From Limnomonas spitsbergensis (lineage: Eukaryota; Chlorophyta; Chlorophyceae; Chlamydomonadales): a stretch of 64,000 nucleotides of DNA. Made by a program: the position numbers and the translations under genes. Within the stretch, counting starts at the first letter, position 1, and every line of letters starts with the position of its first letter. Location: positions 3,472,001 to 3,536,000 of the forward strand of contig JAYJMM010000039.1 of assembly GCA_037349105.1 (NCBI GenBank). The letters are read 5' to 3'. The notes below the pieces were generated by a model that had not been told where the DNA came from, did not search any database, and saw only the letters and a list, made by a program, of their open reading frames with translations. This document shows, one piece after another, positions 1 through 64,000 of this stretch.

Positions 1-3000
1 CTGTTGCCCCCCCCAACCATCACTGTTGCCCCCCCCCAAACATCACTGTTGCCCCCCCCCAAACATCACTGTTGCCCCCCCCCTCCAAACATTACTGTTG
101 CCCCCCCCAAACATTACTGTTGCCCCCCCCCAAACATCACTGTTGCCCCCCCCAAACATTACTGTTGCCCCCCCCCAAACATTACTGTTGCCCCCCCCCA
201 AACATCACTGTTGCCCCCCCCAAACATTACTGTTGCCCCCCCCCAAACATTACTGTTGCCCCCCCCAAACATTACTGTTGCCCCCCCCAAACATTACTGT
301 TGCCCCCCCCAACCATTACTGTTGCCCCCCCCAAACATTACTGTTGCCCCCCCCAACCATCACTGTTGCCCCCCCCAAACATCACTGTTGCCCCCCCCCA
401 AACATTACTGTTGCCCCCCCCCAAACATCACTGTTGCCCCCCCCCCCCCAACCATTACTGTTGCCCCCCCCAACCATCACTGTTGCCCCCCCCAAACATT
501 ACTGTTGCCCCCCCCCAAACATCACTGTTGCCCCCCCCCCAACCATTACTGTTGCCCCCCCCCAAACATTACTGTTGCCCCCCCCCAAACATTACTGTTG
601 CCCCCCCCCAAACATTACTGTTGCCCCCCCCCAAACATTACTGTTGCCCCCCCCCAAACATTACTGTTGCCCCCCCCCAAACATTACTGTTGCCCCCCCC
701 CAAACATTACTGTTGCCCCCTCCAAACATTACTGTTGCCCCCCCCCAAACATCACTGTTGCCCCCCCCCAAACATTACTGTTGCCCCCCCCCAAACATTA
801 CTGTTGCCCCCCCCCAAACATTACTGTTGCCCCCCCCCAAACATTACTGTTGCCCCCCCCCAAACATTACTGTTGCCCCCCCCAAACATTACTGTTGCCC
901 CCCCCCAAACATTACTGTTGCCCCCTCCAAACATTACTGTTGCCCCCCCCCCCAAACATTACTGTTGCCCCCCCCCAAACATTACTGTTGCCCCCCCCCA
1001 AACATTACTGTTGCCCCCCCCCAAACATTACTGTTGCCCCCCCCCAAACATTACTGTTGCCCCCCCCCAAACATTACTGTTGCCCCCTCCAAACATTACT
1101 GTTGCCCCCCCCCAAACATTACTGTTGCCCCCCCCCAAACATTACTGTTGCCCCCCCCCAAACATTACTGTTCCCCCCCCCCAAACATTACTGTTGCCCC
1201 CCCCAAACATTACTGTTGCCCCCCCCCAAACATTACTGTTGCCCCCCCCCAAACATCACTGTTGCCCCCCCCAAACATTACTGTTGCCCCCCCCCAAACA
1301 TTACTGTTGCCCCCCCCCAAACATTACTGTTGCCCCCCCCCAAACATTACTGTTGCCCCCCCCCAAACATTACTGTTGCCCCCCCCCAAACATCACTGTT
1401 GCCCCCCCCAAACATTACTGTTGCCCCCCCCCAAACATCACTGTTGCCCCCCCCCAAACATTACTGTTGCCCCCCCCCAAACATTACTGTTGCCCCCCCC
1501 AAACATTACTGTTGCCCCCCCCCAAACATTACTGTTGCCCCCCCCCAAACATTACTGTTGCCCCCCCCCAAACATTACTGTTGCCCCCCCCAAACATTAC
1601 TGTTGCCCCCCCCCAAACATTACTGTTGCCCCCCCCCAAACATTACTGTTGCCCCCCCCCAAACATTACTGTTGCCCCCCCCCAAACATTACTGTTGCCC
1701 CCCCCCAAACATTACTGTTGCCCCCCCCAACCATCACTGTTGCCCCCCCCCAAACATTACTGTTGCCCCTCCCGAAACATTACTGTTGCCCCCCCCCAAA
1801 CATTACTGTTGCCCCCCCCCAAACATTACTGTTGCCCCCCCCCAAACATTACTGTTGCCCCCCCCCAAACATTACTGTTGCCCCCCCCAAACATCACTGT
1901 TGCCCCCCCCCAAACATCACTGTTGCCCCCCCCCAAACATTACTGTTGCCCCCCCCCAAACATTACTGTTGCCCCCCCCCAAACATTACTGTTGCCCCCC
2001 CCCAAACATTACTGTTGCCCCCCCCCAAACATCACTGTTGCCCCCCCCCAAACATTACTGTTGCCCCCCCCCAAACATCACTGTTGCCCCCCCCCAAACA
2101 TCACTGTTGCCCCCCCCCAAACATTACTGTTGCCCCCCCCAAACATCACTGTTGCCCCCCCCCAAACATCACTGTTGCCCCCCCCCAAACATTACTGTTG
2201 CCCCCCCCCAAACATTACTGTTGCCCCCCCCCAAACATTACTGTTGCCCCCCCCCAAACATTACTGTTGCCCCCCCCCAAACATCACTGTTGCCCCCCCC
2301 CAAACATTACTGTTGCCCCCCCCCAAACATTACTGTTGCCCCCCCCCAAACATTACTGTTGCCCCCCCCCAAACATCACTGTTGCCCCCCCCCAAACATC
2401 ACTGTTGCCCCCCCCCAAACATTACTGTTGCCCCCCCCCAAACATCACTGTTGCCCCCCCCCAAACATTACTGTTGCCCCCCCCCAAACATTACTGTTGC
2501 CCCCCCCCAAACATTACTGTTGCCCCCCCCCAAACATCACTGTTGCCCCCCCCAAACATTACTGTTGCCCCCCCCCAAACATTACTGTTGCCCCCCCCCA
2601 AACATTACTGTTGCCCCCCCCCAAACATTACTGTTGCCCCCCCCAAACATTACTGTTGCCCCCCCCCAAACATTACTGTTGCCCCCCCCCAAACATTACT
2701 GTTGCCCCCCCCAAAACATTACTGTTGCCCCCCCCAAACATTACTGTTGCCCCCCCCCAAACATTACTGTTGCCCCCCCCCAAACATTACTGTTGCCCCC
2801 CCCAAACATTACTGTTGCCCCCCCCCAAACATTACTGTTGCCCCCCCCCAAACATTACTGTTGCCCCCCCCAAACATCACTGTTGCCCCCCCCCAAACAT
2901 TACTGTTGCCCCCCCCGAAACATTACTGTTGCCCCCCCCCAAACATTACTGTTGCCCCCCCCCAAACATTACTGTTGCCCCCCCCCAAACATTACTGTTG

Positions 3001-4569
3001 CCCCCCCCCAAACATTACTGTTGCCCCCCCCCAAACATTACTGTTGCCCCCCCCAAACATCACTGTTGCCCCCCCCCAAACATCACTGTTGCCCCCCCCC
3101 AAACATTACTGTTGCCCCCCCCCAAACATTACTGTTGCCCCCCCCCCAAACATTACTGTTGCCCCCCCCCAAACATTACTGTTGCCCCCCCCCAAACATC
3201 ACTGTTGCCCCCCCCCAAACATTACTGTTGCCCCCCCCCAAACATTACTGTTGCCCCCCCCCAAACATTACTGTTGCCCCCCCCCAAACATCACTGTTGC
3301 CCCCCCCCAAACATCACTGTTGCCCCCCCCCAAACATCACTGTTGCCCCCCCCCAAACATCACTGTTGCCCCCCCCCAAACATTACTGTTGCCCCCCCCA
3401 AACATCACTGTTGCCCCCCCCCAAACATCACTGTTGCCCCCCCCCAAACATTACTGTTGCCCCCCCCAAACATTACTGTTGCCCCCCCCCAAACATTACT
3501 GTTGCCCCCCCCCAAACATTACTGTTGCCCCCCCCCAAACATCACTGTTGCCCCCCCCCAAACATTACTGTTGCCCCCCCCAAACATTACTGTTGCCCCC
3601 CCCCAAACATTACTGTTGCCCCCCCCCAAACATCACTGTTGCCCCCCCCCAAACATCACTGTTGCCCCCCCCCAAACATTACTGTTGCCCCCCCCCAAAC
3701 ATTACTGTTGCCCCCCCCCAAACATTACTGTTGCCCCCCCCCAAACATTACTGTTGCCCCCCCCCAAACATTACTGTTGCCCCCCCCAAACATCACTGTT
3801 GCCCCCCCCCAAACATTACTGTTGCCCCCCCCCAAACATTACTGTTGCCCCCCCCCAAACATTACTGTTGCCCCCCCCCAAACATTACTGTTGCCCCCCC
3901 CCAAACATTACTGTTGCCCCCCCCCAAACATTACTGTTGCCCCCCCCAAACATCACTGTTGCCCCCCCCCAAACATCACTGTTGCCCCCCCCCAAACATT
4001 ACTGTTGCCCCCCCCCAAACATTACTGTTGCCCCCCCCCAAACATTACTGTTGCCCCCCCCCAAACATTACTGTTGCCCCCCCCAAACATCACTGTTGCC
4101 CCCCCCCAAACATTACTGTTGCCCCCCCCCAAACATTACTGTTGCCCCCCCCCAAACATTACTGTTGCCCCCCCCCAAACATCACTGTTGCCCCCCCCCA
4201 AACATCACTGTTGCCCCCCCCCAAACATCACTGTTGCCCCCCCCCAAACATCACTGTTGCCCCCCCCCAAACATTACTGTTGCCCCCCCCCAAACATCAC
4301 TGTTGCCCCCCCCCAAACATCACTGTTGCCCCCCCCCAAACATTACTGTTGCCCCCCCCCCCAAACATTACTGTTGCCCCCCCCCAAACATTACTGTTGC
4401 CCCCCCCCAAACATTACTGTTGCCCCCCCCCAAACATCACTGTTGCCCCCCCCCAAACATTACTGTTGCCCCCCCCCAAACATTACTGTTGCCCCCCCCC
4501 AAACATTACTGTTGCCCCCCCCCCAAACATCACTGTTGCCCCCCCCCAAACATCACTGTTGCCCCCCCC

Positions 4570-7500
4570 CAAACATTACTGTTGCCCCCCCCCAAACATC
4601 ACTGTTGCCCCCCCCCAAACATTACTGTTGCCCCCCCCCAAACATCACTGTTGCCCCCCCCCAAACATCACTGTTGCCCCCCCCCCAAACATCACTGTTG
4701 CCCCCCCCAAACATTACTGTTGCCCCCCCCCAAACATCACTGTTGCCCCCCCCCAAACATCACTGTTGCCCCCCCCCCAAACATTACTGTTGCCCCCCCC
4801 CAAACATCACTGTTGCCCCCCCCCAAACATTACTGTTGCCCCCCCCCAAACATTACTGTTGCCCCCCCCCAAACATTACTGTTGCCCCCCCCCAAACATT
4901 ACTGTTGCCCCCCCCCAAACATTACTGTTGCCCCCCCCCAAACATTACTGTTGCCCCCCCCCAAACATCACTGTTGCCCCCCCCCCCAAACATCACTGTT
5001 GCCCCCCCCCAAACATTACTGTTGCCCCCCCCCAAACATCACTGTTGCCCCCCCCAAACATCACTGTTGCCCCCCCCAAACATCACTGTTGCCCCCCCCA
5101 AACATCACTGTTGCCCCCCCCAACCATCACTGTTGCCCCCCCCCAAACATCACTGTTGCCCCCCCCAAACATAACTGTTGCCCCCCCCCCAAACATTACT
5201 GTTGCCCCCCCCCAAACATTACTGTTGCCCTCCCCCAAACATCACTGTTGCCCCCCCCCAAACATCACTGTTGCCCCCCCCAAACATCACTGTTGCCCCC
5301 CCCAAACATCACTGTTCCCCCCCCCAAACATCACTGTTGCCCCCCCCAAACATTACTGTTGCCCCCCCCAACCATCACTGTTGCCCCCCCCCCCCAAACA
5401 TCACTGTTGCCCCCCCCCCCAAACATCACTGTTGCCCCCCCCAAACATCACTGTTGCCCCCCCCAAACATCACTGTTGCCCCCCCCAAACATCACTGTTG
5501 CCCCCCCCCAAACATCACTGTTGCCCCCCCCCAAACATTACTGTTGCCCCCCCCAAACATCACTGTTGCCCCCCCCAAACATCACTGTTGCCCCCCCCCA
5601 AACATTACTGTTGCCCCCCCCAAACATTACTGTTGCCCCCCCCAACCATTACTGTTGCCCCCCCCAAACATTACTGTTGCCCCCCCCAAACATCACTGTT
5701 GCCCCCCCCCCCCAACATTACTGTTGCCCCCCCCAACCATCACTGTTGCCCCCCCCAACCATCACTGTTGCCCCCCCCAAACATCACTGTTGCCCCCCCC
5801 AAACATCACTGTTGCCCCCCCCAAACATTACTGTTGCCCCCCCCAAACATCACTGTTGCCCCCCCCCCCCCCAACATTACTGTTGCCCCCCCCAACCATC
5901 ACTGTTGCCCCCCCCAACCATCACTGTTGCCCCCCCCAAACATTACTGTTGCCCCCCCCAACCATTACTGTTGCCCCCCCCCAAACATTACTGTTGCCCC
6001 CCCCCAACCATCACTGTTGCCCCCCCCCAAACATTACTGTTACCCCCCCAAACATTACTGTTGCCCCCCCCCCAACCATCACTGTTGCCCCCCCCCAAAC
6101 ATTACTGTTACCCCCCCAAACATTACTGTTGCCCCCCCCAACCATCACTGTTGCCCCCCCCAAACATTACTGTTGCCCCCCCCCAAACATTACTGTTGCC
6201 CCCCCCCAAACATCACTGTTGCCCCCCCCCAAACATCACTGTTGCCCCCCCCCAAACATTACTGTTGCCCCCCCCAACCATTACTGTTGCCCCCCCCAAC
6301 CATCACTGTTGCCCCCCCCAAACATTACTGTTGCCCCCCCCAAACATTACTGTTGCCCCCCCCCAACCATCACTGTTGCCCCCCCCAAACATCACTGTTG
6401 CCCCCCCCCAAACATTACTGTTGCCCCCCCCAACCATTACTGTTGCCCCCCCCAAACATCACTGTTGCCCCCCCCCAAACATTACTGTTGCCCCCCCCAA
6501 ACATCACTGTTGCCCCCCCCAAACATTACTGTTGCCCCCCCCCCAAACATCACTGTTGCCCCCCCCCAAACATTACTGTTGCCCCCCCCAACCATCACTG
6601 TTGCCCCCCCCAACCATCACTGTTGCCCCCCCCAACCATCACTGTTGCCCCCCCCCCAAACATCACTGTTGCCCCCCCCAAACATCACTGTTGCCCCCCC
6701 CAACCATCACTGTTGCCCCCCCCCCAAACATTACTGTTGCCCCCCCCCAACCATCACTGTTGCCCCCCCCCAAACATTACTGTTGCCCCCCCCCAAACAT
6801 TACTGTTGCCCCCCCCCAAACATCACTGTTGCCCCCCCCCCAAACATTACTGTTGCCCCCCCCCAAACATCACTGTTGCCCCCCCCCAAACATCACTGTT
6901 GCCCCCCCCCAACCATCACTGTTGCCCCCCCCCCAAACATCACTGTTGCCCCCCCCCCAAACATTACTGTTGCCCCCCCCCAAACATTACTGTTGCCCCC
7001 CCCAACCATCACTGTTGCCCCCCCCCCCCAAACATTACTGTTGCCCCCCCCAAACATCACTGTTGCCCCCCCCCCCCAAACATCACTGTTGCCCCCCCCA
7101 AACATCACTGTTGCCCCCCCCCCCCAACCATCACTGTTGCCCCCCCCCCCAAACATCACTGTTGCCCCCCCCCAAACATTACTGTTGCCCCCCCCCCAAA
7201 CATTACTGTTGCCCCCCCCCAAACATTACTGTTGCCCCCCCCAACCATTACTGTTGCCCCCCCCAAACATTACTGTTGCCCCCCCCCCAAACATCACTGT
7301 TGCCCCCCCCAAACATTACTGTTGCCCCCCCCAAACATCACTGTTGCCCCCCCCAACCATCACTGTTGCCCCCCCCCAAACATTACTGTTGCCCCCCCCA
7401 AACATTACTGTTGCCCCCCCCCAAACATCACTGTTGCCCCCCCCAACCATCACTGTTGCCCCCCCCCAAACATCACTGTTGCCCCCCCCCAAACATTACT

Positions 7501-10500
7501 GTTGCCCCCCCCCAAACATTACTGTTGCCCCCCCCCAAACATTACTGTTGCCCCCCCCAACCATCACTGTTGCCCCCCCCCCAAACATCACTGTTGCCCC
7601 CCCCAACCATCACTGTTGCCCCCCCCCAAACATTACTGTTGCCCCCCCCAAACATTACTGTTGCCCCCCCCCAAACATTACTGTTGCCCCCCCCCAAACA
7701 TCACTGTTGCCCCCCCCCAAACATTACTGTTGCCCCCCCCAAACATTACTGTTGCCCCCCCCCCAAACATTACTGTTGCCCCCCCCAAACATTACTGTTG
7801 CCCCCCCCCAAACATTACTGTTGCCCCCCCCCAAACATTACTGTTGCCCCCCCCCAAACATTACTGTTGCCCCCCCCAAACATTACTGTTGCCCCCCCCC
7901 AAACATTACTGTTGCCCCCCCCCAAACATCACTGTTGCCCCCCCCCAAACATTACTGTTGCCCCCCCCAAACATTACTGTTGCCCCCCCCCAAACATTAC
8001 TGTTGCCCCCCCCCAAACATTACTGTTGCCCCCCCCAAACATTACTGTTGCCCCCCCCCAAACATTACTGTTGCCCCCCCCCCAAACATTACTGTTGCCC
8101 CCCCCAAACATTACTGTTGCCCCCCCCCAAACATTACTGTTGCCCCCCCCCCAAACATCACTGTTGCCCCCCCCCAAACATTACTGTTGCCCCCCCCAAA
8201 CATTACTGTTGCCCCCCCCCAAACATTACTGTTGCCCCCCCCAAACATTACTGTTGCCCCCCCCGAAACATTACTGTTGCCCCCCCCCAAACATTACTGT
8301 TGCCCCCCCCAAACATTACTGTTGCCCCCCCCAACCATCACTGTTGCCCCCCCCAACCATTACTGTTGCCCCCCCCCAAACATTACTGTTGCCCCCCCCA
8401 ACCATCACTGTTGCCCCCCCCCCAAACATCACTGTTGCCCCCCCCAAACATTACTGTTGCCCCCCCCCAAACATTACTGTTGCCCCCCCCAACCATCACT
8501 GTTGCCCCCCCCCAAACATCACTGTTGCCCCCCCCCCAACCATCACTGTTGCCCCCCCCCCAAACATCACTGTTGCCCCCCCCCAAACATCACTGTTGCC
8601 CCCCCCCAAACATTACTGTTGCCCCCCCCCAAACATTACTGTTGCCCCCCCCCCCAAACATCACTGTTGCCCCCCCCCAAACATCACTGTTGCCCCCCCC
8701 CAACCATCACTGTTGCCCCCCCCAAACATTACTGTTGCCCCCCCCCAAACATTACTGTTGCCCCCCCCAACCATCACTGTTGCCCCCCCCCAAACATCAC
8801 TGTTGCCCCCCCCCAAACATCACTGTTGCCCCCCCCCAAACATTACTGTTGCCCCCCCCCAAACATTACTGTTGCCCCCCCCCAAACATTACTGTTGCCC
8901 CCCCCCAAACATTACTGTTGCCCCCCCCAAACATTACTGTTGCCCCCCCCAAACATTACTGTTGCCCCCCCAAAACATTACTGTTGCCCCCCCCCAAACA
9001 TTACTGTTGCCCCCCCCAACCATCACTGTTGCCCCCCCCCCCAAACATCACTGTTGCCCCCCCCAAACATTACTGTTGCCCCCCCCCAAACATCACTGTT
9101 GCCCCCCCCCAAACATTACTGTTGCCCCCCCCCAAACATTACTGTTGCCCCCCCCCAAAGATTACTGTTGCCCCCCCCCAAACATTACTGTTGCCCCCCC
9201 CAAACATTACTGTTGCCCCCCCCCAAACATTACTGTTGCCCCCCCCCAAACATTACTGTTGCCCCCCCCAAACATTACTGTTGCCCCCCCCAAACATTAC
9301 TGTTGCCCCCCCCAAACATCACTGTTGCCCCCCCCCCCAAACATTACTGTTGCCCCCCCCAAACATTACTGTTGCCCCCCCCCCAACCATCACTGTTGCC
9401 CCCCCCAAACATTACTGTTGCCCCCCCCCCAAACATCACTGTTGCCCCCCCCCCAAACATTACTGTTGCCCCCCCCAAACATTACTGTTGCCCCCCCCCA
9501 AACATCACTGTTGCCCCCCCCCAAACATCACTGTTGCCCCCCCCCAAACATTACTGTTGCCCCCCCCAACCATCACTGTTGCCCCCCCCCAAACATCACT
9601 GTTGCCCCCCCCCAAACATCACTGTTGCCCCCCCCCAAACATTACTGTTGCCCCCCCCCAAACATTACTGTTGCCCCCCCCCAAACATTACTGTTGCCCC
9701 CCCCCAAACATTACTGTTGCCCCCCCCAAACATTACTGTTGCCCCCCCCAAACATTACTGTTGCCCCCCCCAAACATTACTGTTGCCCCCCCCCAAACAT
9801 TACTGTTGCCCCCCCCAAACATTACTGTTGCCCCCCCCAAACATTACTGTTGCCCCCCCCCAAACATTACTGTTGCCCCCCCCCAAACATTACTGTTGCC
9901 CCCCCCAACCATCACTGTTGCCCCCCCCCAAACATTACTGTTGCCCCCCCCAAACATTACTGTTGCCCCCCCCAAACATTACTGTTGCCCCCCCCCAAAC
10001 ATCACTGTTGCCCCCCCCAACCATCACTGTTGCCCCCCCCCCAAACATTACTGTTGCCCCCCCCCAAACATTACTGTTGCCCCCCCCCAAACATTACTGT
10101 TGCCCCCCCCAACCATCACTGTTGCCCCCCCCAACCATCACTGTTGCCCCCCCCAAACATCACTGTTGCCCCCCCCCAAACATTACTGTTGCCCCCCCCA
10201 AACATTACTGTTGCCCCCCCCAAACATTACTGTTGCCCCCCCCCAAACATTACTGTTGCCCCCCCCCCAACATTACTGTTGCCCCCCCCCAAACATTACT
10301 GTTGCCCCCCCCAAACATTACTGTTGCCCCCCCAAACATTACTGTTGCCCCCCCCCAAACATTACTGTTGCCCCCCCCAACCATCACTGTTGCCCCCCCC
10401 AAACATCACTGTTGCCCCCCCCCAAACATCACTGTTGCCCCCCCCCAAACATTACTGTTGCCCCCCCCAAACATTACTGTTGCCCCCCCCCAAACATTAC

Positions 10501-10650
10501 TGTTGCCCCCCCCCAAACATTACTGTTGCCCCCCCCCAAACATCACTGTTGCCCCCCCCAAACATTACTGTTGCCCCCCCCAAACATTACTGTTGCCCCC
10601 CCCCAAACATTACTGTTGCCCCCCCCCAAACATCACTGTTGCCCCCCCCC
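4570..10650. repeat. Higher-order repeat copy 1 inside the minisatellite
   Basis: A block of units with a distinctive order of variants recurs about 6.1 kb further on. Shared landmarks are a unit reading ATAACTG at 5,171, a CCCTCCCCC run near 5,230, two GTTACCCC units 69 bp apart near 6,040 and 6,109, and an AAAGATT unit at 9,157. Offsets to the second copy drift between 6,080 and 6,250 bp, as expected if whole units were later gained or lost. Block edges are approximate because neighbouring units are nearly identical. Confidence 0.8.
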
Positions 10651-13600
10651 AAACATTACTGTTGCCCCCCCCCAAACATCACTGTTGCCCCCCCCCAAAC
10701 ATTACTGTTGCCCCCCCCCAAACATCACTGTTGCCCCCCCCCAAACATCACTGTTGCCCCCCCCCCAAACATCACTGTTGCCCCCCCCAAACATTACTGT
10801 TGCCCCCCCCCAAACATCACTGTTGCCCCCCCCCAAACATCACTGTTGCCCCCCCCCCAAACATTACTGTTGCCCCCCCCCAAACATCACTGTTGCCCCC
10901 CCCCAAACATTACTGTTGCCCCCCCCCAAACATTACTGTTGCCCCCCCCCAAACATTACTGTTGCCCCCCCCCAAACATTACTGTTGCCCCCCCCCAAAC
11001 ATTACTGTTGCCCCCCCCCAAACATTACTGTTGCCCCCCCCCAAACATCACTGTTGCCCCCCCCCCCAAACATCACTGTTGCCCCCCCCCAAACATTACT
11101 GTTGCCCCCCCCCAAACATCACTGTTGCCCCCCCCAAACATCACTGTTGCCCCCCCCAAACATCACTGTTGCCCCCCCCAAACATCACTGTTGCCCCCCC
11201 CAACCATCACTGTTGCCCCCCCCCAAACATCACTGTTGCCCCCCCCAAACATAACTGTTGCCCCCCCCCCAAACATTACTGTTGCCCCCCCCCAAACATT
11301 ACTGTTGCCCTCCCCCAAACATCACTGTTGCCCCCCCCCAAACATCACTGTTGCCCCCCCCAAACATCACTGTTGCCCCCCCCAAACATCACTGTTGCCC
11401 CCCCCAAACATTACTGTTGCCCCCCCCAACCATCACTGTTGCCCCCCCCCCCCCAAACATCACTGTTGCCCCCCCCCCAAACATCACTGTTGCCCCCCCC
11501 AAACATCACTGTTGCCCCCCCCAAACATCACTGTTGCCCCCCCCAAACATCACTGTTGCCCCCCCCCAAACATCACTGTTGCCCCCCCCCAAACATTACT
11601 GTTGCCCCCCCCAAACATCACTGTTGCCCCCCCCAAACATCACTGTTGCCCCCCCCAAACATTACTGTTGCCCCCCCCAAACATTACTGTTGCCCCCCCC
11701 AACCATTACTGTTGCCCCCCCCAAACATTACTGTTGCCCCCCCCAAACATTACTGTTGCCCCCCCCAACCATCACTGTTGCCCCCCCCAAACATTACTGT
11801 TGCCCCCCCCCAAACATTACTGTTGCCCCCCCCAAACATTACTGTTGCCCCCCCCAAACATCACTGTTGCCCCCCCCAAACATTACTGTTGCCCCCCCCA
11901 AACATCACTGTTGCCCCCCCCCCCCAACATTACTGTTGCCCCCCCCAACCATCACTGTTGCCCCCCCCAACCATCACTGTTGCCCCCCCCAAACATCACT
12001 GTTGCCCCCCCCAAACATCACTGTTGCCCCCCCCAAACATTACTGTTGCCCCCCCCAAACATCACTGTTGCCCCCCCCCCCCCAACATTACTGTTGCCCC
12101 CCCCAACCATCACTGTTGCCCCCCCCAACCATCACTGTTGCCCCCCCCAAACATTACTGTTGCCCCCCCCAACCATTACTGTTGCCCCCCCCCAAACATT
12201 ACTGTTGCCCCCCCCCAACCATCACTGTTGCCCCCCCCCCAAACATTACTGTTACCCCCCCAAACATTACTGTTGCCCCCCCCCCAACCATCACTGTTGC
12301 CCCCCCCCAAACATTACTGTTACCCCCCCAAACATTACTGTTGCCCCCCCCAACCATCACTGTTGCCCCCCCCAAACATTACTGTTGCCCCCCCCCAAAC
12401 ATTACTGTTGCCCCCCCCCAAACATCACTGTTGCCCCCCCCAAACATCACTGTTGCCCCCCCCCAAACATTACTGTTGCCCCCCCCAACCATTACTGTTG
12501 CCCCCCCCAACCATCACTGTTGCCCCCCCCAAACATTACTGTTGCCCCCCCCAAACATTACTGTTGCCCCCCCCCAACCATCACTGTTGCCCCCCCCAAA
12601 CATCACTGTTGCCCCCCCCCAAACATTACTGTTGCCCCCCCCAACCATTACTGTTGCCCCCCCCAAACATCACTGTTGCCCCCCCCCAAACATTACTGTT
12701 GCCCCCCCCAAACATCACTGTTGCCCCCCCCAAACATTACTGTTGCCCCCCCCCCAAACATCACTGTTGCCCCCCCCCAAACATTACTGTTGCCCCCCCC
12801 AACCATCACTGTTGCCCCCCCCAACCATCACTGTTGCCCCCCCCAACCATCACTGTTGCCCCCCCCCAAACATCACTGTTGCCCCCCCCAAACATCACTG
12901 TTGCCCCCCCCAACCATCACTGTTGCCCCCCCCCAAACATTACTGTTGCCCCCCCCCAACCATCACTGTTGCCCCCCCCCAAACATTACTGTTGCCCCCC
13001 CCCAAACATTACTGTTGCCCCCCCCCAAACATCACTGTTGCCCCCCCCCCAAACATTACTGTTGCCCCCCCCCAAACATCACTGTTGCCCCCCCCCAAAC
13101 ATCACTGTTGCCCCCCCCCAACCATCACTGTTGCCCCCCCCCAAACATCACTGTTGCCCCCCCCCCAAACATTACTGTTGCCCCCCCCCAAACATTACTG
13201 TTGCCCCCCCCAACCATCACTGTTGCCCCCCCCCCCCAAACATTACTGTTGCCCCCCCCAAACATCACTGTTGCCCCCCCCCCCCAAACATCACTGTTGC
13301 CCCCCCCAAACATCACTGTTGCCCCCCCCCCCAACCATCACTGTTGCCCCCCCCCCCAAACATCACTGTTGCCCCCCCCCAAACATTACTGTTGCCCCCC
13401 CCCCAAACATTACTGTTGCCCCCCCCCAAACATTACTGTTGCCCCCCCCAACCATTACTGTTGCCCCCCCCAAACATTACTGTTGCCCCCCCCCCAAACA
13501 TCACTGTTGCCCCCCCCAAACATTACTGTTGCCCCCCCCAAACATCACTGTTGCCCCCCCCAACCATCACTGTTGCCCCCCCCCAAACATTACTGTTGCC

Positions 13601-16600
13601 CCCCCCAAACATTACTGTTGCCCCCCCCCAAACATCACTGTTGCCCCCCCCAACCATCACTGTTGCCCCCCCCCAAACATCACTGTTGCCCCCCCCCAAA
13701 CATTACTGTTGCCCCCCCCCAAACATTACTGTTGCCCCCCCCCAAACATTACTGTTGCCCCCCCCAACCATCACTGTTGCCCCCCCCCCAAACATCACTG
13801 TTGCCCCCCCCAACCATCACTGTTGCCCCCCCCCCAAACATTACTGTTGCCCCCCCCAACCATTACTGTTGCCCCCCCCCAAACATTACTGTTGCCCCCC
13901 CCCAAACATCACTGTTGCCCCCCCCCAAACATTACTGTTGCCCCCCCCAAACATTACTGTTGCCCCCCCCCCAAACATTACTGTTGCCCCCCCCAAACAT
14001 TACTGTTGCCCCCCCCCAAACATTACTGTTGCCCCCCCCCAAACATTACTGTTGCCCCCCCCCAAACATTACTGTTGCCCCCCCCAAACATTACTGTTGC
14101 CCCCCCCCAAACATTACTGTTGCCCCCCCCCAAACATCACTGTTGCCCCCCCCCAAACATTACTGTTGCCCCCCCCAAACATTACTGTTGCCCCCCCCCA
14201 AACATTACTGTTGCCCCCCCCAAACATTACTGTTGCCCCCCCCCAAACATTACTGTTGCCCCCCCCCAAACATTACTGTTGCCCCCCCCAAACATTACTG
14301 TTGCCCCCCCCCAAACATTACTGTTGCCCCCCCCCCAAACATTACTGTTGCCCCCCCCAAACATTACTGTTGCCCCCCCCCAAACATTACTGTTGCCCCC
14401 CCCCCAAACATCACTGTTGCCCCCCCCCAAACATTACTGTTGCCCCCCCCAAACATTACTGTTGCCCCCCCCCAAACATTACTGTTGCCCCCCCCAAACA
14501 TTACTGTTGCCCCCCCCCAAACATTACTGTTGCCCCCCCCCAAACATTACTGTTGCCCCCCCCAAACATTACTGTTGCCCCCCCCAACCATCACTGTTGC
14601 CCCCCCCAACCATTACTGTTGCCCCCCCCCAAACATTACTGTTGCCCCCCCCAACCATCACTGTTGCCCCCCCCCCAAACATCACTGTTGCCCCCCCCCA
14701 AACATCACTGTTGCCCCCCCCCAAACATTACTGTTGCCCCCCCCCAAACATTACTGTTGCCCCCCCCCCCAAACATCACTGTTGCCCCCCCCCAAACATC
14801 ACTGTTGCCCCCCCCCAACCATCACTGTTGCCCCCCCCAAACATTACTGTTGCCCCCCCCCAAACATTACTGTTGCCCCCCCCAACCATCACTGTTGCCC
14901 CCCCCCAAACATCACTGTTGCCCCCCCCCAAACATCACTGTTGCCCCCCCCCAAACATTACTGTTGCCCCCCCCCAAACATTACTGTTGCCCCCCCCCAA
15001 ACATTACTGTTGCCCCCCCCCAAACATTACTGTTGCCCCCCCCAAACATTACTGTTGCCCCCCCAAACATTACTGTTGCCCCCCCCAAACATTACTGTTG
15101 CCCCCCCCCAAACATTACTGTTGCCCCCCCCAACCATCACTGTTGCCCCCCCCCCCAAACATCACTGTTGCCCCCCCCAAACATTACTGTTGCCCCCCCC
15201 CAAACATCACTGTTGCCCCCCCCCAAACATTACTGTTGCCCCCCCCCAAACATTACTGTTGCCCCCCCCCAAAGATTACTGTTGCCCCCCCCCAAACATT
15301 ACTGTTGCCCCCCCCAAACATTACTGTTGCCCCCCCCCAAACATTACTGTTGCCCCCCCCCAAACATTACTGTTGCCCCCCCCAAACATTACTGTTGCCC
15401 CCCCCAAACATTACTGTTGCCCCCCCCAAACATCACTGTTGCCCCCCCCCCCCAAACATTACTGTTGCCCCCCCCAACCATCACTGTTGCCCCCCCCCCA
15501 ACCATCACTGTTGCCCCCCCCAAACATTACTGTTGCCCCCCCCCCAAACATCACTGTTGCCCCCCCCCCAAACATTACTGTTGCCCCCCCCAAACATTAC
15601 TGTTGCCCCCCCCCAAACATCACTGTTGCCCCCCCCCAAACATCACTGTTGCCCCCCCCCAAACATTACTGTTGCCCCCCCCAACCATCACTGTTGCCCC
15701 CCCCCCAAACATCACTGTTGCCCCCCCCCAAACATCACTGTTGCCCCCCCCCAAACATTACTGTTGCCCCCCCCCAAACATTACTGTTGCCCCCCCCCCA
15801 AACATTACTGTTGCCCCCCCCCAAACATTACTGTTGCCCCCCCCAAACATTACTGTTGCCCCCCCCAAACATTACTGTTGCCCCCCCCAAACATTACTGT
15901 TGCCCCCCCCCAAACATTACTGTTGCCCCCCCCAAACATTACTGTTGCCCCCCCCCAAACATTACTGTTGCCCCCCCCAAACATTACTGTTGCCCCCCCC
16001 CAAACATTACTGTTGCCCCCCCCAACCATCACTGTTGCCCCCCCCCAAACATTACTGTTGCCCCCCCCAAACATTACTGTTGCCCCCCCCAAACATTACT
16101 GTTGCCCCCCCCCAAACATTACTGTTGCCCCCCCCCAAACATTACTGTTGCCCCCCCCAACCATCACTGTTGCCCCCCCCAACCATCACTGTTGCCCCCC
16201 CCAAACATCACTGTTGCCCCCCCCCAAACATTACTGTTGCCCCCCCCAAACATTACTGTTGCCCCCCCCAAACATTACTGTTGCCCCCCCCAAACATTAC
16301 TGTTGCCCCCCCCCCAACATTACTGTTGCCCCCCCCCAAACATTACTGTTGCCCCCCCCAAACATTACTGTTGCCCCCCCCAAACATTACTGTTGCCCCC
16401 CCCCAAACATTACTGTTGCCCCCCCCAACCATCACTGTTGCCCCCCCCAAACATCACTGTTGCCCCCCCCCAAACATCACTGTTGCCCCCCCCCAAACAT
16501 TACTGTTGCCCCCCCCAAACATTACTGTTGCCCCCCCCCAAACATTACTGTTGCCCCCCCCCAAACATTACTGTTGCCCCCCCCCAAACATCACTGTTGC
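10650..16600. repeat. Higher-order repeat copy 2 inside the minisatellite
   Basis: This is the second copy of the roughly 6.1 kb block. It carries the same rare landmarks: ATAACTG at 11,251, CCCTCCCCC near 11,310, paired GTTACCCC units near 12,252 and 12,320, and AAAGATT at 15,271. The two ATAACTG units hold the only in-frame stops that interrupt the plus-strand frames in the array. Confidence 0.8.
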
Positions 16601-17049
16601 CCCCCCCAAACATTACTGTTGCCCCCCCCAAACATTACTGTTGCCCCCCCCCAAACATTACTGTTGCCCCCCCCAACCATCACTGTTGCCCCCCCCAAAC
16701 ATCACTGTTGCCCCCCCCCAAACATTACTGTTGCCCCCCCCAAACATTACTGTTGCCCCCCCCAAACATTACTGTTGCCCCCCCCCAAACATTACTGTTG
16801 CCCCCCCCCAAACATTACTGTTGCCCCCCCCCAAACATCACTGTTGCCCCCCCCCAAACATTACTGTTGCCCCCCCCAAACATTACTGTTGCCCCCCCCC
16901 AAACATTACTGTTGCCCCCCCCAAACATTACTGTTGCCCCCCCCCAAACATTACTGTTGCCCCCCCCCAAACATTACTGTTGCCCCCCCCCAAACATTAC
17001 TGTTGCCCCCCCCCAAACATTACTGTTGCCCCCCCCCAAACATTACTGT

Positions 17050-18378
17050 TGCCCCCCTCCAAACATTACTGTTGCCCCCCCCCAAACATTACTGTTGCCC
17101 CCCCCAAACATTACTGTTGCCCCCCCCCAAACATTACTGTTGCCCCCCCCAACCATTACTGTTGCCCCCCCCAAACATCACTGTTGCCCCCCCCAACCAT
17201 TACTGTTGCCCCCCCCCAAACATCACTGTTGCCCCCCCCCAAACATCACTGTTGCCCCCCTCCAAACATCACTGTTGCCCCCCTCCAAACATTACTGTTG
17301 CCCCCCTCCAAACATTACTGTTGCCCCCCCCAAACATCACTGTTGCCCCCCTCCAAACATCACTGTTGCCCCCCTCCAAACATCACTGTTGCCCCCCCCC
17401 AAACATCACTGTTGCCCCCCCCCAAACATTACTGTTGCCCCCCTCCAAACATTACTGTTGCCCCCCTCCAAACATCACTGTTGCCCCCCTCCAAACATCA
17501 CTGTTGCCCCCCTCCAAACATCACTGTTGCCCCCCTCCAAACATCACTGTTGCCCCCCCCCAAACATCACTGTTGCCCCCCCCCAAACATTACTGTTGCC
17601 CCCCTCCAAACATTACTGTTGCCCCCCTCCAAACATTACTGTTGCCCCCCCCCAAACATCACTGTTGCCCCCCTCCAAACATCACTGTTGCCCCCCTCCA
17701 AACATCACTGTTGCCCCCCCCCAAACATCACTGTTGCCCCCCCCCAAACATTACTGTTGCCCCCCTCCAAACATTACTGTTGCCCCCCTCCAAACATTAC
17801 TGTTGCCCCCCCCCAAACATTACTGTTGCCCCCCCCCAAACATCACTGTTGCCCCCCCCCAAACATTACTGTTGCCCCCCTCCAAACATTACTGTTGCCC
17901 CCCTCCAAACATTACTGTTGCCCCCCCCCAAACATCACTGTTGCCCCCCCCCAAACATCACTGTTGCCCCCCCCCAAACATTACTGTTGCCCCCCTCCAA
18001 ACATTACTGTTGCCCCCCTCCAAACATTACTGTTGCCCCCCCCCAAACATTACTGTTGCCCCCCCCCAAACATTACTGTTGCCCCCCCCCAAACATTACT
18101 GTTGCCCCCCCCCAAACATTACTGTTGCCCCCCCCCAAACATTACTGTTGCCCCCCTCCAAACATTACTGTTGCCCCCCCCCAAACATCACTGTTGCCCC
18201 CCTCCAAACATTACTGTTGCCCCCCTCCAAACATTACTGTTGCCCCCCTCCAAACATTACTGTTGCCCCCCCCCAAACATTACTGTTGCCCCCCTCCAAA
18301 CATCACTGTTGCCCCCCCCCAAACATTACTGTTGCCCCCCTCCAAACATTACTGTTGCCCCCCTCCAAACATTGGTAG
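17050..18378. repeat. Exon-proximal subdomain of the array (CCCCCCTCC variant)
   Basis: In the last 1.3 kb many units read CCCCCCTCC instead of an unbroken C run. This variant is almost absent elsewhere; a few shorter CCCCCTCC units occur near 720, 925 and 1,085. AACCAT units, common between 5 and 16.7 kb, are scarce here. The end next to the gene is therefore a distinct sequence class. Confidence 0.85.
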
Positions 18379-18389
18379 TTTGGTACCCC

Positions 18390-18600
18390 CCACCTTGATT
18401 CCGAAAGGCTTGAACTCCGGGTCAGTGATGCGGATCCGCAGCTCCCCACCCAATGCACATTGAAGACTGGAATGCCCTCAATAATAATCGGAGAATTGTA
18501 ACCCCATGAAAAACCACCCCCAAAACAATGTCCTCCCTCACCTTTATTCCAAAAGGCTTGAACTCCGGGTTGGTGATGCGGATCCGCACCTCCCTACCCA
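18390..18600 (-). repeat. Two extra copies of the exon 10 3' half
   Basis: Each copy encodes a near-identical RIRIT(N/D)PEFKPFGIK and a potential donor (GTGAGG, then GTGGGG). Spacing from the true exon is about 141 and then 148 bp. The lower copy abuts the giant minisatellite. Confidence 0.9.
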
Positions 18601-18682
18601 CTTTCAAGTCTTCAATATTATAATATCTCTGATAATTTAAGTCCCACAGCCCCGACCCCCCAAAAGCATTGCAACCACTCAC

Positions 18683-18823
18683 CTTGACTCCGAAAGGCTT
18701 GAACTCGGGGTCGGTGATGCGGATCCGGACCTCCCCGCCTTCCACCGCCTCCTTGAGGTCAGCCAGCAGCCCGCTGATGTCCCCCTGCCCCGCCAGGCGC
18801 CTCCGCACTAGCTCAATCACAGC
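18683..18823 (-). CDS. Phosphohexomutase exon 10 (last exon in the window)
   Basis: 47 codons in phase 0: AVIELVRRRLAGQGD, LLADLKEAVEGG, EVRIRITDPEFKPFGVK, then donor GTGAGT. Two further copies of its 3' half follow at 18,536-18,600 and 18,392-18,440. Translation past the donor stays open in frame through the second copy and ends at 18,422. Confidence 0.88.
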
Positions 18824-21800
18824 CTACATCAGGGTTCAGGGTCCAGGGTTCAGCGTTCAGGGTTAAGAGTTCAGAGTTGAGGGTCCAGTTCTCCCCCCCC
18901 CCGGGAAGCTGGGGGACAGGGCAGGGCACATCGCGTGAATGAATCCGGGTTTGGAAACAGGACTCTAGGCTGTTCTCCCCCTGCCCCACCAGGCGCCTGC
19001 ACACCAGCTGGACCCCAGCCTAGCTCAGGGTTCAGAGGGCAGAGCTGAGGCTTATTTCCCCCCCCAGGGAGCGCAGGGGGAGAGGGGGCGGCACATCACG
19101 TTCAGGAAGCCGTACTTGGAAATTGGGCCAAGGTGGATTTTGAGATTCAGGAATTGCAATCATGAAAAGGTCCCGAAGAGCACAGAGAACAGCGGGGCCC
19201 ACGCATGCGTGACCCGCAGCACCATAGAGGGAGAATTGCCCAGCCTGGCCCTGTCACGGGTATCCATGAACCCTGAACCCTTACATCAGGGGAGATCACT
19301 TCCTATGCCTGATCCTGTTCCTTACACCTGCGGTTCGTATTCCCAACCGTCCCCACACTTGCAGTTCCAGGTATGAACAATCATCGAGGTACCACCCCAA
19401 CAGTTGCGCTCAGACACACTGTGACCTTTATCTCACCCTCCCTCCCCACACCTGTACTGCCAGGTATGAAACATCCTCCAAGCACACATTTTTTCTGGAC
19501 ATTCCCGTGACCCCTCCCTTCCCCCACACCTGTACTGCCAGGTATGAACCATCATCCAAGTACAACTTTTTCTTGACAAACCCGTGACCCCTCCCTCACC
19601 CCACACCTGTACTGCCAGGTATGAACCATCATCCAGGTACCAGTTCTTGACATCCCCCATGACCCCTCCCTCACCCCACACACCTGTACTGCCAGGTATG
19701 AACCATCATCCAGGCACAATTTGTTCTTAACGGCCCCATGACCCCTCCCTCACCCCACACACCTATACTGCCAGGTATGAACCATCATCCAAGTACCAGT
19801 TGTTCTCAACGTCCCCATGACCCCTCCCTCACCCCACACCTGTACTGTCAGGTATGAAACATCATCCAAGTACACGTTTCTTGCCCCTTCCCACCCCACA
19901 CACCTGTACTGCCAGGTATGAAACATCATCCAAGTACACGTTTCTTGCCTCTCCCTCACCCCACACACCTGTACTGCCAGGTATGAACCATCATCCAGGT
20001 ACCAGTTGTTCTTGACGGCCCCGTGGCCGCTCGTCTCCATCATCAAGTGGCACTCCTCGCCCGCCTTGTTCAGAGAGATGCCCTTGGAGATGACGTTCTT
20101 GTATCCGCGCTTAAAACTGGGATGAAGAGAGAAGAGGGGGGGGGGGGCGGATTGGGAGCAGGTCAGGGGGGGGGATGAGTAGAGCATCTTCTTCTAGCCG
20201 CGCTTGAAGCTGGGATGAAGAGAGAAGGGGGGGGGGGGACGGATTGGGAGCAGTTCAGGGGGCTCAGCATCCATGTCATACCGAGTTTCGTGTCCCAGCA
20301 CCCCCTTTCAACTTCTCCAACCCCAGCAGCGCCCTCCCCTCCCGCTCCAAAATCCTCCACCCCTAGATGCTTCCCTCTCTTGCCCTTGCCGCACTCTCAC
20401 CGCAAGTGCTTGCCCCCAAGGTGGTTGATGAAGTCCGTGAGCCCTAACCCTACACTACACCACCGCCTAGATACTTCCCCCACCGCCCCTTCCCCCCAGG
20501 TGCTACTCTTTCTCACCGCAGGTGCTTGCCCCCAAGGTGGTTGATGAAGTCTGTGAGTCCATTGCTGGTGACCGAGTCCGTGACGATGGTGGAGCTAGGG
20601 TGCTCCCTCAGCGTGATGGCCGACATAAGGGCAATGAACCGGTTGCTGAGGAGGGGGGAAATGGCCAACAGCAAGGGTTCAGGCGGTAACAGGGGTCGTG
20701 AAAACACATAGAAACGATGGCGGACATGAAGGCGGTAACCGGTTGCTGATGAGAGAGGGAGTGAAGGCAAGAGGCAAGGCGGCAACTGGACTCCTTCTGG
20801 GGGGTAGAGGGGGCGGGGGGGGACCCGTAAGATTCCCTCTAGGTGTGTGATTGCGGATATGAGGGCAATGAATCAGTTGCTGATCCGGGGGGGAGAAACA
20901 ACAGGGGTGTAGTGGCAGCAGGGGTTGGGGTGGAGATAGGGGCAAGGTGGCATCATGATGGCGGACATGAGGGCAATGGGCTGGTTGCTGCTCAGGGGGG
21001 AAGTGGCAACATCAAGGGGCAAGGCGCCAACATGACTCATCCTACTCATGATACATGAGTCATGACAAGCACATAGTTGTGTGATGGCTGGCTTACAGGT
21101 GATGGACTGGTGGCTGGTCAAGAAGAATACATGGACACCTGGACAACAGGGGGTGAGGCCGTGGTGGAGCAGCACCAGCAGGGGGGCATGGCGGCAGCAG
21201 GAGGGGAGGCGAGGGCCACTGCCGGCGCGCCCGAGTCATGAGACCAATACACAAGAGCACTTATGAGTAACAGACTTATGTGATGCATCTAGGTGCCTGC
21301 CTTGGTGCAAGACCTAGCTGCTAGGCAGCTGCCGCCTGGTGGGGGAAGGGAGGGGGATATGCACCCAGTGACGCAGGATGCTCACCTGTGTTGGTGCAGC
21401 ATGTAGCTGCTAGGCAGCTGCCGCCCAACAGGGGGAAAGGATATGGGGGATATGCACGCAGGGACGCAGGACGCTCACCTGTTGATCTCCCTCCCAGAGC
21501 TGTCCACAATGGCAGACCTGACAAGAAGGAGGGTCGGGGTCAGGGTTTGATTACTTCAAGGCTACGGTCAGGGTGTATACATCAGGGTCAAGGGTCAGGG
21601 GTCAAGGTCAGGGTCGGGATAAAGGCAAGGTCCAGGTTAAATATCTCTGGATTGGGAAAAAGTAAGTAATAGGGTCGGGACAAGGGCAAGGTGCAGGGTA
21701 AATATCTCTGGATTTTGGGACCCTACTTGAAGGTCAGGGTCCGGATTTTATACCTCAAGGGAAGGTCGGCAAGGGAGGGGAGGCCCACTGGCCCTGGACC

Positions 21801-24800
21801 CTAAGCCTGAAACCTGAAGGGCTTGCAAGGGCATGCAAAGGAAGGTCGGCAAGGGAGGGGTGATCCACTGGCCCTGGACCCCAAGCCTGAAACCCTAAGC
21901 CTGAGTCCCGGGTGCTACCTATCCACATCCTTGTCAAAGACGATGCGCAGGTCCGCCTCAAACTCCCGGACAGCGGCGGAGCTTGGTTGAGGGTGTAGGG
22001 TTTTAGGGTTTATACTCCATGCTTCAGGGGGGTCCACTAGCCTTACCTATCCACATCCGTATCAAAGACAATACCCAGGTCCGCCTTGGACTCCCGGACA
22101 GCAGCGGAGCCTGAGGCCATCGCGGAGGGATGCTCGGGGTTGGGCACGTGGTTGGGGAAGCTGCCATCGGGATCCAGGAAGCGGCTGCCGGTGACATCGG
22201 CACCCAGCGGGGCTAGGACCTGAGGGGCAATGGACATGTGAGATGTAGGAGGGAGGAGGGTGGGAGGGAGGAGAGGGAGGGAGAGAGAAGAGAGGGAGGG
22301 TCACATGGGAGAGGGAGGGTTACATGAGAGAGGTAGGAAGGAGGAGGGTGAGAGGGAGGAGAGAAGGGGTGTCACATGGGAGAGGTAGGAGACGTAGGAA
22401 AGAGGAGGGTCAGAAGGAGGACAGAGGGAGGGTGAGGGGTAGGTGGGAGGGAGTGTGAGGAGTAGGACAGAGGTAGGAGGGAGGGTGCTCAACCACAATT
22501 TGCAGCCCCGCTACCAGAAAGGCATCATACATCTACATCGCTGGTCATGTTGAAAGCACACACTTCTTACCATGTCAGCAAAGAAGCCTCCGGAGCCGTT
22601 GCCTGCATCCACCACAATGTGCAGCCCGGCCAGCGGGAACTGGTAGTTGTCCTTGCTGTCGACACCCTTCTTGATCAGGTCCCGCAGGAAGGCGGAATAC
22701 ACAGGCAAGAAGTCCACCTGAAGAGGTCGGGGGTTGATCTCCAGGGTTACACGTTAAGGTTAGGGTTAGAAGGTAGGGTGCATTGGCAGGAAGTCCACCA
22801 GGGGGAAGTTTGAGGGCTGAGGATGAAATCTCCAGGGTTACACGTTTAAAATAGGGTCAGAAGGTGGGGTGGATTGGCAGCAAGTCCACCTGATGAGGGG
22901 GGGGGGTAATCTTCAGGGTTACATGCTTGTGGTAGGGGTAGAAGGTGGGGTGTATAGGCAGGAGGACCGCCTGGGAGAAGTTTGAGGGTATAGGATTCAA
23001 TCTGCATGGTTCAATCTGGAATGTATGGCCAGAAAGGCAGAGCATACAGGCAAGAGGTGCACCTCGGATGGGGGGTGGATGTCGAGGGTTTATGATTAAA
23101 ATTACCGGCTTGAATGTGCAGAGTATGTCTAGAAAGGCAGGGTGCACAAGCACCTACCCATCCCCTGCAGCATTCCCCCACCCCCCCTTGGGGCACTCAT
23201 CTATCTGCGGCTATCGCACCTTTTGCGGCTCTCTCTTCCCCCCTGCATCCCTGGGTCTCTCTTCCTCCGATGGCTCTTCACCCCCCATCCCCCACCCGGC
23301 CGCTCTCCCCTCCTGCAGGTCTCCCCCCTACCTCCCGGGGCTCTTCCTCTCCCTCACCTGTTCTCCCCTGTGCACCAACGGGCGTCACCACCTGCGCAGA
23401 TGTGAGCAGGTGTCCTCCCTCTGACATACAGCCCTACCACCCTGCACAGCCCCCCTCCCCCCACCTGCAGCAGGTCTCACCTTCCTTACAGCAGTGGGCC
23501 TCACCACCAGGGCAGATATCAGCAGGTGGCCTCCCTCAGACATGCATTTCCCCCCCCTTCCCCCATGCAGCAGGTCTCACCTTCCCTACAGCAGTGGGCG
23601 TCACCGCCAGCGCGGATGTCAGCAGGTGGCCTCCCTCCGACATCGGCTCTCCAGCCAGGACACCAGCCTGGGCGCACGCCTGTAGAGAACGAGGGGGGCG
23701 GGGGGCATGTGGGCGCAGCGGCGCTGGAGGGCCCGGCACACTACTCATGTACACGCTGGGAAGGAGATGAAAAGATGGAGGGGGGCATGTGGGCGCAGCG
23801 ACGGTGTAGGGCCCGGCACACTACTCATGTACACGCTGAGAAGGAGATGAAAGGGTGGAGGGGGGCATGTGGGCGCAGCGGCGCTGGAGGGCGTGGCACA
23901 CTTCTCATGTACACGCTGGGAAGGAGATGAAAAGGTGGAGGGGGGCATGTGGGCGCAGCGGCGCTGGAGGGCCCGGCACACTACTCATGCACACGCTGGG
24001 AAGGAGATGAAAGGGTGGAGGGGGGCATGTGGGCGCAGCGGCGCTGGAGGGCTTAGCACACTTCTCATGTACACGCTGGGAAGGAGATGAAAAGATGGAG
24101 GGGGGCATGTGGGCGCAGCGGCGCTGGAGGGCCCGGCACACTTCTCATGTACACGCTGGGAAGGAGATGAAAGGGTGGAGGGGGGCATGTGGGCGCAGCG
24201 GCGCTGGAGGGCTTGGCACACTACTCATGTACACGCTGGGAAGGAGATGAAAGGGTGGAGGGGGGCATGTGGGCGCAGCGGCGCTGGAGGGCTTGGCACA
24301 CTACTCATGTACACGCTGGGAAGGAGATGAAAGGGTGGAGGGGGGCATGTGGGCGCAGCGGCGCTGGAGGGCTTGGCACACTACTCATGTACACGCTGGG
24401 AACGAGATGCAAAGGTGGAGGGGGGCATGTGGGCGCAGCGGCGCTGGAAGGGCCCGGCACACTACTCATGTACACGCTGGGAAGGACATGAAAAGGTGGA
24501 GGGGGGCATGTGGGCGCAGCGGCGCTGGAGGGCCTGGCACACTACTCATGTACACGCTGGGAAGAAGATGCAAAGGTGGAGGGGGGCATGTGGGCGCAGC
24601 GGCGCTGGAAGGGCCCGGCACACTACTCATGTACACGCTGGGAAGGAGATGAAAAGGTGGAGGGGGGCATGTGGGCGCAGCGGCGCTGGAGGGCCCGGCA
24701 CACTTCTCATGTACACGCTGGGAAGGAGATGAAAAGATGGAGGGGGGCATGTGGGCGCAGCAGCGCTGGAGGGCCCGGCATACTTCTCATGTACACGCTG

Positions 24801-27800
24801 GGAAGGAGATGAAAAGGTGGAGGGGGGCATGTGGGCGCAGCAGCGCTGGAGGGCCCGGCATACTACTCATGTGAACGGCTGCGGTGCCAAGGGGGACGGG
24901 GGTATGCAGACGGGGGGGGCGCTGAAGGGACCGACACACCATGCACGTACACGCCAAGAAGGGGACCTAATCTACATCGCCCTATGTCTGGGGGCTCAAG
25001 CAGCAGGCACTTTGCTGCACCAGGCCCCCCTCCCCCCCCCGGCCCCAAAGGCCGTGATGTAGCTGAATCATTGCTGAATCTCAGCCTGAAGCAAGCAATG
25101 GTGGCCAATCCACCTGTGTGCCCCCCTGCAGCGCCTAGGTGGTGCCACTCTTCTCCAGCAGCTGTGTGACGCCACTCTTTTCCAGCAGCTGTGTGATGTC
25201 ACCCTTTTCCAGCAGCTGTGTGATGTCACCCTTTTCCAGCAGCTGTGTGGAGTCACTCTTTCCCAGAAGATGTGTGATACCACTCTTTTCCACCAGCTGT
25301 GTTATGTCACCCTTTTCCAGGAGCTGTGCGGTGTCACTCTTTTCCAGCAGCTGTGTGATGTCAGTCCCCCAGCCGGCCTAGTTACAGGCTAGGGGCTCTA
25401 AACCTCAACCCTCCTGCGCGCCCCACTGAATCACCTTGGTGATTTCAGTCTTCTCTAGCCCGACCTAATTTAGGGTTCAGGGCTAACACCCTCAAACTTT
25501 GATCCGCCTCCCACATGCGTAGCCCTCTCTAGTAGCTGTGGAATATCAGCCCCCTACAGTCCACCTTTATTAGGGTTCAGGACTTCAACCCCCTGTACCT
25601 CCCCTCACCTGCGTGCCCCCCTCCAGCAGCTGAGTGATATCACCTGTCTGCAGCCCAACTACTTTAGGGTTCGGGTGTTAAAACCATCAAATCCCAACCC
25701 TAAAACCTCCTCCCACCTATGTGGCCCGGTCCAGCAGCTGAGTGACATCACCTTTCTACAGCCCCACCACTTAAGGGTTAAGGATTCAAAACCCTCTAAA
25801 CCCAACCCTAAACCCTCCTCCCACCTGCGTGGCCCCCTCCAGCAGCTGAGTGATGTCACCCTTCTCCAGCCCGCCATCAATCGTGAAGAATTTAAGCCCG
25901 TTGCTGTTGAACGGCATGTGCGAAGCGGTCAGCATGATGGCACCATCGTAATTACCTGCAGCAATTGATACGCAGTTGATCAGCAATTGATCAGCAATTG
26001 ATCAGCAGTTGATCAGCAGTTGATCAGCAGGTGATCAGCAGTTAATTTAGGGTGTTGAGTGTTTTTGGCACATGTTTGTTTCACCGCTTGGATCCCTCCA
26101 GAGCCGTCAGCATAATGGCACCATCGTAGTTACCTGCACAGCAGAAGACCGGCAGTTACTCTAGTTTCTTGAGTGTTTTTGCCGCATATCTATTTAGCAC
26201 TTGGATCCCCCCAAAGCCGCCGCAGACACCGAATATATACATATAAATTATCATTGCCCACCCCTTGGTCCACACCCTGGTCCACACCTGTGTGCAGCGT
26301 TTGTTTTGGTACTGAACGACTGTGCTTCACTAGAATAACAAAAAAATCTTCGATACCGCGCTTTGGTTTGAGTCGTACTCGGTACTAATGAAAACAAAAT
26401 CACTCGCGACCAAGTAGGATTGGTCAGCTGGCCAGGATGCTTGATCAGCATATATGGTAGGTGTGGTTATTAGTATGAATGGTTAGTATGAACGGTTAGT
26501 ATGGATGGGTAGGGTAATGGCACCGATGAATACGTGCAGGGAGGACATAGGGTTCAGGTTCAGGGTTTAGGGTGGGGCGCTCAGCATGATGGCACATTTG
26601 TACTTATGTACCGCCAGCATAGGCCAGGCAGCACACAGGCAAAAATAACAGGGTGCAGGGGTTTAAGGTATGGGATTCAGGGTATAGGGTCCAGGTTCGG
26701 GGGTTAAGGTTCAGGGTCTAGGATTCAGGTTCAGGGTTCAAGGCCATGATGCAATAGGCTGCCGGAGGCCGAGGCAGCAGCCGGGCCGCCGCTGCGCAGG
26801 TTCACTGATCCTGGGCGCACAAAATAATTATCGTCAGGGTTTAAGGTTCGGAGTTTGGGGTTCCGGTACTGGGGGTTCCGAACCGCGGATGGCGTGACAG
26901 GCTGCCAGAGGCCGAGGCAGCAGCCTGGCGGGTGCTACAAGAGACTGCCAAGGCAGCAGCCTGGCGGGTGCTACGAGAGACTGCCAAGGCAGCAGCCTGG
27001 CGGGTGCTACGAGAGACTGCCAAGGCAGCAGCCTTTCCAAGGCTACTAAAGGCAGCTGATCCCGGGACGCACAAGAGTCTACATTAGGGTTCAGGTTTCA
27101 GAGTCCAGGGCTCAACTTCCAGGATTTCAAACAAATGGCGTGACAGGCTGTCAGAGGCCGGGGCAGCAGCTTGGCGAGTGCTATGAGAGACAGCTGAACC
27201 CGGGAAGCATGAGACTTTACATTAGGGTCAAGGACGTAGACTCTGGGGTCAAGGTTCTGTGGGTTTCAAGCCCCCGATGGCGTGACAGGCTGCCAGAGGC
27301 CGAGGCAGCAGCCTGGCGGGTGCTACGAGAGACAGCTGATCCCTGGGCGCACACCTTTTATTACAAGGCTTTGGGTGAAGTGCTTGGGTAATGCTTGAGA
27401 AGTGCTTGTGGAGACACTGTTTCTATTGCCATGTGCACTGTTGAGGGGCTGACCTGCGGCCACCACTGGGCAGATTGGGACCGAATCCCTGACCAGCCAA
27501 CTGTCGTCGGTTCTAACATCAGCGCTCACTGCACCAAGCCCTGCCAGCTGCAGGCCGGATCGTAACTGGAGCGTTACTGAAGCGTAGCTAAAGCGTAACT
27601 GAAGCGTAACTGAAGCGTAAATGAAGCGTAGCTGCAGCGTAACTGAAGCGTAGCTGAAGCATCCCAACACAACAACTCAGGGGTGCGTCTGGCAGCTCAG
27701 AATGGAATCCTGTCTCTGAAGCCAAGCGTGATCATACCCTCCCTGCCTCCCCTAAACCCTCTTTCCCTGAAACCCTGAAACGCGCCCCCTTGCCCCCTAC

Positions 27801-30800
27801 ACCCCTTACGCATGCGCCTTTCCCTCCCCCTTCTCCTTTCCACCTTCACTCTTCCCCCTCTCGTAATCCCTTATGCCTCCTGCCTCATATCCCCCCCTCT
27901 GCCCCCTTACCCCTCCCCCCTTCACCCTAAACTCCCCCCCCTCCCTTAATCCCTTTCCCCCCATATTCCCCTTATACCCCCCCCCCTACAAGCCTGCCCC
28001 CTGTCCCCCTTTCCCCCACCTGTCGCGACCACGCTGTAGGACATGAACGACGTGGTGGGGATGCTGACCGCATCCCCCTCGGCGCCGGCCTCCCCCTCCC
28101 TACACACCCCAGCCACCCACCCTTCGCCCCCCCTTGTCCCCACCTGTCGCCACAAACCAGTGGAACATGCACAGCATGGTGGCCATGGCAAACATATTCC
28201 ACTCCACTCACCCCAGCCACCCACCCGCACCTGCCGCCATGATGCTGTGGCATATACAAGGCATGTGGCGATGCCAAACGCACCCCCCCCCGTTCCGACC
28301 TCCCCCTCCACTCATTCCTACCACCCACCCACCCTGCCACCCGCCCCCACCTGTGGCCACAATGCTGTAGAACATGCACGGCGTGGTGGCGATGCCAAAC
28401 GCACCCCCCTCCGATCCGACCTCCCCCTCCACTCATTCCTACCACCCACACCTCTTGCCACCCGCCCCCACCTGTGGCCACAATGCTGTAGAACATGCAC
28501 GGCGTGGTGGCGATACCAAACGCACCCCCCTCCGGGCCGACCTCTCCCTCCACTCATTCCTACCACCCACCCCCCCTGCCACCCGCCCCCACCTGTGGCC
28601 ACAATGCTGTAGAACATGCACGGCGTGGTAGCGATGCCAACGCACCCCCCTCCGGTCCGACCTCTCCCTCCACTCATTCCTACCACCCACCCCTCCTGCC
28701 ACCTGCCCCCACCTGTGGCCACAATGCTGTAGAACATGCACGGCGTGGTGGCGATACCAAACGTGTCCACCTCTGCGCCAGCAGCTGCCAGGCCAGACAC
28801 GATCGCCGCCTCCAGCAGGGGTCCAGAGATGCGCGGGTCGCGGCCCAGTGACACACGGACTGGGCCGGTGGCAGGCTCAGTCCCGGCAGCCTCCGCCGCT
28901 GCTGCGCGCCGCGCCTGCAGCCACGTCGCAAAGGAGTGCCCGATGAAGAATGCGATGCCGGGCGTCAGGCTGACAGGCTCGTTCGGGACACCTGCGTGTG
29001 GATGGAGGGTGTGTGGTGTGTGTGGGGTGTAGTGTGTGGTGTGTGGTGTGTGGGGGGGGTATGGCTGGTGGGGGTTGGGGTAGGGAAAGATTGTGGGGGG
29101 AGAGGAGGGGGCTCGCTGGGGACGCCTGGGCATGTGATGTAGGGCGTGGGCTCGTTCGGGACATCTGGGCATGGAGAGAGGGAGGGTCTGGGTAGGGGAG
29201 GTGCGGGTTGAGGTTGGGGTAGGGAAAGGTGATGGGGGGGGAGGGGGCTCGCTGGGGACGCCTGAGCATGTGATGTAGGGCGTGGGCTCGTTCGGGACGC
29301 CTGGGCATGGAGAGAGGGAGGGTCTGGGTAGGGGAGGTGCGGGTTGAGGTTGGGGTAGGGAAAGGTGATGGGGGTGTTCGCTCGCGGTGTAGCTGCCAGG
29401 TGCATGGCATAGTACGTACTGGGCGTATGGTTTGGGCGCTGAACATGTATGCAGGGTTTCAACCCCCCACTTAGGCAACAATTTCCTAGATTGAGACCTC
29501 CTCTTGTGCTGCTGGGCGAATCTGGCAGGTCTATGAGGATGGCAAGGACAGCCAAGGTAACCGTGTAGGTCAGCCGGAATCCTGAACCCTCAACTAGGCA
29601 GGCAAAATCCTAAACCCTCAACTAGTCAGCCAAAATCCTGAACCCTCAACTAGGCAGGCAAAATCCTAAACCCTCAACTAGGCAGGCAGAATCCTGAACC
29701 CTCAACTAGGCAGGCAGAATCCTAAACCCTCAACTAGGCAGGCAGAATCCTAAACCCTCAACTAGGCAGGCAGAATCCTGAATCCTCAACTAGGCAGGCA
29801 GAATCCTGAACCCTCAACTAGGCAGGCAGAATCCTGAACCCTCAACTAGGCAGGCAGAATCCTGAACCCTCAACTAAGCAGGCAAAATCCTGAAGCCTCA
29901 ACTAGGCAGGCAGAATCCTAAACCCTAAGCTTGGCAGACAGAATCCTGAACCCTAAGCTAGGCAGGCAGAATCCTGAACCCAAAGCTAGGCAGACAGAAT
30001 CATGAACCCTAAACTAGGTATCAAAAAATGTTAACCCTAAACAGCAATAAGCAGGCATTCCGGGCTGCATTACAGGCACTATGTAGCCCTTCAGAAAAGG
30101 GCTTTTGCGTGTCTACGCGTAGACGTTGCAAGAGTAGCAGCATTTGCAACAAAGGAGGGCAATTCAAAAACAGCCCCCCTCAGATCCCATTATCGTGCAG
30201 CTACCCAGCAGGATCACCCACATGCTATCAGGCCAGCAGTGGTGTTCAGATTATTCAGAGCACTCTAGTCCTGGCACATCACGGTGTAAGGCTGGGGGCC
30301 TGATGCAGCTGGCCCTGCTGCTTGGGCCGCCAGCCAGGGGCTGTTCAAGCTTTCGTCACATTTGAACCAGGGGTGGCTGCCTGGCCGCCCATTACGTGTG
30401 GCGCGGCGCACGCTGAAAGAAAAAACAGTGGTGGATAGCTGCCTTCCACCATGCGGGCTGAGGTAAGTGTGTGTTTGAAACGGGGGGGGGCAGGGGTGGG
30501 GGGGGGCTGACCTGATAGGACCCAAATGCTGCGCTGGAAAAAACGCTTGAATCCCCTTTTCAATGTGGGACCCAAATCGAGCTCTCATGGCTGCTTGGGC
30601 CACCCCCGCCTGCCTCCCCTTCCTCGAGTTCCCCAACCAACATCCTAACTAAACGCCTTTAAACGCACAATCATCCAGCGCTTTAGCATTCAGATACCAA
30701 TGTCTTTCCCTCGCCCATGCAGCCTGCTCCATCAGGTCTGCCCAACTAACTGTTTTTCCAACTGCCCTACTAACCGCCCTTTCAAAACTTGAGTGTCCAA

Positions 30801-31274
30801 CCGCCAGCCTGGTACAGTGCAGGCAGCACCGGGTGGTGCTAGGTGGCCACTAGGTGTGTCCCTCTGCCTGCATCTCCTCATTTTCTATTTTGGTGCCCTC
30901 CAGAGCACCTTCAGAGGTCTTCTGGGCAGCTACTGGTGTAGCTGAAGTGTAGCTGAAGCACCCTTAACTGAACAGGGCTTCCCTCTCCCCATCTCCCCTT
31001 GAGCCTCACCGGCGATGGCGATGCCGCGCACATCGCTGCCATTTTGCAGCTTCTTGAATTTCTTGTGCAGATCGACCAGCGGAATACCGGTGATGGGTCC
31101 GACCAGCAGCTTAGGTATGTGCACTGCCGATGGCTTCGAGACCTGTGCCGGCTTCCCGGGGATGATGATCGACATGGGTGGGTCGCTCAAAGGCGTTTTC
31201 GTTGCGGGGCTCGAGGCGTTGACCCGCAGCAGTGAGAGGGGGGACACACCCGATGGCAAGCGACATGCCACCAT
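18683..31274 (-). CDS. Phosphohexomutase, plant phosphoglucosamine-mutase-family type, 10 exons, 3' end missing
   Basis: Alpha-D-phosphohexomutase family, by resemblance to the plant plastid-associated proteins annotated as phosphoglucosamine mutase family. Such enzymes move a phosphate between positions on a hexose phosphate; the substrate cannot be read from the sequence. Ten exons splice in phase: 31274-31010, 28991-28713, 25955-25825, 23679-23581, 22717-22571, 22219-22047, 21517-21479, 20645-20517, 20116-19969, 18823-18683, giving about 517 codons. Visible motifs are LQNGSDVRG near the N-terminus, the active-site serine loop MLTASHMP, AGNGSGGF, the metal loop FDTDVDR and ETSGHGAVK. The first 20-30 residues are Ser/Ala/Arg-rich and could be a transit peptide (inference). 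The C-terminal phosphate-binding region is absent: exon 10 ends at a good donor (GTGAGT) facing the 18.4 kb array, so further exons would lie below position 1, or the gene is truncated. Confidence 0.93.
18955..19030 (-). repeat. Partial copy of the exon 10 5' end
   Basis: A stretch resembling the LAGQG/LVRRR coding region, the acceptor and the GGGTTCAG-type intron tail of exon 10 recurs about 190 bp upstream of it in the transcript direction. It has drifted and includes no intact exon. Confidence 0.7.
19440..19970 (-). repeat. Seven tandem copies of the exon 9 3' end plus donor
   Basis: A 65-80 bp unit carries a degraded YLDDGSYLAVQ coding end followed by a GTGTGTGGGG or GTGTGGGG donor. Copies start their TACTGCCAGG landmark at 19,454, 19,532, 19,610, 19,687, 19,766, 19,843 and 19,907; the true exon is at 19,972. 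Confidence 0.92.
19969..20116 (-). CDS. Phosphohexomutase exon 9 (sugar-binding ETSGHG)
   Basis: It encodes FKRGYKNVISKGISL, HLMMETSGHGAVKNN and WYLDDGSYLAVQ. The ETSGHG element corresponds to the sugar-specificity loop of the family. Donor GTGTGT. The last ~40 nt plus donor are copied seven more times downstream. Confidence 0.93.
20190..20235 (-). repeat. Copy of the exon 9 5' end with acceptor
   Basis: It matches the CCCAG acceptor and the FKRG coding start of exon 9, with the same G-rich tract after it, displaced by about 93 bp. Confidence 0.85.
20390..20445 (-). repeat. Copy of the exon 8 3' end with donor
   Basis: The coding end for DFINHLGGKHL and the following GTGAGA donor are repeated about 126 bp downstream of the genuine donor. 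Confidence 0.88.
20517..20645 (-). CDS. Phosphohexomutase exon 8
   Basis: It encodes NRFIALMSAITLREHPSS, TIVTDSVTSNGLTDFI and NHLGGKHL. Acceptor CTCAG, donor GTGAGA. Copies of its 5' end occur at about 20,716-21,120 and of its 3' end at 20,394-20,440. Confidence 0.93.
20710..21125 (-). repeat. Four partial copies of the exon 8 5' end
   Basis: Copies of the acceptor and the IALMSAI coding start occur near 20,716-20,755, 20,848-20,885, 20,953-20,996 and 21,083-21,120, spaced roughly 105-130 bp and increasingly degraded. Confidence 0.82.
21300..21480 (-). repeat. Direct repeats next to the exon 7 donor
   Basis: Two units of about 120 bp each contain the GCTCACCTG donor context on the plus strand, a GTAGCTGCTAGGCAGCTGCCGCC block and a G-rich stretch. 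The second joins exon 7. Confidence 0.75.
21479..21517 (-). CDS. Phosphohexomutase exon 7 (39 nt micro-exon)
   Basis: Only 39 nt, bounded by TGTCAG and GTGAGC. It completes the Arg of DTDVDR and encodes SAIVDSSGREIN, which is what the family has directly after the metal loop. Both split codons match the neighbouring exons. Confidence 0.88.
21775..21995 (-). repeat. Partial copy of the exon 6 3' end
   Basis: At about 21,919-21,985 a copy of exon 6 encodes SAAVREFEADLRIVFDKDVDR-like residues followed by GTAGC, with Asp-to-Lys and Gly-to-Arg changes compared with the true exon. A 60 bp direct repeat (CTGGCCCTGGACC... blocks) lies just below it. Confidence 0.85.
22047..22219 (-). CDS. Phosphohexomutase exon 6 (metal-binding loop)
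   Basis: It encodes LGADVTGSRFLDPDG, FPNHVPNPE and DLGIVFDTDVDR. The metal loop reads DTDVD rather than the DGDGD of bacterial relatives. From my knowledge of the family this DTDVDR form is typical of the plant and algal branch. Donor GTAAGG, splitting the Arg codon. Confidence 0.93.
22230..22495. repeat. Purine-rich G/A minisatellite in the intron before exon 6
   Basis: Imperfect units built of GGGAGAGGGAGGGTTACATG-like blocks fill the intron just upstream of the exon 6 acceptor. On the transcribed minus strand this is a long polypyrimidine tract. Confidence 0.75.
22571..22717 (-). CDS. Phosphohexomutase exon 5 (VVDAGNGSGG)
   Basis: It encodes VDFLPVYSAFLRDLIKK and VVDAGNGSGGFFADM, a conserved element of domain 2. 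Acceptor TTCAG, donor GTAAGA, 49 codons in phase 0. Confidence 0.93.
22780..23150 (-). repeat. Five degraded copies of the exon 5 5' end
   Basis: The minus-strand acceptor plus GTGGACTTCCTGCC start recurs near 22,790, 22,875, 22,955, 23,040 and 23,135, spaced about 80-90 bp, with growing divergence away from the exon. Confidence 0.82.
23375..23550 (-). repeat. Two copies of the exon 4 3' end
   Basis: The coding stretch for MSEGGHLLTSA and its donor context recur at 23,469-23,545 and 23,379-23,426, about 100 bp apart. Confidence 0.85.
23581..23679 (-). CDS. Phosphohexomutase exon 4 (33-residue linker)
   Basis: Acceptor CTCTACAG, donor GTGAGA, 99 nt in phase 0 at both ends. It encodes ACAQAGVLAGEPMSEGG and a Ser/Ala/Val-rich stretch. 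The sequence is weakly diagnostic, but position, phase and splice sites fit between the catalytic loop and exon 5. Confidence 0.72.
23690..24890. repeat. 80 bp minisatellite, about 15 copies
   Basis: A very homogeneous array with an 80 bp period; four units near 24,430-24,690 carry one extra base or a G-to-A change. The unit includes GGGCGCAGCGGCGCTGGAGG and ACTCATGTACACGCTGGG. On the minus strand each unit presents a pyrimidine stretch and CCCAG, a candidate acceptor. The period is not a multiple of 3, so the 70-127 residue frames here are repeat artefacts. It sits directly upstream of the exon 4 acceptor in the transcript direction. Confidence 0.95.
25146..25363 (-). repeat. Eight in-frame 27 bp repeats encoding GDITQLLEK
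   Basis: Read on the minus strand, the unit encodes nine residues like GDITQLLEK, matching the end of exon 3 (EKGDITQLLEGAT). All eight copies stay open in one frame, and a TAG interrupts just after the last one. The array probably arose from exon 3 coding sequence but shows no sign of being used as exon. Confidence 0.9.
25395..25770 (-). repeat. Four ~105 bp copies of the exon 3 3' end
   Basis: Degraded copies of the QLLEGATQ end with a donor-like GTGGG or GTGCG lie near 25,405-25,460, 25,515-25,560, 25,605-25,658 and 25,715-25,770, in step with the true exon end at 25,825. Confidence 0.8.
25825..25955 (-). CDS. Phosphohexomutase exon 3 (catalytic serine loop)
   Basis: It encodes NYDGAIMLTASHMPFNSNG, where the Ser of TASH is the phosphorylated catalytic residue of the family, and ends GDITQLLEGATQ before GTGGGA. 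Phases match exons 2 and 4. Partial 5' copies lie near 26,097-26,145 and 26,580-26,620. Copies of the 3' end lie at about 25,100-25,765. Confidence 0.92.
25970..26042. repeat. 11 bp tandem repeat (TTGATCAGCAG), about 7 copies
   Basis: Short perfect to near-perfect units, each with a TGATCA palindrome, directly behind the exon 3 acceptor. Confidence 0.9.
26095..26640 (-). repeat. Scattered copies of the exon 3 5' end
   Basis: Copies of the CAG acceptor and NYDGAIMLTA coding start occur at 26,097-26,147 and, more degraded, at about 26,515 and 26,578-26,615. Confidence 0.75.
26740..27345. repeat. 36 bp minisatellite and larger dispersed copies
   Basis: Three perfect 36 bp units (CTGCCAAGGCAGCAGCCTGG core) lie at 26,930-27,035. 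Three longer blocks with the same GGCAGCAGCCTGGCGGGTGC core occur at about 26,745, 27,140 and 27,280, mixed with GGGTTCAGGG-type telomere-like text. Confidence 0.85.
27555..27662. repeat. 11 bp tandem repeat (GAAGCGTAACT)
   Basis: About nine imperfect 11 bp units. The frames open across this tract are repeat-driven. Confidence 0.88.
28019..28712 (-). repeat. Six copies of the exon 2 3' end plus donor (~121 bp unit)
   Basis: Each unit carries the coding end for FGIATTPCMFYSIVATG, the GTGGGGGC donor and about 65 bp of intron. The three copies nearest the exon keep a 121 bp period and almost perfect identity; the outer three are diverged and shortened. Frames stay open for hundreds of residues through the units. 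Confidence 0.95.
28713..28991 (-). CDS. Phosphohexomutase exon 2 (SLGRDPRISG)
   Basis: The acceptor is CGCAG and the donor GTGGGG. It encodes PNEPVSLTPG, SLGRDPRISG (the conserved GRD loop) and FGIATTPCMFYSI, leading to the catalytic loop in exon 3. Both ends are copied in the flanking introns: the 5' end around 29,110-29,300 and the 3' end at 28,019-28,711. Confidence 0.92.
29100..29370 (-). repeat. Copies of the exon 2 5' end in ~135 bp direct repeats
   Basis: Two large units each contain two versions of the minus-strand acceptor plus CGTCCCGAACGAGC or CGTCCCCAGCGAGC coding start, near 29,115, 29,158, 29,250 and 29,290, with a G-rich spacer. Confidence 0.85.
29570..30043. repeat. 28 bp tandem repeat, about 16 copies
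   Basis: Unit AACCCTCAACTAGGCAGGCA plus GAATCCTG. The AACCCT and CCCTAAAC elements resemble telomere-like text, but the unit is too long and irregular for a telomere. It lies in intron 1. Confidence 0.93.
30044..31009. other. Rest of phosphohexomutase intron 1
   Basis: Apart from the 28 bp array this ~970 bp stretch shows no repeat array comparable with the other introns and no convincing exon. Confidence 0.5.
31010..31274 (-). CDS. Phosphohexomutase exon 1 (start and N-terminal sugar-phosphate mutase motif)
   Basis: It begins at ATG 31,274 and ends KKLQNGSDVRGIAIA plus one base before donor GTGAGG. An in-frame ATG at 31,319 would add 15 residues. I preferred the inner one because it is followed at once by a short basic, Ser- and Leu-rich stretch like a plastid presequence, but the choice is not proven. 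Confidence 0.82.
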
Positions 31275-31319
31275 GGAGGGCCGAACCGGAAGGGTTGACG
31301 AGGGCCCTGAGGAGCGCAT

Positions 31320-32060
31320 TCGCGTGCTTCGTAAACAGGATTTTAAAAGTGTTATCGAAATAACTTGTCTCTACTGCTTCTACGGGGGTAGGAGGGGGGT
31401 GCCAGCAGGGCAGAACAGCAGCTGCTACGCTCTTCAATGTACAGCAGGGGGGCACTATTGATGAACTGCTCGTGAGAAATCGGGGCAATGAACGGCCTAA
31501 AGTCATTGTGCATGCCATGTGGCTACGGAGATCGGAAGAGATCGGGGCCGTAGGCTCATGAGGGCGGATGAGGGCCTGGGTGTCACCCCTGGTGTCACGC
31601 ACCTTTGCATGCACCAGACCGGCTGATACCGGTGCTGCACGCACCCATCGGATAAGAGTTGGACTGCATATTGAAGATTACTTCCACGCAGACGTGAAGA
31701 TGAGCAAAGCTAGGTCGAGGCGGAGATGGCGCGTGCTCACTGCGATGACAGGGTTGTTTCGGTTGCCTGACTTTGACAGCGAAAGGCTAGCTTTGACCGA
31801 GTGTAAATACGTTAACTGTATGCTGTGATTGGAATCGGTCCTTGCGGGGGGGAGAAGAGCCCAAGCGCTGAGAGGTCACGCCCTGCGCCCTGCGCCCTTG
31901 TCCCTTGAGTCACACCTCCGTATCTTGGACGTGTGTATATGTGTACGACATCTGCCACCCCGCACCCTTATGCCCAGGTCTAGACGCAGGCCTACTTCCA
32001 CAGCGTCACTTCAGTATCCTCTATAGACAACCTCTAACCAGTAGAACTACAACAGTTAAA
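31320..32060. other. Likely 5' flank of the phosphohexomutase gene
   Basis: No supported gene. Frames on both strands lack family motifs and usable splice context. It may hold the promoter and 5' UTR, but I could not identify promoter elements. Confidence 0.4.
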
Positions 32061-32065
32061 CTCAC

Positions 32066-32175
32066 TATGTCAGGCAGGTCGCATGGTGCGCAGTAGGTAG
32101 CGTTGACGGTGAAGGGCTGCCCATCGGATCCCACAAGCAGGAGCGCCCCCTGGCCTGGCCCCAGAAGCTGCAAAC
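32066..32175 (-). CDS. Candidate orphan exon, function unknown
   Basis: A 110 nt stretch bounded by CCTGCAG and GTGAGT reads, in a consistent phase, LQLLGPGQGALLLV and GSDGQPFTVNATYCAPCDL. The composition looks coding, with GC-rich third positions and two Cys. A further minus-strand open stretch (EEVPYQSMRGRAVDF and PEEAAALLEQRA) lies at about 32,360-32,490, but I could not link the two with good splice sites. I recognise no family. Confidence 0.3.
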
Positions 32176-33004
32176 CTGCAGGATTTCCGGTCTGGCTGAG
32201 ATGTTCCGCGAGCGGCGTTTGGTGTCGTGTTCGACATGGACAAATTCGCCTGGCTGAGACACCCTAAGGCTGGGAACATACCCACCCCTGGTTATGAATT
32301 TATGATCTATGTTGTATCCCAGCTGATCCCTATGCTGTGCGATCCGCTAGTTGTTGCTTGCGATAGGTGCTGCCTCCCTGATCCGTGCTGCCCTCTGCTC
32401 CAACAGAGCTGCTGCCTCCTCAGGGCTGGCGAAATCCACTGCCCGCCCTCGCATTGATTGGTACGGTACTTCCTCCCTGGCCCGACCACATAACCCTGAT
32501 CTGTGTCTAGGCATCACCATCCGGCAGCATGCAATACTGCCCGGCCCGCACCATGCCAGGGCCCTGCTGACAGGTAGAGGGCCCAACATGCCCAACAGAA
32601 TCCGGCCCACATGCTGTGGCACCCTGTTCACATGTCAATGCCTTCCCGCACGGCAGCGCTCCGCATGCATGCACAAGCACCCCGCCAGCATGCAATAGCA
32701 CCACTGCCAGCATGCAATAGTGACCAATGGATCGTAAGTTACGCATGTAGAAAATTGTTGTAGTTGAATGACAACAGAACTTGCATGCTGTTTTGTCCAT
32801 CTAGGCCTAGAAAATGTTTTTGACTGGAAAATACTGATATTCCTTTGCCGCCGCAAGGAAGAGGAGCGGAGCAGAACCGTATCCGGACTGTGCTACCTTG
32901 ATCTGTGTCGGCTGCAGGTGGTTGAGCAGTCTACACTGGGCCGATTGGGATAACTCAATCTCGACTGGCGTTTGGCCCGTAGCCCAAGCCTTCGGACTCG
33001 CGAC

Positions 33005-33420
33005 TTATGGTCCACCCGGCTGAAGGCCATGCATGATGAAGCTGCATTGTAGCTGAAGGACACAAACATACAGAGCACCCAAGCCTGTCAGGTACAACTG
33101 GAAGAAGTCTCTAGCACTGTTCGGAGGACCTGCCCATCCCCACTCCCTAAATTGATCCAACACGCTGGGGCATTGGAAGCATGCATGCACCACATCCTCC
33201 GCATGCTCGCAGTCTCCCCTAGCCCAACATCGTTGGCAGCACAGTCTTTCATGCTGCTGACCGCTGCGCCGTCCGCGAGTGTCAGCCCTGCTGACGGCGC
33301 CAAGCCGCAGTCTTAAGTTTGTGCGCACGCAAGCACACTCCCTTCGGCTGGTGCGGCCCCTGGCCTGCGCCAACACGGCGCCCGCTGTAGACTGAAACCA
33401 GGTGCGGTAGGCAGCCACTG
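33005..33420 (-). pseudogene. Non-LTR (LINE) retrotransposon C-terminal relic
   Basis: About 138 codons are open with no proper ATG. The stretch CCQRCWARGDCEHAEDVVH followed by ACFQCPSVLDQF matches the Cys/His-rich tail (CxxC ... E/D-H ... C-P) usual at the end of LINE ORF2 proteins, after the RNase H or reverse transcriptase part. Neither an intact upstream reverse transcriptase nor the element ends are visible, so this is at most a fragment. A zinc-ribbon host protein is an alternative. Confidence 0.45.
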
Positions 33421-33654
33421 ACCCGTGTTCAGTGGCAGGATCTCTTGGGGGCCCTCTGCCAGCTGCACCCAGCTGCGCCTGCTAGTATGCTGCAACAACT
33501 AGCGCCAGCACCTCTCTGCCAGGTAGGGGCTGTGCAGGTTGGTCGCTGTCTGACGCAGTTTGGGGACGACTGATCTCAGCTCCATTTCCAGCAAGGCACG
33601 TAGTAATTCACTGCAACAATTGCGTCCTACAGGGCACTGCCTGACAGCGATCTG

Positions 33655-33735
33655 CATGTCGGTAGCCACGATGTGCATGTCGGCAGCCATGTCGGCAGCC
33701 ACGATCTGCATGTCGGCAGCAAGCTGCTGCCATGA
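33655..33735. repeat. Short CATGTCGGCAGCCACGAT repeats
   Basis: Three to four imperfect units of 18-27 bp lie just downstream of the tRNA gene. Confidence 0.75.
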
Positions 33736-33761
33736 CATGGGTGAGGAAGCCGTGACGAAAA

Positions 33762-33842
33762 CGCACTCGGCAGGATTTGAACCTACGCGCCGTACGGCAG
33801 CTGATTTCGAGTCAGTCCCCTTAACCACTCGGGCACGAGTGC
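33762..33842 (-). tRNA. tRNA-Ser (anticodon CGA)
   Basis: The acceptor stem GCACTCG pairs with CGAGTGC, followed by discriminator G. The anticodon loop is CTCGAAA, giving CGA, which reads UCG. A long variable arm (TGCCGTACGGC) marks it as class II, as expected for Ser. The T loop is TTCAAAT. A TTTT tract directly follows on the minus strand and would end Pol III transcription. No intron is seen. Confidence 0.93.
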
Positions 33843-35350
33843 TGTGATGTTTATATCTTAGACAGGGATTATATACGACAGAGTAATGATTATTTATGGT
33901 AATGACATCCTATGCACGGCAGGTCGGTGCCTAGACGCGTAGCGAAAGCCAGATCGGGTAAACAAAGAAAATACTTCAGAAGAAACCTGGGAAACGTGCG
34001 AAGAACCCCGAGGTTTTTCTCCCAACTCATTACATGGGTGCCCACGCATGCAGCCGAGCCATTTAAAGTAAGGCCCAGACTCCCAGAGGTGCAACGGTTT
34101 TGACCAATTACAGTCAAATATGATACCCTTGGGATAAGCATTCAAATCGGGGTATGCTGGAGTACCAGTGTAAACCGTAATACCAGAGTACTAGACTAAA
34201 CCATAATCCCAGGCCAGCCATACACATATTAATATTACCGGTATTCAGCATGTACTACCAAAGAACAACAATTCAGTGCAGCCAAGCAAGCAAGCAAAGC
34301 ACATTAGAATATCAAGAACAGATGTTAAAGTCAGGCAGTCTCAAGGCCACTAAACAGTCCATACAAAAAACAATATTTCAGTTTGCTGTGCCTCCTACTT
34401 CTTGTCTTGATCATGCATCCTCCTCATCCTGCTCTTCCTCCTCACCCAATGTCGCGGCACAGAGGTGCACCCTAAGGAATGGGTGCACCAAACGAAAAGA
34501 ACACAAGACATTGTACTAATACAACAAGTACTAATAAACTCTTACAGAGGTTATAGTAGGAGCTTCTCGATCCACTGCTGTAACTCAGTGAACTCAGCTC
34601 GATAACAGGTGATAGCTCTTGCTACTTCACCTGGACTTCTTCGATACTGTTGACAAGATTCCGTAAAGCCTCGACTTCTGAGGTACTTATAGGTTTCCTG
34701 GGACGATCTTGGGCGATTGTGGCCGTTGATCTGGTGTGATGAGTCGCTTGCTTGGCGACTTCTGGTGACTGAAGATATCTCTGATAAATCAGATGGTCGA
34801 CTTGGAGCCAAAGGAAAGGCTGTAGGTTGGAGATGTGATGGTTGGTTGGTGGTAATATCCAGCTGTAGGGCTGGAGATATGCCTTGTTAAGAGGCAGGAA
34901 TAACTCGAATTGCTGCAGATAGTCGACTGTTGGCCTAGATGCTCTGCCAGCTTCGTATCAGGAGACTTGTTGATGCTTATAGGGTCGCTGTTGGCCTAGT
35001 TGCTCTGCCAGTTTCCCCTTAGTAAGACTTTGATTGACGATTAACTTGCAGATCGATATTCAAGAACAATAGCTGGAAACGTTAAGAGTCTATTGAAGGC
35101 CGTGAAATCAAGTAAGAAAGAAAAAGTAAAGGACCCAGTTCGGGATACTCTAAGACGGCAAACACACTTGTACAAGTTCACACATAACTTCCAACCGAAA
35201 AAGCAGTCGGCGCAGTCAAACGCACGGTGCAGTCATACGTCGTGACACCAAATCCTCTCCCAACTCCTGAACATGCTGCCGAGAACAGGCAGCCCACCCC
35301 ATGCTAGGAGTGCAGAAGATGACCCCCCCCAGTCCCCCACCAGATTTTTC
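33843..35350. other. Gene-poor, less GC-rich stretch
   Basis: No gene is supported. A minus-strand frame at 34,551-34,811 ends in EVARAITCYRAEFTELQQW but has no recognisable family. A direct repeat (GTTGGCCTAG...TGCTCTGCCAG) occurs at about 34,930 and 34,992. Composition is more AT-rich than the surroundings, which would suit a decayed mobile element. Confidence 0.4.
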
Positions 35351-35353
35351 TCA

Positions 35354-35569
35354 CATTCAGCTGGAGACCACTCTTTTCCCCCCAATGGCCTTGAACAACT
35401 TATGCATGTTGTAAGGACCCCTGACATGGACTCCCTGGGGAAACTCAGTATGCAACATCTGCTGGGCCTCAACCACACTTATGGGATCATGTTTCACACC
35501 TGTTAATGCCTCTTCTTTGCTCCTTGACAGTCCAGCCACCCTCATGTGGCAAAGGTAAACAAAGGCATG
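35354..35569 (-). other. Unrecognised coding-like fragment
   Basis: A minus-strand frame reads HAFVYLCHMRVAGLSRSK, then HDPISVVEAQQMLHTEF and PYNMHKLFKAIGGKRV before a stop at about 35,354. The amino acid mix is protein-like, and codon use is AT-richer than in the genes of this window. It could be a mobile-element or virus-derived relic, but I recognise no family. Confidence 0.25.
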
Positions 35570-35914
35570 ATCATGTCATTTATCTCTCTCGTATCCACAC
35601 TTATCTTACACTTCACATCCCCATCAGTCAGCTGACAGTCCACCCCATCTCACGTTTCAGCCCTAGAAGTGATACAACCTAAAAAAACACAGTTATCTAA
35701 ACATTTGACATCTTTAAAACCCCATGATACCTTATCCAAAAGCCTACCATGAGAAATTTAGAGCCCCATACATGTGGATGGCATAGCCCAGAGTCTTGAA
35801 GAAGAAGACCTTATGGTTGACAGGTTTTGAACTTCTCCATAAGGCCCTCAGCTTTGGATGATCAAAATCCTGAAGGGGGCAAGTCTAGGACCATGGGGGA
35901 GTGGTCATGCGGCT

Positions 35915-36215
35915 CCATGCTAAGCAGTTGGCCATCCACGCTGAGCAGTTGGCCATCCGTGCTGAGCAGCTGGCCCTCCTTGCTGAGCAGCTGGCCCTCC
36001 TTGCTGAGCAGCTGGCCCTCCATGCTGAGCAGCTGGCCCTCCATGCTGAGCAGTTGGCCCTCCTTGCTGAGCAGCTGGCCCTCCATGCTGAGCAGCTAGC
36101 CCTCCTTGCTGAGCAGCTGGCCCTCCATTCATGCTGAGTAGCTGGCCCTCCTTGCTGAGCAGCTGATGGCTCTCCTTGCTGTGCAGTGTGCAGCTGATGG
36201 CCCTCCATGCTGTGC
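35915..36215. repeat. 21 bp minisatellite, about 13 copies
   Basis: Unit TGCTGAGCAGCTGGCCCTCC plus one base, with occasional T changes. Because 21 is a multiple of 3, all frames on both strands stay open and give heptapeptide repeats (LLSSWPS, EGQLLSM and others). No promoter, start or family argues for a real protein. Confidence 0.93.
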
Positions 36216-38990
36216 AGGCAGATTCCTGTATTCCAGCTGGTTGTTAAGTCGCCTGTCACTCAACATTTTCACCGTGTCTTGCACGAAGACAGTCGGGCTG
36301 TCGGTCACTTCGTGCTGGTACCGTTTCAGCGCATCATCGCTCGACAGGGGGGCAGCGAAGAATGTCCGACAGAGATACAAGCTGCCTGATTTCCCTAGCA
36401 GGTCTAGTCCGACAGGGTCGTATATACGTTATGATCATAGCGTAAGATCATAGCGCATGATCATAGCGTTGCCTACGGTGGAGTTCCTGCTACAAACATA
36501 TGCTGCTGCTGCCTCCTTGCCCGCTCATCGTGACACTCGAACTGCCCTGTCGCATCGCCGCCCAGTCCACATTATCCATCGAATCAATAGGAGACCGAAC
36601 ATATATACAAGAATTCAAACTGCGCCGGGGGGGCGACTGCTGACTATGCATCGCGCGCGCGTGGGGTGGCGTGAACCCCGGCGTCACTCAGTCCGGGGTG
36701 ACGCGACAGGCATGTGGCGACAGGGGTCCTTGGACTGGTTTCTTGGATCGGCAGAACAGAGGAGCCCTGAAGACTTCGGTTCAATAGGAGGCTCGTAGTC
36801 AAGGAGGTCATGGCACCCTGAGTGTGGCAATTTCCCCCTAAGAGCCTGATATACCTCGGTGTGGTGCAAGCAAAGGTATGAAAGCGCTGAAGATAGTAGA
36901 CGGAGGTGGGAATTTACCGTGTCAATATTCAAAACTCGTATTGGCACACGTCAAACCCAGAGACTGATCACACCTGATAATGATTGATGTATCTCTGTTA
37001 TATTCATTGAACGCCGGGCGACTAATGAGCTACTTTACACGTCAGCAGGCCTGTCGGCACTCGACAGGGGCACGGTCATTACCAGGGGGTCATTACCGTT
37101 ATTTCCATTTGCTCCCTGCCGCATGCAGGAAAACCAGACACTATCATCGTTCTCTATCGATCGACGACTGCCGCTACTAGTCAGGCTACTAGTCCATCAG
37201 TCTGCAATCAGGAATATGCTGAGTGAGTGAGACGACGACGACAGCTTTTGCTCTTCGCGATCATACAGCTACTGCCGCTCAGCAGGCAGCCAGCCAGCTA
37301 GCAGTAGGCACTCGGACATACAGCGGCTTGCTAAATTTCTCTGTAACAATCGATTGACCACCTGCCTGACTCTCATGTCCCCTCACGGCGTCACCCAACT
37401 CGCCTCCGTCGTCTCGTTCTCTCATGTCTCTTTATTTGCCGCCTTGCTTGAGTGGTTGGGCGCATCCGGTAGCCCGTTCCATGCATATCAAACCCTACTA
37501 GCTACTACGTACAGTACTAGTAGCACTACCGGACATTTCTTGGTAGCACTACTCTTAGTTATTATTTCCACTCATGAGTAGCACCACTGGAAACCCTAGT
37601 GAGCTAGCTGCGATAGAAACCAAGGAGCCATTGCATGAGTAGCAGACAAAGGGCCAATGGTACATACTACATAGTATGTTCTAGAACTAGGGAAAAGGGC
37701 GTTCTTAGAACATATAGCGTTCCATTGGCCAATTGTCGAGTAGCAGCAGGTAAGCAAGTAAGCATCAAGGCATGCAGGCAGGTTTGCCCCCCTGCCTGCC
37801 AGTGTGATATCATCATCATACCTATCACACCCCACATCCCCAGAAGTAACAACCCGTTATCCCCGCCATCCATCCCATCCGAGTCCATCCTCGCACGTGT
37901 ACGCAGTACACATGTTACATTTGTTCTTATCAGTGAGCATTGCCTGCCTTGAATTGCCTACCTGGCTACCTGGTGATTAGTAGGCCCTGCCCGGCTGACA
38001 GACAAATTGATGATGTTGACCGTTGACAAGACCCACACGAGGGCCAAGCATTTATAAATGTGCATGAAAAGCGTTTTGTGCCTTGCGGTGAAACTCTTCT
38101 TTGTGGTGCCCAGTTGAAACTTCCCAGTCATTCCAGTGAATTTGTTTGTTGCCAGCTTGTGCCTGGCGAGCGGCCTACCTGTCTTACTTGGTACTTGTAT
38201 CTCAGCCTTGAGTGGATGCTTGATGACCAATGATTAAAGTCCACATCATGGGAAGATAGAAAGAAAGAAAGCTACGCCACGTGGGAGGCGTGATATTGAA
38301 GGAAACAGCTAACTCAAGCTCCACATGAAGGGTAAAACCCTCTCAGCATGTAGGACTGTCTCGTATATTGCTACCTATTTGTGCCTTTGCTCACATGCAC
38401 ACTCCCACTGCCGTACACTCAGGGTCTCTCCAAGTGCATCCTCGTGTTGCCAGCTATTGCCAGGCCATGCAGAGAATGGCAACGGCCCCAGGCCGCCAGT
38501 ATCGCTTTCACCAGTAAGTGCTAAGATATAGATATATCAACATAATGTATGAAAACTATCAATGCTCATCTTGGATAGCCACGTGGATTGCTACCAAGGT
38601 ACATTTATTTGCCTGTATGTGCATTTGGCCAGACCTTTCCCACCTTTGGGCCTGGTCTTTAAAAAGGTCATACAAGAGCTGTGCCCTTGAGCTGCATATT
38701 TTTATCACAGCTGATCATGGATGCTCCGTTAAGCACCGCATGCAAGGGTTTGTCTCAGGGCTCCAGGTAATAAAAGATTTGTGCCCTTACTTGACCTGCA
38801 TATTCGTGCAGCTGATCAAGGATGCCCTGCTAAGGAACACGTACTAGGCTTCCTTACAGATTCGTCCTGATTTCGAAGTTCTTGAGTTATCTGCATTCCC
38901 AATTCAGCCTCCTCCCCATTTTCCAGCACGTTATGATTACAACTTGCAAACCTGCAAACTCTGGCTGCTAACGCTAGCTGCACACCATCA
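36216..38990. other. No gene recognised
   Basis: Roughly 2.8 kb with only short, unrelated frames and no splice-consistent or family-matching exon. It includes three small GATCATAGCG repeats near 36,435. Confidence 0.4.
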
Positions 38991-39039
38991 TCGTCAGTAA
39001 TGCGTCTGCCGTACTTGGTGGCCGTAGATCCTGGGAAGC

Positions 39040-39155
39040 TAATAATCAGAAACTAAAATCAGAAACTAAAATTTAAAATCGGAACCTATGATCAGAAACT
39101 AAAATTCAAAATCAGAAAAAAAATCAGAAACTAAAAACTAAATCAGAAAGTAACA
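39040..39155. repeat. A-rich tandem repeat (AATCAGAAACTAAA)
   Basis: About eight imperfect units of around 14 bp. Copies of a TTGGTAGCCGTAGRTYCTGG block flank it at about 39,016 and 39,163. Confidence 0.88.
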
Positions 39156-39429
39156 ATGCGCACTTGGTAGCCGTAGGTTCTGGAAAACTGTCGGAACGGC
39201 AGTGTCAGCAGGACGGCTCGTTGCTACTGCATCTGCCGGGCGCATTCATGGACAACGGGGTGGTGGCGGAGGCTCGCCAGCACCAAAGCCCCGCCCGCGG
39301 TCCCAGGCAAGTCTTTTCTCTTTTGATGGCCTACAGGCTGAAGGGCTGCCTTCCCAAGATGTGGCACCGGCAGCCGTTCCTCATTTTGGTGCACGTAAAA
39401 TCGTTTTCTGTTCCTTCTCGCCTGGTTTT

Positions 39430-39870
39430 AGCTGACGATGAGGGCCTCGTATGATGCACCCGGGCTGTTTGTTTCGTGTTAGCGTCTGGGGTTTTCTAGG
39501 GTTTGGTGGCCAGCCTCACTCCTTGCCGTCGAGTCCAATCAAAAGAGAGAAAGAAAGAAAGAACGAAAACTTCGCCCCCGTAGGAGCTTGCGGGTTAAGG
39601 GAACAGCGCAGCTTGGGGCCGAAGCCCAATCAAAAGAAACCACCTGCCTGTTTTCAGCTGATGAAGAGGGCCTCGTATGCACCCGGGCTGTTGGTTTCGT
39701 GTTAGCGTCACTCCTTGCCGTCAAGCCCAATCAATAAAAGGAAAGAGAGAAAACTACGCCCCTTAGGGGCGTGCGGGTTAAGGGAACAGCGCAGCTCGGG
39801 GCCGAAGCCACATCCACACCGTTTCCGTCGAGCAATCTTCCTTGCCGTCAAGTCCAATCAAAATAAATCA
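39430..39870. repeat. ~225 bp tandem duplication with a conserved GC-rich core
   Basis: Two full units and part of a third share GAGGGCCTCGTATG, CTCCTTGCCGTC(A/G)AG, a GAAAGA-rich tract and a conserved core, TACGCCCCTTAGGGGCGTG...GGTTAAGGGAACAGCGCAG. A related core occurs singly at 42,045-42,105. The core has a self-complementary GCCCCTTAGGGGC hairpin. Confidence 0.8.
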
Positions 39871-40510
39871 CCTGTATGGGTCTGTTCATAGCTGGTACTA
39901 GCTAATGCTGTTTGCATGTCAAGGTTGGAAAGGGACTGGTGTATGGGTCTACTGGGCAGCCTCCTGTAGGCCGGCAGGGATCCCACTTGTCCAGCCTATG
40001 GTGTAAAACGAGGCGGCCTCCTTGGCTGAGCTGGTACCAAATGTGTCAAAAGTTGCCATTCACACCAAATGTCACACATACCGGTACCGGTAGTTCGTGA
40101 TAACTCCCTGGATATTGAACTACTGCGTACAGACCTTCTGCACTTTTCTATTGTAATTGGTTTGCAAATATTGTCTGCTATGTGCGGTATTTGCATGAGA
40201 TGTCTGACAGCAGAGAACTTAACATCGCGAAGCGTGATGCTGAATACAATTTAGCATCACTGCTTGGCTGATATCTTGACCATGTTATACTAAGGGGCAA
40301 TATGGGGGGGGGGGGGGTTACTGTATGCATCATGAAATGAAAATGCCATGTCTGCCCTCCGAATGTCGATGTCGGAAAGTACGAATATTGTGAGGTTCCC
40401 CGTGTATCCTTTCCTGGCTATGCTTTCTTCCATGTGAGGGAAAGTATAAGGTCCGTGAGCCTTAGAGTTGGCCAGGCAGTTATGAAGATTCATACAGAAA
40501 TAATTTCAAA

Positions 40511-41231
40511 TACCGTAAAACCACTTAAGCTCCGCGCACCCCCAAAAAAAAGAATTTAATTTTCGGCCGCGCACCCCAAAAATAATTTAAAAAACGGTCG
40601 CGCAGCGACGAAATTTTAATTTAATTCAACGCCGCGCAGCACGAAATTTAATTAAACATCGCGCATCACTGGAAATAATTGAAATTTTCGTCCGCGCAGC
40701 ACTTTCAGCCAGTACTGTCAAACTCAGTTACAACTTCGTTTGATGCTACGTGGACCCGCATTCCGTAGTCGTCATCCCCCCCTCCGCCGATTCCTGGCCT
40801 CAGGAAACGTGTGCCTATTGGGGCCCGGGGGGCTCAGTGGTACTACGTAACTTAGCAGTCCACCCTGAGGTCTGCAGTTCGAATCCTGTCAATGTTCAGC
40901 ATTTTCAGCCAGTACAGCAATACTTAGTTAACACCCTCACAGTCATTTTTCTCTAGTCGGCCATAAGATTGACCATGCAAAATATTATGAAGCCTTACCC
41001 GCTTTTTAGCTTGCCTGAACGGACGTCGAATCAAACAGTCGCGCGCTAGCGCGCAAAATTTTGTAAAAAGTGCTGTTTTTAATTCATACCGCGCACCCCC
41101 AAAATAATTGTTTGGGCACCTGACTGACACGTCGCGCAGCGGCAATTTTTGAATTAATATTAGCGCGCAGCCATGTCCGCGCACCCCAATAATTATTTAA
41201 TTACGAGCGGAGCTAAAGTGGTTCTACGGTA
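40511..41231. mobile_element. 721 bp terminal-inverted-repeat element (MITE-like)
   Basis: The ends match as inverted repeats: TACCGTAAAACCACTTAAGC... at 40,511 and, on the minus strand from 41,231, TACCGTAGAACCACTTTAGC..., with 23 of 25 positions alike. The interior has clustered GCGCACCCC and CGCGCAGC motifs separated by AT-rich text and no transposase frame, so it would be non-autonomous. A clear target-site duplication could not be defined. A tRNA-like segment lies at about 40,825-40,895. Confidence 0.72.
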
Positions 41232-41387
41232 CCGTCGGTAACTGGTTCTATGGTAACCACTAAAAATATCTGTGGTAGCCAGCTCTCTAAGAAACAGATC
41301 TGACATTGCTTGCTTGCTTGCCTCTACCTCGGAATTATTTTCATTTGGTTATACCACCTTAATAATTGATTGTCTGACAATGAGCAG

Positions 41388-41537
41388 GTCACTTGCGATG
41401 CGGGCTCAAAGTCCCTCATCACCCTGGAGAGTCTGCACCCCCCAGACATCCCCGGCATTGAAGGCCACTGGGTGGACCGCAAGGACTTTCGTGGAATTCG
41501 CGGCTTCGGCGTTTTCCAGTGCTCCAAGTGCAAAAAG
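41388..41537 (+). CDS. 3CxxC protein, penultimate exon
   Basis: It contains the first CxxC (CSKC) after GFGVFQ. It is open in phase 0 from VTCDAGSKSL to KCKK. Confidence 0.82.
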
Positions 41538-43040
41538 GTAAATAATAGAATAAACGGGACAGAATTCATCGAGACTGTACTAGCTCAAAAGGTAAAACAT
41601 TTCATCAGGACAAATGCTGTTTATTTCTCGTTGAGACTGACGGCAATGAATTCTCCCATCGATATACTAGGCAGGCTACACTACTGCTGAAGTGCATGAC
41701 TCTGGCATGCATCTATCACACCAGCACATGGCAAGACACACATTTTCCAGGAGGCTCAGCATGGCAACGGAAGCGGCCTCGGCCCGCGTCACATTGTTTT
41801 CAACCCACAAGTCCCTACATTGCGTAATTCCCTTCATCTATTTATCAGAATGCCGGCTATCATCAACAAGCCACATGGCCTCACTGGCGTTAGATTAATA
41901 TATCGTGTGTTCCATTCGTAGCCCAACATGCAAACATTATCATCACCTGCCATGTTGTACATCACAGATACGTGCTCTCTCTTCCTGCCAGTTAGCTAAA
42001 CCCTTCACCCTGAACCCTAAATCCTGAACCCTTAAGCTGCGCCCTACTAGGACGTGGAGGTTACGGAAACAGCGCAGCTTGGGGCCATAGCCATATCCAT
42101 GCCATTACCATGAGGCAATAAGAAAGAAGCAACTTGCATGCCTACACAAGGACCTCCTTCGTGAAGGCCATATAGAGGAAAGGTGCTTGCTTGGACTGAA
42201 TATAAACCTAAAGTGCTTGCTAGGGCTCTAAAACTGTAAGCTGTCTGACGATACACGCTCTACCACTCAGTGTATATCGTACGATCATGATGATCCAACG
42301 GTTGAGATTTATTTCTCATTTTCTGAAGATTGGCAAGCCAAACATCATATCTTTTACTGTATATTTCCTCGCGTTTATGGATTTGGTCTGCTGGCGAGTC
42401 TTGGCTCGAGAGTGATGAGTTAGCTGAAATGACTTTGTACGCGCCCAGGTCAATATCGTTACATCTGTTGGCCCCGCTCGTAACAGCTCGGCAGTGTGGG
42501 TACCCAGCTGCAACCATCCTAGTGCATATCATGTACATGCTCCAAGGGTGGGCTGTTTTGAAAAATAAATCTGCTGACAGTTCATTTTTTCTGTTTTACT
42601 CGAGCTGTTTTCTCGAGGAAGGCTGTTTCTCGGGAACTCTTTAATAGGGGCAGTAGCGGCAGTGTAGCAGTGGGTGCGGCACCAAGGACAGTGGTGGCAG
42701 CGGGGACTGAAACAGGAGCAATAATTTGCATCCATCGATTCTGTTACTGACGTTACACCTCTGCTGGGCCCTGTTCAAAGCTCGGCCACGTCGGCTCACA
42801 AAAGTCACCTATTCTGTGTGTGTGGCTCTTTAGGTGTGGTACTCGGCACGTGCTTACAAGCAATACCGACAAGGCTGCCAGCGTTGCGAGTGCGAGTCCT
42901 TGCCCAAGTTCATGTGGCTCAATGACTTCACTAAGAGGAGGGAAAGAGACGAGCATGAAATCGACCCGGAGAAAGGGCCGCATGACAGCACCCGGTGTGA
43001 GGCATGCCGGATGGGAGTTTGCAGCTTCTATGATTTATAA
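41388..43040 (+). CDS. 3CxxC-type zinc-finger protein, two 3' exons
   Basis: Exon 41388-41537 (50 codons, acceptor GAGCAG, donor GTAAAT) and exon 42834-43040 (acceptor CTTTAG, stop TAA) join in phase 0. Together they encode WVDRKDFRGIRGFGVFQC, SKCKK, VWYSARAYKQY, CQRCEC, FMWLND and TRCEACRMGVCSFY. The three CxxC pairs (CSKC, CQRC, CEAC) with the GFGVFQC and GVC context match the 3CxxC zinc-binding domain (Pfam zf-3CxxC), seen in eukaryotic RNA-associated and receptor-trafficking proteins. The actual role here is unknown. The 5' exons with the start were not identified; 39.2-39.4 kb is a weak candidate. A TGTAA, the usual green-algal poly(A) signal, lies at 43,307. Confidence 0.82.
42834..43040 (+). 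CDS. 3CxxC protein, last exon
   Basis: It carries CQRCEC and CEACRMGVC, a charged insert (FTKRRERDEHE) and the stop TAA at 43,038-43,040. Confidence 0.85.
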   Translation: MWYSARAYKQYRQGCQRCECESLPKFMWLNDFTKRRERDEHEIDPEKGPHDSTRCEACRMGVCSFYDL

Positions 43041-43306
43041 TGGATAAGACATGACAGCTGAGGATACCGACGGTGCCAAGGATGGGGAGGGAGGAAGAAA
43101 AGGTGGACGGGTGATCTTGTTATGTTGCACTATGTCTGGAATTGACTGATGCGTGTACACTATTAGTTGCTGACTGACGTGGGGCGATGACTATGTTGAC
43201 GTTGGTGTGCCAGGGTGTGGATGGACCACTCACCAGCTATACAGATTGATTAGAAGGGACAGTTGGGCGCCCACGCGGCCGAGTCTTTTTGAGCAGGGCC
43301 CAGAGG

Positions 43307-43311
43307 TGTAA
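43307..43311 (+). promoter_or_regulatory. Possible TGTAA poly(A) signal of the 3CxxC gene
   Basis: TGTAA, the typical volvocine polyadenylation signal, about 270 bp after the stop. It is the first plausible occurrence noted, but short enough to be chance. Confidence 0.4.
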
Positions 43312-44300
43312 TGTCCTTGACAGATTGATTAGAAGGCTCAATCGTATGTCAATTAATACACGGCTGCTCAGTAGGTTCTCAGCAGTCAGCCTCCTGTGAT
43401 CCTGGAAATCAAAACAAATCCAAATGTGTCTTGAGTGGCTTATGTTCCAGTGGCTTCTGGCTGTGAATCCGTTTGAGGTCTGAGTGTTCTGAGATCTAGC
43501 AGCATAAATAGCGGCTGCCATGCGGTTGACCCCCGGTAATTCCCAAAATAGAATATAACCGAACCCTGTTACTTTGAGGACCACTGTTGCGAGTCATTTA
43601 GCCTCCTAGAGTATGACCCATACACCTGCAGCTCGTTCTGATGCTGGCACAATTTGGTTATATACGTGTCTACTCTCAGCCCGTCATATTTCGAGTCAGC
43701 ATGATTACGGGATGTCAATTACGTTACACTTCTGATTACAGGATGTAAGACAGACAGCTCAGCTTCGTTCAGCAAGTCACAAACAATGTTGGAGCCCTAC
43801 TAGCTTCAACAATTCAAAAATAACAAAAACAATGAGGAGACAATAGGGAGTCGATCATGAGTCAATTGGAGAGGTTGCTGATGCCGGCAGCCCCAAGGGG
43901 CAGGCCCAACAAGCAACCTGCAAAGAATATAAATACAGTACCTACGAGCAAGCATTGTCTTTCATTTCGGGGGTGACAGCGATAGCAAAACAGGTTCATC
44001 GCAAGTCACCTCACCATGCATGTGCAAGCCTGACAGGGTCGAAATCACACAGCAAAAATGGAATCCAGGGCATTCATCTGAGCATTCATGCCGTCAGCAA
44101 GCAAGCGGCTCAACAGAAATAAGCGGAGCTGTTCAGTGCAGACTGTGAACCCTGCATAATCATCAGGGCGGCTCATTGCTTATCAGCAAGGTTTATTTAG
44201 GGTGCTTCAGCTACTTTTCAGCTACAGCAACCTAGATTATTGAAGTAAACAGCAGTCCTCCGACCTGGCACGAACGGACAGCCACAAAGGGCATAACGGC
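43312..44300. other. Intergenic, convergent gene ends
   Basis: No coding signal. It separates the plus-strand zinc-finger gene from the minus-strand matrix gene and so should hold both 3' ends. Confidence 0.5.
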
Positions 44301-44500
44301 CGCACCAGGGGACAGCGCCCATTACGGGGCGTAGCTGCCACGACATGATACAATGCCCATTTCGGGGCGTAACAAATGCAGTAGGGTCCATGGGGCAGAA
44401 ATGCCGCTACAGGGAACGGCGCCCATTCCAGGGCAGATGACAGCTGCGACAGGAATAGCAGCTGCGACGGGGTACAATGCCCATTGCGGGGCGTAAACAC
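44300..44500. repeat. Imperfect repeats with a GCCCATTNCGGGGCGTA core
   Basis: Four diverged units near 44,318, 44,348, 44,420 and 44,480, just downstream of the matrix-glycoprotein stop. Confidence 0.75.
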
Positions 44501-44558
44501 CCAGCCAGAGCAAAGAAAGAGATTTAAGATGAGGCACAGAAAATGTGTGCCCGAGCTA

Positions 44559-45873
44559 TCAACTCAAGCTGCGCCGCGACTTGCGGGGCGCTGCGGTCTG
44601 GACCACTGGATTCGCTGCGGCAGGCTGCGTGGAGCAGCACAACAGGGGCATGCTGGTTGCATCCCTCATGCCCGCTAGGGGGAGCGGGCCGCCGCACGTG
44701 AAGGCCTGCGTTAGCCCGTTGGTGGGCGCCGGCGTCAGGAGCAGCGCCGAGCCGCAGTAGTTGGGGAACAGGCCCGCGTTGTAGACGAAGAAGGGAATGG
44801 ACATGGCGACCGTGTTAGCCATGCGCTGGGAGTACAGCTGGGTGTTGAAGGTGAGCTGCAGCTGAACGCCTGCTGGTGTGTTGAGGCACCGCACGGGCCC
44901 TTGCTGGTACTGGGATTGCATCGCCGTGTCAACGTACAGCTGCAGCGCGGCTTGCAGCGGTTTGCAATCGAAGTTCACCTGTGCGGTCTCGGTCTGCATG
45001 ACGTCAAGGGTCATGAGGCCGACAGGGGGCGGAGGAGGGGGGGAAGGGGGGGAAGGGCGGGGAGGAGAGGGAGAGGGAGGGGAGGGGGGGAGGGGGGAAG
45101 GGGGAAGGGGGAAGGGGGGGTGACGGAGGGGGAGGCGGTGGGGGCGATGGGGGCGGGGGAGGCATCGGCGGGGGTGGAGAGCAGGTGCTGGCTAAGAGGT
45201 TCGTGCTGCTGAAGGTGGAGTACTGGCCAGTGCATCCGTTGAAGGCGAAGAATGTGTCGTTGCAGCCAAGGTCGTAAACGGAGGCCAGGATGGTGGAGAA
45301 GGTGGAGGACTCGAAGTTGAACATGAACTTGCTCCCGTCGCTGACGGAGGCGGCGACGGCGGAGGCGGTGATGGTCAGGTCCTTGATCGGGGCGGGGCTG
45401 GAGCATTGGAACCCTGTCAGGTATTTCACACCTAGGCTGAAGATGCCGCGCACGTTGTTGGCAAGGTTGGTGCAGTCGGAATATACGAACGGGGAGTGGG
45501 GCTGGGAGTTGCGCGTGATCGTCACCTGGACAACACACACCGGCGGGGGAGGCGGGGGAGGCGAGGGAGGGCCGGGGGGACTGGGGGGGCTTGGGGACGG
45601 GGGCAGGGGCACCGGGAGCGGGGGAGGGCTGGGAGGGATGGGGGGGCTTGGGGACGGGGGCGGGGAGGGGGGCAGGGGAGAGGGTGGGGGCGGGGAGGGG
45701 GGCAGGGGAGAGGGTGGGGGCAGGGAAGGGGGCGAGGGGGACGGTGGGCGGGGGGGCGGAGCGGGGCAGATCATGCCAGTGACCACCAGGTTGCCGTTGC
45801 CGCTGTTGGCCCCGCCAGCGGTACCGTTGTTGCAGTAGGCCGTACCGCCGGTATTAGATGACAGGGTGGGGAA
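44559..45873 (-). CDS. Matrix glycoprotein exon 4 (hinges 2 and 3, frameshift)
   Basis: It starts FPTLSSNTGGTAYC, passes hinge 2 (about 45,545-45,770), a domain with YSDCTNLANNV and YDLGCNDTFF, hinge 3 (about 45,015-45,190) and a domain starting VNFDCKPLQAAL. The frame changes within the C-run-rich hinge 3. The stop TGA is at 44,559-44,561. Confidence 0.85.
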
Positions 45874-48800
45874 CTGCAAAAGCACACAGGGTGGGCAAAG
45901 GCAGTTATAAAGAAAATGCGATAAAGCAGAATAAATGCGGTGGGCCCAGGGCAGGCAAGTCAGCACCAGTCAGCTCTCCGTCAGCTTCCATCAGCTTCCA
46001 GCCAGCTGCCTGTCAGATCCAGTCAGCTCCCAGTCAGCAACCAGTAAGCTCATCACAGAGCTTTGTCTCACAATCAGAAGGCAGACAGGGCTGCATCTTT
46101 TTATAATCACCTACGAAAGCAAATTTGAACTGTACCCCAAGGGCGCAGTAAGATGTGCAGCAGCAGCGGCAGCAGCCCTAATCCCTAAACCCTAGCAGCA
46201 GCAGCAGTAGCAGCAGGGGCCATGGAGAAGAAATAAGCCACAGAAAAATAGGGGCGGCGGGGTCTTGTTGAGAATCCAAGTGGGACCAAATAATGTACCC
46301 TCTAGCTTGTACCCTGTTGCTTGTACCCTGTTGCTTGTACCCTCTAGCTTGTACCCTCTAGCTTGTACCCTCTAGCTTGTCCCATCTAGCTTGTACCCTC
46401 TAGCTTGTACCCTCTAGCTTGTCCCATCTAGCTTGTACCCTCTAGCTTGTACCCTCTAGCTTGTAACCTCTAGCTTGTACCCTCTAGCTTGTACCCTCTA
46501 GCTTGTACCCTCCAGATTGCACCCTCTAGCTTGTACCCTCTAGCTTGTACCCTCCAGATTGCACCCTCTAGCTTGTACCCTCTAGCTTGTACCTACCGGT
46601 ATGTTGGTGTTTTGAGTGCAGACATACATCTCGACGGCCGACGGCATGGAGGCAAGCGGCAGGCCCTCCGAGTATGAGGCGTAGGCACCACACCCAAGGT
46701 CCAGCACCTTGAAGAGGTTCTGCCAGAAGAGGCGGAAGTTGAGGGAGGCGGTCAGGTAGGTGACGCCAGATGGCATGTAGTAGAAGCCAGTGAAGGTGAG
46801 GACGGACACGGCGGGGGAGGAGGAGGAGGCGTTGGTGCTGGAGGCGCAGGTGGTACGGTACATGCCGCGGCCTGTTGTGAAGCTGTTGAGCGCGTGCAGC
46901 AGGGATTCGCAGTCTGTGTCAGAGTCGAAGATACGCTGCGGGCTGGACTGGAACGTGAACAGTTTGATGGTCGCGAAGGTGTCCGTGGCAGGGGGGGAGG
47001 GGCTGGGGGGAGGTGGGGGAGGGGAGGGCGGCAGCGGAGGGGGCGGGGAGGGGCGGGGAGGAGAGGGGGAAGGCGGCGGCGGGGAAGGGGGCAGCGGCGG
47101 CGGGGAGGGGCGGGGAGGTGGTGGCGACGGCGGTGGCGGCGGCGGGAGTGGCGGTGCCGGCGGCTTCATGCGGTCCGAGCAACGGGGCGGGACCGTCGCG
47201 GAGATCAGGCCGAGCGTATTCTCCTTGTCGAAGGCGCCGAGCGTGATCGGCCGGTTGGTCACCATGTTGCCGCATCCGCGGCCGTACCCGTAGTCGAATG
47301 CGCCGTCGGCCGACATGGACCCGAGCGTGCCGTACAGGTCGGCCGTGAAGTTGAGGTAGAGGTGCCAGAGGTCGGCGTCTGAGCGGTCCGTGGCAGGGCA
47401 GTTGGAGCCGTCCTGGCGGCACTGGCAGCCACTGTTGATGGCTTGCGCGATGGGCATTGCGGAGTGGGTGCTGGTGTAGGGGTTGCAGCTCTGCTTGGTG
47501 TTGACCTTGTAGGTGAGGCATGAGTACCTGACATTGGTTCAGGGTGTAAAAAAGGTTAGGGTTGAGTGTCGACCTTGTAGGGTAGGCATGCGTATCTGAA
47601 ATGGGTTTAAGGTTAGGGTTGGTGTTGACCTCGTAGGTGAGGCATGAGTAGTACTTGACATGTACAGGGGAGGAGGGAAATGAGGGATAGGATTTTGTTG
47701 TTGGTGTTGCCGCTGCTGCTCTGAATTGTGTTGACCTAAAAGGTGAGGCAGGCACTCATGTCTGCCTCAACTTTTAAGCCATGAGTGCCTGCCTGTCTGG
47801 CGGGTAGCAGGTGGATAGAAATTGGGGGAACAGGGTTGGAATGGTGTTGCTGTTTTTGAGGTGTGATTCATCCACCAAGCAGCCTATTTCAATAGCGCCG
47901 CGCAAGGTTGGGTCGTTACATCCCCTGGTAGCACTGACTGCTGCTTAGCGCAAACAAGGGGTTCGGGTTTGCACTGTTAACAAATAAATTGCCAGGGAAT
48001 TGGAATATACCCTTTCCCTGACATACGGTATATACAGTACTGCTCATTGTAGACTGTACCAGACTGTCAGCTGAAATTCAGCTGACACCTGGCCTCTTGT
48101 GGACAGAGATATGTGCATCAATCCCGGCTGTTGTGATTATTTAGTACAGACTAGGTCACATTCGGCAGGCCATTGGTCAGCCGCCACTGGACCAATAGGG
48201 ACAAAAACTTGAGCAACCTACGCCCGTTGGGCGCTGGCCCCCTAGCAGCAGTATGGCATGCATGCTGCACCCAGCCCGTAGACCAGGTTTAAGGGGGCTT
48301 TTCGCTGACGCACCTTCAGTAAGATAAAGAAGGAAGACGCTAAAAAGTGTGGCTTTTAAGGAAGTACCATGGTAGTGAACAGGGCAGGTTCCGCCCGACC
48401 GCACTGTAGCACGGCTTAAACGCTGGCCTGAGGCCGGGGCCCAGTGGGGTTAGAGGCATGCCTAGTCGCCTTACCAAGACTAATGTGGTCCAGCCAACCC
48501 TAGCCTTGTGTCGCTGTTTGCCCCTGCTGCCTACCTGCCGGACGCCAGTTGGTCGTTGTAGTTGGTTTGGGTGGTGTACACACTCCCGTTCAAATCTGGC
48601 CAGGCGAACATGCTGGCGCCAAACGCGGAGTTGCCCAGGTTGGGCAGGGTAATCAGTGGGAACCCGGGGTATTGCTCAGGGTAGTCTGGACCGTCCAAGG
48701 CGACCGTGACATACAGCTGGTCTGCATAGTCCTTGAAGACGTAGATTGAGCCGTATGTGCTGAAGTTCACGCTGTCGGTGAGGTTGATGCGTGTCACTTC

Positions 48801-49324
48801 GCCGTCGCACACCTCGTTGGTGGGGAAGTTGGCGTTGCTGCCGGTGCTCGTTAATGAGCCGGGGATGAGGCAGGAGTTTGTGTCCGAAAGCCAGGCGTCC
48901 TTGGTCTGTGAGAGAGTGGGAGGTGCGGCGTATGTGTCAGCTGCTCAGCATGGACGCGTCAGCAGAAAGTGGGCGAGAGGAGCAGCAGCTTCAGCAAGAG
49001 ACAGCAGTGTGACTTCTTTGCGTGTACCCCTACACCATCCTAGTGGTTCTTCATTAGATCCAGCCTTATCAGCCTCAGCATGCATCGATGCGAATATTGA
49101 GCGATGTGGGGACGCGGTTCTGTCCTTACTGTGCATGCGGTTTGAGCGAACGGTGTTCCATCAGCGTTGCACGGCTGCTTGAAAGCCTGGTGATTGTTGC
49201 CTTGCGGCCATGAAGACGACATGGAGCACCATTGCTTGATACCAGGCGCGGGCTGCGTCCAAGCTGGAACCAAGAAGGCGCCCAGCAGGGTTGCCAATGC
49301 TAGGATTACCCTGGGACGACGCAT
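44559..49324 (-). CDS. Secreted proline-rich (pherophorin-like) matrix glycoprotein, 4 exons, frameshifted
   Basis: Exons 49324-49130, 48905-48535, 47527-46597 and 45873-44559 join in matching phases to about 935 codons. Residues 1-24 (MRRPRVILALATLLGAFLVP...) form a signal peptide. A Cys-rich N-terminal region is followed by three proline hinges (SPPPP, PSPPPP and PPLPP runs, sites for prolyl hydroxylation and arabinosylation). Each hinge is followed by a related globular domain of about 100 residues with a DC..L start and, in the first two, a DLGC element. This layout is typical of volvocine cell-wall and matrix glycoproteins of the pherophorin/HRGP group; the exact subfamily is uncertain. 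The last exon is 1,315 nt, one base off a whole number of codons: the frame entering the third hinge stops at 45,004, while the final domain is in another frame. Confidence 0.88.
46290..46596 (-). repeat. 14 bp tandem array starting at the exon 3 donor
   Basis: About 21 units of TACAAGCTAGAGGG (minus strand), with occasional GATGG or CAATCTGG variants, begin at the sixth intron base of the GTAGGT donor. Nearly every unit contains GGTACA, a weak donor-like motif. Confidence 0.93.
46597..47527 (-). CDS. Matrix glycoprotein exon 3 (hinge 1 and domain 1)
   Basis: YSCLTYKVNTKQSC starts the exon, then a Cys-rich region, the first Pro/Ser hinge (about 46,985-47,165) and a domain with DCESLLHALNSF and LDLGCGAYAS. 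Donor GTAGGT opens into a 14 bp tandem array. Confidence 0.9.
47560..47765 (-). repeat. Three copies of the matrix gene exon 3 5' end
   Basis: Copies of the CAG acceptor and the YSCLTYKVN coding start recur near 47,565-47,600, 47,615-47,660 and 47,725-47,765, about 65-90 bp apart. Confidence 0.85.
48535..48905 (-). CDS. Matrix glycoprotein exon 2
   Basis: It encodes TKDAWLSDTNSC, NEVCDGEVTRINLTDSV and many N-glycosylation sequons (NLT, NFS, NGS). Acceptor CTCACAG, donor GTAGGC in phase 2. Confidence 0.9.
49130..49324 (-). CDS. Matrix glycoprotein exon 1 (signal peptide)
   Basis: 65 codons from ATG 49,324: hydrophobic signal LALATLLGAFLVPAW, then WCSMSSSWPQ and CNADGTPFAQTACT. Donor GTAAGG. 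The first 42 codons are duplicated at 53,685-53,810. Confidence 0.88.
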
Positions 49325-50455
49325 CTCTCAAGCTGGAGCCCTGCGCGAGACGGAGGGTGGGAGGGGCATGGCGGGGACAACGTCAGCAGGCTGTCGCTCT
49401 CACAAAAATCTGACTGTCAGAGGGTCGGTGCATGGGTAACATTCGACCAAGCTAAGGACGGAGCTTCTTTGCCCTGGACAGGCCGACACATCGATGCCAT
49501 ACATGTATCCCAAAGTGAGGACGTATTGGTACATGGTTGTTGGACAGCGAGGTTCGCAAGTTGTCGAAGCCACGTGCATGTCAATCGGAGCCTAGGGTGT
49601 CGGGACGCCATATAGATGAGTTGTGTATGGGCGGGAAACCCGCAAACTACACGTTGCGTCGGCCGTCGGTGTGACAGCTGATGACACAATGCTGTGGACG
49701 AGTGAAATTGTCACTACTTCGATTCTCATGTACCCGCCACCCCCTTCTATCCATTGTGCTCACTGCGTGCGATCGGAAACAAAAACCCGTGCATGGAACT
49801 TCTCCCACCTGCTCGGTTCCGGTGCGATGCGGTCGGGGTCCTCGTGACTTCTGTGGAGACACACACAGCCTGATTGCGAGCTGGCTGGTCCTTGATCCGC
49901 GAGAATTATCCAGATGTGTGTGCTGGGACAAGCGGCTACTGCTCGATTTTACCCCGGGAGGGCGTGCCCTTTATAAGGCTTGCGCCCACCTCTCCGATGT
50001 TCTAAGCGCCCGCCCACACACCGCCCGTCCCCCTTCCTTCACACCTTCCTAGAAGTTCTCTTTATTTCTTATCATTTTCGGCATTCGCGAGTCTATTATG
50101 CGCAGAAATATCTGTGACAAGTGCGATAACTCTTACCAAACGTCGTATATATACTGCTGCTACTGCACACTAGGAAGCGTGCATGTGCGGTATGTGCGGA
50201 ACAGAAGGCCCGGCAGAAGCGCGGCGGTACTGCATGGCTTGGCGAGTTCAGTTCTCGACGTCTACGGGCGCAATGAGGCACAGGGCTACCGATGCTTACA
50301 CAAGGCGCATGGGCGATCTCCTGATTTGAATATTTGAGGTGTGACATCTTGGACTGTAAGCTGTGAATGGCTATCCACCCACTGGGTAATGCGGCATTTG
50401 CGGCACTACCAACCATAGACAAGAATGTTAGTTGCGTGATATCTTTCCTCCCTCC

Positions 50456-50998
50456 CTACGTTCTTGCTTGCGACAATGGGGCATGATGACACTTCTTGAA
50501 GTGAAGAACGGTTGCTTTGGATGCATGATGCAACATATACCGTAATACCGGTACCGGAATGGCGGAATTTGTCTCTGGGCCCCACTCATGCAAATTCCGT
50601 TTGAGTGACAAGGCATCATATTTCAGATTCCGACAGGACATCATGTCTTTTAATGAGGGCACAAGGCAAAGCCTACCATATACATTTTCCTCAACATGAA
50701 CTTGCCATGTGTAAGGAGGTGGCCCACGGTTCATGCCTCGAATGATGCTCCATGTTTTATTCATCAGGTAAAACGCAACCCATATGTTATGACATATGGT
50801 AGTGTAAGTAAGGCACTCTTCCCGACCTCTTTCCTTCACCAGGGATGTGCAGGTTTTTCTCTTCCAGGGCTGGGGAACCCAGCTCATGGACAGCTTATTA
50901 ATGATGACGTTACACATCTGGGCCTTGCTTAAATAAAGCTCGGCCACGTCGGCAAACATTAAGTCAGGTAGAAAAGTAATCGGTAAGGGGGAGGACAC
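50456..50998 (-). CDS. 180-codon open frame in duplication copy 1, unknown
   Basis: ATG to stop, 180 codons, with YLSKAQMCNV, WVPQPWKRKTC and HHASKATVLHFKKC stretches. I recognise no family. Copy 2 has the same frame with one fewer codon (an in-frame 3 bp loss) and one Cys-to-Ser change. It may be chance: codon use is not clearly algal and no second line of evidence exists. Confidence 0.25.
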   Translation of the reverse strand: MSSPLPITFLPDLMFADVAELYLSKAQMCNVIINKLSMSWVPQPWKRKTCTSLVKERGREECLTYTTICHNIWVAFYLMNKTWSIIRGMNRGPPPYTWQVHVEENVYGRLCLVPSLKDMMSCRNLKYDALSLKRNLHEWGPETNSAIPVPVLRYMLHHASKATVLHFKKCHHAPLSQART

Positions 50999-50999
50999 A

Positions 51000-52980
51000 A
51001 GAGGAAAGAAAGGAAAGCAAGTTCACTTTCCAAACAACACGAACAACAGCAAAAAGGTCGTGCAAACCGTATCCCCTGCCCATGAAGAGACTAGCCTTCA
51101 AAAAACTCAACTACATGTTCCACAAAAGCCAGTGCCTCCCACTCCTGCCTGCGGGATATCCTAGTTCCTGTCCCCTGGACAGGTTAAGAACCGGTGCTGT
51201 GCAATTGTGCCGTAACTCAGGAATTGTGTGAGTAACGCCCGTCCCTTACTGGTAAAATAGTTGGCTTTGCCGTACAATTACTGTGGCTGAAACGCAGGTA
51301 CGTATTGCAGCCACCGTGAGGATTGTAATCCGCACACCACTGTTTAGAACGGTGCACAACTGCACACCGGCTAGGGCCTGCTGAACATTCGGCCGTAGGG
51401 GGCTGGTAGGGAATGCCTAAGCCCAACTCCTGTTACTTTGCGCAGACAGGACTCTGGTGCAGCCGAGCCACCCTCACATGGGAGGGGGCAGAATGTCAGG
51501 AACATGGAACCCGGCGATCTAGACGGGGAGAGTGGATAGTTTGTGCCGGTTCGATCCCTTGACCTTCAGCAATGAGTTTAGATACCACTAGCGTTATGCC
51601 ACTGGAATAATGTTACCTCCTGGACAGGGGGGAACCCTGAATACCCCCCCCCCACCCCACCACACACACACACAGAGGGCGGTGGTGTCGCCCTGTCCAA
51701 CCGTCTTCATCATCTAGCCTAGTACACAGCAGGGTGAAGGTCAAGTCTTGTCAGAGGTGCATGGACTTTGCTGCCGGCCCCAGTGTTTACTGAGGTATAG
51801 AGGTTTGAGAGCGTGTGACAATAAAATGCCACCGTGCTCGGTCAAAAGCACTGGGCGATCATGCTGCGGTAGACGCGTGCTTCAGGGGAGCAAAACACTC
51901 ATGTGTGAAATGTAGTCATAAGTCATGATAAGCTTCATGGGGAAGAGAAGTCCCGTGGAAAGCTCGTTGGTGGAGAATTATCCGGAGTTTGATGATATGA
52001 CATCCATTTCAAGCTCTTCAGTCCGATAGTCACGACGAAGGCGTACATAATTCAACACCACACACCAGTGCATAAACCATTTCTCGTGCCCACAGCACGT
52101 TGGAGGGCTCAGGACCTGTGCTTGTTACACGTCTAGGCTTATCTAGCTATCTGAGTGAGACGCCCCCTCTCCCCATTATTTATATTTAGGTTGTTGTTTC
52201 TGCCATGCTCCGGCCACAACCCAGCCTGTCGCTTGCAGGGATAGGTGCATGAAGCCCTATTGCTTAAGGCGTGAAGATTTGGTCACAATCGACCCATTGT
52301 CGCCCGGCAGCCCCCTCAAATTGGTCTGCCGCACGCTACCCGTAAACTTATCTTAATATTCATTTGGGAAATGACATCCTCCATTCCTCAGGCCTCATTC
52401 AATAAAAATACCCGTTTACACACATATCATAACCCATGCGCACCATGTCGTGCGCAATTCCATCGCAGTGTCTGGCCACTTTGCAGCACGACCAGCAAAT
52501 TTAAAGGAGTTCATGGACTAGGTCAAGCAAGGCATAAAAGCACACAATCACTGCTCCGGCAAAATTAAGAGAGCTCGTCCACCGAGGTAAGCTCTGCCAC
52601 CAAGGATAGTCTGCGGGTGTACTCCATACTCTGTACTGCTTCATAAGAAAGATGAAAGATTCGGGAATGGCGTCACAACCGGCAACATCGGCAGCAGCCT
52701 CACCATGATGAAATAGTCAGTTCAAAATTCAAACTAAGACAGCCCGTCCAGAGCCGCCCAAGCTGCCTTGGCCACCAAGCGCGCGGCAGGAGAGATATTT
52801 CACCCCTAGGTGGAGTGTGAAACACTGACATGAGCATGCTGCAGATGCAGCAAGAACACAGATATCTCGTTATTTTGTAGTTTTCAAAATACCTCTCGCC
52901 TCACTTCACAGTAACTCCCGCGACTCGAGCGCGCGCGCAGCCCCAAAAAAAATCCAGCGGGTAGTCCCTTCAGAGCCCCC
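51000..52980. other. Duplicated intergenic DNA, no gene recognised (copy 1)
   Basis: Only short frames. It contains a C9/CACACA simple-sequence tract near 51,640 and a B-box-like GGTTCGATCCC at 51,545. The counterpart is at 55,483-57,463. Confidence 0.45.
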
Positions 52981-53039
52981 CCTCCCCACCTGTCAATCTT
53001 ATGAAAGTGAGCACAATCAAATTCGAGCCAACTCGGTAA

Positions 53040-53200
53040 ACAGCAGCAGACCCCAGTCACAACACCTCTTCAGCACAGCAGCTGCCAGCTGCAACATCTG
53101 CACAGCACAGCAGCAGCCAGCTGCAACATCTGCACAGCACAGCAGCTGCCAGCTGCAACATTTGCGCAGCACAGAAGCAGCAGCAGCAGCAGCAGAGGCT
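53040..53200. repeat. 45-50 bp CAG-rich repeats (copy 1; copy 2 at 57,523-57,683)
   Basis: Three units of CAGCAGCTGCCAGCTGCAAC plus ATCTGCACAGCA, ending in a (CAG)6 tract. Confidence 0.88.
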
Positions 53201-53495
53201 CCCCAGAGTCAACCCAAGGCTGCCCTCCGAGGTCACAGCTGAGAGGTGGCCCCAGTGCGACAGGACACGAGGGGGAAAAGAAGCGTCTACACATCTTGGC
53301 CGCCTTCCGATGTACATGAGCATGCCCTCTGGGGGCCCGATCCGGCAAACGAGCACCCACACATCGTTGCCAAAGTCACGACCAGACCACGCAGATGGCC
53401 ATGCCTTTCGGCGGCCCGATCGGGCTGACCGCCCTACACATCTTCACGGCCAAGACTCAATCGATGTTCATGGACATGCCTTCCACGATGACAGC

Positions 53496-53645
53496 TCAGT
53501 CGATGTACATGGGCATGCCCTTCAGCGGCCCGATGGGGATGACCGTAGGGTGCTTGACGCCCTGAGAAGCGCCGTTGACCGCCCGCCACTTGAACCGCTT
53601 GCAGAGCAGCGACAGCACGACACGCGCCTCGAGCATGGCCAGGTG
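53496..53645 (-). pseudogene. Orphan copy of the P450 last exon
   Basis: A full-length copy of the 150 nt last exon, including acceptor and stop, created by the tandem duplication. No other P450 exon lies between it and the upstream duplicate, so it could be used only by long-range splicing past the first copy. Confidence 0.92.
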
Positions 53646-53684
53646 CTAAATGGAGAGCCAGGGGCAAGGCGCCGGTCAGGGTGG

Positions 53685-53810
53685 GCCTTGCGGCCATGAA
53701 GACGACATGGAGCACCATTGCTTGATACCAGGCGCGGGCTGCGTCCAAGCTGGAACCAAGAAGGCGCCCAGCAGGGTTGCCAATGCTAGGATTACCCTGG
53801 GACGACGCAT
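53685..53810 (-). pseudogene. Truncated copy of matrix glycoprotein exon 1
   Basis: ATG at 53,810 and the first 42 codons, including the whole signal peptide, are intact. The duplication breakpoint then replaces the rest with sequence next to the orphan P450 exon. The upstream flank, presumably with promoter, is duplicated too. Confidence 0.92.
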
Positions 53811-54941
53811 CTCTCAAGCTGGAGCCCTGCGCGAGACGGAGGGTGGGAGGGGCATGGCGGGGACAACGTCAGCAGGCTGTCGCTCTCACAAAAATCTGAC
53901 TGTCAGAGGGTCGGTGCATGGGTAACATTCGACCAAGCTAAGGACGGAGCTTCTTTGCCCTGGACAGGCCGACACATCGATGCCATACATGTATCCCAAA
54001 GTGAGGACGTATTGGTACATGGTTGTTGGACAGCGAGGTTCGCAAGTTGTCGAAGCCACGTGCATGTCAATCGGAGCCTAGGGTGTCGGGACGCCATATA
54101 GATGAGTTGTGTATGGGCGGGAAACCCGCAAACCACACGTTGCGTCGGCCGTCGGTGTGACAGCTGATGACACAATGCTGTGGACGAGTGAAATTGTCAC
54201 TACTTCGATTCTCATGTACCCGCCACCCCCTTCTATCCATTGTGCTCACTGCGTGCGATCGGAAACAAAAACCCGTGCATGGAACTTCTCCCACCTGCTC
54301 GGTTCCGGTGCGATGCGGTCGGGGTCCTCGTGACTTCTGTGGAGACACACACAGCCTGATTGCGAGCTGGCTGGTCCTTGATCCGCGAGAATTATCCAGA
54401 TGTGTGTGCTGGGACAAGCGGCTACTGCTCGATTTTACCCCGGGAGGGCGTGCCCTTTATAAGGCTTGCGCCCACCTCTCCGATGTTCTAAGCGCCCGCC
54501 CACACACCGCCCGTCCCCCTTCCTTCACACCTTCCTAGAAGTTCTCTTTATTTCTTATCATTTTCGGCTTTCGCGAGTCTATTATGCGCAGAAATATCTG
54601 TGACAAGTGCGATAACTCTTACCAAACGTCGTATATATACTGCTGCTACTGCACACTAGGAAGCGTGCATGTGCGGTATGTGCGGAACAGAAGGCCCGGC
54701 AGAAGCGCGGCGGTACTGCATGGCTTGGCGAGTTCAGTTCTCGACGTCTACGGGCGCAATGAGGCACAGGGCTACCGATGCTTACACAAGGCGCATGGGC
54801 GATCTCCTGATTTGAATATTTGAGGTGTGACATCTTGGACTGTAAGTTGTGAATGGCTATCCACCCACTGGGTAATGCGGCATTTGCGGCACTACCAACC
54901 ATAGACAAGAATGTTAGTTGCGTGATATCTTTCCTCCCTCC

Positions 54942-55481
54942 CTACGTTCTTGCTTGCGACAATGGGGCATGATGACACTTCTTGAAGTGAAGAACGGTTG
55001 CTTTGGATGCATGATGCAACATATACCGTAATACCGGTACCGGAATGGCGGAATTTGTCTCTGGGCCCCACTCATGCAAATTCCGTTTGAGTGACAAGGC
55101 ATCATATTTCAGATTCCGACAGGACATCATGTCTTTTAATGAGGGCACAAGGCAAAGCCTACCATATACATTTTCCTCAACATGAACTTGCCATGTGTAA
55201 GGAGGTGGCCCACGGTTCATGCCTCGAATGATGCTCCATGTTTTATTCATCAGGTAAAACGCAACCCATATGTTATGACTTATGGTAGTGTAAGTAAGGC
55301 ACTCTTCCCGACCTCTTTCCTTCACCAGGGATGTGCAGGTTTTTCTCTTCCAGGGCTGGGGAACCCAGCTCATGGACAGCTTAATGATGACGTTACACAT
55401 CTGGGCCTTGCTTAAATAAAGCTCGGCCACGTCGGCAAACATTAAGTCAGGTAGAAAAGTAATCGGTAAGGGGGAGGACAC
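54942..55481 (-). CDS. 179-codon open frame in duplication copy 2, unknown
   Basis: Counterpart of the copy 1 frame, differing by one deleted codon (INK becomes IK) and one Cys-to-Ser change. The same reservations apply. Confidence 0.25.
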   Translation of the reverse strand: MSSPLPITFLPDLMFADVAELYLSKAQMCNVIIKLSMSWVPQPWKRKTCTSLVKERGREECLTYTTISHNIWVAFYLMNKTWSIIRGMNRGPPPYTWQVHVEENVYGRLCLVPSLKDMMSCRNLKYDALSLKRNLHEWGPETNSAIPVPVLRYMLHHASKATVLHFKKCHHAPLSQART

Positions 55482-57779
55482 AAGAGGAAAGAAAGGAAAG
55501 CAAGTTCACTTTCCAAACAACACGAACAACAGCAAAAAGGTCGTGCAAACCGTATCCCCTGCCCATGAAGAGACTAGCCTTCAAAAAACTCAACTACATG
55601 TTCCACAAAAGCCAGTGCCTCCCACTCCTGCCTGCGGGATATCCTAGTTCCTGTCCCCTGGACAGGTTAAGAACCGGTGCTGTGCAATTGTGCCGTAACT
55701 CAGGAATTGTGTGAGTAACGCCCGTCCCTTACTGGTAAAATAGTTGGCTTTGCCGTACAATTACTGTGGCTGAAACGCAGGTACGTATTGCAGCCACCGT
55801 GAGGATTGTAATCCGCACACCACTGTTTAGAACGGTGCACAACTGCACACCGGCTAGGGCCTGCTGAACATTCGGCCGTAGGGGGCTGGTAGGGAATGCC
55901 TAAGCCCAACTCCTGTTACTTTGCGCAGACAGGACTCTGGTGCAGCCGAGCCACCCTCACATGGGAGGGGGCAGAATGTCAGGAACATGGAACCCGGCGA
56001 TCTAGACGGGGAGAGTGGATAGTTTGTGCCGGTTCGATCCCTTGACCTTCAGCAATGAGTTTAGATACCACTAGCGTTATGCCACTGGAATAATGTTACC
56101 TCCTGGACAGGGGGGAACCCTGAATACCCCCCCCCCACCCCACCACACACACACACAGAGGGTGGTGGTGTCGCCCTGTCCAACCGTCTTCATCATCTAG
56201 CCTAGTACACAGCAGGGTGAAGGTCAAGTCTTGTCAGAGGTGCATGGACTTTGCTGCCGGCCCCAGTGTTTACTGAGGTATAGAGGTTTGAGAGCGTGTG
56301 ACAATAAAATGCCACCGTGCTCGGTCAAAAGCACTGGGCGATCATGCTGCGGTAGACGCGTGCTTCAGGGGAGCAAAACACTCATGTGTGAAATGTAGTC
56401 ATAAGTCATGATAAGCTTCATGGGGAAGAGAAGTCCCGTGGAAAGCTCGTTGGTGGAGAATTATCCGGAGTTTGATGATATGACATCCATTTCAAGCTCT
56501 TCAGTCCGATAGTCACGACGAAGGCGTACATAATTCAACACCACACACCAGTGCATAAACCATTTCTCGTGCCCACAGCACGTTGGAGGGCTCAGGACCT
56601 GTGCTTGTTACACGTCTAGGCTTATCTAGCTATCTGAGTGAGACGCCCCCTCTCCCCATTATTTATATTTAGGTTGTTGTTTCTGCCATGCTCCGGCCAC
56701 AACCCAGCCTGTCGCTTGCAGGGATAGGTGCATGAAGCCCTATTGCTTAAGGCGTGAAGATTTGGTCACAATCGACCCATTGTCGCCCGGCAGCCCCCTC
56801 AAATTGGTCTGCCGCACGCTACCCGTAAACTTATCTTAATATTCATTTGGGAAATGACATCCTCCATTCCTCAGGCCTCATTCAATAAAAATACCCGTTT
56901 ACACACATATCATAACCCATGCGCACCATGTCGTGCGCAATTCCATCGCAGTGTCTGGCCACTTTGCAGCACGACCAGCAAATTTAAAGGAGTTCATGGA
57001 CTAGGTCAAGCAAGGCATAAAAGCACACAATCACTGCTCCGGCAAAATTAAGAGAGCTCGTCCACCGAGGTAAGCTCTGCCACCAAGGATAGTCTGCGGG
57101 TGTACTCCATACTCTGTACTGCTTCATAAGAAAGATGAAAGATTCGGGAATGGCATCACAACCGGCAACATCGGCAGCAGCCTCACCATGATGAAATAGT
57201 CAGTTCAAAATTCAAACTAAGACAGCCCGTCCAGAGCCGCCCAAGCTGCCTTGGCCACCAAGCGCGCGGCAGGAGAGATATTTCACCCCTAGGTGGAGTG
57301 TGAAACACTGACATGAGCATGCTGCAGATGCAGCAAGAACACAGATATCTCGTTATTTTGTAGTTTTCAAAATACCTCTCGCCTCACTTCACAGTAACTC
57401 CCGCGACTCGAGCGCGCGCGCAGCCCCAAAAAAAATCCAGCGGGTAGCCCCTTCAGAGCCCCCCCTCCCCACCTGTCAATCTTATGAAAGTGAGCACAAT
57501 CAAATTCGAGCCAACTCGGTAAACAGCAGCAGACCCCAGTCACAACACCTCTTCAGCACAGCAGCTGCCAGCTGCAACATCTGCACAGCACAGCAGCAGC
57601 CAGCTGCAACATCTGCACAGCACAGCAGCTGCCAGCTGCAACATTTGCGCAGCACAGAAGCAGCAGCAGCAGCAGCAGAGGCTCCCCAGAGTCAACCCAA
57701 GGCTGCCCTCCGAGGTCACAGCTGAGAGGTGGCCCCAGTGCGACAGGACACGAGGGGGAAAAGAAGCGTCTACACATCT

Positions 57780-57970
57780 TGGCCGCCTTCCGATGTACAT
57801 GAGCATGCCCTCTGGGGGCCCGATCCGGCAAACGAGCACCCACACATCGTTGCCAAAGTCACGACCAGACCACGCAGATGGCCATGCCTTTCGGCGGCCC
57901 GATCGGGCTGACCGCCCTACACATCTTCACGGCCAAGACTCAATCGATGTTCATGGACATGCCTTCCACG
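57780..57970 (-). repeat. Three copies of the P450 C-terminal end in its 3' flank
   Basis: Degraded versions of the IGPLKGMPMYI coding end follow the stop, e.g. RIGPPEGMLMYIG at about 57,790-57,830 and SPIGPPKGMAI at 57,880-57,915. They are duplicated again at 53,297-53,487. Confidence 0.85.
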
Positions 57971-57978
57971 ATGACAGC

Positions 57979-58128
57979 TCAGTCGATGTACATGGGCATG
58001 CCCTTCAGCGGCCCGATGGGGATGACCGTAGGGTGCTTGACGCCCTGAGAAGCGCCGTTGACCGCCCGCCACTTGAACCGCTTGCAGAGCAGCGACAGCA
58101 CGACACGCGCCTCGAGCATGGCCAGGTG
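57979..58128 (-). CDS. P450 last exon
   Basis: It encodes HLAMLEARVVLSLL to GPLKGMPMYID and stops with TGA at 57,979-57,981. The acceptor is CATTTAG. Confidence 0.94.
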   Translation of the reverse strand, partial: HLAMLEARVVLSLLCKRFKWRAVNGASQGVKHPTVIPIGPLKGMPMYID

Positions 58129-61100
58129 CTAAATGGAGAGCCAGGGGCAAGGCGCCGGTCAGGGTGGGCGGGTCAGGGTGGGCAGGGCCAGGTGCTACAT
58201 GAGAGCCGGGGACAGGGCAGCAGTCAGGGTGGGCCGGTCAGGGTGGGCAGGGTCAGATGCTGCATGGGAGACGGGGGCGGGGCGGCGGTCAGGGTGAGCC
58301 AGTAAGGGTGGGCAGGGCCAGATGCTACATTAGAGCCGGGGACGGGGCACCGACCAGGGTGGGCAGGTCAGGGTGGGCCGGTCAGGGTGGGCAGGGTCAG
58401 GTGCTGCATGGGAGACGGGGGCGGGGCGGCAGTCAGGGTGAGCCAGTAAGGGTGGGCAGGGCCAGATGCTACAACGGAGCCGGGGACGGGGCACCGTCCA
58501 GGGTGGGCACGTCAGGGTAGGCAGGTCAGGGTGGGCCGGTCAGGGTGGGCAGGGTCAGGTGCTGCATGGGAGACGGGGGCGGAGCGGCGGTCAGGGTGGG
58601 CAGGGGCAGGTGCAGCATGGGAGACGGGGACGGGGCACCGGTCAGGGTGGGCAGAGGCAGGTGCTTCATGGGAGACGGGGGCGGGGCGGCGGTCAAGGTG
58701 GGTAGGGGCAGGTGCTGCATGGACAGCCAGGGGCGGGGCGGCGGTCAGGGTGGGCAGGTCAGGGTGGGCAGGGTCAGGTGCTATATGGACAGCCGGGGGA
58801 AAGGCGCAGGTCAGGGTGGGCAGGGTCAGGTGCTTCATATGGAGCCAGGGGCAAGGCGCAGGTCAGGGTGGGCGGGTCAGGGTGGGCAGGGGCAGGTGCT
58901 GCATGGGAGACGGGGGCGGGGCGGCGGTCAGGGTGGGCCGGTCAGGGTGGGCAGGGGCAGGTGCTGCATGGGAGACGGGGGCGGGGCGGCCGTCAGGGTG
59001 GGCAGGGCCAGGTGCTGCATGGACAGCCAGGGGCGGGGCGGTGGTCAGGGTTGGCGGGTCAGGGTGGGCAGGTGAGGGTGGGCGGGTCAGGATGGGCAGG
59101 GGCAGGTGCTGCATGGGAGCTGGGGGGCGGGGCGGCGGTCAGGGTGGAATCAGGAGAGTGTGTGCGGAACGTGTGAATCAGGAGGAATGTAAAGACCAGG
59201 AACTTGTGTTATCCGGTGGGATGTGTGAACTGAGAATACGAGGAACCAGGTGGCATGTGTGGGATCACAAGGGATCCAGTCAGGCGAGCGGTTTCAGCTG
59301 TCCATTGCAGGGTGGTTCAGGGTGGTTCCTCTCTCTCTACTGACCCAGCCAGTTGCAGGGCCCCACATTTTTGAAGTTCTCTCCCCCTCTCTCAACTGAC
59401 CCAGACGGTTGCGAGGCCCCAGGGTTTGAGGTCATCTCCCTCACCTGACCCAGGCAGTTGCGAGGCCCCTGGATGAATGGGACGAACATGTAGGCGCGGA
59501 CAGACTCGTCAAACTTATCGTACTCTCCATCGGGCATGAAGCGGTTGGGGCAGAAGGCGTCCGGCTGGTCGTACATGTCATGCGTGCCCTGCGATTGCAG
59601 GGTTAGGGCTCACAGGTCAGGAGCGTATGAAGCGGTTGGGGCGGAAGGCGTCCAGCTGGTCGTACCGTATGTGTCGTCTGTGCGGTATATTGCCTGGGTA
59701 GGAGCAGTCAGCAGGCCACGCTGGTCAAAATGCAATGAAGAAAACATAGTCTCTGTTCGTTCGGAATCTGGATTAGTCCATATTCCTTTTCCTTCAATAA
59801 CTTTGATTCGTGGTGTAATTAATCTGAACCACGACCTTTGTTGGAGCTGCGGCAAGCCCTTACTGTTTTTATGGGCAGGAAACTTGTTGTTTCTTCACCT
59901 GTCAATTGCAGAGATAAGAAGCTTCGTTTAGCGCTAATTACCGTGAGTTAAATGTGTTTTCAATGCTCTGTCAAACCTCTTCAGTACCGTCCCACCCACC
60001 CGATTCGGTGACTAACTTTGTGCTTCTGTTGCAGGCACTTTCACGCGATAGACTAGAAACCCTGAGTTTCTCACATGCATCATGACGACGAAGACAATTT
60101 CCATGGGATTTTTACTGCGGCTTCATCCTCCTACAACCCTCTACTGTCGTACATGCAGAAAATAAACCCTAGCCTTTACCTTAAGGATACAAGCCACCAT
60201 TGTCCCCGCCGGGACCTTGTGCCCCAGCAGCTCGTCGTCCTTGGCCAGCGTCCGGGTCACCACCGGAACCACGCTGTACTTGCGTAGCGCCTCCTTGAGC
60301 ACGCTGAGCGTGTACGTCATGCCGTCCACCTCGCGCCGGGTGGGCTCTGCCTCGGCCTTGCCGAAGGTGGACTGTGCCTCTTCACGCACCTGCACGGCAG
60401 CAGAGAAGGATAGGGAAAGGAACGTAAGGAGTAGGGGGACGAGAGGAGTGGAGGGACGGGAGGAGTGGGGGGACACCCCAATTAATTTTCTTTTGTCCAG
60501 CGCCCATACGCCGCAAGCAGGACAATCGGCCATACATTTTCCCTCCCTCCCATTTTTGTTGGCAAAAAACGGGCTGTGACTCTCCTGGCAGGTAGGAACG
60601 TGGCAGCAGAGATGACGGGGGGACGGGTAAGCAGAAGCATCCGAGTGACGCAGGAAATGGGATGGGGGGCGGGTCTGGGGCATTCGAGTGACGCAAGAAA
60701 TGGGATGGGGGGCGGGTCTGGGGTATCCGAGTGACGCAGGAAATGGGATGGGGGGCGGGTCTGGGGCATCCGAGTGACGCAGGAAATGGGATGGGGGGCG
60801 GGTCTGGGGCATTCGAGTGACGCAGGAAATGGGATGGGGGGCGGGTCTGGGGCATCCGAGTGACGCAGGAAATGGGATGGGGGGCGGGTCTGGGGCATTC
60901 GAGTGACGCAGGAAATGGGATGGGGGGCGGGTCTGGGGTATCCGAGTGACGCAGGAAATGGGATGGGGGGCGGGTCTGGGGCATCCGAGTGATGCAGGAA
61001 ATTGGATGGGGGGCGGGGCTAGGGTAGCCGAGTGACGCAGGAAATGGGATAGGGGCGGGTCTGGGGTTTGGGGACGACTGCAGCAGGTGGGATTCAAATG

Positions 61101-63967
61101 CGGGATAATGCAACAGGAGAGCAATTAAAGCGCGGAGGAGGAGGTGCGGGAGAATCAGTGCTGTGCCAATTACGGCCCTTATCGTGGCTGAACTACGTAG
61201 CTGAGTTCCAGTTGCCGAAATTTCAAGGCAAAGTCAGCTACTTTACCAGTAAGGGACCGTAATTATTGACACCAGTTACACGTTTCTGAATTACGGCGCA
61301 CTTGCACAGCGCTGAGGAGAATGCATGAGCAAAAGGGTCGAGGCGTTGAGGAGCGGGATAATGCAGCAGTGGAGGGGGCTGGCGAGGTCAGGAGCGGGCG
61401 CCGGAGGCGTCCGAGAGGACACCAGACAATCCTTCCTTGAATCCCCCAGGTGGCGCATTCAGTCCTTCATTTATTAAATCATTTATTTACTGAATTTATT
61501 CCAGTTATTTACCGTTGTATTCCAATTATTCATGGCATTTACGGTACGGTAGCCCAGAGCCCCGCACCTTATCCATATACCCCCAGGTGGCGCATTCATT
61601 TATTTATTTACTGCATTTAAACAAACAGTATTGACCGTTTGTACTCCAATTATTTCTCGCATTTATTCCAGAGCCCCGCACCTTATCCATGTACTCCTGG
61701 GATTGAGAGAGTTCAAACATCGACCAGGTCAGCATGGCCGCCGATGTCTCGTGGCCGGCCAGCAGGAAGGTCTTGACCTCGTAGCAGAGCTGCAGCTCCA
61801 GTGCCGCATCCCACACAGTGCCTGCCTCCTGTGAAGAAGCAGGACATGCGGCAAGGGGGCGGGGTGAGGGTCGGAAATGGGCACAGCAGGGATCGTTGGA
61901 AGGTCTTGGCCTTGAAACAGAGCTGCACCTACAGGGCCGCATTTTCGAATTTGGCACTTCTGTCCCCCCACTCACCTGTCCTGCCGAACTACAGGCTGAA
62001 ACCCCCCCATGTCCATGCTAGACGGCTACCCACCTCAATGGACTCATTCCATTACTCTGTATTTTCCATGCACGTTCAAATTTTACTCTGCTGCCCCTTG
62101 CCCTGCCCCCCCCTCCCCCCCCTCTGCCTGACCATAGGCTGGATACTATCCAAGTTGGGCACAGCTACCCACCTCAAGCGAGTCCATGATCCGGTCCAGA
62201 ATCAGTATGGTCACTCGAGTCCATGACCACAGGCTGGATACCATTCCAAGGCACCGCTACCTACCTCAAGCGAGTCCATGATCCGGACCCTAAACCCACC
62301 TCAATGGAGTCCATGATCCGGTCCAGGATGTCCTTGCGCTCCCGCTTAACGCCACTCTGCCTGGAGCTCCACCGCGCCCTGTCAGTAAGAGGGAGGAGGG
62401 TTGCAGATTTAAGTATCCACCCTTGGATCCAATGCACCCTAAGCTCCAACGCGCCCAGGTATGGCAGGCCCTGCTGTCAGCAGCTACAGCCATGGCAAGC
62501 CCTGCTTCTCACAGCTACAGCCATGGCATGCCCTGCCTCTTACAGCGACAGCCATGGCAGGCCCAGCTGTCAGCAGCAACTGTCATAGCAGACCCACTTT
62601 TTGTCAGCTACAGCCATGGAAGGCACTGCTGTTGTTAGGTTGGTAAAGGTCCCTCTCAGCCTGCCTGGTTTTCGACAATGAGCCCACCTCAGACCATCCC
62701 ACACTTGCAAAGGCCCAATTGGGATCAAATCTTTCGCGGCGTACAGACTACTGGTGGTGTAGTTTAGCGTTAGACGTTCAGTTTTTAGGCTTAAGCGGCT
62801 TACAGAGACAGCTTTCAGCATGGCTGGCGGTGCATGTGGCCTCATGCCAGAGGCCAGATCGGTAGAAGAATGGTGGCCAGACCATGAAGAAAGAAAACAC
62901 AGGCCCATGCACCTGGAAGAAGCTGAAGGGGAACTCTTTGGTTTATCGAGTTACCCTTCGGTTACCGAGGAACTCTTCGGTTACTCTTAGGTTTACGAAG
63001 TTACTCTTTGTTAACCGACTTTGGCAGGCCACCGGGCAGTCACCCCTTGACGCCGATGGGGACCCAAACTTGACCGGCCATCCGCCGTAAGCCCAAGCGG
63101 CAGGCACAGTATTGTGCCAATTATGGTCCTTACAGTGGCTGACATACGTACCTGAGTATCAGTCCCCGTAATCTCAAGGCAAAATATCAGCTACTGTCAC
63201 CAAAAAGGGGCCGTAATTACTTACATGGTTTTTGAATCACAGCGCAATTGAACAGCAATCATTGCAGGGGCCATCCCAGCCGTAGGCCATGATGTGGGCG
63301 AGTTACAGCACAAGCACCGTCAAACGATCAGCGGAAACGGCATTCAGTCCCTGTCAGTCGCACCCACACCTGAAGAAGTTGACGAGGTACTCATTGAGCT
63401 GTTTGATGCGCGAGCGGAACTGGAACCAGGCCGGGGTGGGCAGGTACTGGCGGTACGGTCGAAGTACGCGGATGTTGGCCTCCTCCATGACAGGCAGGTA
63501 CAGCATCGGGAACACCTAGAGGGACACAGAGGGGAGGGGGGGTTACGTGTTCAGGAGATGCAGGTACCTCGGGAACACCTAGAGGGACACAGGGGGGAGG
63601 GGGGGTTACGTGTTCAGGAGATGCAGGTACTCTGGGAAAATTGGGATAAAGGATGGGACAGGGCGTGTTAGTGGTGTAAGCAGGGAGGGACAGGGTGTTG
63701 ATGAGGGGCATGACACTAAACGGGGTACGGGTTACAGGTTCAAGTATTGCCAACCCTGCACATTTGTATACAAAATATGAGAGCCCACATCTTACCTTTC
63801 CATCTCTAGCCGAAACCACAATACCACACCTGGAAAAAATACCCACCCCCTCCTCCAACCGCACCCCTTGCAGGGTGTTGGGTTTATGCCAAGGTTAAAC
63901 CCTACACCCTCGTCCACACCTTGTCACACTCTTCAGGCTCCATGCTGAGCACGGCCTCTCCGATCAC
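57979..63967 (-). CDS. Cytochrome P450, seven 3' exons (5' part outside window)
   Basis: A heme-thiolate monooxygenase. Exons 63967-63920, 63515-63370, 62378-62300, 61828-61682, 60389-60180, 59588-59445 and 58128-57979 join in phase to about 307 codons, roughly the C-terminal 60% of a normal P450. Landmarks in order are the I-helix oxygen-binding LLAGHETSA, K-helix KEALRKY (ExxR), PERF-type FCPNRFMPDGEYD, heme loop FIQGPRNCLGQ with the Cys ligand, then EARVVLSLLCKRF and IPIGPLKGMPMYID before TGA. The form resembles plant and algal P450s of the CYP97/CYP746 region, but I cannot assign the subfamily or substrate. Membrane anchor and N-terminus lie beyond 64,000. Confidence 0.95.
58140..59135 (-). 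repeat. ~50-70 bp minisatellite of P450 last-exon acceptors, about 15 copies
   Basis: Each unit holds, on the minus strand, CAG or TAG followed by CACCTGNCC, the exact start of the last exon, then CTGCCCACCCTGAC-type intron. Landmarks lie at 58,191, 58,258, 58,323, 58,402, 58,466, 58,560, 58,610, 58,661, 58,712, 58,780, 58,832, 58,898, 58,960, 59,013 and 59,107. Confidence 0.95.
59340..59442 (-). repeat. Two copies of the heme exon 3' end
   Basis: Degraded copies of the RNCLGQ coding end and donor at 59,341-59,366 and 59,396-59,421, about 55 bp apart. Confidence 0.88.
59445..59588 (-). CDS. P450 heme-binding exon
   Basis: It encodes FCPNRFMPDGEYDKFD and FVPFIQGPRNCLGQ; the Cys is the heme ligand. 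Donor GTGAGG. Confidence 0.96.
59618..59668 (-). repeat. Internal fragment copy of the heme exon
   Basis: A 45 bp piece encoding YDQLDAFRPNRFI lies upstream of the true exon. Its Arg matches the PERF-type Arg consensus better than the Cys in the genuine exon (FCPNRF). Confidence 0.85.
60180..60389 (-). CDS. P450 K-helix exon
   Basis: It encodes LSVLKEALRKYSVVPVVTR (ExxR) and LLGHKVPAGTMVAC. Acceptor GTGCAG, donor GTAAAG, 70 codons. Confidence 0.95.
60640..61075. repeat. 43 bp minisatellite, 10 copies
   Basis: Highly regular units built of GAAATGGGATGGGGGGCGGG and TCTGGGGCATCCGAGTGACG, in the intron before the K-helix exon. It makes long proline-rich frames on the minus strand that I do not regard as coding. 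Confidence 0.95.
61167..61264. mobile_element. ~98 bp MITE-like element, copy A
   Basis: The ends are inverted: CAATTACGGCCCTTA and, at the other end, TAAGGGACCGTAATT. The interior shares GTGGCTGA, CTGAG and AAGGCAAA...TCAGCTACT blocks with the copy at 63,118. Confidence 0.7.
61440..61680 (-). repeat. Copies of the I-helix exon donor region in AT-rich repeats
   Basis: Two units of about 125 bp share CCAGGTGGCGCATTCA and long TTTATT-rich text. The end of the unit near 61,560 copies the MDKV donor context of the I-helix exon. Confidence 0.8.
61682..61828 (-). CDS. P450 I-helix exon
   Basis: It encodes FLLAGHETSAAMLTW, the oxygen-activating A/G-G-x-E/D-T motif. Acceptor TTCACAG, donor GTGCGG. 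Confidence 0.95.
61890..61950 (-). repeat. Partial copy of the I-helix exon 5' half
   Basis: A degraded copy of the ALELQLCYEVKTF coding stretch lies about 135 bp upstream of the exon. Confidence 0.82.
62028..62295 (-). repeat. Four copies of the DILDRIMDSIE exon end
   Basis: The GTCCATGATCCGG(T/A)CC text and the CCACCTC donor context recur near 62,033, 62,171, 62,213 and 62,265. Confidence 0.85.
62300..62378 (-). CDS. P450 exon (DILDRIMDSIE)
   Basis: 79 nt, acceptor CTGACAG, donor GTGGGT. It leads into the I-helix exon. Confidence 0.88.
62455..62632. repeat. 31 bp tandem repeat, about 6 copies
   Basis: Units start CAGCCATGGCAAGCCCTGCT and end in CAGCTA; the third and fourth copies are more diverged. 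Confidence 0.9.
63118..63218. mobile_element. ~100 bp MITE-like element, copy B
   Basis: Inverted ends CAATTATGGTCCTTA and GGGGCCGTAATTA, the same interior blocks as copy A. A more distant relative lies at about 51,190-51,300 and its duplicate at 55,673-55,783. Confidence 0.7.
63370..63515 (-). CDS. P450 exon (F/G-helix region)
   Basis: It encodes VFPMLYLPVMEEANIR, LRPYRQYLPTPAW and IKQLNEYLVNFF. Acceptor CTCTAG, donor GTGTGG. Confidence 0.9.
63520..63665 (-). repeat. Two copies of a P450 exon 5' end
   Basis: A unit of about 66 bp with the CTAG acceptor, GTGTTCCCG start and GGGGGGTTACGTGTTCAGG text is repeated upstream of the exon that starts at 63,515. Confidence 0.88.
63920..63967 (-). 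CDS. P450 exon (VIGEAVLSMEPEE)
   Basis: A 48 nt exon in phase 0, acceptor TGCAG, donor GTGTGG. It is the most 5' exon I can define in the window. Confidence 0.75.
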
Positions 63968-64000
63968 CTGCAGAAGTGCATAAAGGAGCAATCGGGTTTG

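What the first reader, a model, noticed from the sequence alone, without database searches (positions are those of the whole stretch)
18390..63665. Introns of three genes are built from tandem copies of the neighbouring exon ends
In the phosphohexomutase, the P450 and the matrix glycoprotein, at least 17 exon boundaries are followed in the intron by tandem units made of that exon's last or first 15-60 bases, its splice site and some intron. Examples are exon 2 3' (six copies, 121 bp), exon 9 3' (seven), exon 5 5' (five), P450 last exon 5' (about 15) and P450 heme exon 3' (two). Identity falls with distance from the exon. This points to a recurring process, such as slippage or unequal exchange anchored at splice junctions, that lengthens introns and multiplies splice sites. 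Inference: intron growth by exon-edge duplication is general in this genome.
Basis: partly seen in the sequence, partly recalled or inferred. Interest (0 to 1): 0.88.

Follow-up and report, generated by a model that had tools for sequence, protein, structure and literature searches.

The report
Exon-edge "mirage" repeats in algal introns
In a green alga, probably a snow alga, introns hold tandem copies of the neighbouring exon ends together with their splice sites; the copies likely come from ordinary local DNA duplication that survives only where splicing or the stop codon hides it, a pattern already described in lancelets as "mirages".

Summary
In the phosphohexomutase (PGM) gene, exon-only 30-base probes from 7 donor and 5 acceptor edges recur in the adjoining intron, up to 8 times; P450 and pherophorin-like boundaries add four. 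Some details fail: identity does not fall steadily with distance, and some counts differ. A process anchored at splice junctions is not supported. In 76 introns outside PGM (25 loci, 16 contigs), junction windows are repeated about as often as intron-interior windows (0.070 against 0.074), and exon windows over 75 nt inside almost never (0.002). A simulation of uniform placement plus coding constraint predicts a junction/interior ratio of 1.02, junction anchoring 3.14; observed 0.95 (0.59-1.66). The P450 stop-codon edge is copied into the 3' flank too, and that is no splice site. In those 76 introns 8 of 152 edges have a copy, so the pattern occurs on other contigs but is not the rule; PGM is extreme. 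Lancelet "mirages" are the same kind of structure. Best reading: generic tandem duplication filtered by coding constraint. Novelty is modest: a green-algal case and a quantitative placement test.

The parts
28713..28991 (-). PGM exon 2 (real); its 3' edge heads the 121-bp array
   Evidence: open frame across exons 2-10; PGM_PMM_I domain
28020..28712 (-). five intronic copies of the exon 2 3' edge plus donor (30,30,30,24,24 of 30; all GT)
25825..25955 (-). PGM exon 3 (real)
25956..26607 (-). region with two copies of the exon 3 5' edge at 178 and 652 nt (27, 24 of 30; AG and AC)
25114..25824 (-). region with four copies of the exon 3 3' edge (25,29,22,22 of 30; all GT)
23581..23679 (-). PGM exon 4 (real)
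23481..23580 (-). copy of the exon 4 3' edge (27/30), 100-bp unit
22571..22717 (-). PGM exon 5 (real)
22718..23062 (-). region with copies of the exon 5 5' edge (2 at >=22/30, 3 at >=21/30)
22047..22219 (-). PGM exon 6 (real)
21919..22046 (-). copy of the exon 6 3' edge (25/30, GT kept, no intron-side homology above the null)
21479..21517 (-). PGM exon 7 (real); a 93-bp repeat follows with weak exon-side homology, not counted
20517..20645 (-). PGM exon 8 (real)
20646..20987 (-). region with two copies of the exon 8 5' edge (24, 25 of 30; both AG)
20401..20516 (-). copy of the exon 8 3' edge (29/30, GT)
19969..20116 (-). PGM exon 9 (real); one copy of its 5' edge at 93 nt (21/30)
19359..19968 (-). 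eight copies of the exon 9 3' edge (24-30 of 30; all GT)
18683..18823 (-). PGM exon 10 (real); one copy of its 5' edge at 196 nt (23/30)
18394..18682 (-). two copies of the exon 10 3' edge (25, 28 of 30) just before the 23-bp satellite
62173..62299 (-). copies of the P450 exon 62300-62378 3' edge (23, 20, 27 of 30)
59340..59444 (-). two copies of the P450 heme exon 3' edge (23, 22 of 25), donors lost (TT, TA)
58129..59444 (-). P450 last intron: 11 AG|CACCTG copies of the last exon 5' edge
57979..58128 (-). P450 last exon up to and including the stop codon
57787..57905 (-). two copies of the P450 stop-codon edge in the 3' flank (31/40, 30/40; maximum of 200 shuffles 23)
47528..47757 (-). three copies of the pherophorin-like exon (46597-47527) 5' edge (25, 28, 22 of 30)

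Best explanation
Exon ends and their splice sites are repeated in the adjoining introns, and these copies likely arose by ordinary local tandem duplication at positions indifferent to splice sites, of which selection would keep only those that splicing or the stop codon hides. Inferred steps: a segment of about 60-200 bp is duplicated head to tail (slippage or unequal exchange). A copy inside an intron is invisible. A copy across a donor leaves the first donor with the full exon, and a copy across an acceptor leaves the last acceptor with it, so the protein is unchanged and the intron grows by one unit. Duplications wholly inside an exon would change the protein and are lost. Some arrays then expand by further unequal exchange. 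The real edge is held by selection while the copies drift, so exon-side and splice-site homology stays visible longer than intron-side homology. Shown by calls: the copies, their placement statistics and their divergence pattern. Not shown: the duplication chemistry and the actual splicing.
For: Placement: in 76 introns outside PGM, junction windows are repeated at 0.070, intron interior at 0.074 and exon beyond 75 nt at 0.002. There is no peak at the junction: outward from the donor the rate goes from 0.058 at the junction through 0.046, 0.092 and 0.111 to 0.140 deep in the intron; at acceptors from 0.084 through 0.102, 0.101 and 0.093 to 0.130; exon windows more than 45 nt in are at 0.000 and 0.011.

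Model test: with drift, uniform placement plus coding constraint gives junction/interior 1.02 and exon-edge/interior 0.90. Anchoring gives 3.14 and 2.90. Observed 0.95 (0.59-1.66) and 0.78 (0.36-1.64).

Junction repetition tracks interior repetition (Spearman 0.59) and interior repetition tracks intron length (0.56).

Units cross the junction: 17 of 22 exon-edge copies (best copy per edge) continue into intron sequence above the 95% null. Conversely 8 of 14 copies chosen by junction-adjacent intron sequence continue into the exon.

The stop-codon edge of the P450 is also copied (31/40 and 30/40; 200 shuffles at most 23).

Using the decoys would mostly break the protein: 23 of 25 PGM decoys with an intact GT or AG would cause a frameshift or premature stop. 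Exon-side identity is 0.81, donor positions +1 to +5 0.65-0.87, intron side 0.43-0.47 ungapped, as expected if the real edge is constrained and the copy is not.
Against: In PGM junction windows are repeated more than interior ones (0.631 against 0.459; CI of the difference -0.11 to 0.43). TCP-1 shows acceptor copies in 5 of 15 introns and donor copies in none at 22/30, an asymmetry the model does not predict.

Exon windows beyond 75 nt are rarer than the uniform model says (far/interior 0.03, CI 0.00-0.07, against 0.20), so something further limits long exon parts, or the assumed unit lengths are too large.

A cruder simulation without drift gave 0.54 for uniform and 1.27 for anchored placement, with the observed 0.95 between. 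The verdict thus rests on allowing for constraint on real edges, with rates I chose (real edges at 0.15 of the neutral rate, divergence up to 0.30).

In 5 of 22 cases no intron-side homology is seen. In L033 the exon part is 28/30 identical, so plain decay is a poor reason there.

Published work on Chlamydomonas reinhardtii and Volvox carteri reports more tandem repeats near intron-exon junctions (PMC3887541, passages read), unlike my profile.

Only one stop-codon edge showed copies; the other one tested, pherophorin-like, reached 21 of 40. No RNA evidence was available. The sample is three conserved families plus one gene chosen for its repeats.
Confidence: 0.76

Rival explanations
1. A process anchored at splice junctions (for example breaks or slippage at transcription- or splicing-linked structures) duplicates exon edges preferentially.
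For: PGM junction windows exceed interior ones (0.631 against 0.459). In four TCP-1 introns (L029, two in L030, L033) the exon edge is copied while 30-mers of the intron interior show no repeat. Published: more tandem repeats near intron-exon junctions in two green algae (PMC3887541 passages).
Against: Across 76 introns the junction is not enriched and the anchored model's ratio of 3.14 lies outside the observed 0.59-1.66. A stop-codon edge is duplicated as well. The PGM excess is not significant and its gene was picked for its repeats.
Confidence: 0.11
2. The copies are maintained because they work: decoy or alternative splice sites that regulate splicing of these genes.
For: All 20 donor copies at 22/30 or better in the eight PGM introns keep GT, and five exon 2 copies keep the whole 9-base donor.
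Against: In the wider set 30 of 37 donor copies keep GT and 14 of 21 acceptor copies keep AG, counted by hand from the listing. P450 heme copies have TT and TA. 23 of 25 intact PGM decoys would break the frame or stop early. Copies in one array are not independent.
Confidence: 0.07
3. RNA-mediated or template-switch insertion of exon pieces only, without intron sequence.
For: In 5 of 22 copies no intron-side homology exceeds the null (L029, L031[220-281], L033, L015[349-439], PGM exon 6).
Against: 17 of 22 copies do include intron sequence, and exon-internal pieces were not found (0 of 520 beyond 75 nt). Copies joining two exons were not searched for.
Confidence: 0.03
4. Assembly artefact: long-read repeats mis-assembled at exon edges.
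For: Reads were not available to check; arrays are hard to assemble.
Against: Copies differ by many substitutions and indels, and the reported assembly used PacBio long reads with repeated PacBio and Illumina polishing (PMC11228838, passages read). The match of this genome to that paper is inferred from size and contig number.
Confidence: 0.02

Closest known systems
'Mirage' minisatellites of lancelets (Adh3, globin BflGb6/BflGb9, troponin C, PGBD5)
   Same: Tandem repeats that span an exon-intron boundary, at 5' or 3' edges, units of about 10-160 bp, many copies keeping AG/GT, reported not to disturb splicing (passages of PMC3087553; passage of PMC3902484).
   Different: Here in a green alga, at 12 boundaries of one gene, and with a stop-codon edge of another gene affected too. 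Splicing and copy-number instability were not tested here.
Intron gain by tandem duplication of AGGT-bearing exon segments
   Same: Local tandem duplication that splicing hides (search listing; passage; the papers themselves not read).
   Different: No new intron is seen to be made here: units span existing junctions, and the exons join at edges that keep the frame.
Tandem-repeat-rich introns of Chlamydomonas reinhardtii and Volvox carteri
   Same: In these green algae introns are the densest class for tandem repeats (PMC3887541, passages read).
   Different: That survey counts repeats by region and reports more near intron ends; it does not, in the passages read, describe repeats carrying exon edges.
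Introners
   Same: Both add intron sequence in protists and algae (recalled).
   Different: Introners are dispersed related introns (recalled); here edges rarely match introns of other loci (3 of 10856).

Membership tests
[quoted passage not shown]
   16 boundaries in the window with exon-edge copies; 17 of 22 copies tested include both exon and intron sequence
mirage minisatellites | both 5' and 3' exon boundaries affected | tested here: met
mirage minisatellites | many copies keep AG/GT splice signals | tested here: met
   30 of 37 donor copies GT, 14 of 21 acceptor copies AG, counted by hand from the listing
mirage minisatellites | cluster borders escape homogenisation | tested here: inconclusive
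   outermost copies are the most diverged in the exon 2 and exon 9 arrays; no tree was built
mirage minisatellites | normal mRNA splicing despite the decoys | not testable with these tools
   no RNA data; only the open frame of the spliced model
mirage minisatellites | copy-number instability between haplotypes or cells | not testable with these tools
   one assembly only
intron gain by tandem duplication | the intron itself derives from a duplicated exon segment | tested here: not met
   for the copies examined: units cross existing junctions, and exon probes beyond 75 nt find nothing in the introns (0 of 520)
introners | near-identical introns dispersed among loci | tested here: inconclusive
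   edges against other loci's introns: 3 of 10856; whole introns were not compared

The most novel reading that the evidence does not exclude
In this alga local tandem duplication is a one-way ratchet: coding constraint removes duplications inside exons but lets introns swallow copies of their own exon edges, so introns grow mainly by copying themselves and their borders, and the splicing machinery must reject many near-identical decoy sites by always taking the exon-proximal one.
Probability: 0.3. Interest if true: 0.65.

Novelty: new member of a known kind. Interest (0 to 1): 0.42.

Why it matters
It extends a curiosity of lancelet genes to a green alga and turns it into a rate question: junction-spanning duplications look like the part of intronic duplication that coding constraint lets through. 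The arrays also make natural splicing tests. Five copies of the exon 2 donor are identical to it over nine bases, yet coding continuity requires the first, so they ask how a spliceosome picks one of many equal sites. The idea that introns lengthen by repeated self-duplication can be tested directly with the published transcripts.

Tried and rejected
Junction anchoring was tested by window statistics and by simulation. One search, a crude simulation without drift, gave uniform 0.54 and anchored 1.27 with the observed 0.95 between them. I judged it inadequate because it ignores that real edges are constrained, and replaced it (456 simulated loci per model). Both are reported because the answer depends on that correction. 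At stricter thresholds the observed ratio falls to 0.64 (24/30; interval 0.32-1.30) and 0.47 (26/30; 0.05-1.76).

The idea that homology stops exactly at the junction (from ungapped views) was mostly removed by gapped extension but stands for 5 of 22.

Finding the true last exon confirmed it, with 11 copies by exact word, not about 15. A first regular expression for it found only 1 copy.

Sample limits: of 83 intron models 7 were dropped for poor splice models. One of those (L030 [253,312]) had an edge match of 24/30 and an exon-internal match of 28/30. One exon pair had no model. Exon pairs with profile gaps outside -20 to 15 residues were skipped (nine listed; they were skipped unlisted). 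6 of 14 planned TCP-1 regions were fetched, picked before their sequence was seen. One of the 76 introns (L028) lies in the window's own P450. Families PF00133, PF00225 and PF00171 were asked once and never answered.

Whether the C-terminal PGM exons lie beyond the satellite could not be checked, because the genome search with P0001 did not complete.

No row listed in them was about exon-edge repeats in a green alga. That covers only this library, those terms and the rows shown (for example 12 of 122 and 15 of 164). The 2002 Adh paper (PMC117041) is not held.
Full report
What it is in. The window is G000:C39:3472001-3536000 of a genome of 260,226,709 bases in 124 contigs. The snow alga Limnomonas spitsbergensis was published with 260.248 Mb in 124 contigs, a mean intron of 788 bp and 6.7 exons per CDS (PMC11228838: abstract, passages and sections 18-20 read). 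That this is the same genome is inferred from size and contig number. The genes discussed lie on the minus strand: a PGM/PMM-type phosphohexomutase (PGM_PMM_I domain), a cytochrome P450, and a proline-rich gene that I call pherophorin-like from memory (no call names it).

The gene model. PGM exons 2-10 join in one frame with no stops. The 428-residue product is 77% identical over its length to its best relative (unnamed). Named hits near the top of the 120 listed include Volvox, Haematococcus, Edaphochlamys and Chlamydomonas proteins, some called phosphoglucomutase. True exon edges are therefore known. Exon 1 and the C-terminal exons are not placed.

The repeats. Exon-only 30-base probes find copies in the adjoining introns at 22/30 or better for 6 of 8 donors and 4 of 8 acceptors of the eight complete PGM introns. 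Exon-internal probes give 4 of 42, and edges against introns of other loci 3 of 8792. Exon 2 has five donor copies and exon 9 eight. Of 27 copies, 25 keep GT or AG, and 23 of those 25 would cause a frameshift or premature stop if used; 3893 of 9023 intron bases lie between an edge and its farthest copy. Identity does not fall steadily away from the exon. In the exon 2 and exon 9 arrays the best match to the exon is the second and the fifth copy, and the outermost is the worst, as expected of arrays turned over by unequal exchange (inference).

Elsewhere in the genome. From family searches for P450, HSP70 and TCP-1 I fetched 26 gene regions (one is the window's P450) and modelled 83 introns between exons contiguous in the family profile. 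I kept 76, from 25 loci on 16 contigs. Edges with a copy at 22/30 or better: TCP-1 0 donors and 5 acceptors of 15 introns, HSP70 1 and 0 of 52, P450 1 and 1 of 9, that is 8 of 152 edges. Exon-internal probes beyond 75 nt gave 0 of 520. Edges against other loci's introns gave 3 of 10856, and against non-adjacent introns of the same gene 0 of 396. By length: 1 of 35 introns under 300 nt, 5 of 26 at 300-599, 2 of 15 at 600 or more. So the pattern is real beyond the contig but uncommon, and PGM is extreme.

Is it anchored at splice sites? Windows across junctions are repeated at 0.070, intron-interior windows at 0.074, exon windows 30-45 nt in at 0.058, and exon windows over 75 nt in at 0.002. The profile shows no peak at the junction; on the donor side it rises into the intron (0.058 to 0.140), on the acceptor side it is nearly level (0.084 to 0.130). 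Junction repetition correlates with interior repetition (0.59), and interior repetition with intron length (0.56). A simulation that places one duplication uniformly, rejects those that alter the coding sequence and lets copies drift predicts junction/interior 1.02, exon-edge/interior 0.90 and far-exon/interior 0.20. The anchored version predicts 3.14, 2.90 and 0.55. Observed: 0.95 (0.59-1.66), 0.78 (0.36-1.64) and 0.03 (0.00-0.07). The first two fit uniform placement; the third is lower than either model. A simulation without drift put the observed ratio between the models (0.54 and 1.27), so the conclusion rests on allowing for constraint on real edges, with rates I chose.

The unit is mostly DNA-level and junction-crossing. 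Gapped extension finds intron-side homology above the 95% null in 17 of 22 copies (about one of 22 would pass by chance). Copies chosen by the intron next to a junction continue into the exon in 8 of 14 (5 of 5 donors, 3 of 9 acceptors). In 5 of 22 the intron side is not detectable; L033, with 28/30 exon identity, is the hardest to explain by decay.

A boundary that is not a splice site. A 40-base probe ending in the P450 stop codon recurs twice in the 3' flank (31/40 and 30/40; 200 shuffles reached at most 23), while four internal 40-mers of that exon reach at most 21. The pherophorin-like stop edge gave only 21 of 40. One case is thin, but it is what a coding-constraint filter predicts and a splice-anchored process does not.

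Divergence pattern. Over 26 arrays (37 donor and 21 acceptor copies), exon-side identity averages 0.81 and the intron side 0.43-0.47 ungapped; donor positions +1 to +5 stay at 0.65-0.87. The exon side is favoured by the way copies were chosen, since the probes were exonic. One constrained and one drifting partner on the exon side, and two drifting partners on the intron side, would explain the rest (inference). It would also give exon edges a longer visible life than intron-only repeats, which may be why they catch the eye.

Known work. [quoted passage not shown] PMC3902484 passage). The structures here meet the sequence features of that kind; splicing and instability could not be tested. Tandem repeats are densest in introns in two green algae and reported as more frequent near intron ends (PMC3887541 passages).

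Verdict. Real, beyond chance and not confined to the contig, but a known kind of structure. It is best explained by general local tandem duplication seen through the filter of coding constraint rather than by a splice-junction mechanism. On re-checking the calls I lowered confidence slightly (0.78 to 0.76) and raised the anchored rival (0.10 to 0.11), because the profile is not quite flat and the model verdict depends on drift rates I chose.

Noticed in passing
1-18373: An array of about 806 copies of a 23-bp satellite unit abuts the PGM gene right after two copies of the exon 10 3' edge. The PGM C-terminal exons were not found in the window, so the satellite may lie in an intron.
   Followed up: partly
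49199-58169: A tandem duplication of about 4.5 kb at 99.8% identity over 4488 bases (49199-53686 against 53685-58169); the second copy holds the P450 last exon, so the first holds a near-identical copy of it.
   Followed up: partly
L033, intron before TCP-1 profile 393-466: An exon-edge copy 28/30 identical to the real edge at 116 nt with no intron-side homology, which plain tandem duplication does not explain well.
   Followed up: partly
L029, L030, L031, L033 (TCP-1 loci): The five acceptor copies at 22/30 or better lie 104-142 nt upstream of the real exon; no donor copies at 22/30 were found in these 15 TCP-1 introns.
   Followed up: no
many exons in the window and in L009-L034: Many exons begin with GT, so the acceptor reads AG|GT and a copied edge carries a possible donor as well (seen; not counted).
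   Followed up: no
23700-24872: An 80-bp repeat of 14.6 copies in the PGM intron between exons 3 and 4, with no clear exon part: an intron-only array beside the exon-edge arrays.
   Followed up: no
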